This document shows, one piece after another, positions 1 to 63,829 of a DNA stretch of 63,829 nucleotides. Location: positions 2,480,508 through 2,544,336 of the forward strand of contig NW_008705563.1 of the NCBI RefSeq assembly GCF_000186865.1. The letters are read 5' to 3'. The stretch comes from Aureococcus anophagefferens. Lineage: Eukaryota > Sar > Pelagophyceae > Pelagomonadales > Pelagomonadaceae. Numbering within the stretch: the first letter of the stretch is position 1; each line of letters starts with the position of its first letter. The translations under genes were made by a program, and so were the position numbers. Below the pieces are notes generated by a model that saw only the letters and a program-made list of their open reading frames with translations, did not search any database and was not told the DNA's origin.

Positions 1-1679
1 ACGACGCCGAGAGCGCGCTGCCGCGGCGCGCGGGCGGCGCGTCGCCCGCGGGCGCGTCGGGCTTCTTGTCGCGGCGCGGCGGCGGCGGCGGCTTCCAGCC
101 CGGCGGCCGCGCGGGCTTCGCCGGCTCGGGCGGCGTCGGCGTCGGCGGCGACGGCGGCAGGTCGAAGGACGTCGCGGGCGGCGTCGACGGCGGCGGCGGC
201 GGCGTCGCCGCGGCGTCGACGACCGGCGCGCCCGACGGCGGCGGCGGCACGGCGACGGGCGGCGGCGGCGGCGGCGGCGCGGCGACGGGCCCGCCCGTGA
301 CGACGGCCGGCGCCGCGGCGGCCGTCGCCGTCGCGGGCGCGGCTAAACCCGCGCGGAGCCAGCGGAGCCGGAGCTGGATCTTGCCGCCCCCCTTTTGCAT
401 GGGCAGCCAGCCCGTCGTGTCCACGTTCGGCTCGAGGATGTCGACGGGGATCTCCAAACCGGCGATGAGCTTCTTCTTCCCGAAGGCCTCCTTGTGCCGC
501 GCGGCGACGACGACGACGGCCCCCCCCGGCGCCGGGCCCAGGACGAGATTCGGCGGCGTGCGGTAGACGGGGTCGAGGAAGACGCAGTCGCCGCCCCGCT
601 TCGACGCGCGGACGCTGGCCTTGCGGTGCTTGCCGCCGCCCAGGCCCTTGTAGTGGATCTGCGCGTAGATCTTGCACCGTAAATCCCTCGACTCGACGCC
701 CGCGCCGCTGAGGCCCTCGGCGGCGAAGACCGTGAGCTCGAGCTGCTCCGGCGCGCCGCCGCAGCGCGCCCGCCAGTGCTCGCGGTCCTCCGCGGCGCGC
801 GCCGCCGCCTCGTCCAGCGCCCAGGCCGGCGGCTCGCGGAGCAACCGGAAGGGCTGCGCGAGCGGCGCGGTCGCCTGTGTGCAAATCAAATCTTCAACCC
901 GACTTCAATGTGCGCGTATGCGAATGTTTTGACACGAGCACTTCCGCCGTGCTTCGAGAACTCGCTAAGAGCAATCGATTCGTCCAAAAATCAGCCGAAT
1001 CGACTTCGATTTGACCGAGCTAGAGAATTCTCAAGTTTGGCCCCGACGTCCCAGCTCACTGGTTGATTTGCACACAGGCGGTCGCGTGCTCCCGGCACCG
1101 CAGGAGCGCGTCGGCCTCCGCGCCGCCGGCGAAGCGCAGGCGGTGCGACGCCGTCGGCGACGACGAGAAGAAGGAGCCCTTGCCGACCTCGTCGAGGACG
1201 ACGGCGTCGCCGTCCTTGGCGCCGCCGCCCCACTTCGAGACCTGCACGTACGTGCCGACGAGGCTCTTCGACGAGAGCGTCGCGGCCGCCTCCAGCGCCG
1301 CGACGAGGCTCGCGGCGTCCATCTTCGAGCCCGAGTGGCGCGCCGCGGCGTCGTCCGCGCGGTTCTGCGCCGCGGCGACGGGCGCCGCCGCGGCCGGCAG
1401 CGCGCCGCCCGTGCCGACGGCGCGCCGCTCGACGACGCGCGTGTTCTCGTCGGCGACGTTGACCTGGATGATGCCCGACGACGGCGGGCTCTTGAGCCGC
1501 CGCGACACGGCCTTGGCCCCGAAGCGGATCTCGAAGGTGCGGTACTTCTCCGGGTTGTCGGGGTAGCGCAAGGTCAGCGTCGCCTCGAGGGGCCGCGCCG
1601 CCTCGATGGCCGCGTTCGTCTTGGCGTCGTAGCCGTGCCAGGCGCCCTTGCCGTCGCGGTGGAAGTAGGCGTAGGACAT
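1..1679 (-). CDS. WWE-like and C2 domain protein, 3' end beyond the window
   Basis: Exon 1 runs 1679-1086 and exon 2 from 874 past the left edge; the intron 1085-875 is an introner. The ATG at 1679 opens a GC3-biased frame. Residues about 1-75 resemble a WWE domain (AWHGYD, a short helix, FEIRFG, then IIQVN), a fold that usually binds poly-ADP-ribose or ubiquitin-system partners. Joining CAC to GCG ACC at the splice keeps the frame. After the intron a C2-like beta sandwich begins (LELTVFAAEGL through IQLRLRWL), followed by a Pro/Ala-rich tail that is still open at base 1. C2 domains usually bind membranes or calcium; I did not find a clear set of calcium-binding aspartates. The WWE call is moderate and the C2 call good. 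Function is unknown. Confidence 0.7.
875..1077 (-). mobile_element. Introner A1 (family A, 203 bp)
   Basis: The terminal inverted repeat is perfect: CTGTGTGCAAATCAA at the left and its complement at the right. The 8-bp duplication GCGGTCGC lies at 867-874 and 1078-1085. In the sense of the host gene the intron starts with the duplication (GCGACCGC, a GC donor) and ends with the element's CACACAG. Splicing leaves one copy of the target and a phase 0 junction. The intron is 211 bp. Relative to the gene this copy is opposite to A3 and the same way round as A2 and A4. The internal motif TCGTCCAAAAATCAGCCGAA is shared with family B. Confidence 0.95.
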
Positions 1680-1878
1680 GGTTGGAGATGAGCTGCGGCC
1701 CTGGGTGGCGGCGAATTCCCGCGCGCAGCCGCCGCAATGCTCCAACCTGCGCAAGGCTTGTGGCGGATGGCGGCACCGTTTTGCTTGCCGGTTGCTTGCA
1801 GAGGCCTCGACTCGCTTTGCACCACTCGCCTCGCGGCAACCAACAGCGGCGACCGCACCGACCCACGAGCTCGACAAC

Positions 1879-2686
1879 ATGGCAGAAATCGTCAAAGCCG
1901 CCGAGGACCCGAAGAAGAAGCAGGCGCGCCTGCGGCGCTTCCGCTCGGAGCAGAAGAAGAAGGCCGTCGAACTCCAGCGTCCCAGCCGACGGTTTCGGAC
2001 CCGACCGCGGCGACGCGACACCTCCGTAGGCGACGCCGCCGCCGAAGAAGACGATGGCGCACCCGGGCGGGAAGATCACGTCCAACAAGGACGAGGCGAC
2101 GGCCGCGTTCCTCGCGAAGAAGGTCGCGGCGGGCGAGGAGCTGACCGAAGCGCAGCGCGCGGCGCTCGACGAGCTCGAGGGCGCGGCGCCGGAGCCGGCG
2201 CCGAGCCCGTTCCAGGCCTACGTCGCGAACCTGCCCAAGGCGACGACGGCCGAGGGCGGCCTCGCGGACCTGCGGGCGCTCGCGGACGGCGTCGTCGGGT
2301 TCGTGGCGATCACGGACAGAACGACGGGCGAGTGCCGGGGCTTCGGCTTCGCGACGCTCGAGTCGCAGGCGCGCCTCGACGCCTTCGTCGCCGCGCTCCA
2401 CGAGCAGCCGGGCCTCGGGTCCGAGTCGCTCGCGGTCTCCGTCGCGAAGAAGGCGCTGGGGCCCCGCGCGAAGAAGCCCGCGCCGAAGCCCCGGCCGCCG
2501 CGCAAGCCCCGGCCGGCGGCCGACGGCGACGCGCCGGAGAAGAAGGACGGGTCCTTCCGCACGCGCCGCCGGGGCAAGTCGAACCCGAAGCACGCGCCGT
2601 CGCAGTCCAAGAAGGGCGAGCCCAAGGCGCCGCCGCCGAAGAAGGACGACGCGGCCCCGAAGCCGCCGCCCGCGCCGGCGGCGTGA
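1879..2686 (+). CDS. RRM RNA-binding protein
   Basis: The proposed model is exon 1 at 1879-1965, a 64-bp GT-AG intron at 1966-2029, and exon 2 at 2030-2686, giving 247 aa. Residues about 90-168 form an RNA recognition motif with an RNP2-like AYVANL and an RNP1-like GECRGFGFA. The tail from about 170 is Lys/Arg/Pro-rich with an RRRGKSNPKHAP segment, typical of RNA-binding proteins with disordered ends. The N-terminal exon encodes a basic helix. The RRM exon is certain. The first exon and its GTCGAA donor are inferred from codon use and frame; a start at 2054 is the alternative. The gene is divergent from the WWE/C2 gene, with about 200 bp between the starts. A role in mRNA or ribosome binding is only an inference. 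Confidence 0.7.
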
Positions 2687-2955
2687 CGCGCGCGGGGACA
2701 GGCGTTCCGCGACCGCCGCCCCGGGTCGCGCCTTAGTTCACCTCGGACGCCCGGGAGCTGCGAGTGGCGGTTGGGACCCGGTGCCCCTCCGGGGAGCCCG
2801 TGAGTAGCGGCCGCGCCCCCCCACTGCCCCCCCTCGGAAGATTCCAATATCGGACAGAACGCTGTGTACAACAGAGGGTAGGTGGCGCGCGCGGGTCGCG
2901 GGGCGTCCCCGGTCCCGGGGAGGCCCGCCCCGGCGCGGCGGCGGCGGCGGCGAGG

Positions 2956-3390
2956 TCACAATTGTTCGTCGAGGATGGCGTCGAGCTTCTCGATCTTGCG
3001 GCGCACGGAGAGGCCTGCCTTCCGCATGTTGTTGACGTAGCGCGCCAGGGCGCGGTCCTCCGCGGTCGCGCCGGAGACGTCGCCTCCCGACGCCGCGGCG
3101 TCGACGAGGGGCACGTCCGCGTAGTTGTGGACGACCTTGTCCATGAAGTCGAGGCGCCCCTCGAAGGCGCTCTTGATGTTGATGAGCTCGTCGACGTCGC
3201 ACTCCTCGCCCTCGCAGTAGTCCGTCGCGGACGACAGGACCTCGACGTCCGCGGACGCCCAGTCGACGACGGTCGGCTCCGCGTTCGGGTGCGCGCCGCC
3301 CTTGGTCTTCACGAGGGCCTGCGTCTTCTTGTAGTGGAGCGAGAAGGCCTCCGACGAGCCCGTCATGAGGAGGCCGAGGATCTTGTGCAT
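2956..3390 (-). CDS. Hypothetical 144-aa protein
   Basis: An intact ATG-to-TGA frame with strong GC3 bias. The protein is soluble, has no signal peptide, and looks mainly helical (KSAFEGRLDFMDKVVHNY, YVNNMRKAGLSVRRKIEKL). It is acidic in the middle and ends in a basic amphipathic helix, which would suit a small coiled-coil or adaptor protein. I do not recognise a family. It is convergent with the RRM gene, with 269 bp between the stops. The A/T-rich leader just upstream of the ATG differs from the coding composition and supports this start. Confidence 0.6.
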   Translation of the reverse strand: MHKILGLLMTGSSEAFSLHYKKTQALVKTKGGAHPNAEPTVVDWASADVEVLSSATDYCEGEECDVDELINIKSAFEGRLDFMDKVVHNYADVPLVDAAASGGDVSGATAEDRALARYVNNMRKAGLSVRRKIEKLDAILDEQL

Positions 3391-3666
3391 TTTTGAGTTT
3401 TTCGCTTCGGGCGCTTCGGCGCTTCGGGGCCTCGGATTTCCGGGGCGTTTTTTCGGGCGGCGGCGCGGCGGCGGGTGGCGGCGACCCCAAAGAGCGGGTG
3501 GACCGCGGCGGGGGGTCAAGCGGCGGTGTTAGACAATATGGCAGCCGTCGCACGCGTTTGTTCTCAGCGGCTGGAGCTGTCAAAGCCGATCGACATGAGC
3601 GCCGGGGGCGCCGCGGCGCCGGGGGTCGACGACTCGCGCGCGTGAGATCGCGTGGCTCGCAGGCAC

Positions 3667-4791
3667 TCACCGTCGCCGCTTCTTAAAGGACCCGAAGCCC
3701 ATGGCGGCCACGAGTTCGGCCTCCTGCGCGGCCGCGGCGTCCCGCTTCCCGCCGCCGGGCTGGCCGCGGCGCTGGCGCGGCGTCAGCGGCGCGACGCCGC
3801 CGGGCTCCGCGGCCTCGAGCGCGCGCCTCGCGGCGCGCACGGGCGCCTCGACGGGCGACGGCGCGCCGCCGTCGTCGGCGACGCGCATGGGCGCCGCGAG
3901 GCGCACGGCCGGGTGGCACATGAACCGCACCGCCGCCGCGTCGACGTCCCGCAGATTCTTCGACCGCGCGTGCAGGAGGAAGGGGTGCGTGAGCATGACG
4001 TCGCCCGCGCGGCCGCGCGTCTCGACGACGGCGTCGCCCGCGAGGGCCTCCGCCCCCAGCGCCTCGCGCGCGAGCGCCGAGAGCCGGGGGCCCGGTACGC
4101 CTTCCGCGCCGGCGCGCCAGAGCAGCTCCGCGACGGCGCGGTGCGACCCCGGCGCGAGCGCCGTGCCGCCGCCCCGCGCCGCCACGTCCGAGAAGAGAAA
4201 GATGGGCAGGACGCCGATCTCCCTCGAGTCGACCCTGTGCGCGTAGCCGTGGCCGTCGACGTGCCAGCTGCCCTCGGCGCCCCAGGGCGCGTTTGCGACG
4301 CCGGGGAACGTGACGACCCACCAGCCGCAGCCGAGCGCGTCGTCGTCGACCCAGCGGCCCGCGCCGCAGAGCTGGTCGAGCGCCGCCCGCAGCCGATCGC
4401 TCCAGCACTCGGCCCACGGCGCGCCGAGGTCCGACTCGCGGAAGACGTCCTGGAGGCCCAGGCGGCCCTTGGGCGCCAGGGACCAGGTCGCCGGGTCGTC
4501 GGCGGCGATGCCCAGGTCGCCGACGCGGCGCCAGAGCGCGTCGCGGCAGTCGAAGGCGACGTCGCGCGGGAAGGCGCCGGGCAACAGGCAGTAGCCGTCG
4601 CGCACGAACTGGGCGAGGTCGTCGGCGCTGAGCGGGCCCGGCGCAACGTGCGGCGCGCCGAGCGGCGCGTCCGTCGAGCGTTGCGCGTCGTCGTCGTCCG
4701 CGTTGAGCGGCGCGTCCGCTGCCCTCGGAGCCGGCTTTTCGCTCTCCATGCGGACGGCGGCCGCCGCGCGGCCGGAGAGCGGATGCCACAT
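3667..4791 (-). CDS. Phytanoyl-CoA dioxygenase-like Fe(II)/2-oxoglutarate oxygenase
   Basis: A 374-aa single-exon protein. Residues about 58-290 match the PhyH family double-stranded beta helix. HVDGHGYAHR supplies the HxD iron ligands, and LTHPFLLHARSKNLR supplies the distal histidine and the arginine that binds 2-oxoglutarate. The family hydroxylates lipids, small metabolites or secondary-metabolite precursors using oxygen and 2-oxoglutarate; the substrate cannot be inferred here. The N-terminal 50 residues are low complexity, and the C terminus ends in a basic KKRRR that could be nuclear or simply charged. A start at an internal Met (4749) is also possible. Confidence 0.85.
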   Translation of the reverse strand: MWHPLSGRAAAAVRMESEKPAPRAADAPLNADDDDAQRSTDAPLGAPHVAPGPLSADDLAQFVRDGYCLLPGAFPRDVAFDCRDALWRRVGDLGIAADDPATWSLAPKGRLGLQDVFRESDLGAPWAECWSDRLRAALDQLCGAGRWVDDDALGCGWWVVTFPGVANAPWGAEGSWHVDGHGYAHRVDSREIGVLPIFLFSDVAARGGGTALAPGSHRAVAELLWRAGAEGVPGPRLSALAREALGAEALAGDAVVETRGRAGDVMLTHPFLLHARSKNLRDVDAAAVRFMCHPAVRLAAPMRVADDGGAPSPVEAPVRAARRALEAAEPGGVAPLTPRQRRGQPGGGKRDAAAAQEAELVAAMGFGSFKKRRR

Positions 4792-4854
4792 CTATGCCAC
4801 GATGGATCGATCGCGAAAGTGATCGCGACACGCCGGGACACGCTCCCTTAGCCC

Positions 4855-6533
4855 CTAGCACTGCATGTGGACGCAGTCGCCCGTGGACGACTTCGTGCAG
4901 TAGTCGAGGTCCGTCAGCGCGGACTCGTTGAAGAACTTGCCGTTGAAGTAGCCGTGGAACTCGACGCCGAGGCCCGCGACGCCCGCGGTCCACAGGCTGC
5001 CCTCGACGCCCGCGCCCTTGGAGTTGTCCCCCGCGTGCGCGTGGTAGCCCACGTCGTTCCGGCACAGCTTCGGCGCGATGTTGTCGAGATAGCGGGGCTT
5101 CGTGCACCAGACGCCCAGGTGGGAGTCGAGGTAGCGGTCCCAGCCCGTGTTGCAGCCCGTCAAAGCCTGGTGCACGCCCTCGACGTACGTGCCGTAGTAC
5201 GCCGGCGAGTAGAGCCCGTGGCTCGCGCCGCCGTTGGCGATGGCCTTGATCGACACCGCGAAGCCGTCGTCCTCGCTGCACTGGTCGCCGTCGGTGGCGA
5301 GGCCGCACTTGTCCATGTCGAAGGCCGTCCAGGAGCAGTTCGCGCCGTTGTCCGCCTTCGCGAGCGTCTCGTAGGACACGCCCGCCTGGGCGAACTCCTG
5401 GATGAAGGACGGCACGTCCTCGATGTTGTCCATGGGGTTCGCCAATTCGACGACCAGCAGGTCCGGGTAGCCGACGGCCGCGTCCGAGGCCCCGGACCGC
5501 CTCCCGTCGCGCGCCGCCAGCCGTCGCTTCTCCACGGCGATGAGATGCGCCTTCATGGCCATGACCGTCTGGTTCACGAAGAGCGACGACGCGCACATGT
5601 TCGTCGTCATGGCCTCGGCGCTCGGCTGGAAGCGGCCCGCGTGCGGCGCGACGACGCGGAGCGTCGTGCCCGACATGGGCAGGAGCAGGAAGACGTTGTA
5701 GAGCGTGTAGCCTGGGCAGGACAAGAGAGATTCAACGTCGCTTCAACGTGAGTGTTCCGCGCGCGCGCGTTTAAAATAAAGCATCCACGTTTCGAGATTG
5801 TTCCGAGAGATGATCGCTCGTCCAAAAATCAGCCGAAACGAGTGGAAAATGGCCGAGATATGAGCCTTTGAAGTTGGGAATTTCGCTCTCTTGTGCTGCC
5901 CTGCGTGGAGCCGTCCAGGGGGCTCACGTAGTAGGACAGCTTGTACGTCATATCGTCGTAGGCCTCCCAGGCGCTCAAAAAGGGGTCGAGCGACGCCGCG
6001 TAGAACGTCACCGCGGGCACGGCCCACTGCGACCAGCCGCCGGTCGCCGAGAACTCGGCCTCGATCGACGCCGTCGCCGCGGCGGCAAAGTCGCCGGGCG
6101 ACAGCTCGCCGTAGTCCGTGACCTCGGACGTGAAGAAGTGGAGGCCGAAGGGCTCCTGGCCGTTGGTCTGGAGCAGCTCGCGGTGCGCGCACGTCTGCGC
6201 GCCGCCGTGGCGGGTATACGTCAGGTTGTCGAGGTAGTCCAACCCCAAAGCGCGGTAGACGACCTCCGCGTCGACGACGGCGTTCTTCGACGCGAAGGTC
6301 CGCTTGTAGATGCGGCAGCTGTCGCTGAGGAAGGCGCCGGACTTGGCCGACGTGTTCCCCTTGTAGGACCGCTTGCTCTCGAGCGTCGCGCCGGCCCAGG
6401 GCCGCGCCGGCAGCGACGTCGCCACGTAGATCGTAGCGGCGACGGCGACGCCCGCGGCGACGGCGCGCGCGGCGACCGTCCGCCGCGACGGCCGCGCGCC
6501 GTCGTCGGGGATGGCCGCGTACGCCGACGCCAT
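4855..6533 (-). CDS. Type II membrane or secreted protein, unknown function, split by an introner
   Basis: Exon 1 is 6533-5912 and exon 2 is 5711-4855; the intron 5911-5712 is an introner at a phase 1 junction (GAC G|GC TAC). The spliced protein is 492 aa. One hydrophobic helix at about residues 22-42 (AVAAGVAVAATIYVATS) follows a short basic N terminus, suggesting a signal anchor. The remainder is rich in Cys, Trp and Tyr and probably lumenal or extracellular, with WDRYLDSHLGVWCTKPRYL and a cysteine-rich C terminus. Alternating strands around YTLYNVFLLLPMSGTTLRVV faintly recall a VOC/glyoxalase-type fold, but I see no metal-ligand pattern. No family is assigned. Confidence 0.75.
5712..5903 (-). 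mobile_element. Introner B1 (family B, 192 bp)
   Basis: In the host gene's sense the element starts CAGGGCAGCACAAGAG and ends CTTGTCCTGCCCAG. The flanking copies are CGTGTAGC (5704-5711) and CGTGGAGC (5904-5911), 7 of 8 matching. The difference lies between the intronic and exonic copies, as expected when the intronic copy drifts freely. The donor is GC (GCTCCACG). The 200-bp intron is the only phase 1 case of the eight. It is the most diverged family B copy: the GC-rich tract after GTGTTCCGCG reads into TTTAAAATAAAGC. Confidence 0.93.
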
Positions 6534-6610
6534 CGTGCCGAGAGGCAGCCCCAGACGTCGTCTATTTTCGGCAACACACCTTCACCTTCAGCCTGCTGTG
6601 AGGCGGCGCG

Positions 6611-7212
6611 ATGGTGTGCCACCGAGGGGCTGCCGCGGGGCGAGTCTCCGGTCGATTTCGACGTGCGCTTTGGCGCCGCGCGCCTGCGGGCCCCGCTCGG
6701 GGCGCAGCGCTCGAAGACCCCGTCCGATTCGGTGCGGGGGGCGCCGAGTTCCGGCTGCCCATCGACTGGCTGCCGCGCGCCGAGGGCATGGTGCGCGCGG
6801 GGACGACGGACGCGGCCGTGAGCCGCGGTCCGCGGCGGCGCTGGACGTGCGGAACGCTGGGTTGGACGCGTCGGTGGCGCAGCCCACCGCGGCTCCCGTC
6901 GCCGCGCCCCGCGTGCCCGTGGACGAGGTGAACCTGGTGCCCAGCAAGATGCCGACGGATTTTTGGAGGGTCGCGCCGGCGGCACGGGCCAAGCCCGAGA
7001 CGCCACGCGCGACGGCCCCCGTCGGTGCCAAGCACCGGCGGCGGAGCCGAGTCCTAGCCGCCCGACGGGTCGGCCAAGCCGACTCGTCGACGGTCGGGAC
7101 CATCTCCCTGCGACGACAGAAGGAGGCCGTCCGCCTCTACAACATCGCCGTCAAGCTCGAGGTCGTCCCGGACGACCCGACGACCCTCGACCTCGACTGG
7201 GAGCTCTCCTAG
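6611..7212 (+). CDS. Possible short protein gene with one intron, unknown
   Basis: The 3' part has clear coding bias and ends LDLDWELS followed by TAG at 7212. A short GTGAGC...GCGCAG intron at 6818-6882 (65 bp, phase 0) joins the frame containing FRLPIDWLPRAEGMVRAG to the frame containing VPVDEVNLVPSKM. The start is uncertain: ATG at 6611 is the first in frame, but part of 6640-6740 has better codon use in another frame, so a further intron is possible. No domain is recognised; the C terminus is basic, then acidic. The gene is divergent from the membrane protein gene starting at 6533. Confidence 0.4.
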
Positions 7213-7291
7213 GCGCGCACCGCGCGCCTCGTCTCCCTATACACCGTCGCCCCGGTTCCGCCGACTCGACCTCCTCGCGGCTCGGCGGCAC

Positions 7292-7319
7292 TAACATATC
7301 CCGCCGGCGGGATATGTTA
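7292..7319. repeat. Perfect 28-bp palindrome
   Basis: TAACATATCCCGCCGGCGGG followed by ATATGTTA equals its own reverse complement. It lies 80 bp after the stop at 7212 and directly before a run of CTTCAAC/CCTCAAC-like short repeats (7325-7420). It could fold into a 14-bp cruciform or transcript hairpin, act as a dimeric protein site, or be the scar or terminus of an element. Confidence 0.9.
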
Positions 7320-7985
7320 AAGGCCGCTTCAACTTGGACTTCAACATCAAACCTTGCACTTCAACAGGGACCTCAACACAGCCGCTTGCCCTTCAAAAGG
7401 GACCTCAACACCGCCGCTCACGCCTCGCCAGGGACCTCTGACGCGCCGCCCACGCCTTAGGGGGCGCGACCCGCCCCATGCCACGTGCCAGAAGCCCTCC
7501 AGAAGCCCTCCAGGAGCCCTCCAGAACCCTTCCGCGGACCCGAAATACCCCAAACCCCTTACGATTTTGCGATTTTGATTCCCCCCACTGCCTTGCCTTG
7601 GTAAACTGCCCTTCAAGTTTCTTTAAGGGCAAACTGCAACGCCACCCCAAACCACGTGCCAGAAGCCCCCCAGAAGCTTCCCAGAAGCCTTCTAGAACCC
7701 TTCCGCGGAGCCAAAAAATACCCCAAACCCCTTACGATTTTGCAATTTTAATTTCCCCCACTGCCTCGTCCTAGTAAACTGCCTTCAAGTTACATTAAGG
7801 GCAAACTGCAAGGCCGCCCCTTCAAGCTTCCTCAAAATAGCATCAAAAAAAAAGAAGTAGCCGCAATAATATCTAAAAGACTTGCTGAAGATTTGCATGT
7901 ATAGATTATATCAACAATTCTTTGCAGGATTGAGAATATTCTACTAGATGATTTTCAGAAAACTATAGCACCGCAGCGCTCTAAG
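7320..7985. repeat. Gene-free island with a 171-bp tandem repeat and an AT-rich tract
   Basis: Two head-to-tail copies of a unit of about 171 bp start at CCACGTGCCAGAAG (7481 and 7652) and run to about 7822. Each holds a run of CCAGAAGCCCTC-type triplets, then TTCCGCGGA, ACCCCAAACCCCTTACG and a closing AAGGGCAAACTGCAA. Within each copy, CTTCAAG followed by TTTAAGGG or TTAAGGG makes small inverted repeats. From about 7830 to 7975 the DNA turns AT-rich, unlike anything else nearby. No coding bias is seen. Confidence 0.85.
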
Positions 7986-8441
7986 GTGGCCCTGCTAAAC
8001 CTGATGCTGGCCGATGTCTGGGTAATTGGGACTCTTGAAGTGGTTTACTCTTTTGTGACATACACCACCGATGGCGGGACCTGCGGCGACACCCAGTACG
8101 GCTGCCCGTCGACGGCGTGCGACGGCGACGACATGCCCTGGTGCACCGCCATCGAAGACGACGCCTGGTCCATACGGGGGGACGACTACTTTTGGCAGAA
8201 CTTCCAGCACTACTGCCACACGTACGACGGAACGGACTGGAAGTTCTACTTTAACGGGGCGCTGGCTCACACCGAGACCGTGGCCCTGGACACCGGCTCC
8301 GACAACCCATTGACGATCGGAGTGCGCTACTCGAGCGGGTACTCAGGCTACTTCAACGGCAAGATAGACGATGTCTACGTCTACTCGAGCGCGCTCAACG
8401 CGGCCTCGATCCAGGTCCTCTACAACGACGGGGCAAGATAG
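7986..8441 (+). CDS. LamG-like (concanavalin A-type) domain fragment
   Basis: The frame encodes the later strands of a LamG/jelly-roll domain: FYFNGALAHTETVALDTGSD, then LTIGVRY, then FNGKIDDVYVYSSALNAASI. This is the C-terminal signature of LamG_3-type domains, which bind glycans or mediate cell-surface contacts. The N-terminal third is missing and there is no convincing start; the first ATG is at 8004. An upstream exon ending before an AG near 7985 is possible. The frame ends at a TAG created by a 74-bp tandem duplication, so this is either a damaged gene or the last exon of one. An AT-rich repeat island lies upstream and low-complexity sequence downstream. Confidence 0.5.
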   Translation: MALLNLMLADVWVIGTLEVVYSFVTYTTDGGTCGDTQYGCPSTACDGDDMPWCTAIEDDAWSIRGDDYFWQNFQHYCHTYDGTDWKFYFNGALAHTETVALDTGSDNPLTIGVRYSSGYSGYFNGKIDDVYVYSSALNAASIQVLYNDGAR

Positions 8442-8505
8442 ACGATGTCTCCGTCTACTCGAGCGCGCTCAACGCGGCCTCGGTCGAGCTCCTCTACGAC
8501 GACGG
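8358..8505 (+). repeat. 74-bp tandem duplication that breaks the LamG frame
   Basis: The segment from GGCAAGATAGACGATGTCT to TCTACAACGACG (8358-8431) is followed directly by a second copy (8432-8505) with about seven substitutions. Because 74 is not a multiple of three, the second copy is out of frame and its AAGATAG is read as a stop at 8439-8441. Read in its own frame the second copy encodes the same KIDDV-VYSSALNAAS motif and ends after GSGRS. Confidence 0.85.
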
Positions 8506-8820
8506 CTCGGGGCGTTCGTAGAGCCGACCATCGTTCACCGACGAGAGCCGACCGTCGATCATTCGCCTCGTCGAACCGACCGACCGAACCCACCTCCCCC
8601 CCCCCTTCCCCCCACCCTGGCTTCTCCTGCCTTGGAAGCAACCTTCTCCCGCCTTGGAATGACCCGCCCCTCCCCCCCGCCTTCTCCCCCCTTGGAAGCC
8701 TAAGCTGTGGCGTTCGCCCTGCGGGAGAGGCGGCCGCCTAGATCTACTTGAGTAGGGCGGCATGAATGTCAGGGGCGGCAAGTGCCGCACTCGAGGCGAA
8801 ACGTCGAGAAAATCAACCCG
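8506..8820. other. Non-coding low-complexity spacer
   Basis: Pyrimidine-rich DNA with C homopolymers (8588-8612 and 8671-8692) and three degenerate copies of CTTCTCC-GCCTTGGAA between 8621 and 8698. It also has a short direct repeat of GAGCCGACC near 8520-8550. No credible frame is present; it leads into the formin start at 8821. Confidence 0.6.
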
Positions 8821-11800
8821 ATGTTGTCGCGCTCGAACACGGCGCGGAAGCGCCCGAGCGACGCCCAGGTGAACAAGATGTGACGAGGCGGCGTCGTCGA
8901 AACGGGGGGGGGGTGGAAATGACGTCGTTTCTCGTTTTAGGTTCGAAGACGTGCTCCTCAAGCTCTCGCTCCCCGAGGCCGCCAAGCCGGGCATGCGCGC
9001 CAAGCCCGTCGAGGAGCAGTGGAAGTTCGTCGAGATGTACGCGGCGTCCGGCGGGGCGGGGGGCTTCGAAGCCGCCGACTCCGCGGCGCTGAAATCCGTC
9101 GCGGACGCGCCCGCGCGCCCGCCGCTCGCGGCGCTCCGCGCCGTGCGCACGGGCATCCGCACGGGCGCCGCGGCCTGGCTCACGGGCTTCTACGGCGCGG
9201 GCGGGCCCCGCGCCGTCGCGTCCGTGCTCTGGTGCTTCTCGGAGCGGTGCGCCGCGCGCGCGGCGTCGGAGCTCGCGACGGCCCGTGCGCTCGAGGCCGC
9301 GGGCTGCGCGAAGGCCCTGGTGAACCACCCGAGCGGACTGGACCACGTCTGCCGCGAGGGCGCGGATCTGGTGCGGGCCTGCGCGGCGGCCGCGTTGGCC
9401 TGCCACGACCACGTGCTCGCGGCGCCGGCCGCGCCGCCGCTGTTGGAAGCGCTGGCCGTCGTCGCGCACTTCCACGCGGAGGTCGGGCGGCCTTTGGTGC
9501 TCGACGCTGTCCGCGGCGCGTCCCAGGACGGGTCCTTGGCGGCGTTGGCGGCCGTCGTCGCGCCGCGCGGCTCCGGCCCCGCGGCGCCGTCGAGGCCGAC
9601 GCGGAGGGCGGTCCGCGCGGGCGCGATGGCTCTCGCGAACGAGCTCGTGTGCGGCGAGGCCGACGCCGACGAGCGGGGCGCGCTGCGCGAGGAGGTCTCG
9701 GCGGCCTTCGACGAGTCGACGGACGACGCCGCGGCCGACGGCGACCACGCGGACGCGGCGGAAGCCGAGGCGCGCGGCGCGGCGCTCGGCGCGCGGTCCG
9801 GCGGCCTCGTCGCGGCGCCGCGGGCCCGGGGCGCGGCCGGCGGCGCGACCCTGCCGCCGGGCGGCGCGACCAACTTCGCGCTCGAGGGGGCCGCGCTGCG
9901 CTGGGGCGGCGCGGAAGAGCCCGCGAAGCGGCGGAGCCTCGTGTCCTTCGGTGCCAAGGCGAAGCGCGGCGGCAGCGCCGCCGGGTCGCTGGACCTCGCG
10001 CTCGCCGTCGACGTCTGCCCGCGGTCCGGCCACCCGGACCTCGGGTCGCCGTCCGTGCCGCGCTTCGGGCTCGAAGTCGTCGTCGCCGGCGGCGGCGTCG
10101 CCGCGCTCGCCGCGGACAGTCCCCGGGAGCGCGACGCCTGGTACGCGGCCCTCGTCGTCGCGGCGGACCGCGCGGCGCTCAAGGCCGCGGACCCCGGCGC
10201 GCGGTCCGCGCTCAGGGCCGCGCTCGCGCCCTACGAGGCGAACGCGCCCCGGATCGTCGCTGCGCAGGCGGCCGCGTTCCGCCACATGGCGCGCGAGGAC
10301 GCGGCGGCGGGCGGCGACGGCGGCGGCGTCGAGGCCGTGCTCGACGCGCTGCGGAAGCGCGCGGCCGTGCCCCGGCTCCGGGCCAAGGTCGAGGTGTTGG
10401 GGCGCGCGGCGCTGTCGGCGATCCACGGCGGCGCGGCGGCGGCCGCGTGGCGCGACGCCGTCGACGCGCTCTGCGACGGCGACGTGCCGGAGAACCTGAG
10501 GGACCTGGACCTCGAGTCCTTCGACGAGGGGCCCGCGGCGCCCGCGGCGCCCGCGGCGCCCGCGCCGGCGACGGACGTGGCGTCGGCGCTCTCGGCGGCG
10601 GCGGCGCTGCCGCCGCTGCCCGCGGCCGTGCCCGCGGCGCCGGGGCCCGCGGACGCGCTGGCCAAGTACCGGAAGATGCTCAAGATGCACCTGCCCCGGG
10701 GCGCCGTGGAGCAGAAGATGCGCGCCGAGGGCGTGGACCCGGCGCTGCTGGACGAGGGCGGCCCCGCGGACGCGCTGGCCAAGTACCGGAAGATGCTCAA
10801 GATGCACCTGCCCCGGGGCGCCGTGGAGCAGAAGATGCGCGCCGAGGGCGTGGACCCGGCGCTGCTCGACGGCGACGCGCCGGAGGCCGCGGTCGCGCTC
10901 GCCGTCGCCGAGGAACCGGCCGTCGCCGCGGTCAAAGACGACCCGACGTACGCCAAGTTCTTCAAGATGCTCGCCATGCACATGCCCCGGGGCGCCGTCG
11001 AGCAGAAGCTCGCCGCCGAGGGCCTCGACCCGGCCGTCCTCGACCTCGACCCGTCGAAGCCCGCGCCGAAGACGCTACCGAAATCCAAGAAGAAGCCCGC
11101 GGCGCCGCCGCCCGTGACATCCTACGGCGAGAAGCCGCCCGTGCCCCTGCGGCCCTGGCACTGGACGGCGCTCCGCGGCGACGCGGCGGCGGCGACGCGC
11201 TGGTCCAAGGCGTCCCCTATCGTGCCCTTCCCCGCGGAGGACCTGCACCGGGCGCTCGCCGCGCGGACCTCGAAGCCCGGCGGCGCCGTCGTCGCGTCCT
11301 TCGTCAGGACGGCGACGACGAAGCCCGCGGCCCGCGCGTCCTTCGTCGACCCGCGGACGGCGCAGAACGTGGGCATCGCGCTGCGCAAGATGCGGCGGCC
11401 GCCCGAGGAGCTCGCGCGGCTCGTGCTCCGCGGCGACGCGTGCCCCGAGTCGCTGCTCGACCTCCTGGCGTCCGCGGCGCCGACGGCGGAGATGCGCGGC
11501 CTGGCCCTCGCGCACCGCGCGTCCGGCGCGGGCGACGACGACCTCGACGACGTCGAGCGCTTCCTCGTCCAGGCGAGCCTCGTGCCGGCGTTCGACGCGC
11601 GCCTCGAGGCGCTGGATCTCCGCGTCCGCTTCGGCGCCGCGGCGCGGGATCTCGAGGCGCGCCTGAGCTCCGTGGAGGCGGCGTCGACGGCCTGCGTCGA
11701 GAGCGCGAGCCTCTGGGCGGCGCTGGCGCTCCTGCGGGACGTCGGCAACGTCGTCAACGGCGGCACGCCGCGCGGCGGCGCCGCGGGCTTCCGCCTCGAC

Positions 11801-12574
11801 GCGCTGAGCCGCCTCGAGGCGACGAAGGCCGCCGACGACGGCAGGCCCTTCCTCTGCCGCGTCGTGACCTGGCTCGACGCCTACGACGGCCAGCTGCTCC
11901 CGAGCTTGGGGCGGCTCCGCGTCGCCGCGGACCGCGCCGCGCGATCCGCGCGCGCGCTCCGGGCCGACGTCGGCGCGCTGCGCGCGCGCGTGGCGCGGGG
12001 CGAGGCGCTCCTCAAGGCCGAGGCCGAGGCGGCGAAGCGGGGCGACGAGCCCGACCGCGCGGCGTTCGTCGCGTCGCTCCTGCCCGTCGTCCAGGGCGCG
12101 CGGAGGGCCGTCGACGGCCTCGCGGCGCGCGAGCGCGGGCCGACGGCCGCCGCGGCCGCGGCCCTCGCGGCGGCCTTCGGCGCGCCCCCCGACGCGTCGT
12201 CGCCGGAGCTCATCCTCGGCGACGAGCTCGTGCCCTTCCTGTCCGCGCTCAGGGACGCGAAGGCCGACGTCGACGCGGCGCGCGCGGCCGAATCCGCCGC
12301 GGCGCGCAAGGCCGCGCGGGCGCGCGACGACGGCCGCGCCTACGTCAAGCCCGCGCGCGCGCCGCCGCCGGCGCCCGACGAGGGCGACGACCTCGTCGCG
12401 GCCTACCGCCAGGTCCAGGGCGACGCGGACGCGACGATCGCGCGCTTCGTGCTCATGCGCGAGGCGTCCCAGTCCTACGCCCGCATGCCGACGCCGCGCG
12501 CGCTGACGACCGAGGACCCCCGCGCGGCCCTCCTCCGCAAAAAGTCCTCGCAGGCCCACAGCTTTAAGCTCTGA
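8821..12574 (+). CDS. Formin with GBD/FH3-like, PH-like and FH2 domains
   Basis: Exon 1 is 8821-8879, the intron 8880-8940 (61 bp, GTGACG...TTTTAG) and exon 2 8941-12574, giving 1230 aa. The split Met codon joins SDAQVNK to FEDVLLKLSLPE, the usual opening of Diaphanous-type GTPase-binding regions. Residues about 20-300 look like GBD/FH3 helices and about 332-433 like a PH domain ending RERDAWYAALVVA. About 590-720 hold three copies of a motif (KYRKMLKMHLPRGAVEQKM) like that of the WASH-complex CCDC53 subunit. FH2 spans about 753-1180, with PWHWTAL, DPRTAQNVGIALRKM and the diagnostic GNVVNGGTPRGGAAGFRL. Formins nucleate and processively elongate unbranched actin. There is no long proline FH1 region, only short Pro/Ala runs, so profilin delivery may be weak. 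Confidence 0.9.
10643..10870 (+). repeat. 117-bp in-frame tandem repeat inside the formin gene
   Basis: Two near-identical copies encode GPADALAKYRKMLKMHLPRG and the next 19 residues (39 aa per unit); a third, diverged copy follows at about 10944-11043. The near identity of the first two at DNA level indicates recent duplication or conversion, while the third shows the older motif. Confidence 0.85.
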
Positions 12575-12605
12575 GGCGATAGTACGGTCTTAGGCGTGGT
12601 CATCC

Positions 12606-13532
12606 TTAGGTCCAGTTGACGTAGGAGCGAAGCGCTTGCTCGAAATCCTCCGTGCTCATGGGAGGCCTCTCATTCCAGTGTTCCCACTCGAATTTCACGT
12701 CCAAGGTAGATTCGCTCCCTTCGGATGGCGCAAACCACTCTACCTCAGTGCATGGACTGTAAAAAGAATTCATATTCGGGCCACCCGTGAGCCAGCTGAA
12801 AGCCCACTTCTCTCCGAATCCGTGCCGCCACATTCCCAAATTCCAAAACACAATCGAGCAGTCTCGAGGTCTGATACCATGGGGTACATTTTGCCAGTTC
12901 TGATCTAGATAACCATCTGCCCGGCACTGACCGAGCGTCGCGCGAGAGTAGTCTCCTCTCGACACCATGAGACGCACATAGAGAATGTGATCTGGGCCGT
13001 CATAGCCATCTGCTGTTCTCGGGGGTGGGCGGCCATTCCATGCTCGATTGAACACGCCTTCTGGTATGTCGAATCTTAGTTTTGCCAGCGGACCAGGAAC
13101 CACTTCTCCTCTGCCAACGAAGAGAGATTCGATCGAGTCCGGGGTAGTTGTACGGTTCGTGCGATTATGAGTCTGGATCTCTATTTCCACCGAGAAAGTG
13201 TAGCCGTCCAGCGACCCCTGCGCCAGCCCCGGAAAAGGGGCCGGGTCTTCCGCATACAGCCGCGTCTGGCTCTGGAACAGCTCGCGCGGCGTCGGAGTAT
13301 CCGTCGCGTCATCCCCGATGATCGTCGTGAGAATTGGGAAGCGCCTGAGCACGAGGCGCCGCTGTAGAGCCGGCGTGCGGCGTCTTAGCGCCGACCGAAG
13401 CTCGACGCTCGCCGCAGCGCACGCGGCGATTTCGGGCAGGCCAGAGTAGTCGAAGATGCCGTCGAGCAACACGTCCGGCAGACCGCCGAAGCTGAAACCG
13501 CCGCTTCGAGAGGTGTGAGAGGTGTTCTGCAT
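12606..13532 (-). CDS. F-box-like protein of a lower-GC family, unknown
   Basis: A 308-aa intact frame. Residues about 15-65 (GLPDVLLDGIFDYSGLPEIA, then ALRRRTPALQRRLVLRRFPI) have the leucine/proline spacing of an F-box or F-box-like substrate-adaptor start. The remainder is a beta-rich domain with DGYTFSVEIEIQTHN and WNLGMWRHGFGEKWAF that I do not recognise. Codon use is clearly less GC3-biased than in the neighbours, as in the gene at 39581-40633, suggesting a separately evolving expanded family or recent arrival. The gene is convergent with the formin gene (31 bp between stops) and divergent from the sulfotransferase (128 bp between starts). Confidence 0.5.
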   Translation of the reverse strand: MQNTSHTSRSGGFSFGGLPDVLLDGIFDYSGLPEIAACAAASVELRSALRRRTPALQRRLVLRRFPILTTIIGDDATDTPTPRELFQSQTRLYAEDPAPFPGLAQGSLDGYTFSVEIEIQTHNRTNRTTTPDSIESLFVGRGEVVPGPLAKLRFDIPEGVFNRAWNGRPPPRTADGYDGPDHILYVRLMVSRGDYSRATLGQCRADGYLDQNWQNVPHGIRPRDCSIVFWNLGMWRHGFGEKWAFSWLTGGPNMNSFYSPCTEVEWFAPSEGSESTLDVKFEWEHWNERPPMSTEDFEQALRSYVNWT

Positions 13533-13660
13533 TCTCGTTTACGAAGGCGAGGCTATCGTGAGGCGCGGTGTAGATTTTCGAGCGAGGCGCCACAGGGAGG
13601 CGACCCAGCCTCGCCAGATCCTTGCCACAAGCATGCTCATTCGCTTTTTTGCGATCGCCG

Positions 13661-14689
13661 ATGCTCGCCGCTGCCCTGCGTCGCGTGAAGCCGGGCAATG
13701 GCCTACTCTCCTGGGCACCAACGGTGGTATGCACGGGCCTCGGCCTCGGCGCGATCGTCGACCTCGACCATCGAGAGAACCCGACGAACCTCGCCAAGAA
13801 GCCGGCCTACTACGAGGCCTCGGGCGCCGCGGCGTTCAAGGCGTTGACGGCGCGCGACGACGACGTCTTCGTCGCGAGCTACCCCAAGTGCGGCACGTCC
13901 TTCGGGCACGGCATCGTCTATGCGCTGCTTCGGATGGACGACGACGGCGCGTGCGGCGACGACGGCGAGTGTGGCGGCCGCGGCCAGGTCTACCCGGACG
14001 GCGTCGCGGCGAAGCGCGGTGACGTCGAGCGACGGGCGGCTTTCGGCGCGTGGAGCTTCGAGGACCTCTCGGCGCAGCGCGCGCCGCGGCTCTTCACGAG
14101 CCACTCCAAGGCCGACGCGCTGCCCGCGACCCTCGCGCTTCGCGGGCGCTACGTCGTCTTCGCGCGCGACCCCAAGGACTGCCTCGTCTCGGGCTTCTTC
14201 TTCGTCCGGGGCCTCGACGCGAAGCCGCTTTACTGGCTCCGCCGGCGCTACCACGACCTCGACTCGTACTTCGAGACGTTTTTGGAACGCGACGGCGGCG
14301 GCACGTACGGCGACTGGTGGTCGTGGCACTCCGACGCCGCGGCGCTCGCCGAGGACCTGGGGCCCGAGCGCGCGCTCGTCGTCTTCTACGAGGACTTCCA
14401 CCGCGATTTCGACGCGGCGGCGGCGGCGCTCGCGGCGTTTCTGGGAGTATCGCTCACGCCGGCGAAGCTCGCGGCGCTGCGGCGGCGCACGGCCATGGGC
14501 GACGACGCGGGCGCGACGGTGCCCACGGCGCGGCTCGGGCGCGTCGGCGACCACCGGCGCCACCTCTCGGCGCAGCACTGGCTGCGGCTCGACCGGCTCT
14601 TCTCCGCGCGCGGCGCGGCGGCGCACCCGCTCCTCGCGCCGCTCGCGCCCGAGCGCGTCTTCCGCGCCGCGGCGGCCGAGGCGGAGTAA
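13661..14689 (+). CDS. Cytosolic-type sulfotransferase
   Basis: The 342-aa protein has the PAPS-binding pattern of Sulfotransfer_1: VASYPKCGTS (5' phosphosulfate loop) at about residues 70-80 and FARDPKDCLVSGFF (3' phosphate loop) at about 170-183. SHSKAD and VVFYEDFHRDF are also conserved positions. These enzymes move sulfate from PAPS to hydroxyl or amino groups; the acceptor cannot be inferred. ATG at 13661 is chosen; the frame is open further upstream but without another ATG. The N-terminal hydrophobic stretch (APTVVCTGLGLGAIV) may be a weak anchor. Confidence 0.8.
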   Translation: MLAAALRRVKPGNGLLSWAPTVVCTGLGLGAIVDLDHRENPTNLAKKPAYYEASGAAAFKALTARDDDVFVASYPKCGTSFGHGIVYALLRMDDDGACGDDGECGGRGQVYPDGVAAKRGDVERRAAFGAWSFEDLSAQRAPRLFTSHSKADALPATLALRGRYVVFARDPKDCLVSGFFFVRGLDAKPLYWLRRRYHDLDSYFETFLERDGGGTYGDWWSWHSDAAALAEDLGPERALVVFYEDFHRDFDAAAAALAAFLGVSLTPAKLAALRRRTAMGDDAGATVPTARLGRVGDHRRHLSAQHWLRLDRLFSARGAAAHPLLAPLAPERVFRAAAAEAE

Positions 14690-14730
14690 TAACAACTCGA
14701 CAGAAGCAGACTTTCGGAATAAAAAAACCA

Positions 14731-15519
14731 TTACGTCGCACCGTCGAAGAAGGAGGTCGCGGCGATCTCGTAGACGCGGAGCTCGTCGGGGACCTTGTCC
14801 GCGTGGCGCCGCGTCACGGCCAGCCCGCGGCGCCGGAGCGCGTCGACGAGCGCGCCCTCGGCGCCGCCGCCCTCGCGGACCTCGCTGACGACGTAGGCCA
14901 CGGCGCCCCTCACGAGCGTCGCCAGCAGATCCGCGAGCGCGTCGTGGACGTCGGCGTTCGACGCGAAGACGAGGTCCGTCCCGACGACGCGGTCAAAGGT
15001 CCCCAACGCTCCCGGCGCGGCCCAGTCGAGCTCCGCGACGTCGACGGAGCCGGAGGAGAATGCCGCCGCGTTCGCTTCGACGTTGCGCTCGAGCAGCGGG
15101 AGCGCGAGGCGCCGCTCCGTCGCGGTCACGCGCGCGCCGAGCGTCGCGAGCGCGCAGGCCACGAGGCCGCAGCCCGCGCCGAGCTCGAGCACGCGCGCGC
15201 CGTCCCAGTCGCCGAGGTCGCCGTCGGCGGCGAGGCGCGCGAGCACGAGCGCGCTGTCCCATACCGTCGCGCCGTTGCCGCCGGAGAGCGAGCCCGACGG
15301 GTCCTCGGCGATGCGCAGCGACCGCCAGCGCCGCGTGCTGAGCCGCTCTGGTGGCGGCGCGCCCGCACGACTCGATGGCTCCTCTGCGAGCAGCTCTGCT
15401 GCTGGCGCCCTGCTGGGCTCCTCGGCCTCTGCCGGCGCGGCGCTTTGCTGCTCTGCTGATTCTGTGGTATTGCTGCGCTCCTTGCGCGCGCGGCGCAAGA
15501 GCTTTAGGGCGTCGACCAT
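14731..15519 (-). CDS. METTL21-like protein lysine methyltransferase
   Basis: A 262-aa protein. The core from about residue 75 matches the Methyltransf_16 family: GATVWDSALVLARL, the SAM-binding motif I VLELGAGCGLVACALA, an acidic TATE, and TDLVFAS where the family has a D-x-x-Y/F post-motif II. Members methylate lysines on chaperones, elongation factors or related proteins. The N-terminal 60 residues are Ala/Glu-rich and probably disordered. It is convergent with the sulfotransferase (41 bp). A second member of the family lies at 44868-45869. Confidence 0.8.
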   Translation of the reverse strand: MVDALKLLRRARKERSNTTESAEQQSAAPAEAEEPSRAPAAELLAEEPSSRAGAPPPERLSTRRWRSLRIAEDPSGSLSGGNGATVWDSALVLARLAADGDLGDWDGARVLELGAGCGLVACALATLGARVTATERRLALPLLERNVEANAAAFSSGSVDVAELDWAAPGALGTFDRVVGTDLVFASNADVHDALADLLATLVRGAVAYVVSEVREGGGAEGALVDALRRRGLAVTRRHADKVPDELRVYEIAATSFFDGAT

Positions 15520-15690
15520 GCTTTGCAGATGCACTCAAGCTGCGCCCATGCCGCTCTCCAAAGGCATGTTGAAGACTGTTGAAGAAGTCGAGTCGCCGCA
15601 GAGGTGGAGGCCTCCTCTTGAGGCGCCCCGACTTGCGAGCGCGGCGGCGCAGCGCTGTGCCGCCGCTCGCTCACAGGAGCACTCGCAAAC

Positions 15691-17522
15691 ATGCTGCCCT
15701 GCGAGCCGTACGCGCGCGGCTTCTCGGACTCGCCGGTGCGGTCGACGCCGCGCGCGCGCATCAGCTCCGTGTCGTCGTCGCCCGGCGCGTCGCGCGGCCC
15801 GCCGCGGCGGTCGTCGAGCTGGGAGGCGCGCGCGGCCCGCGCGTCCAAGTCGCCGCTCAAGTCGAAGAGCAGCGCGCTCGACCTGCGCCGCGACTTCGAC
15901 CTCGAGCTCAGCGACGACGAGGAGGACCTCGAGATCGCGGCGGGCCACGACTCGCTGCTGAGCGCCGCGAGCCGGTCCCGCGGCACCGCGGGCGCGTCGA
16001 CGACGAGCGGCGCCGGGCGCATCGTGCGCTGGCTCGACGGCGTGGAGCCCGCCGCGCCCGCGGAGTCGCGCGCGGCGCGGCGGCGGCGGCGCTGGGCGTA
16101 CCGCGCGCTGGCGGCGGGCTGCGCCGTGCTGTTGCTCCAGGGCGCCACGGTGGTCCACATGCTCGCGGGCTACCACGGCGACGAGTGCGCCGCCGTGCCG
16201 CGGCGCCCGGCGCCCCGGCGGCCGCGGCTCGACCTCTACGGCAACGCGACCGCGCGGCGCCTCGAGTCGCGGCGGAAGCGCAAGGGCGCGCGCAACGGCA
16301 CGTCGACGACGACGACGCGCGCCAAGAGCTTCCACGTGCGGCGGCCCGTGCGCCAGAGCGATCTGGTGTTCTGGGGGACGCACAACTCGTACCACCGGCG
16401 GCCGCGGCGGTTCCACTTCCCCTACTGGAACGCGCTCATCCCCCAGTGGCAGTACTCGCACCCGCGGCTCGCGCGCCAGCTCGACGCCGGCGCGCGGCAC
16501 CTGGAATTGGACGTCCACGTCGACAGCGCCACGCGGAAGGCGCTCGTGTACCACGTGCAGTCGCTCGACTCGCGGACGCGGTGCTACTGCCTCCGGGACT
16601 GCCTCGGGTCCCTCGTGGACTGGAGCCGGCGGCGAAGCGGCGACCACGGCCTCGTCGTCGTGCTCCTCGAGGTCAAGGGCACCAAGTCCTACGTCGAGGA
16701 CGTCGCGTCCAGGGCAGCAAAAGAGAGCGAAATTCCCAACTTCAAAGGGTCCTATCTCGGCCGTTTTCCACTCGTTTCGGCTGATTTTTGGACGAGCGAT
16801 CATCTCTTGGAACGGTCTCGAAGCGTGGATGCTTTTTCCGGAACGCGCGCGCGCGGAACACTCACGTTGAAGCGACGTTGAATCACCCTTTTGCTGCCCA
16901 GGTCGCGTCGCACTTTCGGGGTCTGGGCGACGACCGCTACCCGGAGTCCAGGGACGCGCTCCGCGTCATCGACGACACGATCTTCGACGCCTTCGCGCCG
17001 ACGCCGCACTCGCTGCTGACGCCCGACGACGTCGCGGGCGGCTACGCGTCGCCGGGCGCGTCCGTGCGCGACCGGGGCTGGCCGGCCGCGGACGCGCTCC
17101 GCGGCGCGTTCGCCTTCGCGCTCCTCGACTCGTCGCAGGAGGCGCAGCTCACGCGCGCCTACGACGCCTCGCGGCGGCCGAGGGCCATGTTCACCATGGG
17201 CTCGGCCGTCGTGGGCCGCGACGCGGCGGCGATCTACAAGTACGACAACCCGAACAACCCGGACCACTTCGCGGCGATCCAGGCCGCCGTGCGCGCGGGC
17301 TTCCTCGTGCGCACGCGGGCGAACACGGTCAAGTACGTGGCGAACTACGCGCGCTTCGCCAAGGCGCGCGAGAGCGGCGCGCAGCTCGTGAGCTTCGAAG
17401 CGGACGCGAAGTCGAACTGGCTCCGCTTCGTCGGGAACCCGGCGAGCCAGTGCGCCTGCGACGCGCTGGCGCTCGCCGGCTCCGACCGCCACTGCGACGA
17501 CTCGAGCCCGCCCTGCACGTAG
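15691..17522 (+). CDS. Membrane-anchored PI-PLC-like phosphodiesterase, split by an introner
   Basis: Exon 1 is 15691-16701 and exon 2 is 16902-17522; the intron 16702-16901 is an introner. The spliced protein is 543 aa. After an acidic, Ser-rich cytoplasmic N terminus, one helix at about 134-155 (ALAAGCAVLLLQGATVV) anchors it as a type II protein. The catalytic region matches the Ca2+-dependent phosphoinositide PLC family (PF16670 type): WGTHNSYHRRP, QWQYSHPRLARQLDAG, RHLELDVHVD, then LVVVLLEVKG. GTHNSYH carries the general acid/base histidine. The intron falls just after this barrel half. The rest (YNPNNPDH-like segment, SFEADAKSNWLRF) continues the TIM barrel. The substrate is probably a phosphoinositide or a related phosphodiester. 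Confidence 0.8.
16710..16901 (+). mobile_element. Introner B2 (family B, 192 bp)
   Basis: The element runs CAGGGCAGCAAAAGAG to CTTTTGCTGCCCAG and is flanked by perfect 8-bp duplications GTCGCGTC at 16702-16709 and 16902-16909. The donor GT is the first dinucleotide of the upstream duplication and the acceptor AG is the element's last two bases. The junction is phase 0 (GAC|GTC) and the intron is exactly 200 bp. It differs from B4 at about five positions by eye, so the two copies are recent. Confidence 0.96.
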
Positions 17523-17577
17523 TAACTACAGGCCGTGTGTGCTCTTGGGCATGCGGCTCCTCCGACGCTAAATCACC

Positions 17578-17596
17578 AATAATAATAATAATAATA
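17578..17596. repeat. (AAT)n microsatellite
   Basis: Six AAT units in the 224-bp spacer between the PI-PLC-like gene and the next start; lower GC than the surroundings. Confidence 0.9.
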
Positions 17597-17746
17597 AGGT
17601 GGGATCTGTGGATTGCAACGTTCGCATGTTGAGCCTCAACAAACTGAGGGTGCCGTGTCAAATCGCTCGAGCAGAAGCTGCGATTCTGGCACGAGGTGCT
17701 ACCCGCGATACCCGTGGCAGCGGTTCCGGCAGTGCCACTGCTACCA

Positions 17747-19249
17747 ATGTCCGCGAAGCGCGCGCACGAGCAGATGAGCGCCACGGCACCGAGCAACGAG
17801 GTGCGCGCGCTGCTGCGATTCGCCTTCAGCGCCGCGGCCGAAGGCCTGGGCATCACGCTCGTCGGCGGCCAGAGCATCGGCGACGGCTACGTGTACGCCC
17901 GGGCCGACGGGGCCCCGTTCGCCGACGACGACCTCCAGCCCCTGCGCACGCTGCTGCCGCTCGCGTTCGTCGGCGACGTGGCGTGCGTCGACGTGCCGTG
18001 GTACAAGCTCGCCGATTACTTCCGCTCCAAGGGCCTCGCGCGGTCGGCGGCGCTGATCGCCGGCCGCGACGACGCGATCCCGTGCCTGCAGGCGGACGTC
18101 AAGGACGCGCGCGTCTGGCGGCTGCGCCTCGGCGCGCTCGCGCGGGACGGCGCGCTGGAGGCGGGCCTGCGCGCGTTCGCCGCGGCCGACTGGAACCCCG
18201 TCGTCGAACGCGTCGGCGCGGGCGTCGCCGTGCGCTACGGCGCCAAGCTGTCGCCGACGCTGCGCGCCGAGGTCGCCGACGGCGCGGCCTGGGGCGCGCG
18301 CGTCGGCGTGCGGTCGTTGGGCGACCTCAACGCGCTCGAGGGCCGCGCGGCCGTGGACTACGCGCTCCAGGCCGAGTTCCGCCAGGAGGCGAAGATCCAC
18401 GACCTCGCGCGCGCCGTCGCCGCGAGGCGGGGCGTGGGCCTCATCTGCATCGCGGGGCCGACGTCGAGCGGTAAGACGACGTTCGCCGCGAAATTGGGCA
18501 TGTACCTGCGGAACGAGGGCGTCGACACCGTCGGCCTGACCGTGGACCACTACTACCTGCCTTTGGACCGCCAGCCCAAGTACCAAAAGCGAAAGCAGCG
18601 GAGCGACGTCGACTACGACGCCGTCGAGTCCATGGACGGCCCGTTGGTCGGCGACCACATCAACGCGCTGCTCCGCGGCGAGCGCGTCGAGCCGCCCGTC
18701 TACGACATGAAGACGGGCTACCGCGACGGCGTCCACGCGGCCGTGGCGCTGCCGGCGGGGTCCGTGCTCATCATCGAGGGCATCCACGCGCTGAACCCCG
18801 AATTCGTGGGCAAGGTCCCGCGCGACCGCACGTTCAAGGTCTTCATCAGCCCGCTCCCGGCGCTGGGGCTCGACGAGTGCAATGCGCTCAAGACGACGGA
18901 CTGCCGGCTGCTGCGGCGCATGTGCCGCGACTTCAAGTTCCGGGGCAACGACGCGTCGAAGACGCTCGGCATGTGGGCGAACGTCCGCCGCGGCGAGGCC
19001 ACGTGGATCTTCCCCCACCAGGACGACGTCGACTTCGCCATGAACTCGGCGACGGAGTACGAGCTCCGCGTGCTCAAGCCCGTCGTCGAGCCCCTGCTCC
19101 GCGACGTGCCGCCGGCGTCGCCCCACGCGGCCAAGGCCGCCGCGCTCCTCGCGTTCCTCGCGCTCGTGAAGCCCCTCGACGCGTCCCTGCCGACGTCCAC
19201 GTCCCTCCTCCGCGAGTTCATCGGCGACGGCGCCTTCGACTGCCACTGA
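17747..19249 (+). CDS. Uridine kinase / phosphoribulokinase-family P-loop kinase
   Basis: A 500-aa single-exon protein. The C-terminal half holds the kinase: Walker A GPTSSGKTTFAAKL at about residues 245-258, VDHYYLPLDRQPKY, the acidic DYDAVESMDGPL, PVYDMKTGYR and a Walker B-like SVLIIEGIHALN. This is the pattern of the uridine kinase (Udk)/PRK family, especially the long form with an N-terminal domain resembling threonyl-tRNA synthetase additional domains. The N-terminal 220 residues would be that region. The expected reaction is phosphorylation of a nucleoside or similar hydroxyl from ATP; the exact substrate is not proven. ATG at 17747 is the first in frame; a second Met follows nine codons later. 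Confidence 0.85.
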   Translation: MSAKRAHEQMSATAPSNEVRALLRFAFSAAAEGLGITLVGGQSIGDGYVYARADGAPFADDDLQPLRTLLPLAFVGDVACVDVPWYKLADYFRSKGLARSAALIAGRDDAIPCLQADVKDARVWRLRLGALARDGALEAGLRAFAAADWNPVVERVGAGVAVRYGAKLSPTLRAEVADGAAWGARVGVRSLGDLNALEGRAAVDYALQAEFRQEAKIHDLARAVAARRGVGLICIAGPTSSGKTTFAAKLGMYLRNEGVDTVGLTVDHYYLPLDRQPKYQKRKQRSDVDYDAVESMDGPLVGDHINALLRGERVEPPVYDMKTGYRDGVHAAVALPAGSVLIIEGIHALNPEFVGKVPRDRTFKVFISPLPALGLDECNALKTTDCRLLRRMCRDFKFRGNDASKTLGMWANVRRGEATWIFPHQDDVDFAMNSATEYELRVLKPVVEPLLRDVPPASPHAAKAAALLAFLALVKPLDASLPTSTSLLREFIGDGAFDCH

Positions 19250-19364
19250 AGAGCGCGTAATCGATGGGGCAACATGACTTCACCCAAACTCGTACACCTC
19301 AACGTCTCTGGAAAATCTGCAGTCAGAGCACACACCGATTGTCGCCCGCCGCAGTGGACTTGGT

Positions 19365-19408
19365 GCGCAGCAGGAGCGCAGCAGGAGCGCAGCAGGAGCG
19401 CAGCAGGA
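19365..19408. repeat. 11-bp tandem repeat in the carrier gene leader
   Basis: Four perfect copies of GCGCAGCAGGA, 28 bp upstream of the chosen ATG. Because 11 is not a multiple of three, changes in copy number would shift any upstream frame, which argues that the upstream ATGs at 19264 and 19274 are not the true start. Confidence 0.9.
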
Positions 19409-19435
19409 GCGCGAGGTCGTCGCTGCAAAATCACC

Positions 19436-20353
19436 ATGCCCGCTGGCGACGTCCTCAATCGGCACGGCACGGATGCCTCCTGCGACATACCGGACCCGCC
19501 GAAGCCCACGAAGCCCGCCGGCGATGCTCTCACCCGCTTCTGCGCCTCGGCCACCGCCGCGGGCCTCGCGGAGTCGCTGACGCTCCCCATCGACATCACG
19601 AAGGTGCGGCTCCAGACCAGCGCCGTCGCGTCCGGACAGCTCGCGATCGGCCGCGAGATCGTCGCCACGGAGGGCGTCGGCGCTCTGTGGAAAGGCGTCG
19701 TGCCCGCCCTATTCCGCCAGTGCTCCTACACGGGCCTGTCGCTCGTGCTCTACGAGCCCGTGCGCAACTACATCGCCGGCGACGTGCCCGCGGCGGAGCT
19801 GCCGTTCTGGAAGCGCGTGCTCGCGGGCGGCACCGCGGGCGGGTTATCGATTTTCGCGGTGAACCCGACGGACGTCGTCAAGGCGCGGCTCCAGAACTCG
19901 CCGGAGTCCCTGCCCGTCGTCGGCACGCTCAAGCAGGTCTGGGCGCGGAGCGGCGTGTCGGGGCTGTGGGCCGGCTGGTCGCCGAACGTCGCGCGGTGCT
20001 TCGTCGGCAACGCCGCGGAGCTCGGCTGCTACGACCAGTTCAAGATGATGCTCAGCGAGCACGGGCCGGCGGCGTGCACGGAGGGGTCGGCCTGGACGCA
20101 CCTGGGCGCGTCGACGGGCGCGGGCTTCGTGTCGTCCGTCGCGTCGAACCCCGTGGACGTGCTGAAGACGCGGCTTCAGGCGTCCGCGGGCCTGAGCGAC
20201 GAGGGCCTCTTCTCCCTGGCGATGCGCATCCCGCGCGAGGAGGGCTTCGGCGCCTTCTACAAGGGCTTCTGGCCCCTGTTCCAGCGCAAGGTCACCTGGA
20301 CCGTCATCTTCTTCATGGCCTACGAGCAGCTCCGCGCCGCGGCCTCGCTCTAG
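19436..20353 (+). CDS. Mitochondrial carrier family (SLC25) protein
   Basis: A 305-aa protein, the family's standard length, with three repeats each opening with the Px[D/E]xx[K/R]x[R/K] signature: PIDITKVRLQ, PTDVVKARLQ and PVDVLKTRLQ. Each is followed by the aromatic-G motif (EGVGALWKGV, SGVSGLWAGW, EGFGAFYKGF). It should be a six-helix inner mitochondrial membrane transporter. The second-repeat RCFVGNAAELGCYDQ and overall pattern fit the uncoupling-protein/dicarboxylate carrier branch, but the substrate is inferred only loosely. ATG at 19436 follows AAAATCACC; in-frame ATG 19274 would add 54 residues across a tandem repeat. Confidence 0.9.
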   Translation: MPAGDVLNRHGTDASCDIPDPPKPTKPAGDALTRFCASATAAGLAESLTLPIDITKVRLQTSAVASGQLAIGREIVATEGVGALWKGVVPALFRQCSYTGLSLVLYEPVRNYIAGDVPAAELPFWKRVLAGGTAGGLSIFAVNPTDVVKARLQNSPESLPVVGTLKQVWARSGVSGLWAGWSPNVARCFVGNAAELGCYDQFKMMLSEHGPAACTEGSAWTHLGASTGAGFVSSVASNPVDVLKTRLQASAGLSDEGLFSLAMRIPREEGFGAFYKGFWPLFQRKVTWTVIFFMAYEQLRAAASL

Positions 20354-20476
20354 CGCAGTTTTCGGCTAACGTTTTGGCTCTAGACTCGGCGCTGCCATCC
20401 GCTCAGTCGTCCCGGGCGGCGCCTCCGCCGGCCGTCGCCGCGTCGCCGTCCGCGCGGTGTCTCGTAAAAAGGGGCG

Positions 20477-21628
20477 TTACTCCGTGAGGAGGATGGTCCG
20501 CAGGGCCGGCGGGAGCTCGCCGAGCTTGCGCGACTTGAGGGAGTAGCCGAAGTGGGCAAGCCGCGGCTCGTACTTGGCGAGGCGCCGCGGCTCCGTCTCC
20601 GGCGCCCAGGACGACATGTTCGGGAGGCGGATGTCGACGGGCTCGCCCGCGGCCGCGTGGTAGTAGAGCTTCCGCCGCCGCTGGGGCCGCGCGAGGAGCT
20701 TCGCGACGAGCGCGTCGAAGAGGCGCCAGGCGCCGTCGACGCTCGCGAGCCAGGACTCGAAGCGGAGCAGGTACGCGGTGCGGAGGCGCGGCGCGTCCGC
20801 CTCGAGTTTCCCGTAGGACGCGAGCCAATTGTCGAGGAACGCGTCGACGTCCGCGGGCGTGCGGCGGCAGCGCTTCTCCCACTGGGACCCGCCGCCGATG
20901 ACGATGCTGTAGGGGTGCTTGATGAGGAAGACGAAGGCGCTGTGCCGCCCCGCGAAGGCATTCTGGAGCCACAGGGAGTGGATGACGTCCGGCGGCGACT
21001 TCTCGACGAGCACGGGCTTGCTCCGGTTCCACCAGGGCAGCCACTGCCCGAGGAGGCGCGTCCCCGTGGCGGCGTCCGCGGGCAGGCGCTCGTCGAGGTA
21101 GGCGTCCGCGTTCGTCGCGTAGCTGCAGGGCCCGCCGAGGCGCGACGCCGTCGGGTAGACGTCCTGGAGCTTCTGGCCCTCGTCCTCGACGACGCGCGTG
21201 TCGTGGAAGCAGGAGAAGGTGCCCGAGCCGTGGGCGCCGAAGAGCTTGTAGAGCAGGGACGTGCCGGAGCCGTGGGTCCCCCCGACGAAGACGTAGCGGC
21301 TCGCGTCCGCGGCGGGCGGCGGCACGGCCGCGGGCTCCTCGACGAGGTGCAGGTCGCCCTCGCGCCGCGTCGCCATGGCCAGCGGCGCCCGGCGGGCCCG
21401 CGACTCGCCCCGGGCATATCGCAGGTCCGCGTCGACGGCGCGGCGCCGGCGCCGCGGGCGCGGGTCGTCGGGGTCCGGCCGCCGGCGCGCGTCGGGGCCG
21501 CGGCGGCGCGGGCTCTCCGGGCCGGCGGCGTCCGCGGGTCGAGCGCGGCGCCGGCGGCCCGCGACGCCCTCGTCGTAGGCGACGGCGCACAGGAGGAGGG
21601 CGGCCATGGCCGCGCCGAAGCGGCCCAT
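20477..21628 (-). CDS. Secretory-pathway sulfotransferase-like protein
   Basis: A 383-aa protein that begins with a signal peptide or anchor (MGRFGAAMAALLLCAVAY), then a 70-residue Arg/Pro-rich stem. A P-loop VFVGGTHGSGTSLLYKLF at about 118-135 fits the 5' PAPS loop of Golgi-type sulfotransferases. FVFLIKHPYSIVIGG at about 225 takes the place of the 3' phosphate loop, although the usual Arg is a Lys-His here. The layout is that of a type II Golgi enzyme that would sulfate glycans or secreted proteins. The P-loop call is good, the reaction less certain. It is convergent with the mitochondrial carrier (123 bp between stops). Confidence 0.7.
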   Translation of the reverse strand: MGRFGAAMAALLLCAVAYDEGVAGRRRRARPADAAGPESPRRRGPDARRRPDPDDPRPRRRRRAVDADLRYARGESRARRAPLAMATRREGDLHLVEEPAAVPPPAADASRYVFVGGTHGSGTSLLYKLFGAHGSGTFSCFHDTRVVEDEGQKLQDVYPTASRLGGPCSYATNADAYLDERLPADAATGTRLLGQWLPWWNRSKPVLVEKSPPDVIHSLWLQNAFAGRHSAFVFLIKHPYSIVIGGGSQWEKRCRRTPADVDAFLDNWLASYGKLEADAPRLRTAYLLRFESWLASVDGAWRLFDALVAKLLARPQRRRKLYYHAAAGEPVDIRLPNMSSWAPETEPRRLAKYEPRLAHFGYSLKSRKLGELPPALRTILLTE

Positions 21629-21804
21629 GCTCTCCACAGCTTTTTCGTTGCCGTGCACGTCCAAACGCAACGTAGGCGAGTGATAGGAGTCATGTACGAT
21701 CCTCGCGGCGGCGCCGCGTTCGCGCGCGGAGGCGGGGACGCGGCGTCGAGGTCGGTTGGCCCGGCGCGCTCGGACGGCAGCGCGCCGGCAGGCCCATCCG
21801 CGGC

Positions 21805-23065
21805 CTAGTCCTTGACGACGCGGCCGTAGAAGATGCCCTTGGAGAGGACCTTCTTGGGGGTCTTGGAGCCGAGGTCCGTGTCGCTCGCCTGGGAGGAGAC
21901 GAAGACGCCGCCGATCTCGCCCTCGGCGGCGTTGACCTGGGAGACCGCGAACTCGATCGTGCCGTCAAAGACGTCGAAGACCTTGTTGATCTCGCCCTCG
22001 AGCTCGCCCTGGGAGTCCGTGCCCGTCTGGGACGCGGCGAGGGCCTGGGCCTGGTCGTAGCCCGTCGTCATGCCGCGGCCCTTGGGGTCGAGGAAGAGGC
22101 CCGTGCGGTACGACGGCACCTTGAACGTGCCGCCGAACTCGTAGCCGGGCTTGAAGGCGCCGCCGTTGCCCTTGGCGACGAGCTCCTTGACCGTGAAGAG
22201 GAAGGGCACGCGCTCGCCGCCGGGGAGCTGCACCGTCGTCGGCGCGTAGTCGATGCCGTCCTCCTCGGTGAACGTGATGCCCGAGCCGCCGGAGAGCTTG
22301 CCCGAGATGCCGTCGAGCGTGTACGTCTGGCGCGTCATGAGCTTGGTGTTGACGAACTGCTTCGACACGTCGCCCTTCTTGTTCGCGACCTGCTCCTCGA
22401 CCTGCCACGTCTTGGGCTCGAGGCACACGTCGACGAGCGAGTAGCCGGAGCCGGGCACCGAGATCGAGTCCTTGCCGACGACCTCGTTGCACCTAGGGGG
22501 CGCGGCGGGTGAGCGCGTGGTGCGCGCGCGGTCGCGCGCTACTACGGGGCGTCGCGGCCGGCGGGGTCGCGCCGCGCGCGGCCGGCCCGGGAGAAACGGA
22601 TCCGGATCCGATCGCGCGTTCGACCGTCCCCGCGCGCGGCCCCTTCGACGCGGCGGGCGCACCGGTTCGCGAGGCCCGTGCCCTTGACCTGCTCGTAGGA
22701 GAGCTGGTTGCGCACCTCGGAGGTGATGGCGTTGGCCGAGAGCACGGCCGGGCCGGCGAAGGACACGCCGGCGGCGAGGATGCCCGCCGCGACGTCCGTG
22801 GCGAGCTTCTGGGCCACCTACGAGCGGGCGCGCGGGTCGGCACGTGGTTCGCGCGGCGTGGGGGAGGTGTGGGGCGCGACGGCGGGGGCCTGGGGCGCGA
22901 AGAAGCTCGCGGCGCCAACCTCAAGCTTCCACGGCTTCATTTCGCGAACCCCGGGCCCGCCGCCGCCGCGGAAAAAGAGCGGCGCGCGCGCGAACTCACC
23001 GCGGGCTTGGTCGGCTGGAGCGCGTCGGCCCCAAAGAGCAGGGTGCTAATGATCGCGGCCTTCAT
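21805..23065 (-). CDS. psbO: Photosystem II manganese-stabilising protein PsbO
   Basis: Three exons: 23065-23000, 22817-22663 and 22492-21805, giving 302 aa. The introns are 22999-22818 (GTGAGT...TCGTAG) and 22662-22493 (GTGCGC...CCCTAG). Exon 1 encodes a leader with an FGADALQPTKP cleavage region like the stramenopile ASAFAP motif. Exon 2 adds a hydrophobic thylakoid-transfer segment ending SANA and the conserved YEQVKGTGLANRC. Exon 3 carries the barrel (LVDVCLEPKTWQVEEQ, FKPGYEFGGTFKVPSYRTG, FLDPKGRGMTTGYDQA) and ends RVVKD. PsbO shields the oxygen-evolving Mn4CaO5 cluster on the lumenal face of photosystem II. It is divergent from the GT31-like gene, with 178 bp between the starts. Confidence 0.96.
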
Positions 23066-23156
23066 CTTCCAACAACTCGTCGATCGCGTACGACTTGACG
23101 AGGAGACGAGGAAGATCGTCAAGCTCAGGGGACTGCGGCCCCCAGCGCGCCGATAG

Positions 23157-23170
23157 GGAGAGAGAGAGAG
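23157..23170. repeat. (GA)n microsatellite in a divergent promoter
   Basis: A short GA run in the 178-bp space between the psbO start and the GT31-like start; it could mark the promoter region of one or both genes. Confidence 0.6.
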
Positions 23171-23243
23171 AGTTCGGCTGCCCTCCGCGGCCGACGAGGT
23201 GGAAGTGGGCTGCGCGCCGCGGCGTCGCGCCGCCGCCGCAGCC

Positions 23244-24483
23244 ATGGCGACGAAGGGCTTCGAGGGCACGCGCCTGCCGAGCTCGCGCGAGGTGCGGCGC
23301 TGGTTCGCGGGCCAGGCCTACGTGCGGCGCAGCAAGCACGGCGCGCGGGTCCGGTCGGCCAAGTCGCTGGACAGCGCCGTGCTGTGCACGCTCGATCCCG
23401 ACACGGCGGTCATCGTGACGCACACGGAGGACGTCGCCGACGGCGCGGGCGAGAAGACGCTGCGGAGCCGCCTGATCCACCCCGTCGACGGCTGGGTGTC
23501 GAGCAAGCTCCTCGTGAAGGCGTGCTTGCTCAAGGGCTACCTCGGCCGGCGCGCCGCGGGCCTCGGCAAGGCGCTCGAGCTCTGCTTCATGGAGGGCGGC
23601 GAGCTCATCACCATCACGGACCCGCTGGCGAAGGACATCAGCGAGTTCTTCAGGCGCGAGCCGGGCCTCCGCCAGTACTTCGAATTGAGCGAGCACGCGT
23701 CCAAGGAGTTTTCGGACCGCTCCCTACCGCCGCCGCCGCCGCCCGTCGCCGACGCCGACGCCAAGCTGCTCATGGTCGTCATCTCCTGCCGGAAGAACGA
23801 GCGGCTCTGGCCGGGCATCCGGAAGCGGCTCGCGGCCGCGCCGACCGGCGCCGACGGAACGCGTCGCTCCGAACCCCGCGAACACCCTCTCTCAGGTCCC
23901 GCACGTCATCCTCGTCGGCGACGCGACGATCCCGGAGCCCTTCGAGGTGCGGCCCCGCAACGTCCTCGCCCTGCGCTGCGACGACTCCTACGAGGGCCTC
24001 CCCGAGAAGATCATCTTCGCGGCGCACGCGGTCCGCCGCCTCGACAGGTTCGCGCGGTTCACGCACGCGCTCAAGATCGACGACCACGACGCGGCCGTCG
24101 ACGCCGACGCTTTCGGCCGCCTCCACGCCCACATCCTGAAACCGGCGGCCCAGTGGGACTTCGTCGGCCAGCGCGTCATCCGGTCCTACGCGGGCAACCG
24201 GCGCTGGCACTTCGACAAGGTCTCGCGGGACAGCTCCTGGCACGAGCGGCCCTACGTCGGGCCCTACCTGCCCTGGGCCGACGGCGCCGCGTCCTACGTG
24301 CTGAGCGCGCGGTCCATGGACGTGCTCATCGCCGCGTTCCCCGTCGTCGACGCGCCCCACATGCTCACCATCCTCCGGAAGACGGAGATCTACGAGGACA
24401 TCATGGTCGCGAAGATCCTCCACAGCGCCGAGATCGAGCCCCGCGAGCAGGACTACGGCGCAAACTGGACCCCCGAGCCCTAA
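23244..24483 (+). CDS. GT31-like (beta-1,3-galactosyltransferase-type) glycosyltransferase
   Basis: Exon 2 is 23896-24483, entered through a clear CTCTCTCAG acceptor. Exon 1 starts at ATG 23244 and ends between about 23831 and 23849. No GT fits the phase, but in-frame GC donors exist at 23832, 23835, 23838 and 23850, so a GC-AG intron is likely. Exon 1 contains VVISCRKNERLWPGIRKRL, the strand and helix that open GT31 catalytic domains. Exon 2 contains ALKIDDHD (the acidic metal/sugar-nucleotide motif), PYLPWADGAASYVLSARSMD and EIYEDIMVAKIL, which match the PYxxGxGYxxS and EDVxxG blocks. There is no obvious signal anchor; residues 1-180 are an extra N-terminal region. The donor and acceptor sugars are unknown. 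Confidence 0.7.
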
Positions 24484-24527
24484 TTTGGAGCAGCTTCGTC
24501 GTAGTAACGGGGCGCGGCGCGCGGCGC

Positions 24528-26116
<1,589 letters not shown>

Positions 26117-26469
26117 GCGCCGGCACCACGCACCCAAGGCGCCCCACCGCCTCCCCGGGCCTCGCGCGCGCGCGGCTCTGTGTGTTGTCTTCCGGTGTAA
26201 TCATCGAACTCGAAGTTTGTCCTGCTGTTGATCAAGAGGCGCGGCGCGATCGCGTCGCCGCTCGGCGACCGCCGCGGGAGCCGCGGGCCGGCGCGATGAC
26301 GCGTCGTCGCGACCCGGCGCGGCGGCGAGACGGCTCGAGCCGCCGTCGAAGAGTGCTGCCGCCTCGGCGACAGCGTCGGCGCGAGCGCGGCGCGCGGCGC
26401 GAGATGGACGGCTGGCCGGGCTTCTTCCACCCCCGGAGCTCGAGATCGTCTGGCGAGGCCTTCAAGACC
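26117..26469. other. Intergenic region before the LHC gene
   Basis: It holds the calmodulin 3' end, an AT-richer stretch at 26190-26240 (TGTGTTGTCTTCCGGTGTAATC) that may be the polyadenylation zone, and the LHC promoter and leader. Arg-rich frames here have no family signature. Confidence 0.5.
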
Positions 26470-27450
26470 ATGAACAAGCTTGTGCTCGCCCTCTCTCTTT
26501 CCACGGCCTCGGCCTTCGTCGGCCCCTCCGTGGTCTCCACGCCGACCGTCGTCGAAGGTGGAACGCAGCGTCGCCGCAATTTTTCCAGGAACGCGCTGGA
26601 TCGCAACGCGCGGCCCCTGTGCAGGCGCCAAGGATGAGCTCGTCGCCCTCGCGGAGTCGAACACGGATGCCCTCGGCTCGGCCATCGGCTTCTGGGATCC
26701 CCTCGTGCGGCGCCCGCGTCCAGCCGCGCGCGCGCGCTCGACCCCCCCGCCGCCGCGCGCGCGCGCGACGCGCGTTTCCGCGCGCTCCCGCGCTCACGCT
26801 CGAACGCCTCCCAGGGCGCCTCGGACCTCGACTTCTTCGGCCTCGAGCTGAGCGGCCGCCTGCCCGCGGGCGCGACGGTGGGCTACCTGCGCCACGCGGA
26901 GATCAAGCACGGGCGCGTCGCGATGGCCGCGTTCGTCGGCTACTGCATCCAGGCGAACGGCATCCACTTCCCCTGGACGCCCTACCCGGGCTTCGAGGAG
27001 GGCCTGAGCCCGCCGGAGCAGTGGGCCGCCATCCCCGCCGCGGGCAAGTGGCAGTTCCTCGTCTTCATCGGCATCCTCGAGGCGCTCGGCGAGTCGTTCG
27101 CGCCCGGGGAGCACTACATGGCCGGCGGCCGTCCCGGCGTCTTCCCGTCGCTCAAGGAGCCCAACGAGGAGATGCTCTCCAAGGGCGTCTACCCCTTCCA
27201 CGGCTTCCCCCTCGACCTCTACGACCCCTTTGGCACGTTCGCGAACCGCTCGCCCGAGGACAAGGAGCGCGGCCTCCGCGTCGAGGTCAACAACGGCCGC
27301 CTCGCCATGCTCGGCATCTTCTCCTTCATCTCCGAGCAGAAGGTCCCCGGCGCCGTGCCCGCCCTCTCGGGCATCGTCAAGCCCCTCCCGGACCTCGAGA
27401 TCATGGGCCCCTTCGTCGGCACGGACGGCCTCCAGCACATCTTCGGCTAG
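26470..27450 (+). CDS. Chlorophyll a/c-type light-harvesting complex protein
   Basis: Three exons: 26470-26557, 26625-26704 and 26815-27450, giving 267 aa. The introns are 67 bp (GTGGAA...GTGCAG, phase 1) and 110 bp (GTGCGG...CTCCCAG, phase 0). The leader MNKLVLALSLSTASAFVGPS has the stramenopile ASAFVGP cleavage motif for plastid import. The mature protein opens with GFWDPL and carries helix 1 EIKHGRVAMAAFVGY and helix 3 EVNNGRLAMLGIFSFI, the paired chlorophyll-binding and Arg-Glu salt-bridge helices of the LHC family. It harvests light for the photosystems in the thylakoid membrane. I cannot assign the Lhcf, Lhcr or Lhcx branch. Confidence 0.93.
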
Positions 27451-27576
27451 GTCCGAAGCGGCGGCGCTGCCGCGCGTCGCCCCCACCACCCCGTGCGCGG
27501 ACGAGTCGGCCGCCGCACCGGCCTAAGACTAGACCGCTCGTTCTAGCCCCGGGGCGACCGCGGCTCGCACGACCGC

Positions 27577-29540
27577 TCAGCCCCGGAGCGCGCGCATCTC
27601 CGCCGCGTGGTCCGCGGCGATGGCCTTGAGCGCGTCCTGGGCCGCGGCCTTGCGCGCCCGCGCCGCGGCGATGTCATGCGCCGCCGCGCCGGCCTCGAGG
27701 AGCGCCGCCTCGTCCGCGGCCGCGTCCGCGACGTCGCTCAGGACGGGCCCCGACTTCTCGAGCTGCCGCGAGAGGCAGCCGACGGCCTGCGCCGCGCGGG
27801 CCCGCGCCGCGGCGTCCGGCGCGGCCATCGCGGCGCTCATGGCCGCGTTGAGCTCGATGGAGAGGAAGAGCACGAGGAAGTTGCGCACGCCGAAGCCGCC
27901 GCAGCCCGCGCGCGGCGCCTTGCCCGCGCCGCAGACGCGCTGGATGAACTCGAGGAAGGGCGCCTCGTCGCGGGCGCCGCCCTGGAGCACGGGCTTCGTG
28001 AAGAGCTGCAGGAGCACGTCGCCGCCCTGGACGTCGACGAGCACGCGGTTCTCCACGATCGCGACGTACTGGTCCTCCGTGAAGACGTCGCCGAGGAGCC
28101 CGTGCAGCGCGCCGTAGCGCGCCACCGCCGCCGCCTCGGCCAGCGCCGGAGCGTGGGGCGCGTCGCCGAGGACATCGGCGATCGCGTCCGCGTCCGCGTC
28201 GAGCGCGACGACGCCCCGGCCGTCGACGAGGCCCCGCGCCTCCAACGTCGCCAGCGCGGCCCGCGCGGCCGCTTCGCCGCAGCCCGCGGCCTTGGCCAGG
28301 GCGCCGGGCCCCGCGATCCGCCCGTAGTAGGCCCGGGGCACGTCGAGGAAGGCGACGCCCTCGCCCGTGGCCTCGCGCGTCGCGTTGGCCCGCTTCACGA
28401 AGCGGACGAGGTCGGGCACGCGGTTCGCGACGTGCTGGACGCCCTGGCCGAGCTCCCGCAGGTAGCCGGCGACGTGGCCCGCGGCGCTCAGGGGGTTGTT
28501 GATGGGGAGGAAGATCTGGCGCCGGGACCGGAGCGCGTCGCCGTCGGCGCCGGCCGCCGACCCGGCGACCGTCGACTCGATGACCTGGGCAGCAAAAGGG
28601 TGATTCAAGTTCGCTTCAACGTGAGTGTTCCGCGCGCGCGCGTTCCGGAAAAAGCATCCACGCTTCGAGACCGTTCCAAGAGATGATCGCTCGTCCAAAA
28701 ATCAGCCGAAACGAGTGGAAAACGGCCGAGAAAGGAGCCTTTGAAGTTGGGAATTTCGCTCTCTTGTCCTGCCCTGTCGATGACGGCCTCGCCCGCGGCG
28801 ACGACGCCGCTCTCGAACTCGACCTGGGGGAGGAGGCCCAGCGTGTCCTCGAGGATGCGCAGCGTGCCCAAGCGGTCCCTGACGTTGGCGACCCAGTGGT
28901 CGCTGAAGCAGGGCACCGCGGCCTCGGGGAACGTCGCTTCGACGGAATCGAGGCCCCGCACGGGCCCCGGCGGCAGGAAGCGCAGCACGGTCCCCGCGTC
29001 CGGCGCGCCGTCGTCGTAGAAGTAGAAGCAGTCCACGCAGGCCTTGTCGCCGCGGTCGAGGAGCCGCGGGTGCCGCGCGCCGTACGCGGCCGCGACCGCC
29101 GCGCGGTCCGACGACGCGAACGCGAGCGCGCAGACGCCGCAGCGGCCGCCGTGCGCCGCGAGCGCGCGCTCGACGTAGGCGCGCGTGAGGAAAAACGGCG
29201 CGCCGGGCCGCTCGTCGCCGTCGGCGAGCGCCGTCACGAGGAACGCCGCGCCGCCGGCGTCGGCCGACCGGAGCAGCAGCGACCGCGTGGAGCCCGCGTC
29301 CGACGCGCCGACGACGCGGAAGTCGAGCGCGAGCAGCTGCGCGACGACGTCGCGGCCGTGCGACGCGTAGGGCGCGGCGCTGGCGTCGTCGACGTCGAAG
29401 CGCGCGGCCACCGCGCGCCAGGCGCCGCCGGAGGCCGACCACTCGTTGAGCGCCTCCTGCAGCCGCAGGTAGTAGGCCAGCGGCCGCAGCGACGGCGCGA
29501 TGGCCTGCACGTGGTGGTAGGCGAGGTCGATTTTTTGCAT
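27577..29540 (-). CDS. HPPD: 4-hydroxyphenylpyruvate dioxygenase, introner-split, with a C-terminal extension
   Basis: Exon 1 is 29540-28785 and exon 2 is 28584-27577, giving 587 aa; the 200-bp intron 28784-28585 is an introner. The enzyme turns 4-hydroxyphenylpyruvate into homogentisate, feeding both tyrosine breakdown and tocopherol/plastoquinone synthesis. The iron ligands are visible: His in FSDHWVANV (about residue 210), His in GQGVQHVANR (about 295), and Glu in FLEFIQR (about 450) after VLLQLFTKPV. GGFGVRNFLVLFLSIE matches the family's closing GGFGxGNF block. Typical enzymes are about 380-440 aa. This one has an Ala-rich insert before the third ligand and an extra helical tail of about 100 residues. 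Neighbouring genes encode the steps before and after. Confidence 0.9.
28585..28776 (-). mobile_element. Introner B3 (family B, 192 bp)
   Basis: In the host sense the element runs CAGGGCAGGACAAGAG to CTTTTGCTGCCCAG, flanked by perfect duplications TCGATGAC (28577-28584 and 28777-28784; GTCATCGA in sense). The donor is GT, the acceptor is the element's terminal CAG, and the junction is phase 0 (GCC|GTC ATC). Orientation relative to the gene is the same as in B1, B2 and B4. Confidence 0.96.
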
Positions 29541-29805
29541 TTGCTTCTGCGGTCGCCTGCCGGAGGTGTCAAGGGCACTTGTTCGCGAGCTGGCACTGGC
29601 AGAACCCGGAGAGCTCGAAGTCGTCGCTGCTCGATGGGTGCAACGTGTTGATGTTGCAGTCGGCCCGCGCCGACCCATCGACGCGGCGCCGTCCTCTACG
29701 ATTAGAATCACGGCTGCTGTGCGGTCTTCTGTACACGTGCGGAGAGGGGCGCGCGGCGCCAGCGCGGCGCGGGATGGCGCGCGGGGGAGGAGGCGGGGGC
29801 GGCGC

Positions 29806-30879
29806 TCAGAAGTCCGTGGCGCCCTGGTGGAGGAGCTGCTCCGGCGCCGGCGGGCGGTCGTGCTCGAGCTTGCGGCGCGACGCCTCGAGGCCGTCCCAGA
29901 AGACCTGGACGGCGTCGAGCATCTCGACCATGGTGTCGCAGAACGCGTCCTCGTCGGCGACGCGGCCCGCGTCGTAGCACTCCTTGAGCTCGTCGATGGT
30001 GTGGTCCGCGTGCTGCTGCTCGAGGGCGCTGTGGAAGGTCCAGAAGGACGACGGGATCTTCCGGAGGCCCCGCGCCGCGCGGTCCTCGTTGATGACCTTG
30101 AAGCCCGCGATGAGCTCGTCCCAGAAGCCCGCGGCGGCCCAGTTCTCGATGGCGAAGGACGCGGCGATGGACGTCGTGTCGTCCTCGTTGGCGTAGAGCC
30201 GCGCGAGCTCGTCGCAGAAGTGGACCGTGTCCGCGGAGCCGACGCGCCGCTTGCCGAGGTCGCCGAACTCGAGGCCCAGGGGCTCCGCGACGTCGAGGAG
30301 CCACTCGAAGTGGGCGGCGCGGTGCTTGTAGACGCCGCCGTCCACCGTGCCCGTCGTCGCGGCCACGGAGTCCGCGCGCGTGTCCTTGCCCCGGAAGACG
30401 ACGCCGATCTCGTTCGCGAGGATCTCCTTGCCGTCGCGCATCTCCTCGAGCGTCGGCGCGTTGATGATCTTCTGGAGCTGCGCGACGAGGAAGAGCTGCG
30501 AGAACACGGAGAACTGCTGCACCTATGGTGGGCCGCGCGTGACGCGGCCGCATGGCCGGCTCATGGTGACGCGCCGCGCGGCCGGCTCATTCGAAATCGA
30601 CGTCGACGCGCGAGCCGACGCGCGCGCGCGAAATCTGGGACGCCGCGCGAAAACGAGGTCCTGCTGCTGCTTCTCGTTCGCGGCGCCCGTCGACCACCAA
30701 GCGCAATACTTGGTGCCAACGACAACCGGGTGCGCGCGCACGGCGGCCATGGCCTTGTCGCAAAACGCGGGCCAGCTGCGCGACTCCGTGCCCGCTTTGA
30801 GCGGACGGATGGGCGTCGCGACCATGGCGGCGACCATGGCGGGCGTGAGGAGGAGGAGTACAGCGTGCATGGCGTGCAT
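29806..30879 (-). CDS. Haem-oxygenase-like (iron-containing redox enzyme) family protein
   Basis: Exon 1 is 30879-30655, the intron 30654-30523 (132 bp, GTTTTC...CCATAG) and exon 2 30522-29806, giving 313 aa. The fold signature is that of the TENA/PqqC/CADD-type haem-oxygenase-like group: YCAWWSTGAANEKQQQDL joins across the splice to VQQFSVFSQLFLVAQLQKI. Possible metal-ligand histidines and acids lie in HRAAHFEWLLDVAEPLG, ENWAAAGFWDELI and FHSALEQQHADHTIDELKE. The N terminus is hydrophobic (AVLLLLTPAMVAAMVA), suggesting a signal or targeting peptide. Related enzymes are di-iron oxygenases acting on fatty acids or aromatic amines. It sits inside the tyrosine cluster, but a role there is only suggested by location. 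Confidence 0.75.
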
Positions 30880-31385
30880 CGTGTCGGTGCGATTGGTGGA
30901 CTTTGGATGTTCGGATTCTAGGATGGCACCGAGTCTGAGGTTGTCAAACACAAAAGTCAACAGGCTTCAAGCACGAGCATTTCGAGCAGTTCTTGCCCGC
31001 CTAGCCCACGCTGGCTGCTGCAGATGTCCGGAAAAGACACCCGAGCCGGGCCAGGTCGTGTCTCCCGCGTGTTCCCGACGCGGATTGCGAAATTCGGCGA
31101 CAGACGCGTCGTTACCGCGCGTTAAAAAGCGTGCCCAGCCACGATGCCTGGAACCGAAATAAAAATGGCCCAAAGTCGTCAGCGCCGCGATTGGCCGGTT
31201 TATTGTCGAGAACCGGCACTGCACGTGCAGAGTGTTGGCCTTTTTTTTCATCCAAGCCAGCTGGTAATGTCAGTTTTGAGTTCAAACACTCGCTCAACGG
31301 GTTGGTTGCCACAGAAGACGGAGCTTCCGACTCGACCGCATCAGAGCGTAGCTGCGCAAGGGGACGTCGCTGTCCAATCACCAAA
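30880..31385. other. Divergent intergenic region between the haem-oxygenase-like and TAT genes
   Basis: About 500 bp, clearly less GC-rich, with no coding bias. It must contain both promoters. Notable strings are GGCACTGCACGTGCAGAG (an E-box-like CACGTG inside a short palindrome near 31215-31232) and a poly-T tract at 31242-31249. No ORF here carries a family motif. Confidence 0.5.
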
Positions 31386-32636
31386 ATGAACTCCTGGCAG
31401 CCCATTCAAATGTCTAGTAAGGCCGCGCGCACGAAGAACCAGATCCGCGCCGTCGTCGAGTCCGTGCTCGCCGGCCGCGACACGACGGACCTCCTGGACC
31501 TGTCGCTCGGCGACCCGACGGCCTTCGGCCTCACGGCCTGCCCGAAGGTCGTCGCCGACGCCGTCGCGGCGGCCGTCGCCGACGCGACATCAAACGGCTA
31601 CGCCTGCGCCGCGGGCACGGCGGCCGCGCGCGCGGCCGTCGGCGCGGCCGCGTCGCCGGCGGCGGCGCCCGAGAACGTCTTCGTGACGTCCGGCGCGTCG
31701 GGCGCGCTGGAGCTCGCCTTCGCCGTGCTGCTCTCCGCGGGCGACAACGTGCTCGTGCCGTCGCCGGGCTTCCCGCTCTACGCGACGCTCGCGGAGTCGC
31801 TCGGCGCCGAGGTCCGCTACTACGGGCTCGACTCCGCCAAGGGCTGGGACCCGGACGTCGCGGGCCTGGACGCTCTCATCGACGGCCGCACGAAGGCCAT
31901 CGTCGTCAACTCGCCGAGCAACCCCTGCGGCGCCGTCCACAGCCTCAAGGCGCTGCGCGGTGTCGTCGCCGTCGCCGCCGCGAATCGCCTGCCGATCGTG
32001 TCCGACGAGATCTACAAGGACCTCGTCTTCGAGGACGCGGAGAACTCCTGCTCCCTGGCCGACGTCGCCGTGGGCGCCTGCCCCGTGCTCGCGGTCGACG
32101 GCCTCGCGAAGACCTTCGCGGTGCCGGGCTGGCGCGTCGGCTGGATCGTCCTGCACGACTCCGTGAACGCGCTCGGCGACGTCCGCGAGGGCCTCGCGCG
32201 CCTCGCGACGCTGATCCTCGGCGCGTCGACGCTCGCCCAGGCGGCGATCCCCGTGGCGTTGAGCCGCGAGCCGGCGCTCCGCGCCGCCGTCGAGCGGCAC
32301 ACGACGGCGCTCGTCTCCGGCCTCTCGGCGAACGCGGCCGCGATCGCCGCGGCCGTCGCCGCGGCGCCGGGCCTCCGCGCGGCGCCGCCCAAGGCGGCCA
32401 TGTACGTCCTCGTCGAGCTCGGGGCGCCCCTCGCGGCGCGGCTCCGCGACGGCGAGGCCTTCGCGGCCGCGCTCCTTGAGGAGGAGCGCGTCTTCGTGCT
32501 CCCGGGCGCCTGCTTCGGCGCGCCCAACGCGGTCCGCCTCGTCGCCTGCGCGTCCGCCGCGGCGACGACGGAGGCCGCGGCCCGCCTCGCCGCCTTCGCG
32601 TCGCGCCACAGCGAGGCCGAGGCGGGCGAGGCCTAG
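31386..32636 (+). CDS. Tyrosine aminotransferase (class I PLP aminotransferase)
   Basis: A 416-aa single-exon protein. LSLGDPTAFGL, NVFVTSGASGALELA, VNSPSNPCGAVHS, LPIVSDEIYKDLVF and DGLAKTFAVPGWRVGWI follow the tyrosine aminotransferase pattern closely. The PLP lysine is in GLAKTF, the ring-binding Asp and Tyr in SDEIY, and the carboxylate Arg in PGWRVGW. It converts tyrosine plus 2-oxoglutarate to 4-hydroxyphenylpyruvate plus glutamate, the first step of the pathway encoded around it. A start at Met 31410 is equally plausible. Class I enzymes overlap in specificity, so another aromatic or Ala-type role is possible, but the context favours tyrosine. Confidence 0.88.
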   Translation: MNSWQPIQMSSKAARTKNQIRAVVESVLAGRDTTDLLDLSLGDPTAFGLTACPKVVADAVAAAVADATSNGYACAAGTAAARAAVGAAASPAAAPENVFVTSGASGALELAFAVLLSAGDNVLVPSPGFPLYATLAESLGAEVRYYGLDSAKGWDPDVAGLDALIDGRTKAIVVNSPSNPCGAVHSLKALRGVVAVAAANRLPIVSDEIYKDLVFEDAENSCSLADVAVGACPVLAVDGLAKTFAVPGWRVGWIVLHDSVNALGDVREGLARLATLILGASTLAQAAIPVALSREPALRAAVERHTTALVSGLSANAAAIAAAVAAAPGLRAAPPKAAMYVLVELGAPLAARLRDGEAFAAALLEEERVFVLPGACFGAPNAVRLVACASAAATTEAAARLAAFASRHSEAEAGEA

Positions 32637-32710
32637 GCGCGCGTCGGCATACTTACGACCTCGTCCGGACTCGCGCTTACGACCGACTCGGAGGACGCGG
32701 GGAAACGAGC

Positions 32711-34108
32711 TCAGGCGCTGTCGGGCGCGACCTTGGGCCCGGCGAAGCGGCGCGGCAGCGCCGCCCAGGCCGACGCGTAGGCCGCGTCGAGGCCGCGGGG
32801 CCCGCCGCGCGCGTACCGCGGCGCGACGCCGAGGAGCGCGTTCGTCTCGAACATGAAGGCCAGGCCGCCCGCGAGCATGGCGGGCCGCGACGTGTCGCAG
32901 GTCGACGCCGCGGCGAACGTCTCCGCGTCGGGCCCGTGGGGCACGCCCGCGCCGTGCAAGCTCGCGCAGCCGGGGCCGAATCGCTCGCCCTTGCCGTCGT
33001 ACGCGCCGCGGATGAGGCCCATGAACTCGGACATGACGTTCTTGTGGAAGTAGGGCGGCCGGAACGTGTCGACGGCGCAGGCGTAGCGCTCGGGGAAGAC
33101 GACGAAGTCGGCCACGGGCACGCCCGGCGTCGCCGACGGCACCGTGAGCACCGTGAAGATCGACGGGTCCGGGTGGTCGCACTTGACCGCGTTGACGGGC
33201 ACGAAGCGCTCGAGGTCGTAGACGACGGGCGCGTAGGTGCCGCGCCAGGCGACGACGTCGAAGACGCTGTGCGTCGCCGCGGACGCGCGGAAGCCGCCGC
33301 GGAACTTGGTGACGATTTGGAAGGCGCACTCCCGGTCCTCGTACCACGCGACGGGCGCCTCGAAGTCGCGCGCCTCGGCGAGGCCGTTGGCGCCGATGGG
33401 GCCGAGCTCCGGTAAGGTAAACGCGCCGGCGTAGGTCTCCAGCACCCAGCCGCGCGCGAACTCGCCGTCGATCGCCACGGAGAAGAGCACGTTCCGCGGC
33501 ACCACGAGGCAGCTCCCCGGCGCGCAGCGCAGCCGGCCGAGCTCCGTCGTCACGCGCAGCGCGCCGCGCTCGGGCACGATGAGGAGGTGGCCGTCGGCGG
33601 ACGCGTAGGCTTTGTCGACCATGTCCGCGTCGCAGCGGTAGCTCTGGACCGACACGCCGTCCTTGCCCTCGGGCGACCCCGCGCCGCAGACGACCTCGAG
33701 GCCGTCGACCCAGTCGACGCCGCTCGTCGAAGCGCCGCGGGGCGCCCAGCGCAGGGGCTCGTGCGCGGCGACGTCGGGCGCCTCGAGCCGCGGCGGCGCC
33801 TCCAGCGGCGCCTCGCGCGGCGCCGCGGCCGCGGCGCCGCGCGCGGCCGACGGCGCGATGCGGTAGACCCACGTCCTGCGGTTCGTCGCGCGCGGCGCCG
33901 TGAAGGCCGTGCCGCTGTACTGCTCCGCGTAGAGGCCCAGCGGCGCGCGCTGCGGGTTGTTGCGCGCCGGCAGGGCGCCGCGCAGCGCCTCGGTCTCGTG
34001 CTCGTTGCCGAAGCCGCGCTGCGTCTTCAGGGCCATCCAGGGGTCGCAGGGCTTCCCCGGGAGCTTGGGCGACGGCGCGCCGCCGTTGGACTCGTCGAAG
34101 GGCGGCAT
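32711..34108 (-). CDS. HGD: Homogentisate 1,2-dioxygenase
   Basis: A 465-aa protein, close to the usual 440-450. RGFGNEHETEALRGALP near the start is the family hallmark. The iron site is intact: PYFHKNVMSEFMGLIRGAYD gives His and Glu, and GVPHGPDAETF gives the second His. It opens the homogentisate ring to maleylacetoacetate in the cytosol. It is divergent from the isomerase-hydrolase fusion gene that performs the next two steps, with 217 bp between the start codons. An in-frame ATG upstream (about 34165) would add 19 residues; 34108 is chosen because coding bias begins there. Confidence 0.96.
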   Translation of the reverse strand: MPPFDESNGGAPSPKLPGKPCDPWMALKTQRGFGNEHETEALRGALPARNNPQRAPLGLYAEQYSGTAFTAPRATNRRTWVYRIAPSAARGAAAAAPREAPLEAPPRLEAPDVAAHEPLRWAPRGASTSGVDWVDGLEVVCGAGSPEGKDGVSVQSYRCDADMVDKAYASADGHLLIVPERGALRVTTELGRLRCAPGSCLVVPRNVLFSVAIDGEFARGWVLETYAGAFTLPELGPIGANGLAEARDFEAPVAWYEDRECAFQIVTKFRGGFRASAATHSVFDVVAWRGTYAPVVYDLERFVPVNAVKCDHPDPSIFTVLTVPSATPGVPVADFVVFPERYACAVDTFRPPYFHKNVMSEFMGLIRGAYDGKGERFGPGCASLHGAGVPHGPDAETFAAASTCDTSRPAMLAGGLAFMFETNALLGVAPRYARGGPRGLDAAYASAWAALPRRFAGPKVAPDSA

Positions 34109-34325
34109 CGGAGGGGGTGTTTTCAGACAGGCAGGCGGTGAGGATGCTCTGAGAGGCGTCAACATCACTGAAAGTCACGGTTCTTGACTCGCTCAGAACT
34201 GCCACAGCCTGTCGAGAGAGCCAGAGCCGGCCGCCAATCCGACGTCCACTTCTCGACACGTGCGCCGCCAGAACCACGCGCAAGCGCCTCCGCGAACACA
34301 CACGCACACACAACAACCACCAACG
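34109..34325. promoter_or_regulatory. Divergent promoter shared by HGD and the FAH-MAAI gene
   Basis: 217 bp between two opposed start codons of consecutive pathway steps. It is less GC-rich than the coding DNA, with CAGAACTGCCACAGCCTGTC and a (CA)n-like ACACACACGCACACACAAC run just before the fusion ATG. Co-regulation is inferred from geometry. Confidence 0.55.
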
Positions 34326-36272
34326 ATGTCCTTCGTCGCCTCCGCGAACGGCCACGACCAGTTCCCCATCGAGAACCTGCCGCTGGGCATCTTCTCCCAC
34401 GCGCCGTCGGGCCGCGACGCGCGCGTCGGCGTCGCCATCGGCGACAGCGTGCTGGACCTGCGCGCCGCGTCGGCGAAGGGCCTGCTCGACGGCCTGGGCT
34501 TCGCCGCGGAGCGCGTCCTCGGCGGCGCGGCGCTCAACGCGTTCATGGCGCTGACGCGGACCGAGTGGCGCGCGACGCGCGCGCGCGTCCGCGCGCTCCT
34601 CGCCGCGGGCTCGGCGCGCGAGGCCGCGGCGAGCGCGTGCCTCGTGGCGCGGCGCGAGTGCGCCATGCACCTGCCCGCGGCCGTCGGCGACTACACGGAC
34701 TTTTACTCGTCGAAGGAGCACGCGACGAACGTCGGCACGATGTTCCGCGGCGCGGCCAACGCGCTCCAGCCCAACTGGCTCCGCATGCCCATCGGCTACC
34801 ACGGCCGCGCGTCGTCCGTCGTGCCCTCGGGCACGCCCGTGACGCGGCCCAAGGGCCAGCTCCAGGTCGACAAGGCCGACGCGTCGAAGGGCGCGGCGCA
34901 CGGCGCCTGCCGGCTCCTCGACTTCGAGCTCGAGGTGGCCTTCTTCGTCGGCGGCCCGCCGAACGCGCTCGGCGCGCCCCTCGACGCCGCGGCGGCGTCG
35001 GCGCGCATCTTCGGCTTCGTGCTCTGCAACGACTGGTCCGCGCGCGACGTCCAGAAATTCGAGTACGTGCCGCTGGGCCCCTTCGGCGCCAAGAACTTCG
35101 CGACGACGATCAGCTGCTGGGTCGTGTCGCCCGACGCGTTGGAGCCCTTCCGCTGCGCGACGTCGGCCGGGGTCCAGGACCCGCCGCCGCTCGCGTACCT
35201 GGACGACCCGCGCTACGGGTCCTACGACGTCGCTCTGGAGGTCGCGCTGAAGCCCGCGGGCGCGGAGGCCTTCGCCGTCGTCTCGACGTCGAACCTGCGC
35301 CACCTCTACTGGACGCCGACGCAGCAGCTCGTCCACCACTCGGTCACGGGCTGCGACATGCGCCCGGGCGATTTGTTGGCGTCGGGCACGATCTCGGGGT
35401 CGGCGCCGGGCGCGTACGGGTCCATGCTCGAGCTCTCCTGGATGGGCTCCAGGGACGTGGGCCCCCTCGCCGACGGCTCGACGCGCACGTTCCTCCAGGA
35501 CGGCGACGCCGTGAAGCTCGCGGCGACGTGCCGCGGCGCGACGTACTCGCTCGGCTTCGGCGACTGCGTCGGCGCGGTGCTCCCCGCGGACGCCGTCGCG
35601 CCGCCGCCGCCGCCGCCGGCGGCGCCGCTCCGGAGCGTCGCGCTCCACGGCTACTGGCGGTCGTCGTCGGCCTGGCGCGTCCGCGTGGCGTTGGGCTTCT
35701 ACGAGATACGCTACGAAACCGTCGCCGTGCCCCTCCTCGAGGGCAAGCAGGCGGCCCTCTCGGCCATGGGCCAGGTGCCGCGCCTCGACTGGACCGACGC
35801 CGGCGGCGTCCGGCGGTCCCTGACCCAGTCCCTCGCCATCATCGAGTTCCTCGATTCCGTCGCGCGCGCGCCGGCGGAGCCGTCGCTCTTCCCCGCGGAC
35901 GCGCTCGACCGCGCGCGCGCGCGCGAGATCGCGGAGATCGTCAACTCGGGCACGCAGCCGCTCCAGAACCTCGGCCACCTCAGGGCCCTCGAGGGCCTCG
36001 GCGTCGACGCCAAGGCCCGCGTCGCCAAGCCCGCCATCGCGAAGGGCCTCGCGGCCGTCGAGGCGCTCGTCGTCGACGGCGACCGCTTCTGCGTCGGGGC
36101 CCACGTCTCCGTCGCCGACGCGTGCCTCGTGCCCCAGCTCTACAACGCGCGCCGCTACGGCGTCGACCTCGCCGCGTACCCCAAGCTCGCCGCCATCGAG
36201 GCGCGCCTCGCGGCGCACCCGGCCTTTGTGGCCGCGCACGCGTCGAACCAGCCCGACGCGGCCACGCCCTAG
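34326..36272 (+). CDS. Fumarylacetoacetase-maleylacetoacetate isomerase fusion
   Basis: A 648-aa bifunctional protein. Residues about 1-420 are fumarylacetoacetase: DYTDFYSSKEHATNVGTMFR holds the metal-binding Asp, RLLDFELEVAFFVG the two glutamates, and CNDWSARDVQKFEY the further Asp. LQPNWLRMPIGYHGRASSVV is also diagnostic. After a PPPPPP linker at about 425, residues about 435-648 are a zeta-class GST/maleylacetoacetate isomerase: HGYWRSSSAWRVRVAL, GQVPRLDW, LTQSLAIIEFLD, GTQPLQNLGHL, VSVADACLVPQLYNA. The usual SSC active-site motif reads SSS, so the cysteine is replaced. The two halves catalyse consecutive steps ending in fumarate and acetoacetate. No intron is needed. Fusion of these two is unusual to my knowledge. 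Confidence 0.95.
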   Translation: MSFVASANGHDQFPIENLPLGIFSHAPSGRDARVGVAIGDSVLDLRAASAKGLLDGLGFAAERVLGGAALNAFMALTRTEWRATRARVRALLAAGSAREAAASACLVARRECAMHLPAAVGDYTDFYSSKEHATNVGTMFRGAANALQPNWLRMPIGYHGRASSVVPSGTPVTRPKGQLQVDKADASKGAAHGACRLLDFELEVAFFVGGPPNALGAPLDAAAASARIFGFVLCNDWSARDVQKFEYVPLGPFGAKNFATTISCWVVSPDALEPFRCATSAGVQDPPPLAYLDDPRYGSYDVALEVALKPAGAEAFAVVSTSNLRHLYWTPTQQLVHHSVTGCDMRPGDLLASGTISGSAPGAYGSMLELSWMGSRDVGPLADGSTRTFLQDGDAVKLAATCRGATYSLGFGDCVGAVLPADAVAPPPPPPAAPLRSVALHGYWRSSSAWRVRVALGFYEIRYETVAVPLLEGKQAALSAMGQVPRLDWTDAGGVRRSLTQSLAIIEFLDSVARAPAEPSLFPADALDRARAREIAEIVNSGTQPLQNLGHLRALEGLGVDAKARVAKPAIAKGLAAVEALVVDGDRFCVGAHVSVADACLVPQLYNARRYGVDLAAYPKLAAIEARLAAHPAFVAAHASNQPDAATP

Positions 36273-36292
36273 GCGCCCGCGTCCTCCCCCCC

Positions 36293-37747
36293 TCATAACT
36301 GACCGGCCTTGGCCGCGCGGGACCGCGCGGTCTGGCGCGGCAGGCCCTCGCGCGTGAAGACGGGCCCGTCGCCGACGTCGAGCTGGAAGGGCCGCGTCGC
36401 GTGGGCCGCGACGGCGAACTCGACGGCGACGTCGACCATGAACCTCCAGCGGTGCTCGCGCGGGTCCGGCCCGCGCGGCCAGCCCGTGTGGCCGCCGACG
36501 TCCGTCTCGAGCAGGACGATGTGCTTGGACGCGTGGAGCTCGCGGGGCAGCTGGGCCTCGTAGGGCGTGATGGGGTCGTCCTTGCCGTGGACGAGCAGCG
36601 TCGGCACGGCGACGCGCGCGAGCTTCTCGAGCCCGGCTCCGTCGCCCGCGCCCGCCGCGGCCATGTCCGTGTAGTAGCCGTCCGCTCCCGCGAGCGTCGG
36701 GTACCCGTGGAAGGGGCACACCTGGGCCCGGTCGAAGTCGTCGATGGACGACGCGTCGAGGATCGGACCCAGCGGCACCCTCCGCGCGTCGAGCAGGTCG
36801 AGGCACGGCTTCGTGAAGCTGTCCTTGAGGTAGTAGGTCAGCATCGGCTGCCACAGGCCCCGCGACCGGTCGCCGCAGGCCTCCAGGATCTTCTGGCTGC
36901 AGATCGTCCCGCTGAGCGCGACGCACGACGCGAGCTTCGACTCCCCCCCGGCCTTGGCGACGTAGTTCTCGCAGATGACGCCGCCCATGGAGTTGCCCAC
37001 GAGGCAGACGCGGTCGCCGTAGGCGCGCGCGAGCGCCTCGACGGCGGCGCCGACGTCGGACGTCCGCGCGCCCGTGAAGAGGTGCTCGCGCACCGGCGTC
37101 CGCATCAACCCGCGGCCGATCATGACGAAGCACGCGAAGCCCCGGCCCGTCGCCCGTTCCACGAAGTCGAGCACGTAGGGCTCCGCGGAGCCGCCGTTGA
37201 GCCCGTGGAGCACGAGGAAGACGGGGCCGTCGATTTTGGGCTCCGCCGGGAACGCGGCGTCGACGGCGACGGCCTCGTCGTCGGCCGCGTCCCCGCCGCG
37301 GCGCGCGAAGCCCCGGGGCCCGTCCGGCGCCGGCGAGCCGTGGACGCGGAGCCAGCGCCGCGTGTACGCGATCGTCGGCGCGCCGCCGCCGAAGAGCACG
37401 AAGGGCACGAGCGTCGCGAGGTCGCCGTCGTGGGCCCAGTACGTCGGCGGCGGCATGGCCGCGACGCAGGCCTTGAGTTTCTTGACGAGGAGCGCGTTGC
37501 GCGGCGTGTCCGCGTGGACGAACGCGCAGCCGTCGGAGACGGGCACCTTGCAGGCGTAGTGAAAAGCCATCTTGCACAGGGTCGCGACGAGCGCCGGCAG
37601 CGCCTTGACGAGGGACCAGAGCACGGGCCGCAGCACGCGCCAGGTGTTGAGGTCGAGCTCGTCGTCGCCGCGCGTCTTTTTCGGCAGCGGCAGCGGGTAC
37701 TCCGCGGTCGTTAGCTCGCAGAACTTCTGCCATTCCTCGCTGTCCAT
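36293..37747 (-). CDS. ABHD1/2/3-type alpha/beta hydrolase
   Basis: A 484-aa protein. FLVLHGLNGGSAEPYVLDFV (oxyanion strand-loop), GNSMGGVICENYV (nucleophile Ser), LLVHGKDDPITPYE (acid Asp) and DVGGHTGWPRG (His) give a full catalytic triad in ABHD1/3/YheT order. RGFACFVMIGRGLMRTP and AVEALARAYGDRVCLVGNS are further family blocks. The N-terminal hydrophobic stretch at about 40-65 (LRPVLWSLVKALPALVATL) probably anchors it in a membrane, as in ABHD3-type lipases. Expected substrates are phospholipids or acyl esters. It is convergent with the FAH-MAAI gene, with only 20 bp between the stops. Confidence 0.85.
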   Translation of the reverse strand: MDSEEWQKFCELTTAEYPLPLPKKTRGDDELDLNTWRVLRPVLWSLVKALPALVATLCKMAFHYACKVPVSDGCAFVHADTPRNALLVKKLKACVAAMPPPTYWAHDGDLATLVPFVLFGGGAPTIAYTRRWLRVHGSPAPDGPRGFARRGGDAADDEAVAVDAAFPAEPKIDGPVFLVLHGLNGGSAEPYVLDFVERATGRGFACFVMIGRGLMRTPVREHLFTGARTSDVGAAVEALARAYGDRVCLVGNSMGGVICENYVAKAGGESKLASCVALSGTICSQKILEACGDRSRGLWQPMLTYYLKDSFTKPCLDLLDARRVPLGPILDASSIDDFDRAQVCPFHGYPTLAGADGYYTDMAAAGAGDGAGLEKLARVAVPTLLVHGKDDPITPYEAQLPRELHASKHIVLLETDVGGHTGWPRGPDPREHRWRFMVDVAVEFAVAAHATRPFQLDVGDGPVFTREGLPRQTARSRAAKAGQL

Positions 37748-37756
37748 GGTGCGGTC

Positions 37757-37857
37757 GCGTCGGTCGCGCCGCACGAGCAGCGTCGGTCGCGCCGCACGAG
37801 CAGCGTCGGTCGTGTCTCACGAGCAGCGTCGGTCGCGCCGCGCCGCACGCACGAGCA
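37757..37857. repeat. 23-bp tandem repeat upstream of the ABHD gene
   Basis: Three copies of GCGTCGGTCGCGCCGCACGAGCA (the third with changes) plus a fourth, longer, variant of 32 bp. They lie 10 bp upstream of the minus-strand ATG, in the divergent space shared with the protease gene. They may be part of the 5' leader or a repeated protein site. Confidence 0.85.
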
Positions 37858-37949
37858 GCCCCTCTCCCACCATTCAGCGAGCTCTTCAACGTTACTGCAT
37901 GCTCGGCTATATCATCGATATTGAGTGATCGAGTCGGCAGCCCTCCACG

Positions 37950-39497
37950 ATGGACGAGTCCCAGCTCGTCGTCGCGCCGCCGCGTCGGCGAACCTGGCTC
38001 AAGGTCGGTGTGCTGGGCCTCGCCGTCGGCGCGGCCCTCGCCGTCGCGTCGGCCGCGCCGCGGCCCCGGGAAACCGTCGCGCAGCTCTCGAAGACGGTGC
38101 ACCGCGCCCTCGACGACGACGGCGCCGCGGGCCGGAGTTCCACGAGCATCGCCGCGCGCAAGGTCGTCTACGGGGACATGGACCCCGACGACGTCCAGGC
38201 GCTCTTCAACAAGTTCGCCGACGACAACGCGCGGAGCTACGAGAGCGACGAGGAGCGGACGAAGCGCTTCGTCGTCTTCAAGAAGAACCTCCAGTTCATC
38301 GACACGCTCAACATCAACAATCCCCACGCCCTCTACGGCGTCACGCAGTACGCCGACTGGACCTCCGACGAGGTGAAGCGCATGAAGCTGCCGTCGACGT
38401 TCGCGAACTACACGAAGACGAAGCGCGTGCTCGTCGAGCGGGGCTACATCTCCGAGGACACGCTCAGGCAGGTCGAGGACCCCGACGTCGACCCCGAGGA
38501 CATCGAGGACGACGTGGCGCGACGGAACCTGCGGGACGAGGCGCGGAAGGCCGACGGCAAGACCTGGAAGGACGGGCTGGACATGAAGCACTCCGCGGAC
38601 ACGGCGTACGCGATCACCCAGGGCGAGGTCGAGTGGATGCGCACGCGCGACTGCGCGGCCTGCGCGCTCGACAAGACCTTCGCCCTCTACACGCTGGGCG
38701 GCGAGCCGACGAACTTCGACTGGCGCGACCTCGGCGCGGTCACGGCCGTCAAGAACCAGGCGGAGTGCGGGAGCTGCTGGTCCTTCTCGACCTGCGGCGA
38801 CGTCGAGGGCACGAAATTCCTCGGGTCCGGGGGCACGATCCTGCACTCGCTGAGCGAGCAGCAGCTCGTGGCCTGCAACACGATGAACATGGGCTGCGAC
38901 GGCGGCTACCCGTTCGCGGCGATGCAGTACGCGGCCCACTTCGGGGGCCTGGTCCACCTCGAGGACTACGAGTACAAGGCCATCAACGAGGGGTCGTCGG
39001 GGACGCCGTCCTGCGACACGGCCACGCTGAACAGCGCGCTCGAGCGCGACGACGTCGCGCACGTCGGCGGCTGGCAGTTCGTCGCCATGGGCGACAAGTA
39101 CGAGAAGAAGATGCCCCTGGCCCTCGTGAAGAACGGGCCGTTGAGCGTGTCCTTCAACGCCAACGGCATGGAGTTCTACGTCGAGGGCATCGTCGGCTGC
39201 ACGACGGGCCGCTGCAAGAGCGGCGCGATCGACCACGAGGTGCCCTGCGACCCGGACTCGCTGGACCACGCGGTCCTCATCGTCGGCTACGGCGTCCAGG
39301 AGGGCGACCAGGACGAGGTCACGCACATGAACGACGACGTCGACTGGGAGGACGACGACATCAACTACTGGGTCATCAAGAACTCCTGGGGCTCGGAGTG
39401 GGGCGAGGCGGGCTACTACCGCCTCGTCCGCGGCACCAACGCGTGCGGCGTCGCGAACATGGTCGTCCACTCCGTCTACAAGGCGCCAGGCCCGTAA
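37950..39497 (+). CDS. Papain-family (C1A) cysteine protease with I29 propeptide
   Basis: A 515-aa single-exon protein. A signal anchor at about 15-35 (LKVGVLGLAVGAALAVASA) routes it to the endomembrane or lysosomal system. The I29 inhibitor region at about 75-130 has FADDNARSYESDEERTKRF and YGVTQYADWTSDEV. The mature enzyme begins near FDWRDLGAVTAVKNQ. NQAECGSCWSFS gives the oxyanion Gln and catalytic Cys, LDHAVLIVGYG the His, and YWVIKNSWGSEWGEAGYY the Asn. An acidic insert of about 100 residues separates the propeptide from the mature domain, making the protein longer than usual cathepsins. A further acidic loop sits between the His and Asn blocks. Confidence 0.93.
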   Translation: MDESQLVVAPPRRRTWLKVGVLGLAVGAALAVASAAPRPRETVAQLSKTVHRALDDDGAAGRSSTSIAARKVVYGDMDPDDVQALFNKFADDNARSYESDEERTKRFVVFKKNLQFIDTLNINNPHALYGVTQYADWTSDEVKRMKLPSTFANYTKTKRVLVERGYISEDTLRQVEDPDVDPEDIEDDVARRNLRDEARKADGKTWKDGLDMKHSADTAYAITQGEVEWMRTRDCAACALDKTFALYTLGGEPTNFDWRDLGAVTAVKNQAECGSCWSFSTCGDVEGTKFLGSGGTILHSLSEQQLVACNTMNMGCDGGYPFAAMQYAAHFGGLVHLEDYEYKAINEGSSGTPSCDTATLNSALERDDVAHVGGWQFVAMGDKYEKKMPLALVKNGPLSVSFNANGMEFYVEGIVGCTTGRCKSGAIDHEVPCDPDSLDHAVLIVGYGVQEGDQDEVTHMNDDVDWEDDDINYWVIKNSWGSEWGEAGYYRLVRGTNACGVANMVVHSVYKAPGP

Positions 39498-39580
39498 TAT
39501 TGCCGGTACATGTCTGCTGGGAGGGGAGATTGGCGGCTTCAAGATGACTTCAATGCACTACAACGAGCTCGGCGCGCAGC

Positions 39581-40633
39581 ATGTGCGCTCAAATCAGCAG
39601 CGCCCGCGCGCGCAAAACGTCGTCGACGCGAGCGGTGCTCGTGCTCGAGCTGTTGATTAATCATGATCCCGATGTATTGTGGTTCAACGACGTCTACGCA
39701 CTCTGCGCGCTCGATCGCGAGCTGCGTCGCAAGGTCCTCGATCATTCCGCGACATGGGAGTCAATGACGCGCCTGCTCGTTCCGAGCCTCGAAGAAGTAC
39801 GTGGCAGCGTCAACCCGCCGCGGGGTCGGAACGGCTTTCTCTGGTTCCTGCGTCTCAACGACGACGCGCTGCGCGTGCGCCCGACGCCGATACCGGACGC
39901 GCTCCGCCGCCGCGTCGAGACGCCGAAGGCTATTACATTCCTGGTCGACATCTTTACGGGTGAAGACGACCACGTAACATCCATGGAATTTCCTTTCGAG
40001 CTTGACGCCGCGGGGAACATGGTTGCGGTCGATGGAGATTCAGCCGAAAACGCTTTCACATGTGAATTCCGAGTCTGCGATGATACGAGAATTGAACTCG
40101 TCGAGGCTCTGGCTGCTGCGAGTGCCAGCGCCCGGAGGGATGGGGAAGGCGAGGATGACGACTTCATAACATGTACCGTACCTGCGAGGGTCATGTTCTC
40201 CTTTTCCGTGGACGGAGAGCCGCCGATCATCTTGCTGAACGAGTTCGCGTCATTTTCCAACGATGAAGATGCCTTGGAATTCCGCACTGATGTGGACGAA
40301 ATCTGGCACCCCAACATCAAGAACCTCAGCGTCTCTTCGCTTTCCGTGCTACGACGGGAATGCGCCGCCATCTTTCAGTCAGGATCGGATTTACGATACG
40401 GCCGCGGTTCGCTGCCATTCGACCCGCTCGTAAGACTCACTCTCTCGCCGCCCGGCATGGACAAAAGATTTGATGTGGACGAGAACCCTTTGATCACTCA
40501 GGACAACATCGATGATTGTTTTGCGTTAATCGAAATCGACTTCCACAAGGGCGAGGATCAGGTCCTAGCGGACACGGTCGTCCCCGCTCTCATGCGCCTC
40601 CGCGAGGACCACAAGCGCCAGCCACTCTACTAG
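39581..40633 (+). CDS. Hypothetical protein of the lower-GC family
   Basis: A 350-aa intact frame starting at ATG 39581. The N terminus (LVLELLINHDPDVLWFNDVY, then ALDRELRRKVLDHSATWESM) looks like a short helical adaptor motif similar in spacing to the protein at 12606-13532. The remainder is acidic and beta-rich, with no recognised domain. Codon use is distinctly more AT-tolerant than in the flanking genes. The reading frame is long, has no competing frame and ends just before a downstream AT-rich 3' zone, so I consider it real. F-box-like membership is a guess. Confidence 0.5.
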   Translation: MCAQISSARARKTSSTRAVLVLELLINHDPDVLWFNDVYALCALDRELRRKVLDHSATWESMTRLLVPSLEEVRGSVNPPRGRNGFLWFLRLNDDALRVRPTPIPDALRRRVETPKAITFLVDIFTGEDDHVTSMEFPFELDAAGNMVAVDGDSAENAFTCEFRVCDDTRIELVEALAAASASARRDGEGEDDDFITCTVPARVMFSFSVDGEPPIILLNEFASFSNDEDALEFRTDVDEIWHPNIKNLSVSSLSVLRRECAAIFQSGSDLRYGRGSLPFDPLVRLTLSPPGMDKRFDVDENPLITQDNIDDCFALIEIDFHKGEDQVLADTVVPALMRLREDHKRQPLY

Positions 40634-40662
40634 TAACCACGGTGATTCCCTGTATATTCTTT

Positions 40663-43629
40663 TTACGCGTCCTCGGGCGACGGCCGCTGGGACGCGTCGA
40701 ACTTGGCGGCCCAGGCGCCGGGCAGGTCGGGGCCCTGGGAGCTCGCGAGGCTCGTGTAGCAGAGCACGCTCGCGCGCTTCTGCGGCTCCGAGTCCTGGCT
40801 CTGCGACTCGGAGTGCTGCGACTCGAGGAGCGCGCGCGCCGCGCGGAGCCGGCCCTCGTCGTCGTGCTTCTTCTTCGTCGTCGTCGGGCCCGCGGCGGAC
40901 CGCGACTGGACGACGCAGTCGCCGAAGGCGTGCGGCCTGTCCTTGTCGGGCGCGACGAACTTGCGGCGCTTCGGCGACTCCGGCGGCGGCCGCTCCGGCG
41001 ACGGCCGCTTCGCCGCCGGCGACGGCGCGCGGGGGGGCTCCGGCGCGCGGGGGGCCTCCGGCGCGCGCGGCGACGGCGCCGCGCGCGGCGACGCGCCAAG
41101 CCCGCGGCGGCGGAACGCGCCGAGCGCGACCGTGAGCGCCGCCGGCAGCCGCAGGTCGCCGCGGACGACGCGCAGGGCCGCGTCGGCGACGGGCGCGAGC
41201 GCGTCGTCGCCGAAGGCTGCCGCGAGCAGGGGCGCGACGGCCGCGAGCGCGCCCGCGTCCAGCGTCTCGGCGACGGGCGCGTCGGCCGTCGGCGCGACGG
41301 CCGCGCGCCGCGCGGCGTCGCCGAGGCCCCGGAGCGGCGCGCCGCAGAGCGCCNNNNNNNNNNNNNNNNNNNNNNNNNNNNNNNNNNNNNNNNNNNNNNN
41401 NNNCCGCGCCGCCGCCGGCGCGAGCGCGGCGCACGCGGCGACGGCGCCGTCGGGGCCCGCGAGGTCCGCGAGCGCGCGCGCGAGCGCGTCGACGTCCGCG
41501 CCGTCGAGGAACGCGCGCGCGCAGACGCGGGCCGCCGCGGGCAGCCCGTCGGCGCCCGCGGCGTCCGCGAGGGGCGTCGCGAGGCCCGCGGCGACGGCCG
41601 CGAGCCGCGGGCGCTGCTTGAGGTCCGCGTCCCCGGCGGCGGCGTGGCGCGCGTCGAGCTCGTCGAGGAGCAGCTCGGGCGCGCTCGCCGCGTCCGCCGC
41701 GAGCCGCGCGAGCTCGTCGAGCCGCTGGCGCGACATGGACGCGTCGAGCCAGGCGCCGTCCTTGATGGCGAGCGCGTGGAGCGCGGGCCAGGCGAGGAGC
41801 GCCGCGGACGGCGCGTCGGCGCGCCGGCCGCGCGTCGCCGCGGTCCAGAACGCGAGGAGCAGGTCCGGCTCGAGGCCCCGGGCGCCGGCGAGCGCGGGCT
41901 CCAAGAGCTCGGCCTCGAGGCACGCGCCGAGCTTCGCGGCGCGCGCCTCGGTCGCGAGCGCCCGGAGGTCCTCGGGCGCGCCGTACCTCGCGCGGACGAA
42001 CGCGTCGAAGAGGCCGTCGTCGTCCTCGGCGCGCGGCGCCAGGGCCAGCGCCCGCGCGGCGTCGAGGGCCGCGCCGTCGACGTCGCGGTCGAGGACGCGC
42101 TGGAACGCGGCGGCCGCGGCCGCGCCGAGCGGCGCCGCGGCCGCGCGCGCGCCGACGACCGCGAGCGCCGACGCGACGTCGAGCTCCGGCGCGGCCGCGA
42201 AGGCGTCGAGGGCGCCGTCGAGGGCGCCCGGCGGCGCGCCGCGCGCGCAGGCCTCGACGACGCCCGCGCCGCCGAAGCTCCCGAGCACGGCGCCGAGGCG
42301 GCCCGCGGCGGCCGCGTCTCCGACGAGCACGAGCACGGCCTCGCGCACGCCCGGCACGCCGGCGAAGCACGCCTTGTAGGGCTTGGCGATCATGGCCCCC
42401 TGGGACTTGAGGAACTTGGCGCGGCGCGGCGCGTCGCTCGCGCGCATGCAGGCGTAGACGGCGGCCCAGGCGCCGAAGAACGAACCGAGGCACGCGGCGG
42501 CCGCGTCGTCGCCGGGCGCCGTGTCGTCGTGGGCGGCGTAGCGCTGCACGGCCGTCTTGCACTTGGAGAGGATCTTCACGAGGCCCGTGGCGACGTCGAC
42601 GCGGTCGCGGAACACGGGCAGCGGGTCGCACGCGTTTAGCGCCGCGGCCGCCGCGTCGCAGACCGCCGCGGCCGCGACCGCGGACCGCCGCGCGACCGCG
42701 CCGCCGGAGTCGCCGGGCGCGGGCGCGTGGGCCTCGGCGAGCCAGGCCCGCCACGCGGGGAGGAGCGCGGCCGGCAGCGTCCGCGCGGCGACGGCCGCCG
42801 CGAGCGGCCGCGCGCGGGCGACGACCGGCGCGAACGCGCGGAGCGCCTCCACGGCGAGCGCGCGCGCCTCCGCGCAGGGCGCGCCCAGGCGGTTCAGCAG
42901 CGCGACGTCCCAGTGCGAGTCGTCGTCGGGCTGCGTCTGGGACGCGCCCGGCGCGGGCGTCGGCGCCGCCGGGTCGCCGCCGCACGCGCCCGACGCCCGG
43001 CACGCGGCCGCGGCCGCGCCGTCCGTCGCGCAGCCGCGGCCCACGGCCGCCAGGGCCCGCAGGGCCATGGTCTCGAGCGACCGGTCGCCGCCGAGGCGCA
43101 GCGCCGCCAGCGCGACGCCGCACCAGCGCCCGGCGTAGTCGGGGGGCTCGCGGCCGGGGCCGCAGCGCGCGCGGATCTCGAGCGCGGCCGCGAGCGCCGC
43201 GCCGTCGCCGTAGCGCAGGGCCGCGCCGGCGCAGTTGAGCGCCGCGCGCGACGCCGCGCTCCGCCCGAGGCCCGCGCGCCGCAGCGCGGCCGCGAGCCCG
43301 GGCCGCGCGCCGGCGACGCGGCACGCCGCCGCGAGCGCGCGCGCGGCGCCGCGGCGCCGGGCCGCGTGCGCGGCGCCGGCGTCCCGCAGATCCCGCAGCG
43401 CGGCGCCGACGAGGCAGGGCGCGTAGGCCTCGAGGGCGCGCGCCTCGGCGGCCTCGGCGGCGAGGCGCTCCTCCGGCTCCGAGTCCTGCTCGTAGCTGAG
43501 AAGGCTGCAGGTCTCCGACGGCGCCTCGCTGAGGATGGCGACGAGCTTGTCGTAGGTGGCCTCGCGGTCGTCGGACTGCTGCCAGGCGACGGCGGTGAGC
43601 GTCGGCGGCGGTGCGACGACGAGGGCCAT
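40663..43629 (-). CDS. Large helical-repeat protein with a C-terminal SQ cluster, interrupted by an assembly gap
   Basis: A frame of about 988 codons from ATG 43629 to 40663, open on both sides of a 50-N gap at 41354-41403; since the gap size may be nominal, the join is not proven. The first 750 residues are Ala/Leu-rich paired helices (ALAVEALRAFAPVVARARPL, SALAVVGARAAAAPL), typical of HEAT/ARM-type solenoids. The C-terminal 120 residues are disordered, with Pro/Ser motifs and closely spaced SQ sites (ESQHSESQSQDSEPQ) that resemble ATM/ATR target clusters. That would fit a chromosome-maintenance protein such as a RIF1-like scaffold, but I see no diagnostic motif. Function is unassigned. Confidence 0.6.
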   Translation of the reverse strand: MALVVAPPPTLTAVAWQQSDDREATYDKLVAILSEAPSETCSLLSYEQDSEPEERLAAEAAEARALEAYAPCLVGAALRDLRDAGAAHAARRRGAARALAAACRVAGARPGLAAALRRAGLGRSAASRAALNCAGAALRYGDGAALAAALEIRARCGPGREPPDYAGRWCGVALAALRLGGDRSLETMALRALAAVGRGCATDGAAAAACRASGACGGDPAAPTPAPGASQTQPDDDSHWDVALLNRLGAPCAEARALAVEALRAFAPVVARARPLAAAVAARTLPAALLPAWRAWLAEAHAPAPGDSGGAVARRSAVAAAAVCDAAAAALNACDPLPVFRDRVDVATGLVKILSKCKTAVQRYAAHDDTAPGDDAAAACLGSFFGAWAAVYACMRASDAPRRAKFLKSQGAMIAKPYKACFAGVPGVREAVLVLVGDAAAAGRLGAVLGSFGGAGVVEACARGAPPGALDGALDAFAAAPELDVASALAVVGARAAAAPLGAAAAAAFQRVLDRDVDGAALDAARALALAPRAEDDDGLFDAFVRARYGAPEDLRALATEARAAKLGACLEAELLEPALAGARGLEPDLLLAFWTAATRGRRADAPSAALLAWPALHALAIKDGAWLDASMSRQRLDELARLAADAASAPELLLDELDARHAAAGDADLKQRPRLAAVAAGLATPLADAAGADGLPAAARVCARAFLDGADVDALARALADLAGPDGAVAACAALAPAAARXXXXXXXXXXXXXXXXXALCGAPLRGLGDAARRAAVAPTADAPVAETLDAGALAAVAPLLAAAFGDDALAPVADAALRVVRGDLRLPAALTVALGAFRRRGLGASPRAAPSPRAPEAPRAPEPPRAPSPAAKRPSPERPPPESPKRRKFVAPDKDRPHAFGDCVVQSRSAAGPTTTKKKHDDEGRLRAARALLESQHSESQSQDSEPQKRASVLCYTSLASSQGPDLPGAWAAKFDASQRPSPEDA
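41354..41403. other. Assembly gap of 50 N
   Basis: A run of exactly 50 N in an otherwise continuous coding region; round gap lengths are often placeholders, so the true missing length may differ. Confidence 1.
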
Positions 43630-43978
43630 CGTTGCCTTGACGCGTCTCTAAACGTAGGGGGCCCGGGAGGAACCGCGGGGGACGGGAGGCTCAGAGGGGT
43701 CTCACAGGCGCGGGAGGCGCCAGTGGACGGCGGCCATCGTTGCCGCAGGTTCTCGACGCTCAGGAGCGCTCGCCTCGTTCGAACTCTGCTGCGGCCGCAG
43801 GCGGATACTGCGGCATCATTGCATATTGACTCGACTGCTCTCACAGATTCAGGAGATGGCAGCCCTGGAGTGCCAGACGCGCCCATAGCCAGCGAAAAAA
43901 TCCGAGAAAGACTCTCACATAGCTGCCCGGGAGTGCTAAGAACGCGTTCGTGACCAGCGACAAGCACCAAATCATCCC
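43630..43978. other. Divergent intergenic region
   Basis: 349 bp between the starts of the helical-repeat gene and the RING-CH/AlgH gene. It is GC-rich near 43640-43750 and AT-richer from 43800 on (CATATTGACTCGACTGC, AAAAAATCCGAGAAAG). No coding bias; it must carry both promoters. Confidence 0.5.
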
Positions 43979-44857
43979 ATGGACCTGCCCGTCTGCCGCA
44001 TCTGCCTCGAGCCCGACGACCGGGAGAACCTCGTCGCCCCCTGCGGCTGCAAGGGATCCGCGCGATACGTCCACCGCGCCTGCATCGACGAGTGGCGCGC
44101 CTCGGCGGGCTCCTGGAAGGTCGAGGCCTGCACGGTGTGCCGCCAGCCCTTCGTCGGCCTCGGCCCGCCGCCGCCGCCGAAGAAGGCGTCGGGCTTATTG
44201 TCGTTCCTCTCGCGGGCGGACCCGCGGTCGACGCCGGACCCGGCGCTGCGGCCGGGCCTGCTCCTGAGCTCGACGAACGCGCCGGACCTGGAACCGTCGA
44301 GCTTCTGGTTCCAGTGCGTCGTGCTGCTCGTCGAGCACGACGACCGGGGGTCCGTGGGCTTGGTGCTCAACAAGCCCTGCGGCGCGCCCAAGCCCGAGGA
44401 CGCGGCCCTCGCGAGCCGGTCGCGGCGCGCGGGCGCGACCTACGAGAGCGTCCAGGGCGGCTTCGCGCCCTGGGACAACGACGCGATCTTCGCGCTCGCC
44501 AAGTCGCGGAGCGACGCGCAGGCGCTCGCGCGGCCGGGCGGCCGCGTCGTCGCCGCGGCGCCGGACCTCTTCGTGGCCCGCTTCGCCGCGCCCGCGCGGC
44601 CCCGCGTGTCCTACGCGAACCGCTTCCGGGGCCTGTTCCGGCGGCGGAAGCCCGCGGCCGACGAGGCGCCGGCGCCGCCGCCGGCGCCGGCCGACGGGGC
44701 GAGCCTCGACCTGCGCGTCGTGCACCTCACCGCGGACTGGGGCTACCGGCAGCTCGACGACGAGTGCCGCGCGGGCCACTGGCGGGCCCACCCGCGCGCG
44801 TCGCCGGCGTCCGTCGCGCTCCTCCCGAGCCGCGGCATGTGGGCGGGCCTCCAGTAG
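43979..44857 (+). CDS. RING-CH domain fused to an AlgH/UPF0301 domain
   Basis: A 292-aa single-exon protein. Residues 5-57 form a RING-CH (C4HC3) zinc finger: CRICLEP, APCGCKG, YVHRACIDEW, CTVCRQPF. This finger is typical of MARCH-type E3 ubiquitin ligases. After a proline spacer, residues about 88-290 match the AlgH/UPF0301 (DUF179) family: LRPGLLLSSTNAPD, FQCVVLLVEHDDRGSVGLVLN, then VQGGFAPWDNDAI, and a closing WGYRQLDDECRAGHWRAHPR. That family is common in bacteria and plastids, with no settled biochemical role. No transmembrane segment is visible, unlike most MARCH proteins. The frame is continuous, so the fusion is real at sequence level; its function is unknown. Confidence 0.88.
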   Translation: MDLPVCRICLEPDDRENLVAPCGCKGSARYVHRACIDEWRASAGSWKVEACTVCRQPFVGLGPPPPPKKASGLLSFLSRADPRSTPDPALRPGLLLSSTNAPDLEPSSFWFQCVVLLVEHDDRGSVGLVLNKPCGAPKPEDAALASRSRRAGATYESVQGGFAPWDNDAIFALAKSRSDAQALARPGGRVVAAAPDLFVARFAAPARPRVSYANRFRGLFRRRKPAADEAPAPPPAPADGASLDLRVVHLTADWGYRQLDDECRAGHWRAHPRASPASVALLPSRGMWAGLQ

Positions 44858-44867
44858 TGGCAGGCTC

Positions 44868-45869
44868 CTACTTCTTAAAGCGGATGACGGAGTGGTGGCC
44901 GACGAGGTTCTCGACGCGGTAGCAGACGGAGATGGTCGGGAACTGGGGCCGGAGGCAGTCCATGAGGAGCTGGGTCACGGGCGTCGAGTTCTCGTCGCGG
45001 TGGGAGAAGGCGAGGTAGAACTCGTCGACGGACGGCAGCGCCGCGAGCGTCCGCCAGAGCAGCGGGACGACGTCGAAGTCGTAGCCCGGGTAGAGCACGT
45101 CCGCCGCGCAGGCGATCGTCGGCGCCGCGGCGGCGACGAGCGGGCCCGGCGCGTCGCCAAAGTCCAGCGCCTCGACGGCGACGCCCGGCGCCCGCGTCGC
45201 GAGGTCCGCGAGGCCCGCGAGCGCGTCGCCGCGATCCGTGGCGACGACCTCGGCGCCGAGCGCCGACGCCGCGAGGGCGACGACGCCCGTGCCGCTGCCG
45301 AGGTCCACGAGGCTCCGCCCCGCGAGGCCCTTCCGCTTCTTCGCGTCGCCCAGGTACGCGGCGAGGACGACGCCGCCGTTCCAGACGAAGCGCGACACGC
45401 CGAAGCCGTAGACCTCGGCGACGCGGAGCCGCAGGCCGCCGAGCGCCACGTCGCGGACGGCGGCTGTCGCCTCGCCGACCTCGAGGGCCGTCGGGAGCAC
45501 GTCGAGCGCGCGCAGGTGAGCGCCCGACGCCGCCGCGCGGACCTCCGCGACGCCGGCGACGTCGAGAGTCGCGACCCAGCGGCTGCCCCGCCTCGCGAGC
45601 GCCACGGCGCGCGCCGCGCCGTCGCGATGGATGGCGACGCAGGTCACGTCGAGGCCATTGATGACGTCGTGGTAGCGGTCCGACCCGGCGAAGGGCACGA
45701 CCTCGTCCAAATGCTCGTCCGTGAGCCCCACGTCGAGGGCGAGGCGGCCGTCGACGACCTGCGGCACGCCGTAGGTGCGGCGCGACGCGAAGAATTTCAG
45801 CCGGAGCAGGAGCTCGTCGCCGACGAAGGTGCGCCGCGGCGGGGACTTCTTCGCGACGACGGCGGCCAT
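44868..45869 (-). CDS. METTL21-like methyltransferase
   Basis: A 333-aa protein. The C-terminal half has RFVWNGGVVLAAYLGD, SAM motif I SLVDLGSGTGVVALAAS, VVATDRGD, and the motif-II region IACAADVLYPGYDFD, followed by EFYLAFSHRDENS. This is the Methyltransf_16 arrangement, with DVLYP standing for the D-x-x-Y active-site block. The N-terminal 140 residues (DELLLRLKFFASRRTYGVPQ) form an extra domain I do not recognise. A protein lysine target is likely by family. It is convergent with the RING-CH/AlgH gene (10 bp between stops). Confidence 0.8.
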   Translation of the reverse strand: MAAVVAKKSPPRRTFVGDELLLRLKFFASRRTYGVPQVVDGRLALDVGLTDEHLDEVVPFAGSDRYHDVINGLDVTCVAIHRDGAARAVALARRGSRWVATLDVAGVAEVRAAASGAHLRALDVLPTALEVGEATAAVRDVALGGLRLRVAEVYGFGVSRFVWNGGVVLAAYLGDAKKRKGLAGRSLVDLGSGTGVVALAASALGAEVVATDRGDALAGLADLATRAPGVAVEALDFGDAPGPLVAAAAPTIACAADVLYPGYDFDVVPLLWRTLAALPSVDEFYLAFSHRDENSTPVTQLLMDCLRPQFPTISVCYRVENLVGHHSVIRFKK

Positions 45870-46022
45870 CGCGCAAGGGCTACTTTGCGACCATATTCGC
45901 GGGCTGCAGAGAGGTGAAAGCTGAAGCCTCCAATGCATCGATATTCCTCAACTCCACACTCACATAAAAAAATCATCTCGGCATCTTGAACGCTCGAGCA
46001 ACGCGCGCGCCGCGCGCGCGCC

Positions 46023-48155
46023 ATGCTTCGATTGCATCGGCGAAGCATGGCCAAGTTATGCGCTGTCGCGTGCCTTCTGTCCGTGGCGTCGTCGTTCGTG
46101 GTCCCGCGCAGCGCGCGCTCCCAGACCCTCGTCGTGCGCTCCAAGACCTACGACGACGAGACGGACGTGAACGTGCTCATGACGGCGCTCAACGCCGCCG
46201 TCGCCCGCGAGGACTTCCGGGAGGCGTCGAGCTGCAAGAAGCGGCTCGACGCTTTGCGGGGCGGCGCGGCCGCGGCGGCGCCGCAGGCGGGCGACTGGGA
46301 GCAGGAGGGCGCGCCGCGGTGGCTCCAGCGGCGGCTGAGGGACTTGGGCATGCGGTTCCCGACGCCCGTCCAGGCCGCGGCCGTCCGCGAGGTCGCCGGC
46401 AACGGCGGCGACTGCGTCATCGCGGCGCCGACGGGCAGCGGCAAGACCCTGGCCTTCCTCGTGCCCCTGCTCGGCGCCGTGGAGGGCGAGATGATGCGCC
46501 GCGAGCGGCGCCAGCTCGAGGCGAGTTCAAACCTCGGCCTGCTCACGCCCGCGGCGGCGATGGCGGCCTTCTCGCCGGCGCTCTGGACGTCGGCGCAGGT
46601 GTCGCCGCCGAGCCGGCCGCCCCAGTTCGGCCCGCGGCGCGGCGCGCCGCTCGCGCTCGTCCTCGCGCCGAGTCGGGCGCTCGCGGTGCAGCTGGCGACG
46701 GCGACGTTCAGTTTGGTCGGCGGCACGAACCGCAACAAGGGCTCCTACTTCCCCGGCGACAAGGCGTCGCTGTTCGCCTACGAGGGCCCCAAGGGCGCGC
46801 GCGTCGTCGCGCTCGCGTCCGACGGCGACGCGGAGCGCGCGGTCCGCGCCGCGCGGAGCCGGAGGGACGGCGCGTACAAGCGCGCGCTCGCGGACGGCCT
46901 CGTCTTCGACGAGGGCCGCGTGCGGCCCGTCGACGAGACCCAGTTCGACGACCTCGAGGACTGCGACGTGCTCGTCGCCGACGCGCGGACGCTGCTGGAC
47001 GCGCTCGACAGGGCAGCAAAAGAGAGCGAAATTCCCAACTTCAAAGGCTCATATCTCGGCCGTTTTCCACTCGTTTCGGCTGATTTTTGGACGAGCGATC
47101 ATCTCTCGGAACGGTCTCGAAGCGTGGATGCTTTTTCCGGAACGCGAGCGCGCGGAACACTCACGTTGAAGCGACGTTGAATCACCCTTTTGCTGCCCAG
47201 GCGCTCGAGGACGCGCCGGACCTCTTCGACGCGAGCGCGCTGCGCCTCGTCGCCGTCGACGAGGCCGACGCGATCGCCCGCGAGGCGCGCGACGTGCTCG
47301 ACCGGCTCGGCGACCCGCCGGGCGCCGCGCGCCTGCTCGTGGGCGCGTCGCTCGACGGCAGCGAGGCCGCCGCGCTCGCGCGCGGCGGCCCCGTCGCGGC
47401 CGTCGACGCGCGCGGCGCGCGAAACGGCGAAGCTCGCGGCGCCGGCGAGCCTCGACCACCGCTTCATGGGCGTGGAAGACTACCGGCTCCCCCTCGTGCT
47501 CGCGCGGTCCCTCCGGCGGGACCTGGCGGACTGGGAGGCGGCGGGGTCGCCGCCGCCGCGGCCGCGCGCCGTCGTCTTCGCGCGCGACGAGGCCGGCGCG
47601 CGCGCGCTCGCGGACCCACTGCGCACGGCGCTCTGGGGCGCCCACGCCGTGGCGGCGCTGCTGCCGGAGACGGGCGGCGCGCCCCTCGAGGCCGCGGCGT
47701 CCTTCGGCCGCGCGGGCGCCGAGTCGGGCGACGACTTCGCGGCCGTCGCGGCCGTCAACGCGGCGACGCTGCTCGTGACGGTGCCTTCGGCCGCGCGGGG
47801 CCTCGACTTCCCCAACGTGTCCCACGTCTACGCCGTCGGCGCGCCGCCGGGCGACGGCCGCGACGCCGCGGCGACCTACGCGCACGTCGCGGGGAGGTGC
47901 GGCCGCGTGGGCCAGGCGGCCCGCGGCGTCGTCACGACGCTCGGCGGCGACGACGACCGCGCGGCGCTCGAGGGCGTGCTGCGGGACCACTTCGAGGGCG
48001 TCGAGGTCGCGGACGCGGCGCCGCCGCCGTCCCTCGCGGACGAGCCCCTCCCGGACGAGCCCCTCCCGGGCGCGGGCGCGGACGCGGACGCGCAGCGCGC
48101 CTACCTCGAGGACGTCTTCGCCCTGCGCGACGTCGACGACGGCGGCGGCGACTAA
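46023..48155 (+). CDS. Plastid-type DEAD-box helicase with UVR motif, introner-split, one frameshift
   Basis: Exon 1 is 46023-47000 and exon 2 is 47201-48155; the 200-bp intron is an introner. A leader (LCAVACLLSVASSFVVPRS) with an SSFVVP motif suggests plastid import. A UVR-type helix pair (LNAAVAREDFREASSCKKRL) follows. Helicase motifs are Q (FPTPVQAAAV), I (APTGSGKT), II (DEAD, directly after the intron), V-like PSAARGLDFPNV and VI (HVAGRCGRVGQ). DEAD-box proteins remodel RNA or RNPs with ATP. In exon 2 the good frame jumps by one base inside the GC tract 47401-47420, between VAAVDAR and ARETAKLAAPASLDHRF. One extra base there, a sequencing error or a true mutation, would break the protein. 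Confidence 0.82.
47009..47200 (+). mobile_element. Introner B4 (family B, 192 bp)
   Basis: The element runs CAGGGCAGCAAAAGAG to CTTTTGCTGCCCAG between perfect duplications GCGCTCGA (47001-47008 and 47201-47208). The donor is GC, from the first two bases of the duplication; the acceptor is the element's AG. The junction is phase 0 (GAC|GCG CTC) and the intron exactly 200 bp. It is nearly identical to B2. It separates helicase motifs I and II. Confidence 0.96.
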
Positions 48156-49388
48156 TTAGCCTAGGCCGAGGCTATCGAGGAAGCCGGCGTCGGAGAGGCC
48201 CGGCGCGCCGTCGGCGACGCCGAGGGCCGCGACGGCGCCGGCGCCGTCGACGTAGCGGAACTCGCGGAGCCGCGTCGCGTTGCCCGGGATCGTCGCGTGG
48301 ACGAGGTCGCCGAGGAGGTCGAACCGGTTGCACCCGTCGAACTGCGCCGCGAGGGGACAGGCGGACCCGCAGGCGAGGTCGAGCGCGCCCGGGAACCGGC
48401 CGCGCGCCGCGGCGAACGTGAGCTTCTTCGCCTCCCAGTACGTGAGATCGCGCCAGAGCTCGCCGTCGTAGGCGACGCAGCCGGCCTCGCCGGCGACCTC
48501 CAAGATCGTGTGCCAGAGGCTGTACTGGTCCTTGAAGGAGCAGCGGTTGTCGAACCAGCGCGCGAGGAAATCCACGGCGAAGGCGGTGCTCCGCGCGTAG
48601 TAGCGGCTCCCGCTCGCGCGCCAGAAGAAGGACTTCTCGACGTGGAACGCGACGTCGGTCCCCGGCGACGCGAGCGGCGCCGGGTCCCACGGCCGCGGTG
48701 CCGCGGCGTCGAGGTCGACGAAATACACGCCGTCGACCGTCGGATCCGCGAGGACCGCCAGCGCCGCGGGCATCTTGATGTAGTGGTTGCTCACGAGGCC
48801 GACGTCGCCCCGGTCCACGCGGCCGTCGTAGAACGAGTCGCCGAGGCGCCGGGGGACGCGGCCGGCCTCGGCGCTCGCGAGGCACGTCGGCTTCGTCGCG
48901 CGTCCGAGCGTCGGCGGCAGTTCGCCGATCCACAGGAAGGGCCGCAGGCCCGCGGCGCGCGCGTACGCGAGCTTGTGGAGGAAGAGCGGCCAGAGGCGGA
49001 ACAGGTAGTCCGCGCCGTTCGCGACCATGACGAGCGCCGGGCCCTCGGGCGTTCTCGACCGCCGGTGCTCGCAGACCGCGGGCCGGCGGCGGAACCGACG
49101 AGAACTGTGGTCGCGGGGGGACGCGGTGAGCTGCGAGTCGTCGGCGAAGGCGATCGCGAGCTCCGGCGCTCGGGGCGACGCGGACCCGTCGCGCGCGAGG
49201 CCCGCCTCGACGTCGAAGGCGCAGGCGACGTCGATGGGTCCGAAGGCCGCCATCCAGCCGCAGTGCTTCGAGCCGCACCTATCGGCGCTCGGGCTGAGCC
49301 AGGCGTCGACGTAGCGTCGCGTGGCGTCGTCGGAGCGTGTCGACGCGACGACGAGGGCGAACAAGAGGGGTCGTCTTCGATGGCGCAT
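48156..49388 (-). CDS. Secretory-pathway glycosyltransferase-like protein
   Basis: A 410-aa protein with a signal peptide (RRPLLFALVVASTRS). VMVANGADYLFRLWPLFLHK, then VSNHYIKMPAALAVL, then GVYFVDLDAAAP (a DxD-type acidic motif), WRASGSRYYARSTAFAVDFL and FKDQYSLWHTIL are the blocks expected in nucleotide-sugar transferases of the GT34/GT77-like fold. The donor sugar is unknown. Its stop codon abuts that of the DEAD-box gene: the two stops are adjacent with no spacer, so their 3' UTRs must overlap. The start CAT at 49386-49388 overlaps an ATG of the opposite-strand frame. Confidence 0.65.
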   Translation of the reverse strand: MRHRRRPLLFALVVASTRSDDATRRYVDAWLSPSADRCGSKHCGWMAAFGPIDVACAFDVEAGLARDGSASPRAPELAIAFADDSQLTASPRDHSSRRFRRRPAVCEHRRSRTPEGPALVMVANGADYLFRLWPLFLHKLAYARAAGLRPFLWIGELPPTLGRATKPTCLASAEAGRVPRRLGDSFYDGRVDRGDVGLVSNHYIKMPAALAVLADPTVDGVYFVDLDAAAPRPWDPAPLASPGTDVAFHVEKSFFWRASGSRYYARSTAFAVDFLARWFDNRCSFKDQYSLWHTILEVAGEAGCVAYDGELWRDLTYWEAKKLTFAAARGRFPGALDLACGSACPLAAQFDGCNRFDLLGDLVHATIPGNATRLREFRYVDGAGAVAALGVADGAPGLSDAGFLDSLGLG

Positions 49389-49587
49389 GCTTCCGCTCCG
49401 CTCGCGCCGCCGCCGCTTCTTCTCGTCGTCGTCGTCGGGCGTCGACTCCTTCTGCTTCCGGTGCTTCTTCCTTGCGATGGCGCCGCCTCGTCCTCGGGCG
49501 TCGAGAGCTCTTGCCGCAAGCGTTCAGCGAGCTGTGGATGCTGTCCCATCTGGTCCACAGTGGACCACACTGGACCAAGTGGAGATC

Positions 49588-51425
49588 ATGATAGTCGAGT
49601 CGCCCGACGTCGACGACTGTCCGCCGGTCGGTACGTCGCACCGGCGGCAGAAGTCGATGAACGAGGAGTTGCTCGAGATGGTGAGCGCCGACTCGACGAA
49701 GGACGAGTTCCGGGAGAAGCTGCGCACCGTGAGTCCCCAGGACGTGGACCAGCACCCGAGCCCCGCCGCGTCCCCGAAGACGCCGTTCAAGCCGATGATG
49801 CGGTTGTCGAGCGACGACGTCTTCGCCCTGGACGCGTCGGACCCCGCGGGCCGCCCGCGCGACGTCCGGCCGGGCACGCGCGTGTCGGGCCTCGTGCTCC
49901 GCGGCGTGCCCGCGCGGCCCCGCGCGCCCAAGACCGCGCGCGACCGCGGCTGGGCGCGGCTCTTCGGGTTCGCCCTGGTCCTGGGGGTGGCGTGCCTCGC
50001 CTACGAGCCGCCGCCGCTCGACCGCGCGGCGGCGTGCGTCGCCCTGGCGGCGTCGGCGGCGGCCGTCGAGGGCCTGGCCGTGAGAGCCTGGGCGCGCGGC
50101 GCGCCGCTCGCGAGCGCCGCGCTCGCCGCGTGCCTCGCGCGGCTCGCCGTCGCCGGCGCCTGCGCCCTCCGCGGCGCGTCCGCGCGGTCCGACGAGGCCG
50201 CGGCCTTCGCCTGGGGCGGCCTCGCGTGCGGCCTCGTCGCGTCGGCGGCGGCGCCCGCGGCGCGGCGCCGCCGCGTCCGGAGCAACGAGGCCTTCGCGGG
50301 CGCCGTGCGGGCCATGGCCGCGGGCCGCACTCGTCGCGGCGCCGCGGCGGCCCAGGCCGGCGCGGTCGGCCTCGCGGTCGCGGCCGCGGCGCCGTCGCTG
50401 CCGTCGCTCGGCGCGGCGGTCGCCGCGGCCTGGCTCTGCGGCGTCCTGCGGCTGCTCGCCTTCGCGGCGGCCTGCGGCGCGGAGCTCCGCGCCTACGCGT
50501 CCGCGGACGCGGCCCCGGCGAGCGAGCTCGGCGGCTTCCGCCTGCTGTCGACGTCGCTCGGGAGCCTCGCACAGGCCGCCGTCGCGCTCCCGGCCGCGGC
50601 CGCCGCGCGGTGGCTCCTGGGCCGCCGGCGGCGCGACGCGGCGCCCCTCGCGGCGGCGCTCACGGGCCGCGAGCGCGGCGCCGCGCGGCTCGCGAGCCTC
50701 GCGAACGCGGCGACGGACCTCGGCGTCGCGCACGTCGCCGTCTGCGTGGAAATCAAACACTGAGCTGGGTTATCCCAACCAAACTTCAGAACTCTCCATC
50801 TCGGTCAAATCGAAGTCGATTCGGCTGATTTTTGGACGGATCGATCGCTCTCGTCGAGTTCTCGAAGCACAGCAGAAAGCCTTGCGTCCAAACCGTTCGA
50901 TTACGCGCACATTGAAGTCGGGTTGAAGATTTGATTTCCACACAGGTCGCCGTCCACCACAAGGCGTTCCGCGCGTCGGCCGTCGCCGTCGACGGCGTCC
51001 TCGGCGCGGGCGGCGCCCGGGCCGCGCTCCGCGACGACGACGACGCCGCGCCGGGGTTCCGGGACGCCGCGGGCGCGGCCGCGGACGCGCTCGCGGCCGT
51101 CGCGCTGCTCGTCGCCGCGCGGCCCGTCGGCGTCGCGCTCGCCGTCGCCCTGTGCGCGCGCGTCGCGGGCGCGCTCGTCGCGGCGCCCTACGTCGCCGCC
51201 GTGCAGTCCGCCTACCTCGCGAGCCTCGAGTGCCCCCGGGGCCTCGCGAAGCGCGCGCCGCTCATCTACCAGCGGCTCCGGCGCCTCGCGGACGAGAGCC
51301 GCGCGGACGCGCGCCGCGACCGCCAGGCCGTCGCCAGCCTCCTCCACCGCGGCGGCGACGGCGACGACGCGGACTGCCGAGACGACGACGCGTCGGACCA
51401 CCGCGCCGTTAAATTCTCGGTCTAG
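49588..51425 (+). CDS. Polytopic membrane protein, possibly choline-transporter-like (CTL/SLC44), introner-split
   Basis: Exon 1 ends at 50733 and exon 2 is 50946-51425; the intron 50734-50945 is an introner. From ATG 49588 the protein is 541 aa; ATG 49477 is an alternative. A cytoplasmic N terminus of about 120 residues, with a possible phosphorylation-rich LRTVSPQDVDQHPSPA, precedes roughly nine Ala/Leu-rich hydrophobic segments (LFGFALVLGVACLAY, AAACVALAASAAAVEGLAV, and others). Near the C-terminal end, ATDLGVAH joined to VAVHHKAFRASAVAV resembles the conserved loop of CTL/Pns1 proteins, where a small-residue and HGxxF block precedes the last helices. That assignment is tentative; the membrane topology is clear. 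Confidence 0.6.
50742..50945 (+). mobile_element. Introner A2 (family A, 204 bp)
   Basis: The termini are CTGCGTGGAAATCAAA and TTTGATTTCCACACAG (one transition in the left end), between perfect duplications GTCGCCGT (50734-50741 and 50946-50953). GT donor, phase 0, 212-bp intron. Relative to the gene it lies opposite to A3, the same way round as A1 and A4. The left end carries a small rearrangement (ACACTGAGCTGGGTTATCCC). Confidence 0.94.
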
Positions 51426-51890
51426 GGGCGCGTGGGCGGCCAAGCCCCAAATGTTAAGTCGAAAAACTTGTGGCAATAAATTTCGCGGCCGCGCAGCGGG
51501 CCCGCGACGCGGCCTACGCCCGCGCGGCCCGCGGCACCGGCGGGACCTTCGGCGTCGCCTACGAGCGGTAGCCGCCCTACGTCGTCGCGGGCCTGTTCGT
51601 CCACTGTGGTCCCACGTACGTTTACGGACAAATCCGGCACCACTGATCTCGGCGCCATCGACGCCGTTGTATGCGCCCCTTGGTTTCGGGACGCTTCAGG
51701 GGTGTAGCCTTCGGGAACGCCCGGATGGCTAAAATCAAGCGACCGCCGAGGAGCGGTGGCAGCGGTGGCGCGCGCTGCACTATGCCGGCAACACCCCCCG
51801 ACCTGAGAGCAGAGCTTGCCACCAAGCGATGCCTCTCCCAGGTGCTTGACGCGCGCTGCCGCAACGCGTCGCGCGCGCCCACGGCCAGCA
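51426..51890. other. Intergenic region with a possible gene relic
   Basis: 465 bp between the membrane protein and the DEAH gene. At 51485-51571 a short GC3-biased frame (AAQRARDAAYARAARG to FGVAYER, then TAG) lacks a start and may be a decayed exon. The rest shows no coding bias and contains the DEAH promoter and leader. Confidence 0.4.
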
Positions 51891-54144
51891 ATGGCGTCGA
51901 AGCGGGCGCCAACGACGACGCTACCGAAGGCCAAAAAGAAGAAGCCGAAGGAGGTCTTCGCGAACCTCGTGCCGCGCACGGCGCGGGGCGTCGCCGTGGA
52001 CCCGTCGCTGCCCGTGCTCGCCGCGCGCGACGAGATCCTCGCGGCGGTCAAGGCGCACGCGACGGTGCTCCTCGTCGGCGAGACGGGCAGCGGCAAGTCG
52101 ACGCAGGTGCCGCGGTTCCTCGTCGAGGCCGGCCTCGGCTCCGGCGCGCGGGGCGCGCGCGTCTGCGTCACGCAGCCGCGGCGCGTCGCGGTGCTCACGG
52201 TCTGCCAGCGCGTCGCCGACGAGCGGGGCTGCGCCGTCGGCGAGGCCGTGGGCTACGCCATGCGCTTCGAGCGCCGGGTGTCGCCCGCGACGGCCGTCAA
52301 ATTCGCGACGGACGGCCTCGTGGTCCGCCGTGTGGAAATCAAATCTTCAACCCGACTTCAATGTGAGCGTAATCGAACGGTTTGGACCAGACTCTTCGGC
52401 TCTGCTTCGAGAACTCGACGAGAGCGATCGATTCGTCCAAAAATCAGCCGGATCGACTTCGATTTGGCCGAGCGAGAGAACTTCAAAGTTTGGTCGGGAC
52501 GTCCCAAACCAGCGGTTGATTTCCACACAGGTGATCCGCGAGTGCCTCCGGGACCCTCGGCTGTCCGACTACGCGTGCGTCGTCGTCGACGAGGCCCACG
52601 AGCGCGCGCTGCACACGGACGTGCTCTGCGGCCTCGTGCGGCGCGCGGCCCGGGCGCGGCGCGCGTCGCCGAGGCCCCTGCGGGTCCTCCTCATGTCCGC
52701 GACGCTCGACGTCGCCGCCTTCTCCGGCTTCTTCGACGACGCGGCCGTCGTCCGCGTGCCCGGGCGGGCCCATCCCGTCGACGTCTTCTACACGGCGGCG
52801 GCCGTCGACGACTACGCCGAGGCCGCCGTCGCCTGCTGCCTCCAGCTCCACGGCGACCCGGCGTGCGGCGGCGACGTTCTGGTGTTCATGCCCGGCGAGC
52901 AGGAGATCCGCGAGCTCGTCCACATCCTCGACGACGCGCTCCGCGGGGCGGCGCCGTCCCTCGTCGTCCCGCTCTACGGCGCGCTGCCCCGCGAGGACCA
53001 GCTCCGCGCCTTCGCGCCGGCGCCGGGCCGGCGGAAGTTCGTCGTCGCGACGACGATCGCGGAGACGTCCGTGACCATCGGCGGCGTGCGCCACGTCGTC
53101 GACCCGGGCCTCGTCAAGGCCCGCGCGACGTCGACCACGGGCTTCGAGTCCCTCAAGCTGGCGCCGACGTCCAAGGCCCAGGCGCGGCAGCGCGCGGGCC
53201 GCGCGGGCCGCGAGGCGCCCGGCCGCTGCTACCGCCTCTACCCGGAGGCGTCCTGGGCGGCGCTCGCCGACGACGTGACGCCGGAGATCCTGCGCTGCGA
53301 CCTCGCGGCCGTCGTCCTCCAGCTCAAGGCCCTCGGCGTCGACCGGCCGGAGACCTTCGACTACGTGTCGCGCCCGCCCAGGGCCGCGCTGCTCCGCGCG
53401 CTCGAGACGCTCCACGCCGTCGGCGCCCTCGACGACGCCGGAACGTTAACGGCCCGCGGCGCGCGCCTCGCGAAACTGCCGCTCGTGCCCGTCCTCGCCA
53501 AGGCGCTCGACGGCGCCGCGGAGGACGACCGCTACGCGCCGGGCGCGGACGCCGTGCTGACGATCGTCGCGGTCGTCGCGGCGTCGGACCACGGCGTCTT
53601 CGCGACGCCGTCCCGGTCCGAGGAGGCCGACGACGCCATCCGCGCGCGCGACGCCTTCGAGGACGTCTCGGGCGACCTCCTCACGGCGCGGAACGCCTAC
53701 GACGCGTGCGCGCGGGAGTCGACGCCGGCGAACCGGGGCGCCTGGTGCCGCAGGCGCTACGTGTCCGCGACGGCCATGCACACGGCCTTCCGCGTCCGCG
53801 CCCAGCTCGCGGGGCTCTTCCCCGACGGCGCGTTCTCCCGCGACGCCGCCGCGGACGCGGACGCGCGGCGCGCGGCGACGCTCGACTGCCTCGCGGGCGC
53901 GCTCTGCAGCTGCCACGCGGCGCTCCGGGACCCGCACCGCCGGTGCTTCCGCGCCGCGCGCCAGAAGGTCGACGTCTTCGTCCACCCGACGTCCGTCCTC
54001 CACGGCCGGAACCCGCCGCCGGACGCGCTCGTCTACACGTCCTCCGTCCTCACGACGAAGCTCTTCGTCCGCGGCGTCCTCGCCGTCGACGCCGCCGCGC
54101 TCCCGAGGCTCGCGCCCCACCTGTTCTCGACGAAGGGGACGTAA
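51891..54144 (+). CDS. DEAH-box RNA helicase, introner-split
   Basis: Exon 1 is 51891-52319 and exon 2 is 52531-54144, giving 680 aa; the intron 52320-52530 is an introner. Motifs in order: I GETGSGKST (about residue 62), Ia VTQPRRVAV, II VVVDEAHERALH, III LLMSATLD, IV-like VLVFMPGEQEI, V ATTIAETSVTIGG and VI QRAGRAGREAPG. The helicase-associated HA2 and OB-fold domains follow and the protein ends near LFSTKGT. This is the Prp43/DHX15-DHX33 class, which drives spliceosome disassembly or ribosome assembly; the length is short for Prp22 or Prp2. It is notable that a putative RNA-splicing-class helicase is itself carrying an introner. Confidence 0.93.
52328..52530 (+). mobile_element. Introner A3 (family A, 203 bp)
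   Basis: The termini are CCGTGTGGAAATCAAAT and TTGATTTCCACACAG (one T to C change at the left tip). The flanking copies are GTGGTCCG (52320-52327) and GTGATCCG (52531-52538), 7 of 8; the exonic copy encodes V-I-R in the conserved block before DEAH. GT donor, phase 0, 211-bp intron. It is the only family A copy in this orientation relative to its gene. Confidence 0.95.
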
Positions 54145-54231
54145 TTCGGAGGTTCAACATGTGGCCAGTTCACCATTCGGCAAGATGCACGTGAGCTTCA
54201 AGTATTTCGTGAGCCTCTAGGCGCCGCAAGC

Positions 54232-54714
54232 TTAGGACGGGCCGGCGGCGGCCGCGGCGCGGCGGAGCTCCGCGACGCCCTCGGCGCCCTCCGCGCGGAG
54301 CCGCGCGAGGTACGCGCCGAGCGCCTCGATGAGCGCGACGGCCGCCGGCGCCGCCAGGGGCCGCTCGTGCGCGGCGATCTCGTGGCGCGGCGCGACGCGC
54401 TCCAGCGCGGCGACGAGCAGCGCGCGCGACGGCTCGCGGAGCCACGCGTCGGCGCCGCAGCCGCGGAGGAGCTGCTTCGCGACGACGAGCGTCAGGAGCG
54501 CGCGGTTGGATTGGCCGTCGTCGGCGTACCACGCGGCGCTCTCCAGGAGCGCCGCGACGCCGCCGAGTTGCACGTCCTCGTCGCCGCGGTACTTGGAAAG
54601 GTAGTCGCCCGTGCTCTGCCAATGCGCGACCTCGGCCCGGTTCAGCGGACGCTCGCGCGCGATCAGACGGTCGAGCACGCCGCGGAAGTCGTCGCTGCTG
54701 ATCTCGGAGGCCAT
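54232..54714 (-). CDS. Hypothetical 160-aa helical protein
   Basis: An intact frame from ATG 54714. The protein is entirely helical in appearance, with repeated leucine-rich amphipathic helices (FRGVLDRLIARERPLNRAEV, ALLTLVVAKQLLRGCG, AVALIEALGAYLARLRAEG). No signal peptide, motif or family is recognised. It is divergent from the ankyrin-MYND gene, with 124 bp between the starts, and convergent with the DEAH gene (87 bp). Confidence 0.6.
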   Translation of the reverse strand: MASEISSDDFRGVLDRLIARERPLNRAEVAHWQSTGDYLSKYRGDEDVQLGGVAALLESAAWYADDGQSNRALLTLVVAKQLLRGCGADAWLREPSRALLVAALERVAPRHEIAAHERPLAAPAAVALIEALGAYLARLRAEGAEGVAELRRAAAAAGPS

Positions 54715-54838
54715 GGCAATGCAAAGCGGTGCAGGTAGGCGAGCAGCGCGACCCGCCGAAGGGAACAGATCGAGTCGCGCGCGACAGGGGCTGCATGGTA
54801 GCAGCAAAACTTCACGGTCACCTTCTCCCATCGAGGCG

Positions 54839-55969
54839 ATGGTCTCCGACGCGCCGGGAGCCGCAAGCTCCCCCAATCCCACCGCCGACCAGCTCGCGAA
54901 GACGCTCGCCCGGACCCTGGCGGCGCGCCAGGAGGACGTCGCGTCCACCGTGTCCGAGGACGACGACGTGAGCGACCTCGCGGCGAACTTGAAGGAGGAG
55001 CAGCTCGGCGCGACCCTCGAGTCCCTCGACGTCGAGCACCCGGCGCTCGCCCGGTCCTGCGACGTCGTAAAGAGCGTCGCGGACCGCCACGGCGACGGCG
55101 ACCAGCGCCCGCTGCCGTCGTTCCCCGGGTCGCCCGGCGCGCTCCTCGCGGCGTACTGCGCCGCGGGCGGCACGTTCCAGCCCTTCGCGCGGCCCGCGCG
55201 CTACACGCACTTCTTCAAGTGCTGCGCCTGGGGCGACGCGCGGGAGGTCGTGGCGACCCTGGCGTCCGCGACCGCGCCCGGGGGCGACGCGGCGTGGCTC
55301 CGGTCCTTACTCGAGCGCCGCGAGTCGTCGCTGCGCAAGCCGCCGCTCCACGCGGCCATCGCCGGCGCCAAGTGCCTCCCGGGCTCCGACGCCTGGCCCC
55401 TGGACGAGTTGCAGCAGCGGGCGATGGCGCGCGCGCTGCCGGACCACGCGCTCGTCGTCCAATTCCTCGTCGACGCGGGCGCGCGCCTCGACGCGCGGGA
55501 CGTACTCGGCGACACGCCGCTCCACGCCTGCTGCGCGGCGAACGCGTCGGCGCGGAGCCTGGCCATCGCCGCGGCGCTCGTGAAGCGCGGCGGCGTCGGC
55601 CTGCTCGCGGAGCCGAACCGGTTGGGGTACACGGCGCTGCAGTGCGCGGTGCACGGCGGCCGCGCGGACGTCGTCGACCGGCTCCTGGCGCTCGGCGACG
55701 ACGCGGACCGGCGCGACGCGGGCGGCTCGGGCACGCTCAAGGACCTCGCCGCGGCGCTGGGCCACGGCGCGGTCGTCGCCGCGCTCGAGCGCCGGCCGGG
55801 CGCCTGCGGCGCGGCCTGCGCGGCGTGCCGGCGCGCGCCGGAGACCAAGGAGCCGAACCTCCTCGCCTGCGGCCGGTGCAAGGCCGTCCACTACTGCTCC
55901 CGCAAGTGCCAGCGGAAGCACTGGCCCCAGCACAAGCCGCACTGCGCGGCGCCGTCGGGCGTGGCGTAA
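54839..55969 (+). CDS. Ankyrin-repeat protein with a C-terminal MYND zinc finger
   Basis: A 376-aa single-exon protein. After a disordered N terminus, residues about 175-325 contain ankyrin-type repeats (KPPLHAAIAGAKC, GDTPLHACCAANASARSLAI, GYTALQCAVHGGRADVVDRL, GTLKDLAAALGHGAVVAAL). Residues about 330-370 are a MYND finger: CAACRRAPE, LLACGRCKAVHYCSRKCQRK, HWPQHKPHC. Both domains are protein-interaction modules; such proteins often act in transcription or chromatin regulation. It is convergent with a SET-domain gene, only 6 bp between the stops. MYND and SET occur together in SMYD proteins, so the adjacency may be meaningful or chance. Confidence 0.88.
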   Translation: MVSDAPGAASSPNPTADQLAKTLARTLAARQEDVASTVSEDDDVSDLAANLKEEQLGATLESLDVEHPALARSCDVVKSVADRHGDGDQRPLPSFPGSPGALLAAYCAAGGTFQPFARPARYTHFFKCCAWGDAREVVATLASATAPGGDAAWLRSLLERRESSLRKPPLHAAIAGAKCLPGSDAWPLDELQQRAMARALPDHALVVQFLVDAGARLDARDVLGDTPLHACCAANASARSLAIAAALVKRGGVGLLAEPNRLGYTALQCAVHGGRADVVDRLLALGDDADRRDAGGSGTLKDLAAALGHGAVVAALERRPGACGAACAACRRAPETKEPNLLACGRCKAVHYCSRKCQRKHWPQHKPHCAAPSGVA

Positions 55970-55975
55970 AGCACC

Positions 55976-56695
55976 TTACGACGGCGCCGCCTTGCCGCGC
56001 CAGTAGTCCGCGCCGTAGTCGAAGCACAGCTCCTCGCCGACCGCGACGTCGCGCGCGGCGAAGAAGCGGACGCCGCGGTCGCACCGCGTCCCCGGCAGGC
56101 GCAGCGGGCCGCCGAGCCGCTCGCGGCGCACGTTGGCGGCCCCGGCCGGCGCGTGGTTCAAGTAGCGCGCGAGGTTGGATCGGTCCGGGTCCGCGCCGTC
56201 GACGAACGCGTCGTCGCCGAGCTCGAAGACGTACGCGCCGCCGACGGCCGCGCGCGGGTCCTCCGGGTCGCCGTAGCGCGCGTAGAGCTCGGCCTCGTCG
56301 ATGACCTCGCCGACGTAGTCCAACAGGTAGGTGTCCTTTTCGATCGCCGCCGCGGCGAAGAGACCGTCGCCTTTGGCGCCCGCGGCGCGGACGGCGAGCG
56401 CCGCCTCGCCGAGCGGCGGCGTCTCCGGCGGCGCCGCGAGCGCCCACGCGATCGAGTCGCGGCCGAGCGCGGCGGCGGCCGCCGCGGCCGCCGCCGCCGC
56501 CTCCGGGTGCTGCGGCGCGAGCAGCAGGGACGCCGCGCCGACGAGCCCGCCGCCGGCCGCCAGGCCGGCGCTCCTCATCCGCCGCCGCTCGCGCACGCGC
56601 GCGAGCTCCTCGGCGAGCGGCGGCGCGAGCGCTGCGACCATCGCGTAGCACGTGATGCAGAGCGCTGCCATCATCGCACGCTGGAGGTCCACCAT
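55976..56695 (-). CDS. SET-domain protein methyltransferase
   Basis: A 239-aa protein. The SET core spans about residues 95-235: AKGDGLFAAAAIEKDTYLLD, YVGEVIDEAELYARYGD, DRSNLARYLNHAPAGAANV (the NHS/NH-type SAM block, here NHA) and AARDVAVGEELCFDYGADYW (the ELxFDY block). There are no pre-SET or post-SET cysteines. The N terminus (MMAALCITCYAMVAALAP) is hydrophobic and Cys-bearing and could be a signal or plastid leader, which would favour a non-histone target. It uses SAM to methylate lysines. The start at 56695 is the first of several closely spaced Met codons. Confidence 0.85.
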   Translation of the reverse strand: MVDLQRAMMAALCITCYAMVAALAPPLAEELARVRERRRMRSAGLAAGGGLVGAASLLLAPQHPEAAAAAAAAAAALGRDSIAWALAAPPETPPLGEAALAVRAAGAKGDGLFAAAAIEKDTYLLDYVGEVIDEAELYARYGDPEDPRAAVGGAYVFELGDDAFVDGADPDRSNLARYLNHAPAGAANVRRERLGGPLRLPGTRCDRGVRFFAARDVAVGEELCFDYGADYWRGKAAPS

Positions 56696-56841
56696 GACGC
56701 CTAGCACGGACTTGCTCCCGGCGTGCACCGACGTCGGGTTCGAAGGGCTTCGTTTTGGAGGCACATCAGGCAGTCGGGGCAGCAGAGCTTGTTGAAGTCG
56801 TGAGACGATGGTGAGGCAAACATGCACGACATTTTGATGTT

Positions 56842-58497
56842 TTACAGGACGCCGTCCCGCGCGACCTGCTCGCGCAGCTCGGGCGCGTCGGCGAGCGTCG
56901 CGAGGACCGTCGCCGCGAAGGCCGCCGCCGCCGTCGCGTTGTCGAAGAGGTCCAGGACCGCGGCCTCTAGCTGGTCCGTGGGCCAGAGCACGGTGCCCCG
57001 CATCGTGACGCGCCGCACGGACTCGTCGAAGTGAAAGGCCGCGCAGATCTCGTCGACGGCGCGCCGCTTCGGATCCGCGATGCGGTCGCGGCCGCAGGCC
57101 CGGGACCGCAGCACGGTCTCGAGGAGCGCGTGCCGCCGCGCCGCGAGCGTGAGCTTGGGCGATCCTTCCGCGTCGCCGGCCGCCGCGTACTCGAGGAACA
57201 GGCGCACGCGGGGCGCCCGGTCCGCCGCGTCCCCGCCGGAGACGTGGGCCGCGAAGTCGCCGGGCCGCCAGGCCAGCGACTTGCGCGCCACGTCGCAGTT
57301 CGCGTCGAAGAAATCCGGCGCGCACGTGTGCGCCTGCGCGCGACTCGAATCTTCAACCCGACTTCAATGTGCGACGGTTTTGACGCGAGTTCTTCGGCTG
57401 CGCTTCGCAAACTCGAAGAGAACGATCGATTCGTCCAAACATCAGCCAACACGACGTCGATGTGACCGAGCGAGAGCATTTCAAAGTTTGGTCGGGACGT
57501 CCCGAATCAACCGCACACGGGCGCGCGCGTTCCAGAACGACTGCAGCGCCCGATACGGCAGCACGACGACGGCGCCGCCGGCGCCGGCGAGCCGCCCGTG
57601 GACGGACGCGAGGGCCGCCTGGTCCCAGTGCGCGCAGGCCCCGAGCCAGCAGGCGTCGCCGCCGCCGCGGAACGGCTCGAGCCACGCGGCCTCGAGGATG
57701 AGCGCGACGTCGGCCGAGCCCGCGCGCCGCGCCGCGAGGACGCCCGTGTTGAACCCATCCAAGAGCGGGTCCGCGCCCGCGGCGACGTAGCCCGGCGGGA
57801 CGTCCGCGAGCGCCGCCGCGAGGTCGTACGCGGCGTCCGTCGCGACGACGTCGTCGTCGACGACGACGACGAACTCGTAGCAGTCCGCGACGTCCAACAG
57901 CCGCCGGAGCAGCCAGAGCTTGAGCCAGTGGCCGCTCCGCGACGCGAGGTAGTAGGCCAGGGACGCCGTCAGCTCGCCGTAGGGCTCCTCGACGACCGCG
58001 CCGGCGAGACCCGCGGCGTCCGCGGGAAAGAACCCGTAGCCGCGTTGTACCGCGTAGGCGCGCCAGCTCGCCCAGCCGATCGCCGCGACGTCCGGCCGGT
58101 CGGAGATGGACGCGACGAGCACTCCGGACCCGGCCGCGCCGCCCGGCGGCGCCGCGCCGCACGGGTCCGCGGCGAGCGCGAGCGGAGGCCACCGCGCGGC
58201 GAGCGCGCGGTGCTCCGCGACGGCCCTCGCGCACGCCGCGGCGCCCGGCGCGCACGCGCCACGCGCCGCGTGCCCCGTCGCCGCGAGCATGGCCGCGCAG
58301 CGCGCGTCGTCGCTCGGGCAGGCGACGACGGACGCCGCGCCGACCTGTCGCGCGAAGGCGTGCACGGCCTCCTGCACGGCGTGCGGGCCGCCGCAGTGGA
58401 CGACGACGGGCTCGCCGTCGACGACGAAGGGCAGCGAGCACGGCGCGAGGCCCGCGACGCGCGCAACCACCAAGAGGGCGACGACAAAGCGCCACAT
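56842..58497 (-). CDS. Secretory glycosyltransferase (GT34-like), introner-split
   Basis: Exon 1 is 58497-57529 and exon 2 is 57333-56842, giving 486 aa; the 195-bp intron is a decayed introner. A signal peptide (MWRFVVALLVVARVAGLAP) leads. The catalytic part has VLVASISDRPDVAAIGWASW, AYAVQRGYGFF, HWLKLWLLRRLLDVADCYEF, VVVVDDDVVATD (acidic metal-binding motif), GFNTGVLAARR and AHWDQAALASV. This is the block order of the GMA12/MNN10 (GT34) and related nucleotide-sugar transferases. The C-terminal 160 residues after the intron are unassigned and helical. It probably acts in the Golgi; the donor is unknown. An upstream in-frame ATG at 58515 is an alternative start. Confidence 0.78.
57334..57520 (-). 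mobile_element. Introner A4 (family A, 187 bp, decayed)
   Basis: The body matches family A throughout (AATCTTCAACCCGACTTCAA, TCGATTCGTCCAAACATCAG, TTTGGTCGGGACGTCCC), but both ends have drifted: CTGCGCGCGACTCGAATC at the left and AATCAACCGCACACGG at the right, with about 16 bp lost near the right end. The flanking copies are GTGTGCGC (57326-57333) and GCGCGCGC (57521-57528), 6 of 8. In sense the intron starts GC and ends CGCAG. The junction AAC|GCG CAC is phase 0. It is the oldest-looking copy. Confidence 0.85.
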
Positions 58498-58558
58498 GCT
58501 GCCCCGCCTGTACATCAATGAACGAACGGTGCCCTCGATGTTGAAGCTCACAAATAAA

Positions 58559-59857
58559 TTAGGCCCCGACGACGGGCAAAAATAGGACGCCGACGACGAT
58601 GAAGATGAGCGCCGAGGCGGCGGAGATCTCGTCGTGGCCGAAGCTGCAGTGGCGCCGCGCGTTGTCGCGCACGGCGCCGCCCGCGCGCTGCCCCGCGAGC
58701 ATGAAGACGAAGCTGCACGCGAGCGTCGCCGCGACCGTCAGCGGGATGGGCAGCCGCGCCATGCCCGCGGCGATGCCCGCGGCGATGTTGCTGAGCGTGA
58801 GCGCCAGGCCGAGGACGAAGGCCTCGGACGCGCCCATGTGGTGCACGTCGCCCTGCTCCTCCGCGTCCGCGGCCGGCGGCCGGGTCCGGCGGCAGCGGCG
58901 GCACGCGGACGAGATGAGCAGGAAGTTGCGCACGAGGGGCGGCGTCTTGCCGAGGCCCACGTAGGAGATGCGCCGCATGAGCGGCGGCCGCCGGCCGAAC
59001 GCGGCGGCGGCCGCGCAGGGCTCCGGGTCCTCGACGTCGACGTCGTCGTCGTCGTCCGCGCGCGGCCGCGGGATCGTCGGCCGGTGGCCCGGCCGCGCGA
59101 GCTCCCGCCGCGGCGGCGGCGGCGGCGGCGCGCCGTCGCAGAGCGCGTTGAGATTCACCTCGGAGCCCAGCGACTTCCTCGTGAACCAGCCGTGGAAGGG
59201 CGTGCCCGGCGGCGAGTCCGCGGCGGCCGGCCGCGCCGCGGGCGCCGCCGCGTCGTCGCCGCCGCGCGCGCGGGCCACGAGGTCCCAGTGGTCCTCGGTC
59301 TCGCCGAAGGGGCCGCCGCCGCCGGGCCGGGAGGCCCGGTCCGGCACGACGCAGTCCCCGGGCAGGAGGCAGCTCCCCGCGAGCCACGAGTCCGCGCGCG
59401 GCGGCGGCGGCGGCGGCCGCGGCGGCGGCGGCGGCGCGGCGTCCGGGACGTCGACGACGGCGAGCGCCGCGAGGTCCTCGGAGAGGGCCCGCCCCCGCGC
59501 CTCGTCGTCGTCCTCCTTGGTCTCCTGCGCCGCGCGCTTCAGCTCGACGGCGCCGCCGCGGCCGCCCGGCGCCGCGCGCCGCATGCGGTAGACGTTGCAG
59601 AGGCGCAGCAGCTCCCAGAGCCCCAGCGCGATGAAGACGCAGCCGGCGAGGAAGGAGCCGAGCACCGGCGGCAGGTAGGGCCGCAGCTCGCTGCCGCCCC
59701 ACATGGTCACGAGCATGCCCGTGGAGTTGATCACGGCCACGAGCAGGTTCCGGGACCAGCCGATGCGCACGCTCTTCAGCGAGTAGCCGACGCCGACGCT
59801 CAGGTTGTCCAGGGAGCTCGACGCCGCGATGGACACGGACGCGGCGACCGTCGCCAT
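58559..59857 (-). CDS. YtaF/MntP-like integral membrane protein with a disordered central insert
   Basis: A 432-aa protein. The N-terminal part (SLDNLSVGVGYSLKSVRIGW, NLLVAVINSTGMLVTMWGG, PVLGSFLAGCVFIALGLWEL) forms three helices, and the C-terminal part (MGASEAFVLGLALTLSNIAA, IPLTVAATLACSFVFMLAG, ALIFIVVGVLFLPV) three more. Both halves match the duplicated MntP/YtaF (DUF204) fold, including SLDNLSVG and LALTLSN in place of the paired acidic/polar motifs. Bacterial MntP exports manganese. Here the helix 3-4 loop is expanded to about 220 disordered residues rich in Pro and Asp. Export of Mn2+ or a related cation is an inference. One acidic residue of the second motif is absent (TLSN where MntP has an Asp). 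Confidence 0.75.
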   Translation of the reverse strand: MATVAASVSIAASSSLDNLSVGVGYSLKSVRIGWSRNLLVAVINSTGMLVTMWGGSELRPYLPPVLGSFLAGCVFIALGLWELLRLCNVYRMRRAAPGGRGGAVELKRAAQETKEDDDEARGRALSEDLAALAVVDVPDAAPPPPPRPPPPPPRADSWLAGSCLLPGDCVVPDRASRPGGGGPFGETEDHWDLVARARGGDDAAAPAARPAAADSPPGTPFHGWFTRKSLGSEVNLNALCDGAPPPPPPRRELARPGHRPTIPRPRADDDDDVDVEDPEPCAAAAAFGRRPPLMRRISYVGLGKTPPLVRNFLLISSACRRCRRTRPPAADAEEQGDVHHMGASEAFVLGLALTLSNIAAGIAAGMARLPIPLTVAATLACSFVFMLAGQRAGGAVRDNARRHCSFGHDEISAASALIFIVVGVLFLPVVGA

Positions 59858-60692
59858 GGCTTCACAGCCGGGCCGGCCGGCCACGCCCTCCCACTTTTGG
59901 GCTCCCTGGCAAGAGGCAGGCAGTGAACCACCCCACGACACCAAGCACCACTATAATGCTTAGTAGGGTTTTGTAAAATACGACTTTATTTCAGGATCGA
60001 CGAGCTAGCGGCACCGCTCCGCCGAGCGCAGGGGTCGATCCGGGGACGTAAGGTCGTTCTGGGCCGCGCCCGCGCGTCGCGACCATGCTCGGAGTCTTTG
60101 CGCAGCTCGCGCACCGCTCGGCGGGGTCTGGCGGCGCGCGCCGATTGACACCACGTCGCGTAGCTCGTCGATCCTGAAAATAAAGTCGTGTTTTAGAAAA
60201 CCCTTGCAAGCATGAACTAACTGACTACCCCAGAGTCGCGACTTGCTCAAAATGAGTGGTCAAAACAGCTGCAACATGGGGTCAACGAAGCCTGTGAACC
60301 ACCCGTCCTGGCCGATCGGCAGCTGGAGGGCTGCTCGGCCACGACCTCCACACGGTCGAAATTTATGATCGAGCGCCAAAACCACCAATTTGCTCGAGCT
60401 CGAGATCAAAAATGGTCGATAGAGCCAAAACAAGCATATTTCCGGTGGATTCGAGTGGTCTCCAGCGGCCCCAGGGGTACCACCCCCACCACCACCACCA
60501 CTACCTCACCCCATTCTCAGAGCACCCATCTCAGATCAGCATGACAGTGGTTAAGGTTGTTTGTGCATACCTCTTGCTCCCTGAACGAAAAATCTGCAGT
60601 ATCCCTTGGCTGAAATTCGTTGAAGGTGAGGCCCGTCAGGAGGCTTCAGCAGGGGCTTCAGGGAGCTCCACTGCGAGCTCGCTTACTTCCCT
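59858..60692. other. 835-bp intergenic region with a MITE-like element
   Basis: The region has no credible gene. It contains the inverted-repeat element at 59956-60213, then moderate-GC DNA with AGCAAGTTTTGG-like low-complexity pieces, and a (CCA)n run at about 60487-60501. It ends with the stop of the glycosidase-like gene. Confidence 0.6.
59956..60213. mobile_element. MITE-like element with about 52-bp terminal inverted repeats
   Basis: The left arm 59956-60007 and right arm 60161-60213 are inverted copies: ATGCTT, then AGGGTTTT, then ACGACTTTATTT[T]CAG, then GATCGACGAGCTA, with a few mismatches and one indel. The 153-bp centre is GC-rich and non-coding. No convincing target-site duplication is visible beside the arms. 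The arms contain TTTATTTCAG, a good splice acceptor sequence, in both orientations, which is reminiscent of introners although the element lies between genes. Confidence 0.75.
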
Positions 60693-63215
60693 CTAGGCGG
60701 AGAACGACGCGGTCCCCGTGCCGTCGGCGCCGATGGTGGCGGACACGGCGGCGCAGGCGAAGTCCGGCGCCTCGCTCGCGTGCCACGCGAAGAGCAGCGT
60801 CACGCGCTCGCCCGCGTCGCCGCGGAGCCCGACGGTGATCTTCGCGTCGTCGGAGGCGATGGACGCGAAGCGGTAGGTCGACACGGCCGCGACCTTGCCC
60901 GCCTCGCCCAGGAGCGCCGCCGTGCCGAGGAGGGGCGCCGCGTTGACGAGGACGTAGTCGTCGCGGTTCGCGGTGACCTCGACGCCGTCGAAGAAGACGT
61001 CGTCGGTCTTCGACGCCGCGCGGAGGCCCGTCGCGCCCGCGCAGGGGTCCGACGCGTTCTGGGAGTCGAGCCAGTTCGACCGCCAGACGACGTAGGAGTC
61101 CGATGGGAGCGTCGCGTCACCGAACGTCCCGCGGGGCACCGCGGAAAAGTCGCCGTCGGGATTCGCGCCGTCGACGAGGTACTCGAGGTCCGCGCGGTAG
61201 AGCGTCAGGTTCTGCGTCGACGGCGACGCCTTGCCCGCGAGGAAGGGGAACGCGGCGTAGAACGTGGCGCCCGACACCGTCGCGTGCGTCGCCCAGACGT
61301 GGACGCCGCAGCCCCAGGTGTAGGAGCGGTGCGTCGCCGCCGTGAAGCAGTCGCCCGCTCCGCCGGAGCCGATGACCGTGCGCTCGACGGGCGCGAGCGG
61401 GTAGGACGGCTGCAGCAGCTTGCCGTTCGCGGCGCACGTCGCGTTGACCAAAGCGATATTGGACGTGATCGCCGCGGCCGGGTCCTCGGGCCGCGCGCTG
61501 AGCTGGTCGCTGATGCCGACGGGTCCCAGGCTCAGCGCGGCGAGCACGGTCTGCTGGCGCTGGTTCGCGAAGGACCCGCTGACGCGTTCGCCCTTGTTGA
61601 GGTCCTTCGCGCAGTCGTACACGAGGGACCCGTCGGCCGCCGTCGCGTTCACGTAGCACCGGTCCGCCGTCCGCAGGTTGTCCTTGCTCCAGCCCAGGCC
61701 CAGCGCCCCCGCGAGCGCCGCGGGCAGCGGCAGGTCCTGAACCGCGAGGCCGCCGTCGCCGTTGACGCGCGCGTTCGTGACCGCGGGCCACTCCACCGTG
61801 GCCATGATCTGGTGCGCCAGGGCCATGCAGAACTGGACCTCGACGCCCAGGGACGCCGCGGCCTCGGCGATGCCCGCGAGCCAGAGGTGCTCGCCGTCCT
61901 CGCCCGCGGGCACGTCGCCGTAGGCCGCCATGCCCGGCCCGCGGTAGCACAGAAAGTCCGTGAAGAGCATCTCCAGCCCGAAGGCGTCGCGCTGGTACTT
62001 GAGGAGGTCGGCGTGGAACGCGAAGCTCTCGTTCGGGTGGGGCTCGAGGCCGCCGTTCGACTTGACCATGCGCCAGTCGTCCTGGCGAGCGCAGTCCGGC
62101 GTGAACCCGTTCGTGTAAAAGGTCATGGCCACGGGCTCCTCGGGCCGCGCCTTGGACATCTTCTCGAGGAAGCCCGCGCCGCCCGACGGGTAGAGGGTCT
62201 CGTTGAACTGCTTGAGGTCGAGGCCCTTCCAGTTCTTCGGGTCGAAATACGACACGTTGAAGTTGTTGTCGGGCTCCCAGGATCGCACGCGGACGCCCGC
62301 GGCCTCGTAGCCGTCCTTGAGCTTCTCGTAGATGGCCTCCGGGTTGCCGAAGACGGTCTGGTCGTCGCCGACGGTCCACCAGGAGTAGCCGGCCTGGTTG
62401 TCGTTCCAATACGCGAGGCCCTCGACGCCCTCGCCGCGGCGCTTCGTGCCGTTGTGGAAGCGCCGCGTCGTCGCCCCGAAGGCCCGCAGCGCGGCCGTGA
62501 CGCCGGGCCGCGCGAGCGTGACGGCGGCGTTGGCGGCGCCCGGCGCGGCGCTCGCGTCGACGCCGACGCCGTCGGCCGCGGCCGGGCAGGGCGCGGCGTC
62601 GAGGCCCGCGAGTTTGCCATCCTGGGCGCCGCGCCGCGCCGAGCCGGGCGCGGCGCAGTGCACGGCGAAGGTCGTCGTGAAGCGGTCCAGCGGCGCGACG
62701 ACGAGCGCCGCGGACGGGATCGACGCGTTCGACGGCGGCTCGAAGAGCACCTGGGGCCCGTCCTGGGGGCCGTCGCAGCCGGGCTCGCCGCCGGGGAAGA
62801 AGAAGTGCTCGCCCCAGTAGAGGCAGCGCGACGCGGCGGGGACCTGGGCCTCGTCGAAGGACGGCCAGGTCGTCTGCAGGGAGTCGTTCGCGGGCGCGCG
62901 CGTCCACACGAACGCGTCGTCGGCCGCGTAGTAGGCGACGGCGAGGGCGCCGCCGGCCACGGGCAGGGTCAGCGCCTCGTAGGCGCCGAGCGCGTCGGTC
63001 CCGGAGCTCGTCGCCGCCGGGCCCACGGTCGCGAGGGCGTTGGACGGCAGGGCGATGGCGGCGCCGCCCGTGGAGCTCGCGTAGGCGAGGCGGTAGGTGA
63101 CGGCGCCGGGGTCCGACGTGTCGAACGTCAGCGTCGCGAAGCCGCCCTTCGCCCAGTCCGCCGACGCGGGGGTCGAGGCGAGCAGCAGGAGGGTTGGCAA
63201 GCGCTGTACCATCAT
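60693..63215 (-). CDS. Large secreted glycoside-hydrolase-like protein
   Basis: An 840-aa single-exon protein with a signal peptide (MVQRLPTLLLLASTPASA). The N-terminal 250 residues are beta-rich. A probable TIM-barrel region at about 270-560 holds LAYWNDNQAGYSWWTVGDD, GVRVRSWEPDNNFNVSYFDP, EPVAMTFYTNGFTPD, GLEMLFTDFLCYRGPGM (an Asp at a barrel strand end) and VEVQFCMALAHQIMATVEWP. A C-terminal beta-sandwich follows. The layout recalls retaining alpha-glycosidases, but I cannot name a GH family. Several NxS/T sites and cysteines support secretion. A role in external polysaccharide or DOM use, known to matter in pelagophytes, is only an inference. The first of two adjacent Met codons is used. 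Confidence 0.65.
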   Translation of the reverse strand: MMVQRLPTLLLLASTPASADWAKGGFATLTFDTSDPGAVTYRLAYASSTGGAAIALPSNALATVGPAATSSGTDALGAYEALTLPVAGGALAVAYYAADDAFVWTRAPANDSLQTTWPSFDEAQVPAASRCLYWGEHFFFPGGEPGCDGPQDGPQVLFEPPSNASIPSAALVVAPLDRFTTTFAVHCAAPGSARRGAQDGKLAGLDAAPCPAAADGVGVDASAAPGAANAAVTLARPGVTAALRAFGATTRRFHNGTKRRGEGVEGLAYWNDNQAGYSWWTVGDDQTVFGNPEAIYEKLKDGYEAAGVRVRSWEPDNNFNVSYFDPKNWKGLDLKQFNETLYPSGGAGFLEKMSKARPEEPVAMTFYTNGFTPDCARQDDWRMVKSNGGLEPHPNESFAFHADLLKYQRDAFGLEMLFTDFLCYRGPGMAAYGDVPAGEDGEHLWLAGIAEAAASLGVEVQFCMALAHQIMATVEWPAVTNARVNGDGGLAVQDLPLPAALAGALGLGWSKDNLRTADRCYVNATAADGSLVYDCAKDLNKGERVSGSFANQRQQTVLAALSLGPVGISDQLSARPEDPAAAITSNIALVNATCAANGKLLQPSYPLAPVERTVIGSGGAGDCFTAATHRSYTWGCGVHVWATHATVSGATFYAAFPFLAGKASPSTQNLTLYRADLEYLVDGANPDGDFSAVPRGTFGDATLPSDSYVVWRSNWLDSQNASDPCAGATGLRAASKTDDVFFDGVEVTANRDDYVLVNAAPLLGTAALLGEAGKVAAVSTYRFASIASDDAKITVGLRGDAGERVTLLFAWHASEAPDFACAAVSATIGADGTGTASFSA

Positions 63216-63829
63216 CCGAAGAGGAAGACAAGCAAGGGCTGCGACAGGCACTGTGGGTTTGTTGACCAAGTTATTGAAGGGGGAGCACACCCGAAGATCC
63301 CGCCGGGGAAGGCGCGGGCGGAGGCCTAGCCGGGGATCTGGCGAACCACACCGGCCCCCTCCTCCACCCTGAAGATCGTGCGCGCACTCGGGACGGAGGC
63401 GGCGGTACACTCGCGCCACGCCTGGTACCACCGCCACGCCGAGAGCACGCCGGGACTGGCGCAAGGCAGTAGCATCCTGAGTCGCCTCATTCAGACGACA
63501 CTCAACGGACTCTCCGTGGACCGGGGGAGGTTGAGAACGAAGGCACCCGCACCCGACGGGCAGGACGTCCGGCTCGACTAGGCCGATTCAACCTCAGGAC
63601 CACAAGTGGCTAGCCGAGGGCACCGCCGAAGAGGACACCCGTAGTCAGCGGGACCGAAGAGAGCAAAGACGCCGACGAAGAGAGCGAAGACGCCGACGTC
63701 GACGGAGCCGCACACAGCGCCACGCTACGAAGAGACGCTGCAGAATGCAGAGAAACGAATGGACACGGGCACATCGAAGCCCGCACACCGAAGCCATCGA
63801 GGGCGCCGACCCCACCAGCTCCCCCCAAG
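63216..63829. other. Right-edge region without a recognised gene
   Basis: 614 bp of mixed composition. Promoter and leader of the glycosidase-like gene lie at its left. Two perfect-length copies of a 21-bp unit (GAAGAGAGCRAAGACGCCGAC, 63656-63697) occur near the right. Short frames here have no start, bias or motif I can support. Confidence 0.5.

Follow-up and report, generated by a model that had tools for sequence, protein, structure and literature searches.

The window, by which we mean the whole stretch of 63,829 nucleotides of Aureococcus anophagefferens DNA analysed here, contains eight copies of a short transposon-like element, four of a subfamily A (192 bp each) and four of a subfamily B (187–204 bp). 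The genes they interrupt include those for a Ca2+-dependent PI-PLC, a DEAD-box-like helicase and a DEAH-box RNA helicase (Table 1). The original prediction had placed eight copies at these left ends: all were recovered, and scanning the window with one profile per subfamily (E up to 1) returned the same eight and no others, the profiles having been built from alignments that include these copies. No Rfam family and no tRNA were found in the window.

Table 1. Introner copies in the window: predicted introns, elements and target duplications
Copy	Host gene	Predicted intron	Strand	Element	Duplication	Match	Intron ends	Phase
B1		875..1085 (1085 down to 875)	-	875-1077, 203 bp	GCGGTCGC at 867-874 and 1078-1085	8/8	GC-AG	0
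A1		5712..5911	-	5712-5903, 192 bp	CGTGTAGC / CGTGGAGC	7/8	GC-AG	1
A2	Ca2+-dependent PI-PLC	16702..16901	+	16710-16901	GTCGCGTC	8/8	GT-AG	0
A3		28585..28784	-	28585-28776	TCGATGAC (as read on +)	8/8	GT-AG	0
A4	DEAD-box-like helicase	47001..47200	+	47009-47200	GCGCTCGA	8/8	GC-AG	0
B2		50734..50945	+	50742-50945, 204 bp	GTCGCCGT	8/8	GT-AG	0
B3	DEAH-box RNA helicase	52320..52530	+	52328-52530	GTGGTCCG / GTGATCCG	7/8	GT-AG	0
B4		57334..57528	-	57334-57520	GTGTGCGC / GCGCGCGC	6/8	GC-AG	0

Our recount of the target duplications agrees with the predicted tally of five perfect pairs, two at 7/8 and one at 6/8. The introns had been proposed to run from the upstream duplication to the AG of the element, and read on the gene strand all eight indeed have the form GY...AG; seven are in phase 0 and one is in phase 1. 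At the window copies, the frame stays open once the element has been taken out together with one duplication, and the reconstruction of the empty site of each copy stands. The interior of B2 runs the opposite way to that of B3. B4 is an old copy, the most decayed of the window: its boundary was placed by hand because the automatic boundary finder failed on it, and the automatic genic test did not score it as genic.

The claim that removal would restore the frame of the gene was examined at the protein level for three junctions, those of the B3 helicase, the A2 PI-PLC and the A1 gene, each of which is crossed without a gap by at least one homologue. The B3 helicase has no gap at the predicted junction in comparison with DHX16 (5z56), P0001 and P0002, and the PF00270 match runs across this junction. 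For the PI-PLC, which has no PDB relative by sequence, six homologues (environmental and A. anophagefferens proteins) pass the junction without a gap, and the PF16670 match crosses it as well. The environmental homologues P0141, P0143 and P0144 of the A1 protein are likewise free of a gap there; P0141 (GSTLYNVF) may represent an empty allele of A1, provided that it derives from DNA. Pfam families were found in two of the seven joined proteins, none being found in those of B1, A1, A3, B2 and B4. In the A4 helicase, the Pfam DEAD match covers residues 2–106 and the junction is at residue 200; since the match stops before the junction, it is the coding pattern, together with a VDEAD motif past the junction, that supports the frame.

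The A1 gene also provides evidence against restoration of the coding sequence that preceded the insertion. The public A. anophagefferens model of this gene (P0142) uses the same acceptor but a GT donor that lies 72 nt inside the predicted intron, instead of the GC donor. This model is itself a prediction; we count it against the proposed junction, and alternative splicing at A1 may occur. At the site of A1, the A. anophagefferens protein JL720_13707, whose gene model chose another donor, includes a translation of the beginning of the introner; this match ties the window to the species. In practice, for the only GC-donor introner that was compared, a public gene model thus reads 72 nt of intron as coding.

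The duplications, donors and phases were then tabulated for a set of 132 copies from the whole genome, part of which is biased toward relatives of B1, A2 and B3. The duplication is perfect in 97/132 copies and at least 7/8 in 120/132 (means of 1.1 and 3.0, respectively, when the flanks are re-paired between copies); it is 5/8 or worse in seven copies, including B4, as a result of its wrong automatic boundary. In 119/132 copies, which we call genic (62 A and 57 B), the two flanks were found to have a coding pattern in a single frame, using a coding model trained on 61 open reading frames from the window and from the same loci as the copies, which makes the test mildly circular; the 13 copies not judged genic include B4 of the window. 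The set also contains a sample of contig C1 that is independent of the element interior and requires one intact end: it was drawn as 40 stretches around exact end matches, and 33 of the 36 copies analysed are in genes.

Among the genic copies, the sense donor is GY in 62/62 A and 55/57 B (117/119 together); at their antisense end, these duplications have GY in 26/62 A and 15/57 B. Both GT and GC are common, GC making up 52/117 donors. The two exceptions, both in B, are a TA in a badly bounded copy that also has no AG (L033) and a GA (L053). The end used as acceptor has AG in 62/62 A and 56/57 B (118/119 together). At the unused end, AG is found in 42/57 B and in none of the 62 A; in subfamily B the acceptor is better preserved at the used end than at the unused end (P = 0.0002). 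The predicted intron is 200 nt long in 56/62 genic A copies and 211 nt long in 40/57 genic B copies. The phases of the genic copies are distributed 64:24:31, versus proportions of 0.398:0.253:0.349 expected from the positions of GY (P = 0.008); part of this excess would follow from a preference for GT.

A candidate branch-point motif, YTNAY, is present in 48/56 active and 42/56 inactive B arms and in 0/61 active A arms, these counts excluding the two of 119 genic copies whose duplications are under 5/8. In A, a CAC near −16 is found in 54/61 active arms; among inactive arms, it is found in 4/48 of the main form and 13/13 of the mirror form described below. We draw no firm conclusion from these motif counts in either subfamily.

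The window had been said to hold at least two families. Two types are indeed present, but they are not separate families: each profile matches the window copies of the other type (E from 2e-6 to 2e-12), with a core that is common to both, and A and B are, to judge from this cross-matching, related subfamilies. A genome census of copies with intact ends counts 1,130 A and 609 B. The acceptor CAG is present at both ends in subfamily B and at one end in subfamily A: among A copies in which both 8-base ends are exact, 1,130 have one CAG end, none lacks it, 14 have it at both ends and 7 are ambiguous. B copies lie in genes both ways round (32:25), while in A the CAG end is downstream with respect to the gene in 62/62 genic copies, so that B, with CAG at both ends, would work either way round and A, with CAG at one, only one way. 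The kinship of A and B, this difference in orientation and the frequent use of both GT and GC donors go beyond the original prediction.

Of the 62 genic A copies, 49 have the main form and the other 13 a mirror form, whose interior is flipped; the orientation in the gene tracks the acceptor end, not the interior, which suggests that the orientation bias is caused by spliceability. In a tree built from the interior sequences of 67 A copies, the end state changes 6 times (shuffled mean 13.6, minimum 10). That the mirror form arose more than once is tentative, since the tree is based on about 140 columns. Taken together, a change from CA to CT at position 2 of the inverted repeat may make a transposon end an acceptor and so set the direction of the introner; A would keep one such end and B two, and the interior of A would have been flipped, or its arms swapped, perhaps repeatedly. 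This would amount to a natural swap experiment, in which the bias comes from selection on splicing after insertion and not from insertion itself. We find this joint reading plausible but stop short of calling it probable. One apparent long element, with B ends 744 bp apart (L073), turned out to be two B copies and part of a third.

The eight segments are, in all likelihood, introners, i.e. non-autonomous DNA transposons that supply introns and could be spliced at the predicted sites, as judged from the DNA sequence. A short transposon with terminal inverted repeats would enter an exon and duplicate 8 bp of the target. The CAG at the end of the element would then act as the 3′ splice site and the duplicated gene sequence, which opens with GT or GC, as the 5′ splice site, so that splicing would excise the element with one duplication and give back the original message; a copy would be tolerated in a gene only with a CAG end downstream. 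We infer that the elements move by cut-and-paste with a transposase provided elsewhere, and that selection is the source of the orientation rule.

It could be argued that the transposons landed in introns that already existed, for elements and introns would coincide under either view. However, the predicted intron is made up of the element and a single duplication and contains no further intronic sequence, as seen in the lengths of the genic introns given above; we consider this view extremely unlikely. Spread at the RNA level, by reverse splicing and reverse transcription, would agree with the mostly genic location of the sampled copies in contig C1, yet it leaves aside the 8-bp target duplications and the inverted repeats at the ends of the elements, as well as a 5′ splice site that is local gene sequence and varies from copy to copy. 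Moreover, B interiors, like those of A once its mirror form is counted, are found both ways round in introns, which is unexpected from the copying of spliced RNA alone; we consider this route scarcely credible.

A slightly less remote alternative, still very improbable, is that these are ordinary insertions, either retained in the transcript, with disruption of the gene, or spliced at other sites. If retained, seven of the eight window introns would bring one to three in-frame stops and the eighth, that of B3, is stop-free but would shift the frame; the different donor of the public A1 model also speaks for this alternative. The single coding frame on both sides of most copies, the strict occurrence of GY donors and AG acceptors with respect to the gene strand, the better conservation of the used acceptor in B and the homologous proteins that pass the junctions without gaps speak against it.

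Neither the phenomenon nor its occurrence in this species is new. Huff, Zilberman and Roy are said to have described, in 2016, the introners of A. anophagefferens as non-autonomous DNA transposons in which the duplicated target reportedly gives one splice site and the element the other. The likeness to these introners that had been noted at first stands: the host, the inverted ends, the 8-bp duplication and the division of the splice sites between target and element suggest, at the level of sequence, the same type.

Other descriptions agree in part. The length of A. anophagefferens introners is given as about 210 bp in a passage that cites Huff 2016 (PMC9481584); direct and inverted repeats of constant length are mentioned in PMC7789003, and insertion in both orientations in PMC10228655. 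PMC7789003 attributes canonical splicing motifs to the A. anophagefferens elements and, in another place, a raised share of non-canonical introns to the species, whereas we find GC at 52/117 donors. The survey of Gozashti et al. 2022 (PMC9860276) describes a class of introners whose 5′ site comes from the duplication and whose 3′ site is carried by the element; the Symbiodinium example given there has a 4-bp duplication, instead of 8 bp here, and family 4 of Aureococcus sp., in contrast to the present copies, brings its own 5′ and 3′ splice sites and lengthens the transcript by 12 bp.

How introns arise is a long-standing question, and introners still generate new ones today. This genome offers a clean comparison, between related subfamilies that differ in the number of acceptor ends and with the mirror form of A in addition, which helps to tell insertion preference from later selection.

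Regarding the source of the transposase, searches for hAT, MULE and KDZ proteins and a scan for bounded elements revealed no autonomous partner. The MULE transposase domain PF10551 has no match in the genome at E 0.01 (4 of 14 control genomes are positive); the KDZ search, also with no match, is uninformative because no control genome responded either. Members of the hAT superfamily make 8-bp target duplications, and CAGGG is a hAT-like terminus. The copies described here resemble hAT MITEs in their 8-bp duplications and in the non-acceptor end of A, which begins with CAGGG. However, no hAT element with matching ends was found among the four hits of the hAT domain search, which could miss a transposase split by introns: the exact end motifs of A and B are absent at these loci, no ends like those of A or B emerged from a scan for inverted repeats flanked by an 8-bp duplication, and the wider stretches on contigs C1 and C6 contain no exact A or B end motif except a lone CAGGGCAG at C6. 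In viral contigs, a scan with an 18-base core gave two matches, in which the similarity is confined to the core and at most 32 surrounding bases. Last, we note that one hAT hit, on contig C8, lies near a 1.15-kb element whose inverted repeat is a different one and which has an 8-bp duplication of its own.

The A and B introners of the window differ in where they carry the CAG acceptor with which a predicted intron ends. A ends have CAG on one side and CTG on the other (CCG in 5/62 genic copies), and the CAG end is gene-downstream in all 62 genic copies. Across the genome (49 Mb in 86 contigs), 1,130 exact A end pairs have one acceptor (575 + 555) and none lacks it. Both acceptors occur in 14 pairs, compared with 4 in a reversed-pattern control; 7 are clear and 7 are ambiguous, because CAGGGCAG or a near-copy begins five bases further in. 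Seven places of the genome have A ends that read CTGGGCAGGGCAG or a close variant of it, and in six of these places the span is 197 bp; such ends would represent either a 5-bp duplication within the arm or a CTGGG flank ahead of a normal end.

The B pattern, which accepted CAG or CTG starts, gives 609 intact end pairs in the genome; the 15 pairs whose letters were displayed have CTG at both ends, which gives both strands a 3'-terminal CAG. B copies lie in genes in both orientations (32:25), and the acceptor AG is kept at 56/57 used ends versus 42/57 unused ends (P = 0.0002), as expected if selection acts on the used end alone.

The core phenomenon, introners in A. anophagefferens, is already known: passages of PMC9481584, PMC7789003, PMC9860276 and PMC10228655 cite those of Huff 2016 for their length and repeats, their preference for linkers and the fact that they insert either way round. 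The comparison of a one-ended with a two-ended subfamily, the mirror form described below and the census of end states may be new; a targeted literature search listed no paper whose title or abstract describes them, though little follows from that.

The original prediction of eight copies in the window, five with target duplications matching at 8/8, two at 7/8 and one at 6/8 (B4, whose boundary was placed by hand), is borne out by the coordinates, the match counts and the profile scans, in which the A and B profiles recovered the same eight copies and nothing further at E <= 1. The two sets stand, but not as separate families: the A profile matches the B window copies and the reverse (E 2e-6 to 2e-12), and the two consensus sequences have a common core, which makes A and B subfamilies of one lineage. 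A is more uniform (median identity to consensus 96.9%, n = 67, versus 91.1%, n = 65, for B), both samples being biased toward relatives of the query copies. The window, 63.8 kb of the genome, has a GC content of 72%; it also holds two divergent genes for the same calmodulin-like protein with four EF-hands, inside an inverted repeat with 99% complementarity between its arms.

Introner copies and other features of the window
Feature	Position	Size
A1	5712	192 bp
A2	16710	192 bp
A3	28585	192 bp
A4	47009	192 bp
B1	875	203 bp
B2	50742	204 bp
B3	52328	203 bp
B4	57334	187 bp
Tandem duplication	7474-7820	unit 173 bp, ~2 copies
Tandem duplication	8358-8505	unit 74 bp, ~2 copies
Tandem duplication	10646-10871	unit 117 bp, ~2 copies
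Divergent EF-hand genes in inverted repeat	24522-26122	repeat 454 bp
Run of N	41354-41403	50

On the gene strand, each of the eight predicted introns comprises one duplication and the element, with GT or GC as its first two bases and AG as its last two. Its removal leaves an open frame with the coding pattern of the genome, an automatic test that seven of the eight passed. The phase is 0 in seven copies and 1 in A1; if retained, seven introns would introduce stops and B3 would shift the frame. Two of the seven joined proteins submitted match Pfam. Homologues align across the junction in all three genes compared in this way: that of the B3 DEAH-box helicase is ungapped against DHX16 (PDB 5z56) and the environmental proteins P0001 and P0002; that of the A2 PI-PLC is spanned by PF16670 and ungapped in six homologues, including A. 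anophagefferens P0126; and that of A1 has no gap in proteins P0141, P0143 and P0144. These observations support the proposal that the intron runs from the upstream duplication through the element's AG and that splicing would restore the frame. At the A1 site P0141 reads GST, matching the translation of the upstream duplication, and P0144 reads GYT, matching its downstream copy; each may represent an empty allele or a spliced RNA.

Genome-wide, we took 132 copies (the eight of the window, similarity-search loci, and contig C1 loci surrounding exact end matches). The 8-bp duplication is exact in 97/132 copies and at least 7/8 in 120/132, while re-paired flanks give means of 1.1 and 3.0 (maxima 6 and 10). 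In the 119 copies that are genic by codon score, GT or GC stands at the sense end of the duplication in 117, versus 41 at the antisense end. In coding sequence, 20% of positions start this way, and GT makes up 22% of those; GT accounts for 65/117 used donors (P = 2e-15), so it is preferred, though GC is used in 52/117.

The anatomy, the duplication, the frame and the orientation rule of these predicted introns are established from the genome sequence. In the mechanism we infer, the elements would move by cut-and-paste transposition with a transposase supplied elsewhere, the spliceosome would remove the intron at GT or GC and CAG, and unspliceable insertions would be lost by selection. The lack of A copies without acceptor could also be a founder effect, if every source copy was already one-acceptor. 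The mirror form of A, whose interior is reversed relative to its ends, would then require a separate one-acceptor founder of its own. The mirror form makes up 13/62 genic A copies (8/17 in the C1 sample) and, by manual count, 33 among 100 copies listed from the census of one-acceptor pairs; its orientation in genes tracks the CAG end rather than the interior. Recombination between the inverted repeats may have flipped the interior, which would produce it in one step, and six end-state changes on a weak tree hint that it arose by more than one event.

Named A. anophagefferens matches were found for three genes: P0019 for the helicase query (92% over 42%, one stretch badly aligned), P0126 for the PI-PLC (69% over 63%, near-identical next to the junction), and P0142 (86% over 97%) and P0145 (100% over 47%) for the A1 gene. 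At the place that corresponds to the A1 introner (5712-5911), P0142 (JL720_13707) includes the introner's first part in translated form, hence the insertion is common to the window and a named A. anophagefferens strain. Its gene model uses a GT donor 72 nt inside the A1 intron, with the acceptor unchanged, so that 72 nt of this GC-donor introner are read as protein. We take this to be a predictor rejecting GC donors; RNA could show otherwise. For A2, which has a GT donor, the predicted junction is present in P0126. Other GC-donor introners in the A. anophagefferens annotation may be misread too.

hAT transposons make 8-bp target duplications and have CAGGG-type ends, and the introners' 8-bp duplication and CAGGG end fit this superfamily, which is a candidate assignment. 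The genome has four hAT-like places, and the stretches examined around them contain no A or B ends. On contig C8 (L075:617-1772) lies a 1.15-kb hAT-like remnant with a perfect 8-bp duplication and its own inverted repeat (CAAGCA...), different from the introner ends. A hAT-like gene occurs twice, on contigs C1 (L070) and C13 (L071); the two copies share 99% identity across at least 3,989 bp. Last, we note a cluster within ~1 kb at L073 (G000:C1:2651500-2652800), made up of two oppositely oriented B copies and part of a third.
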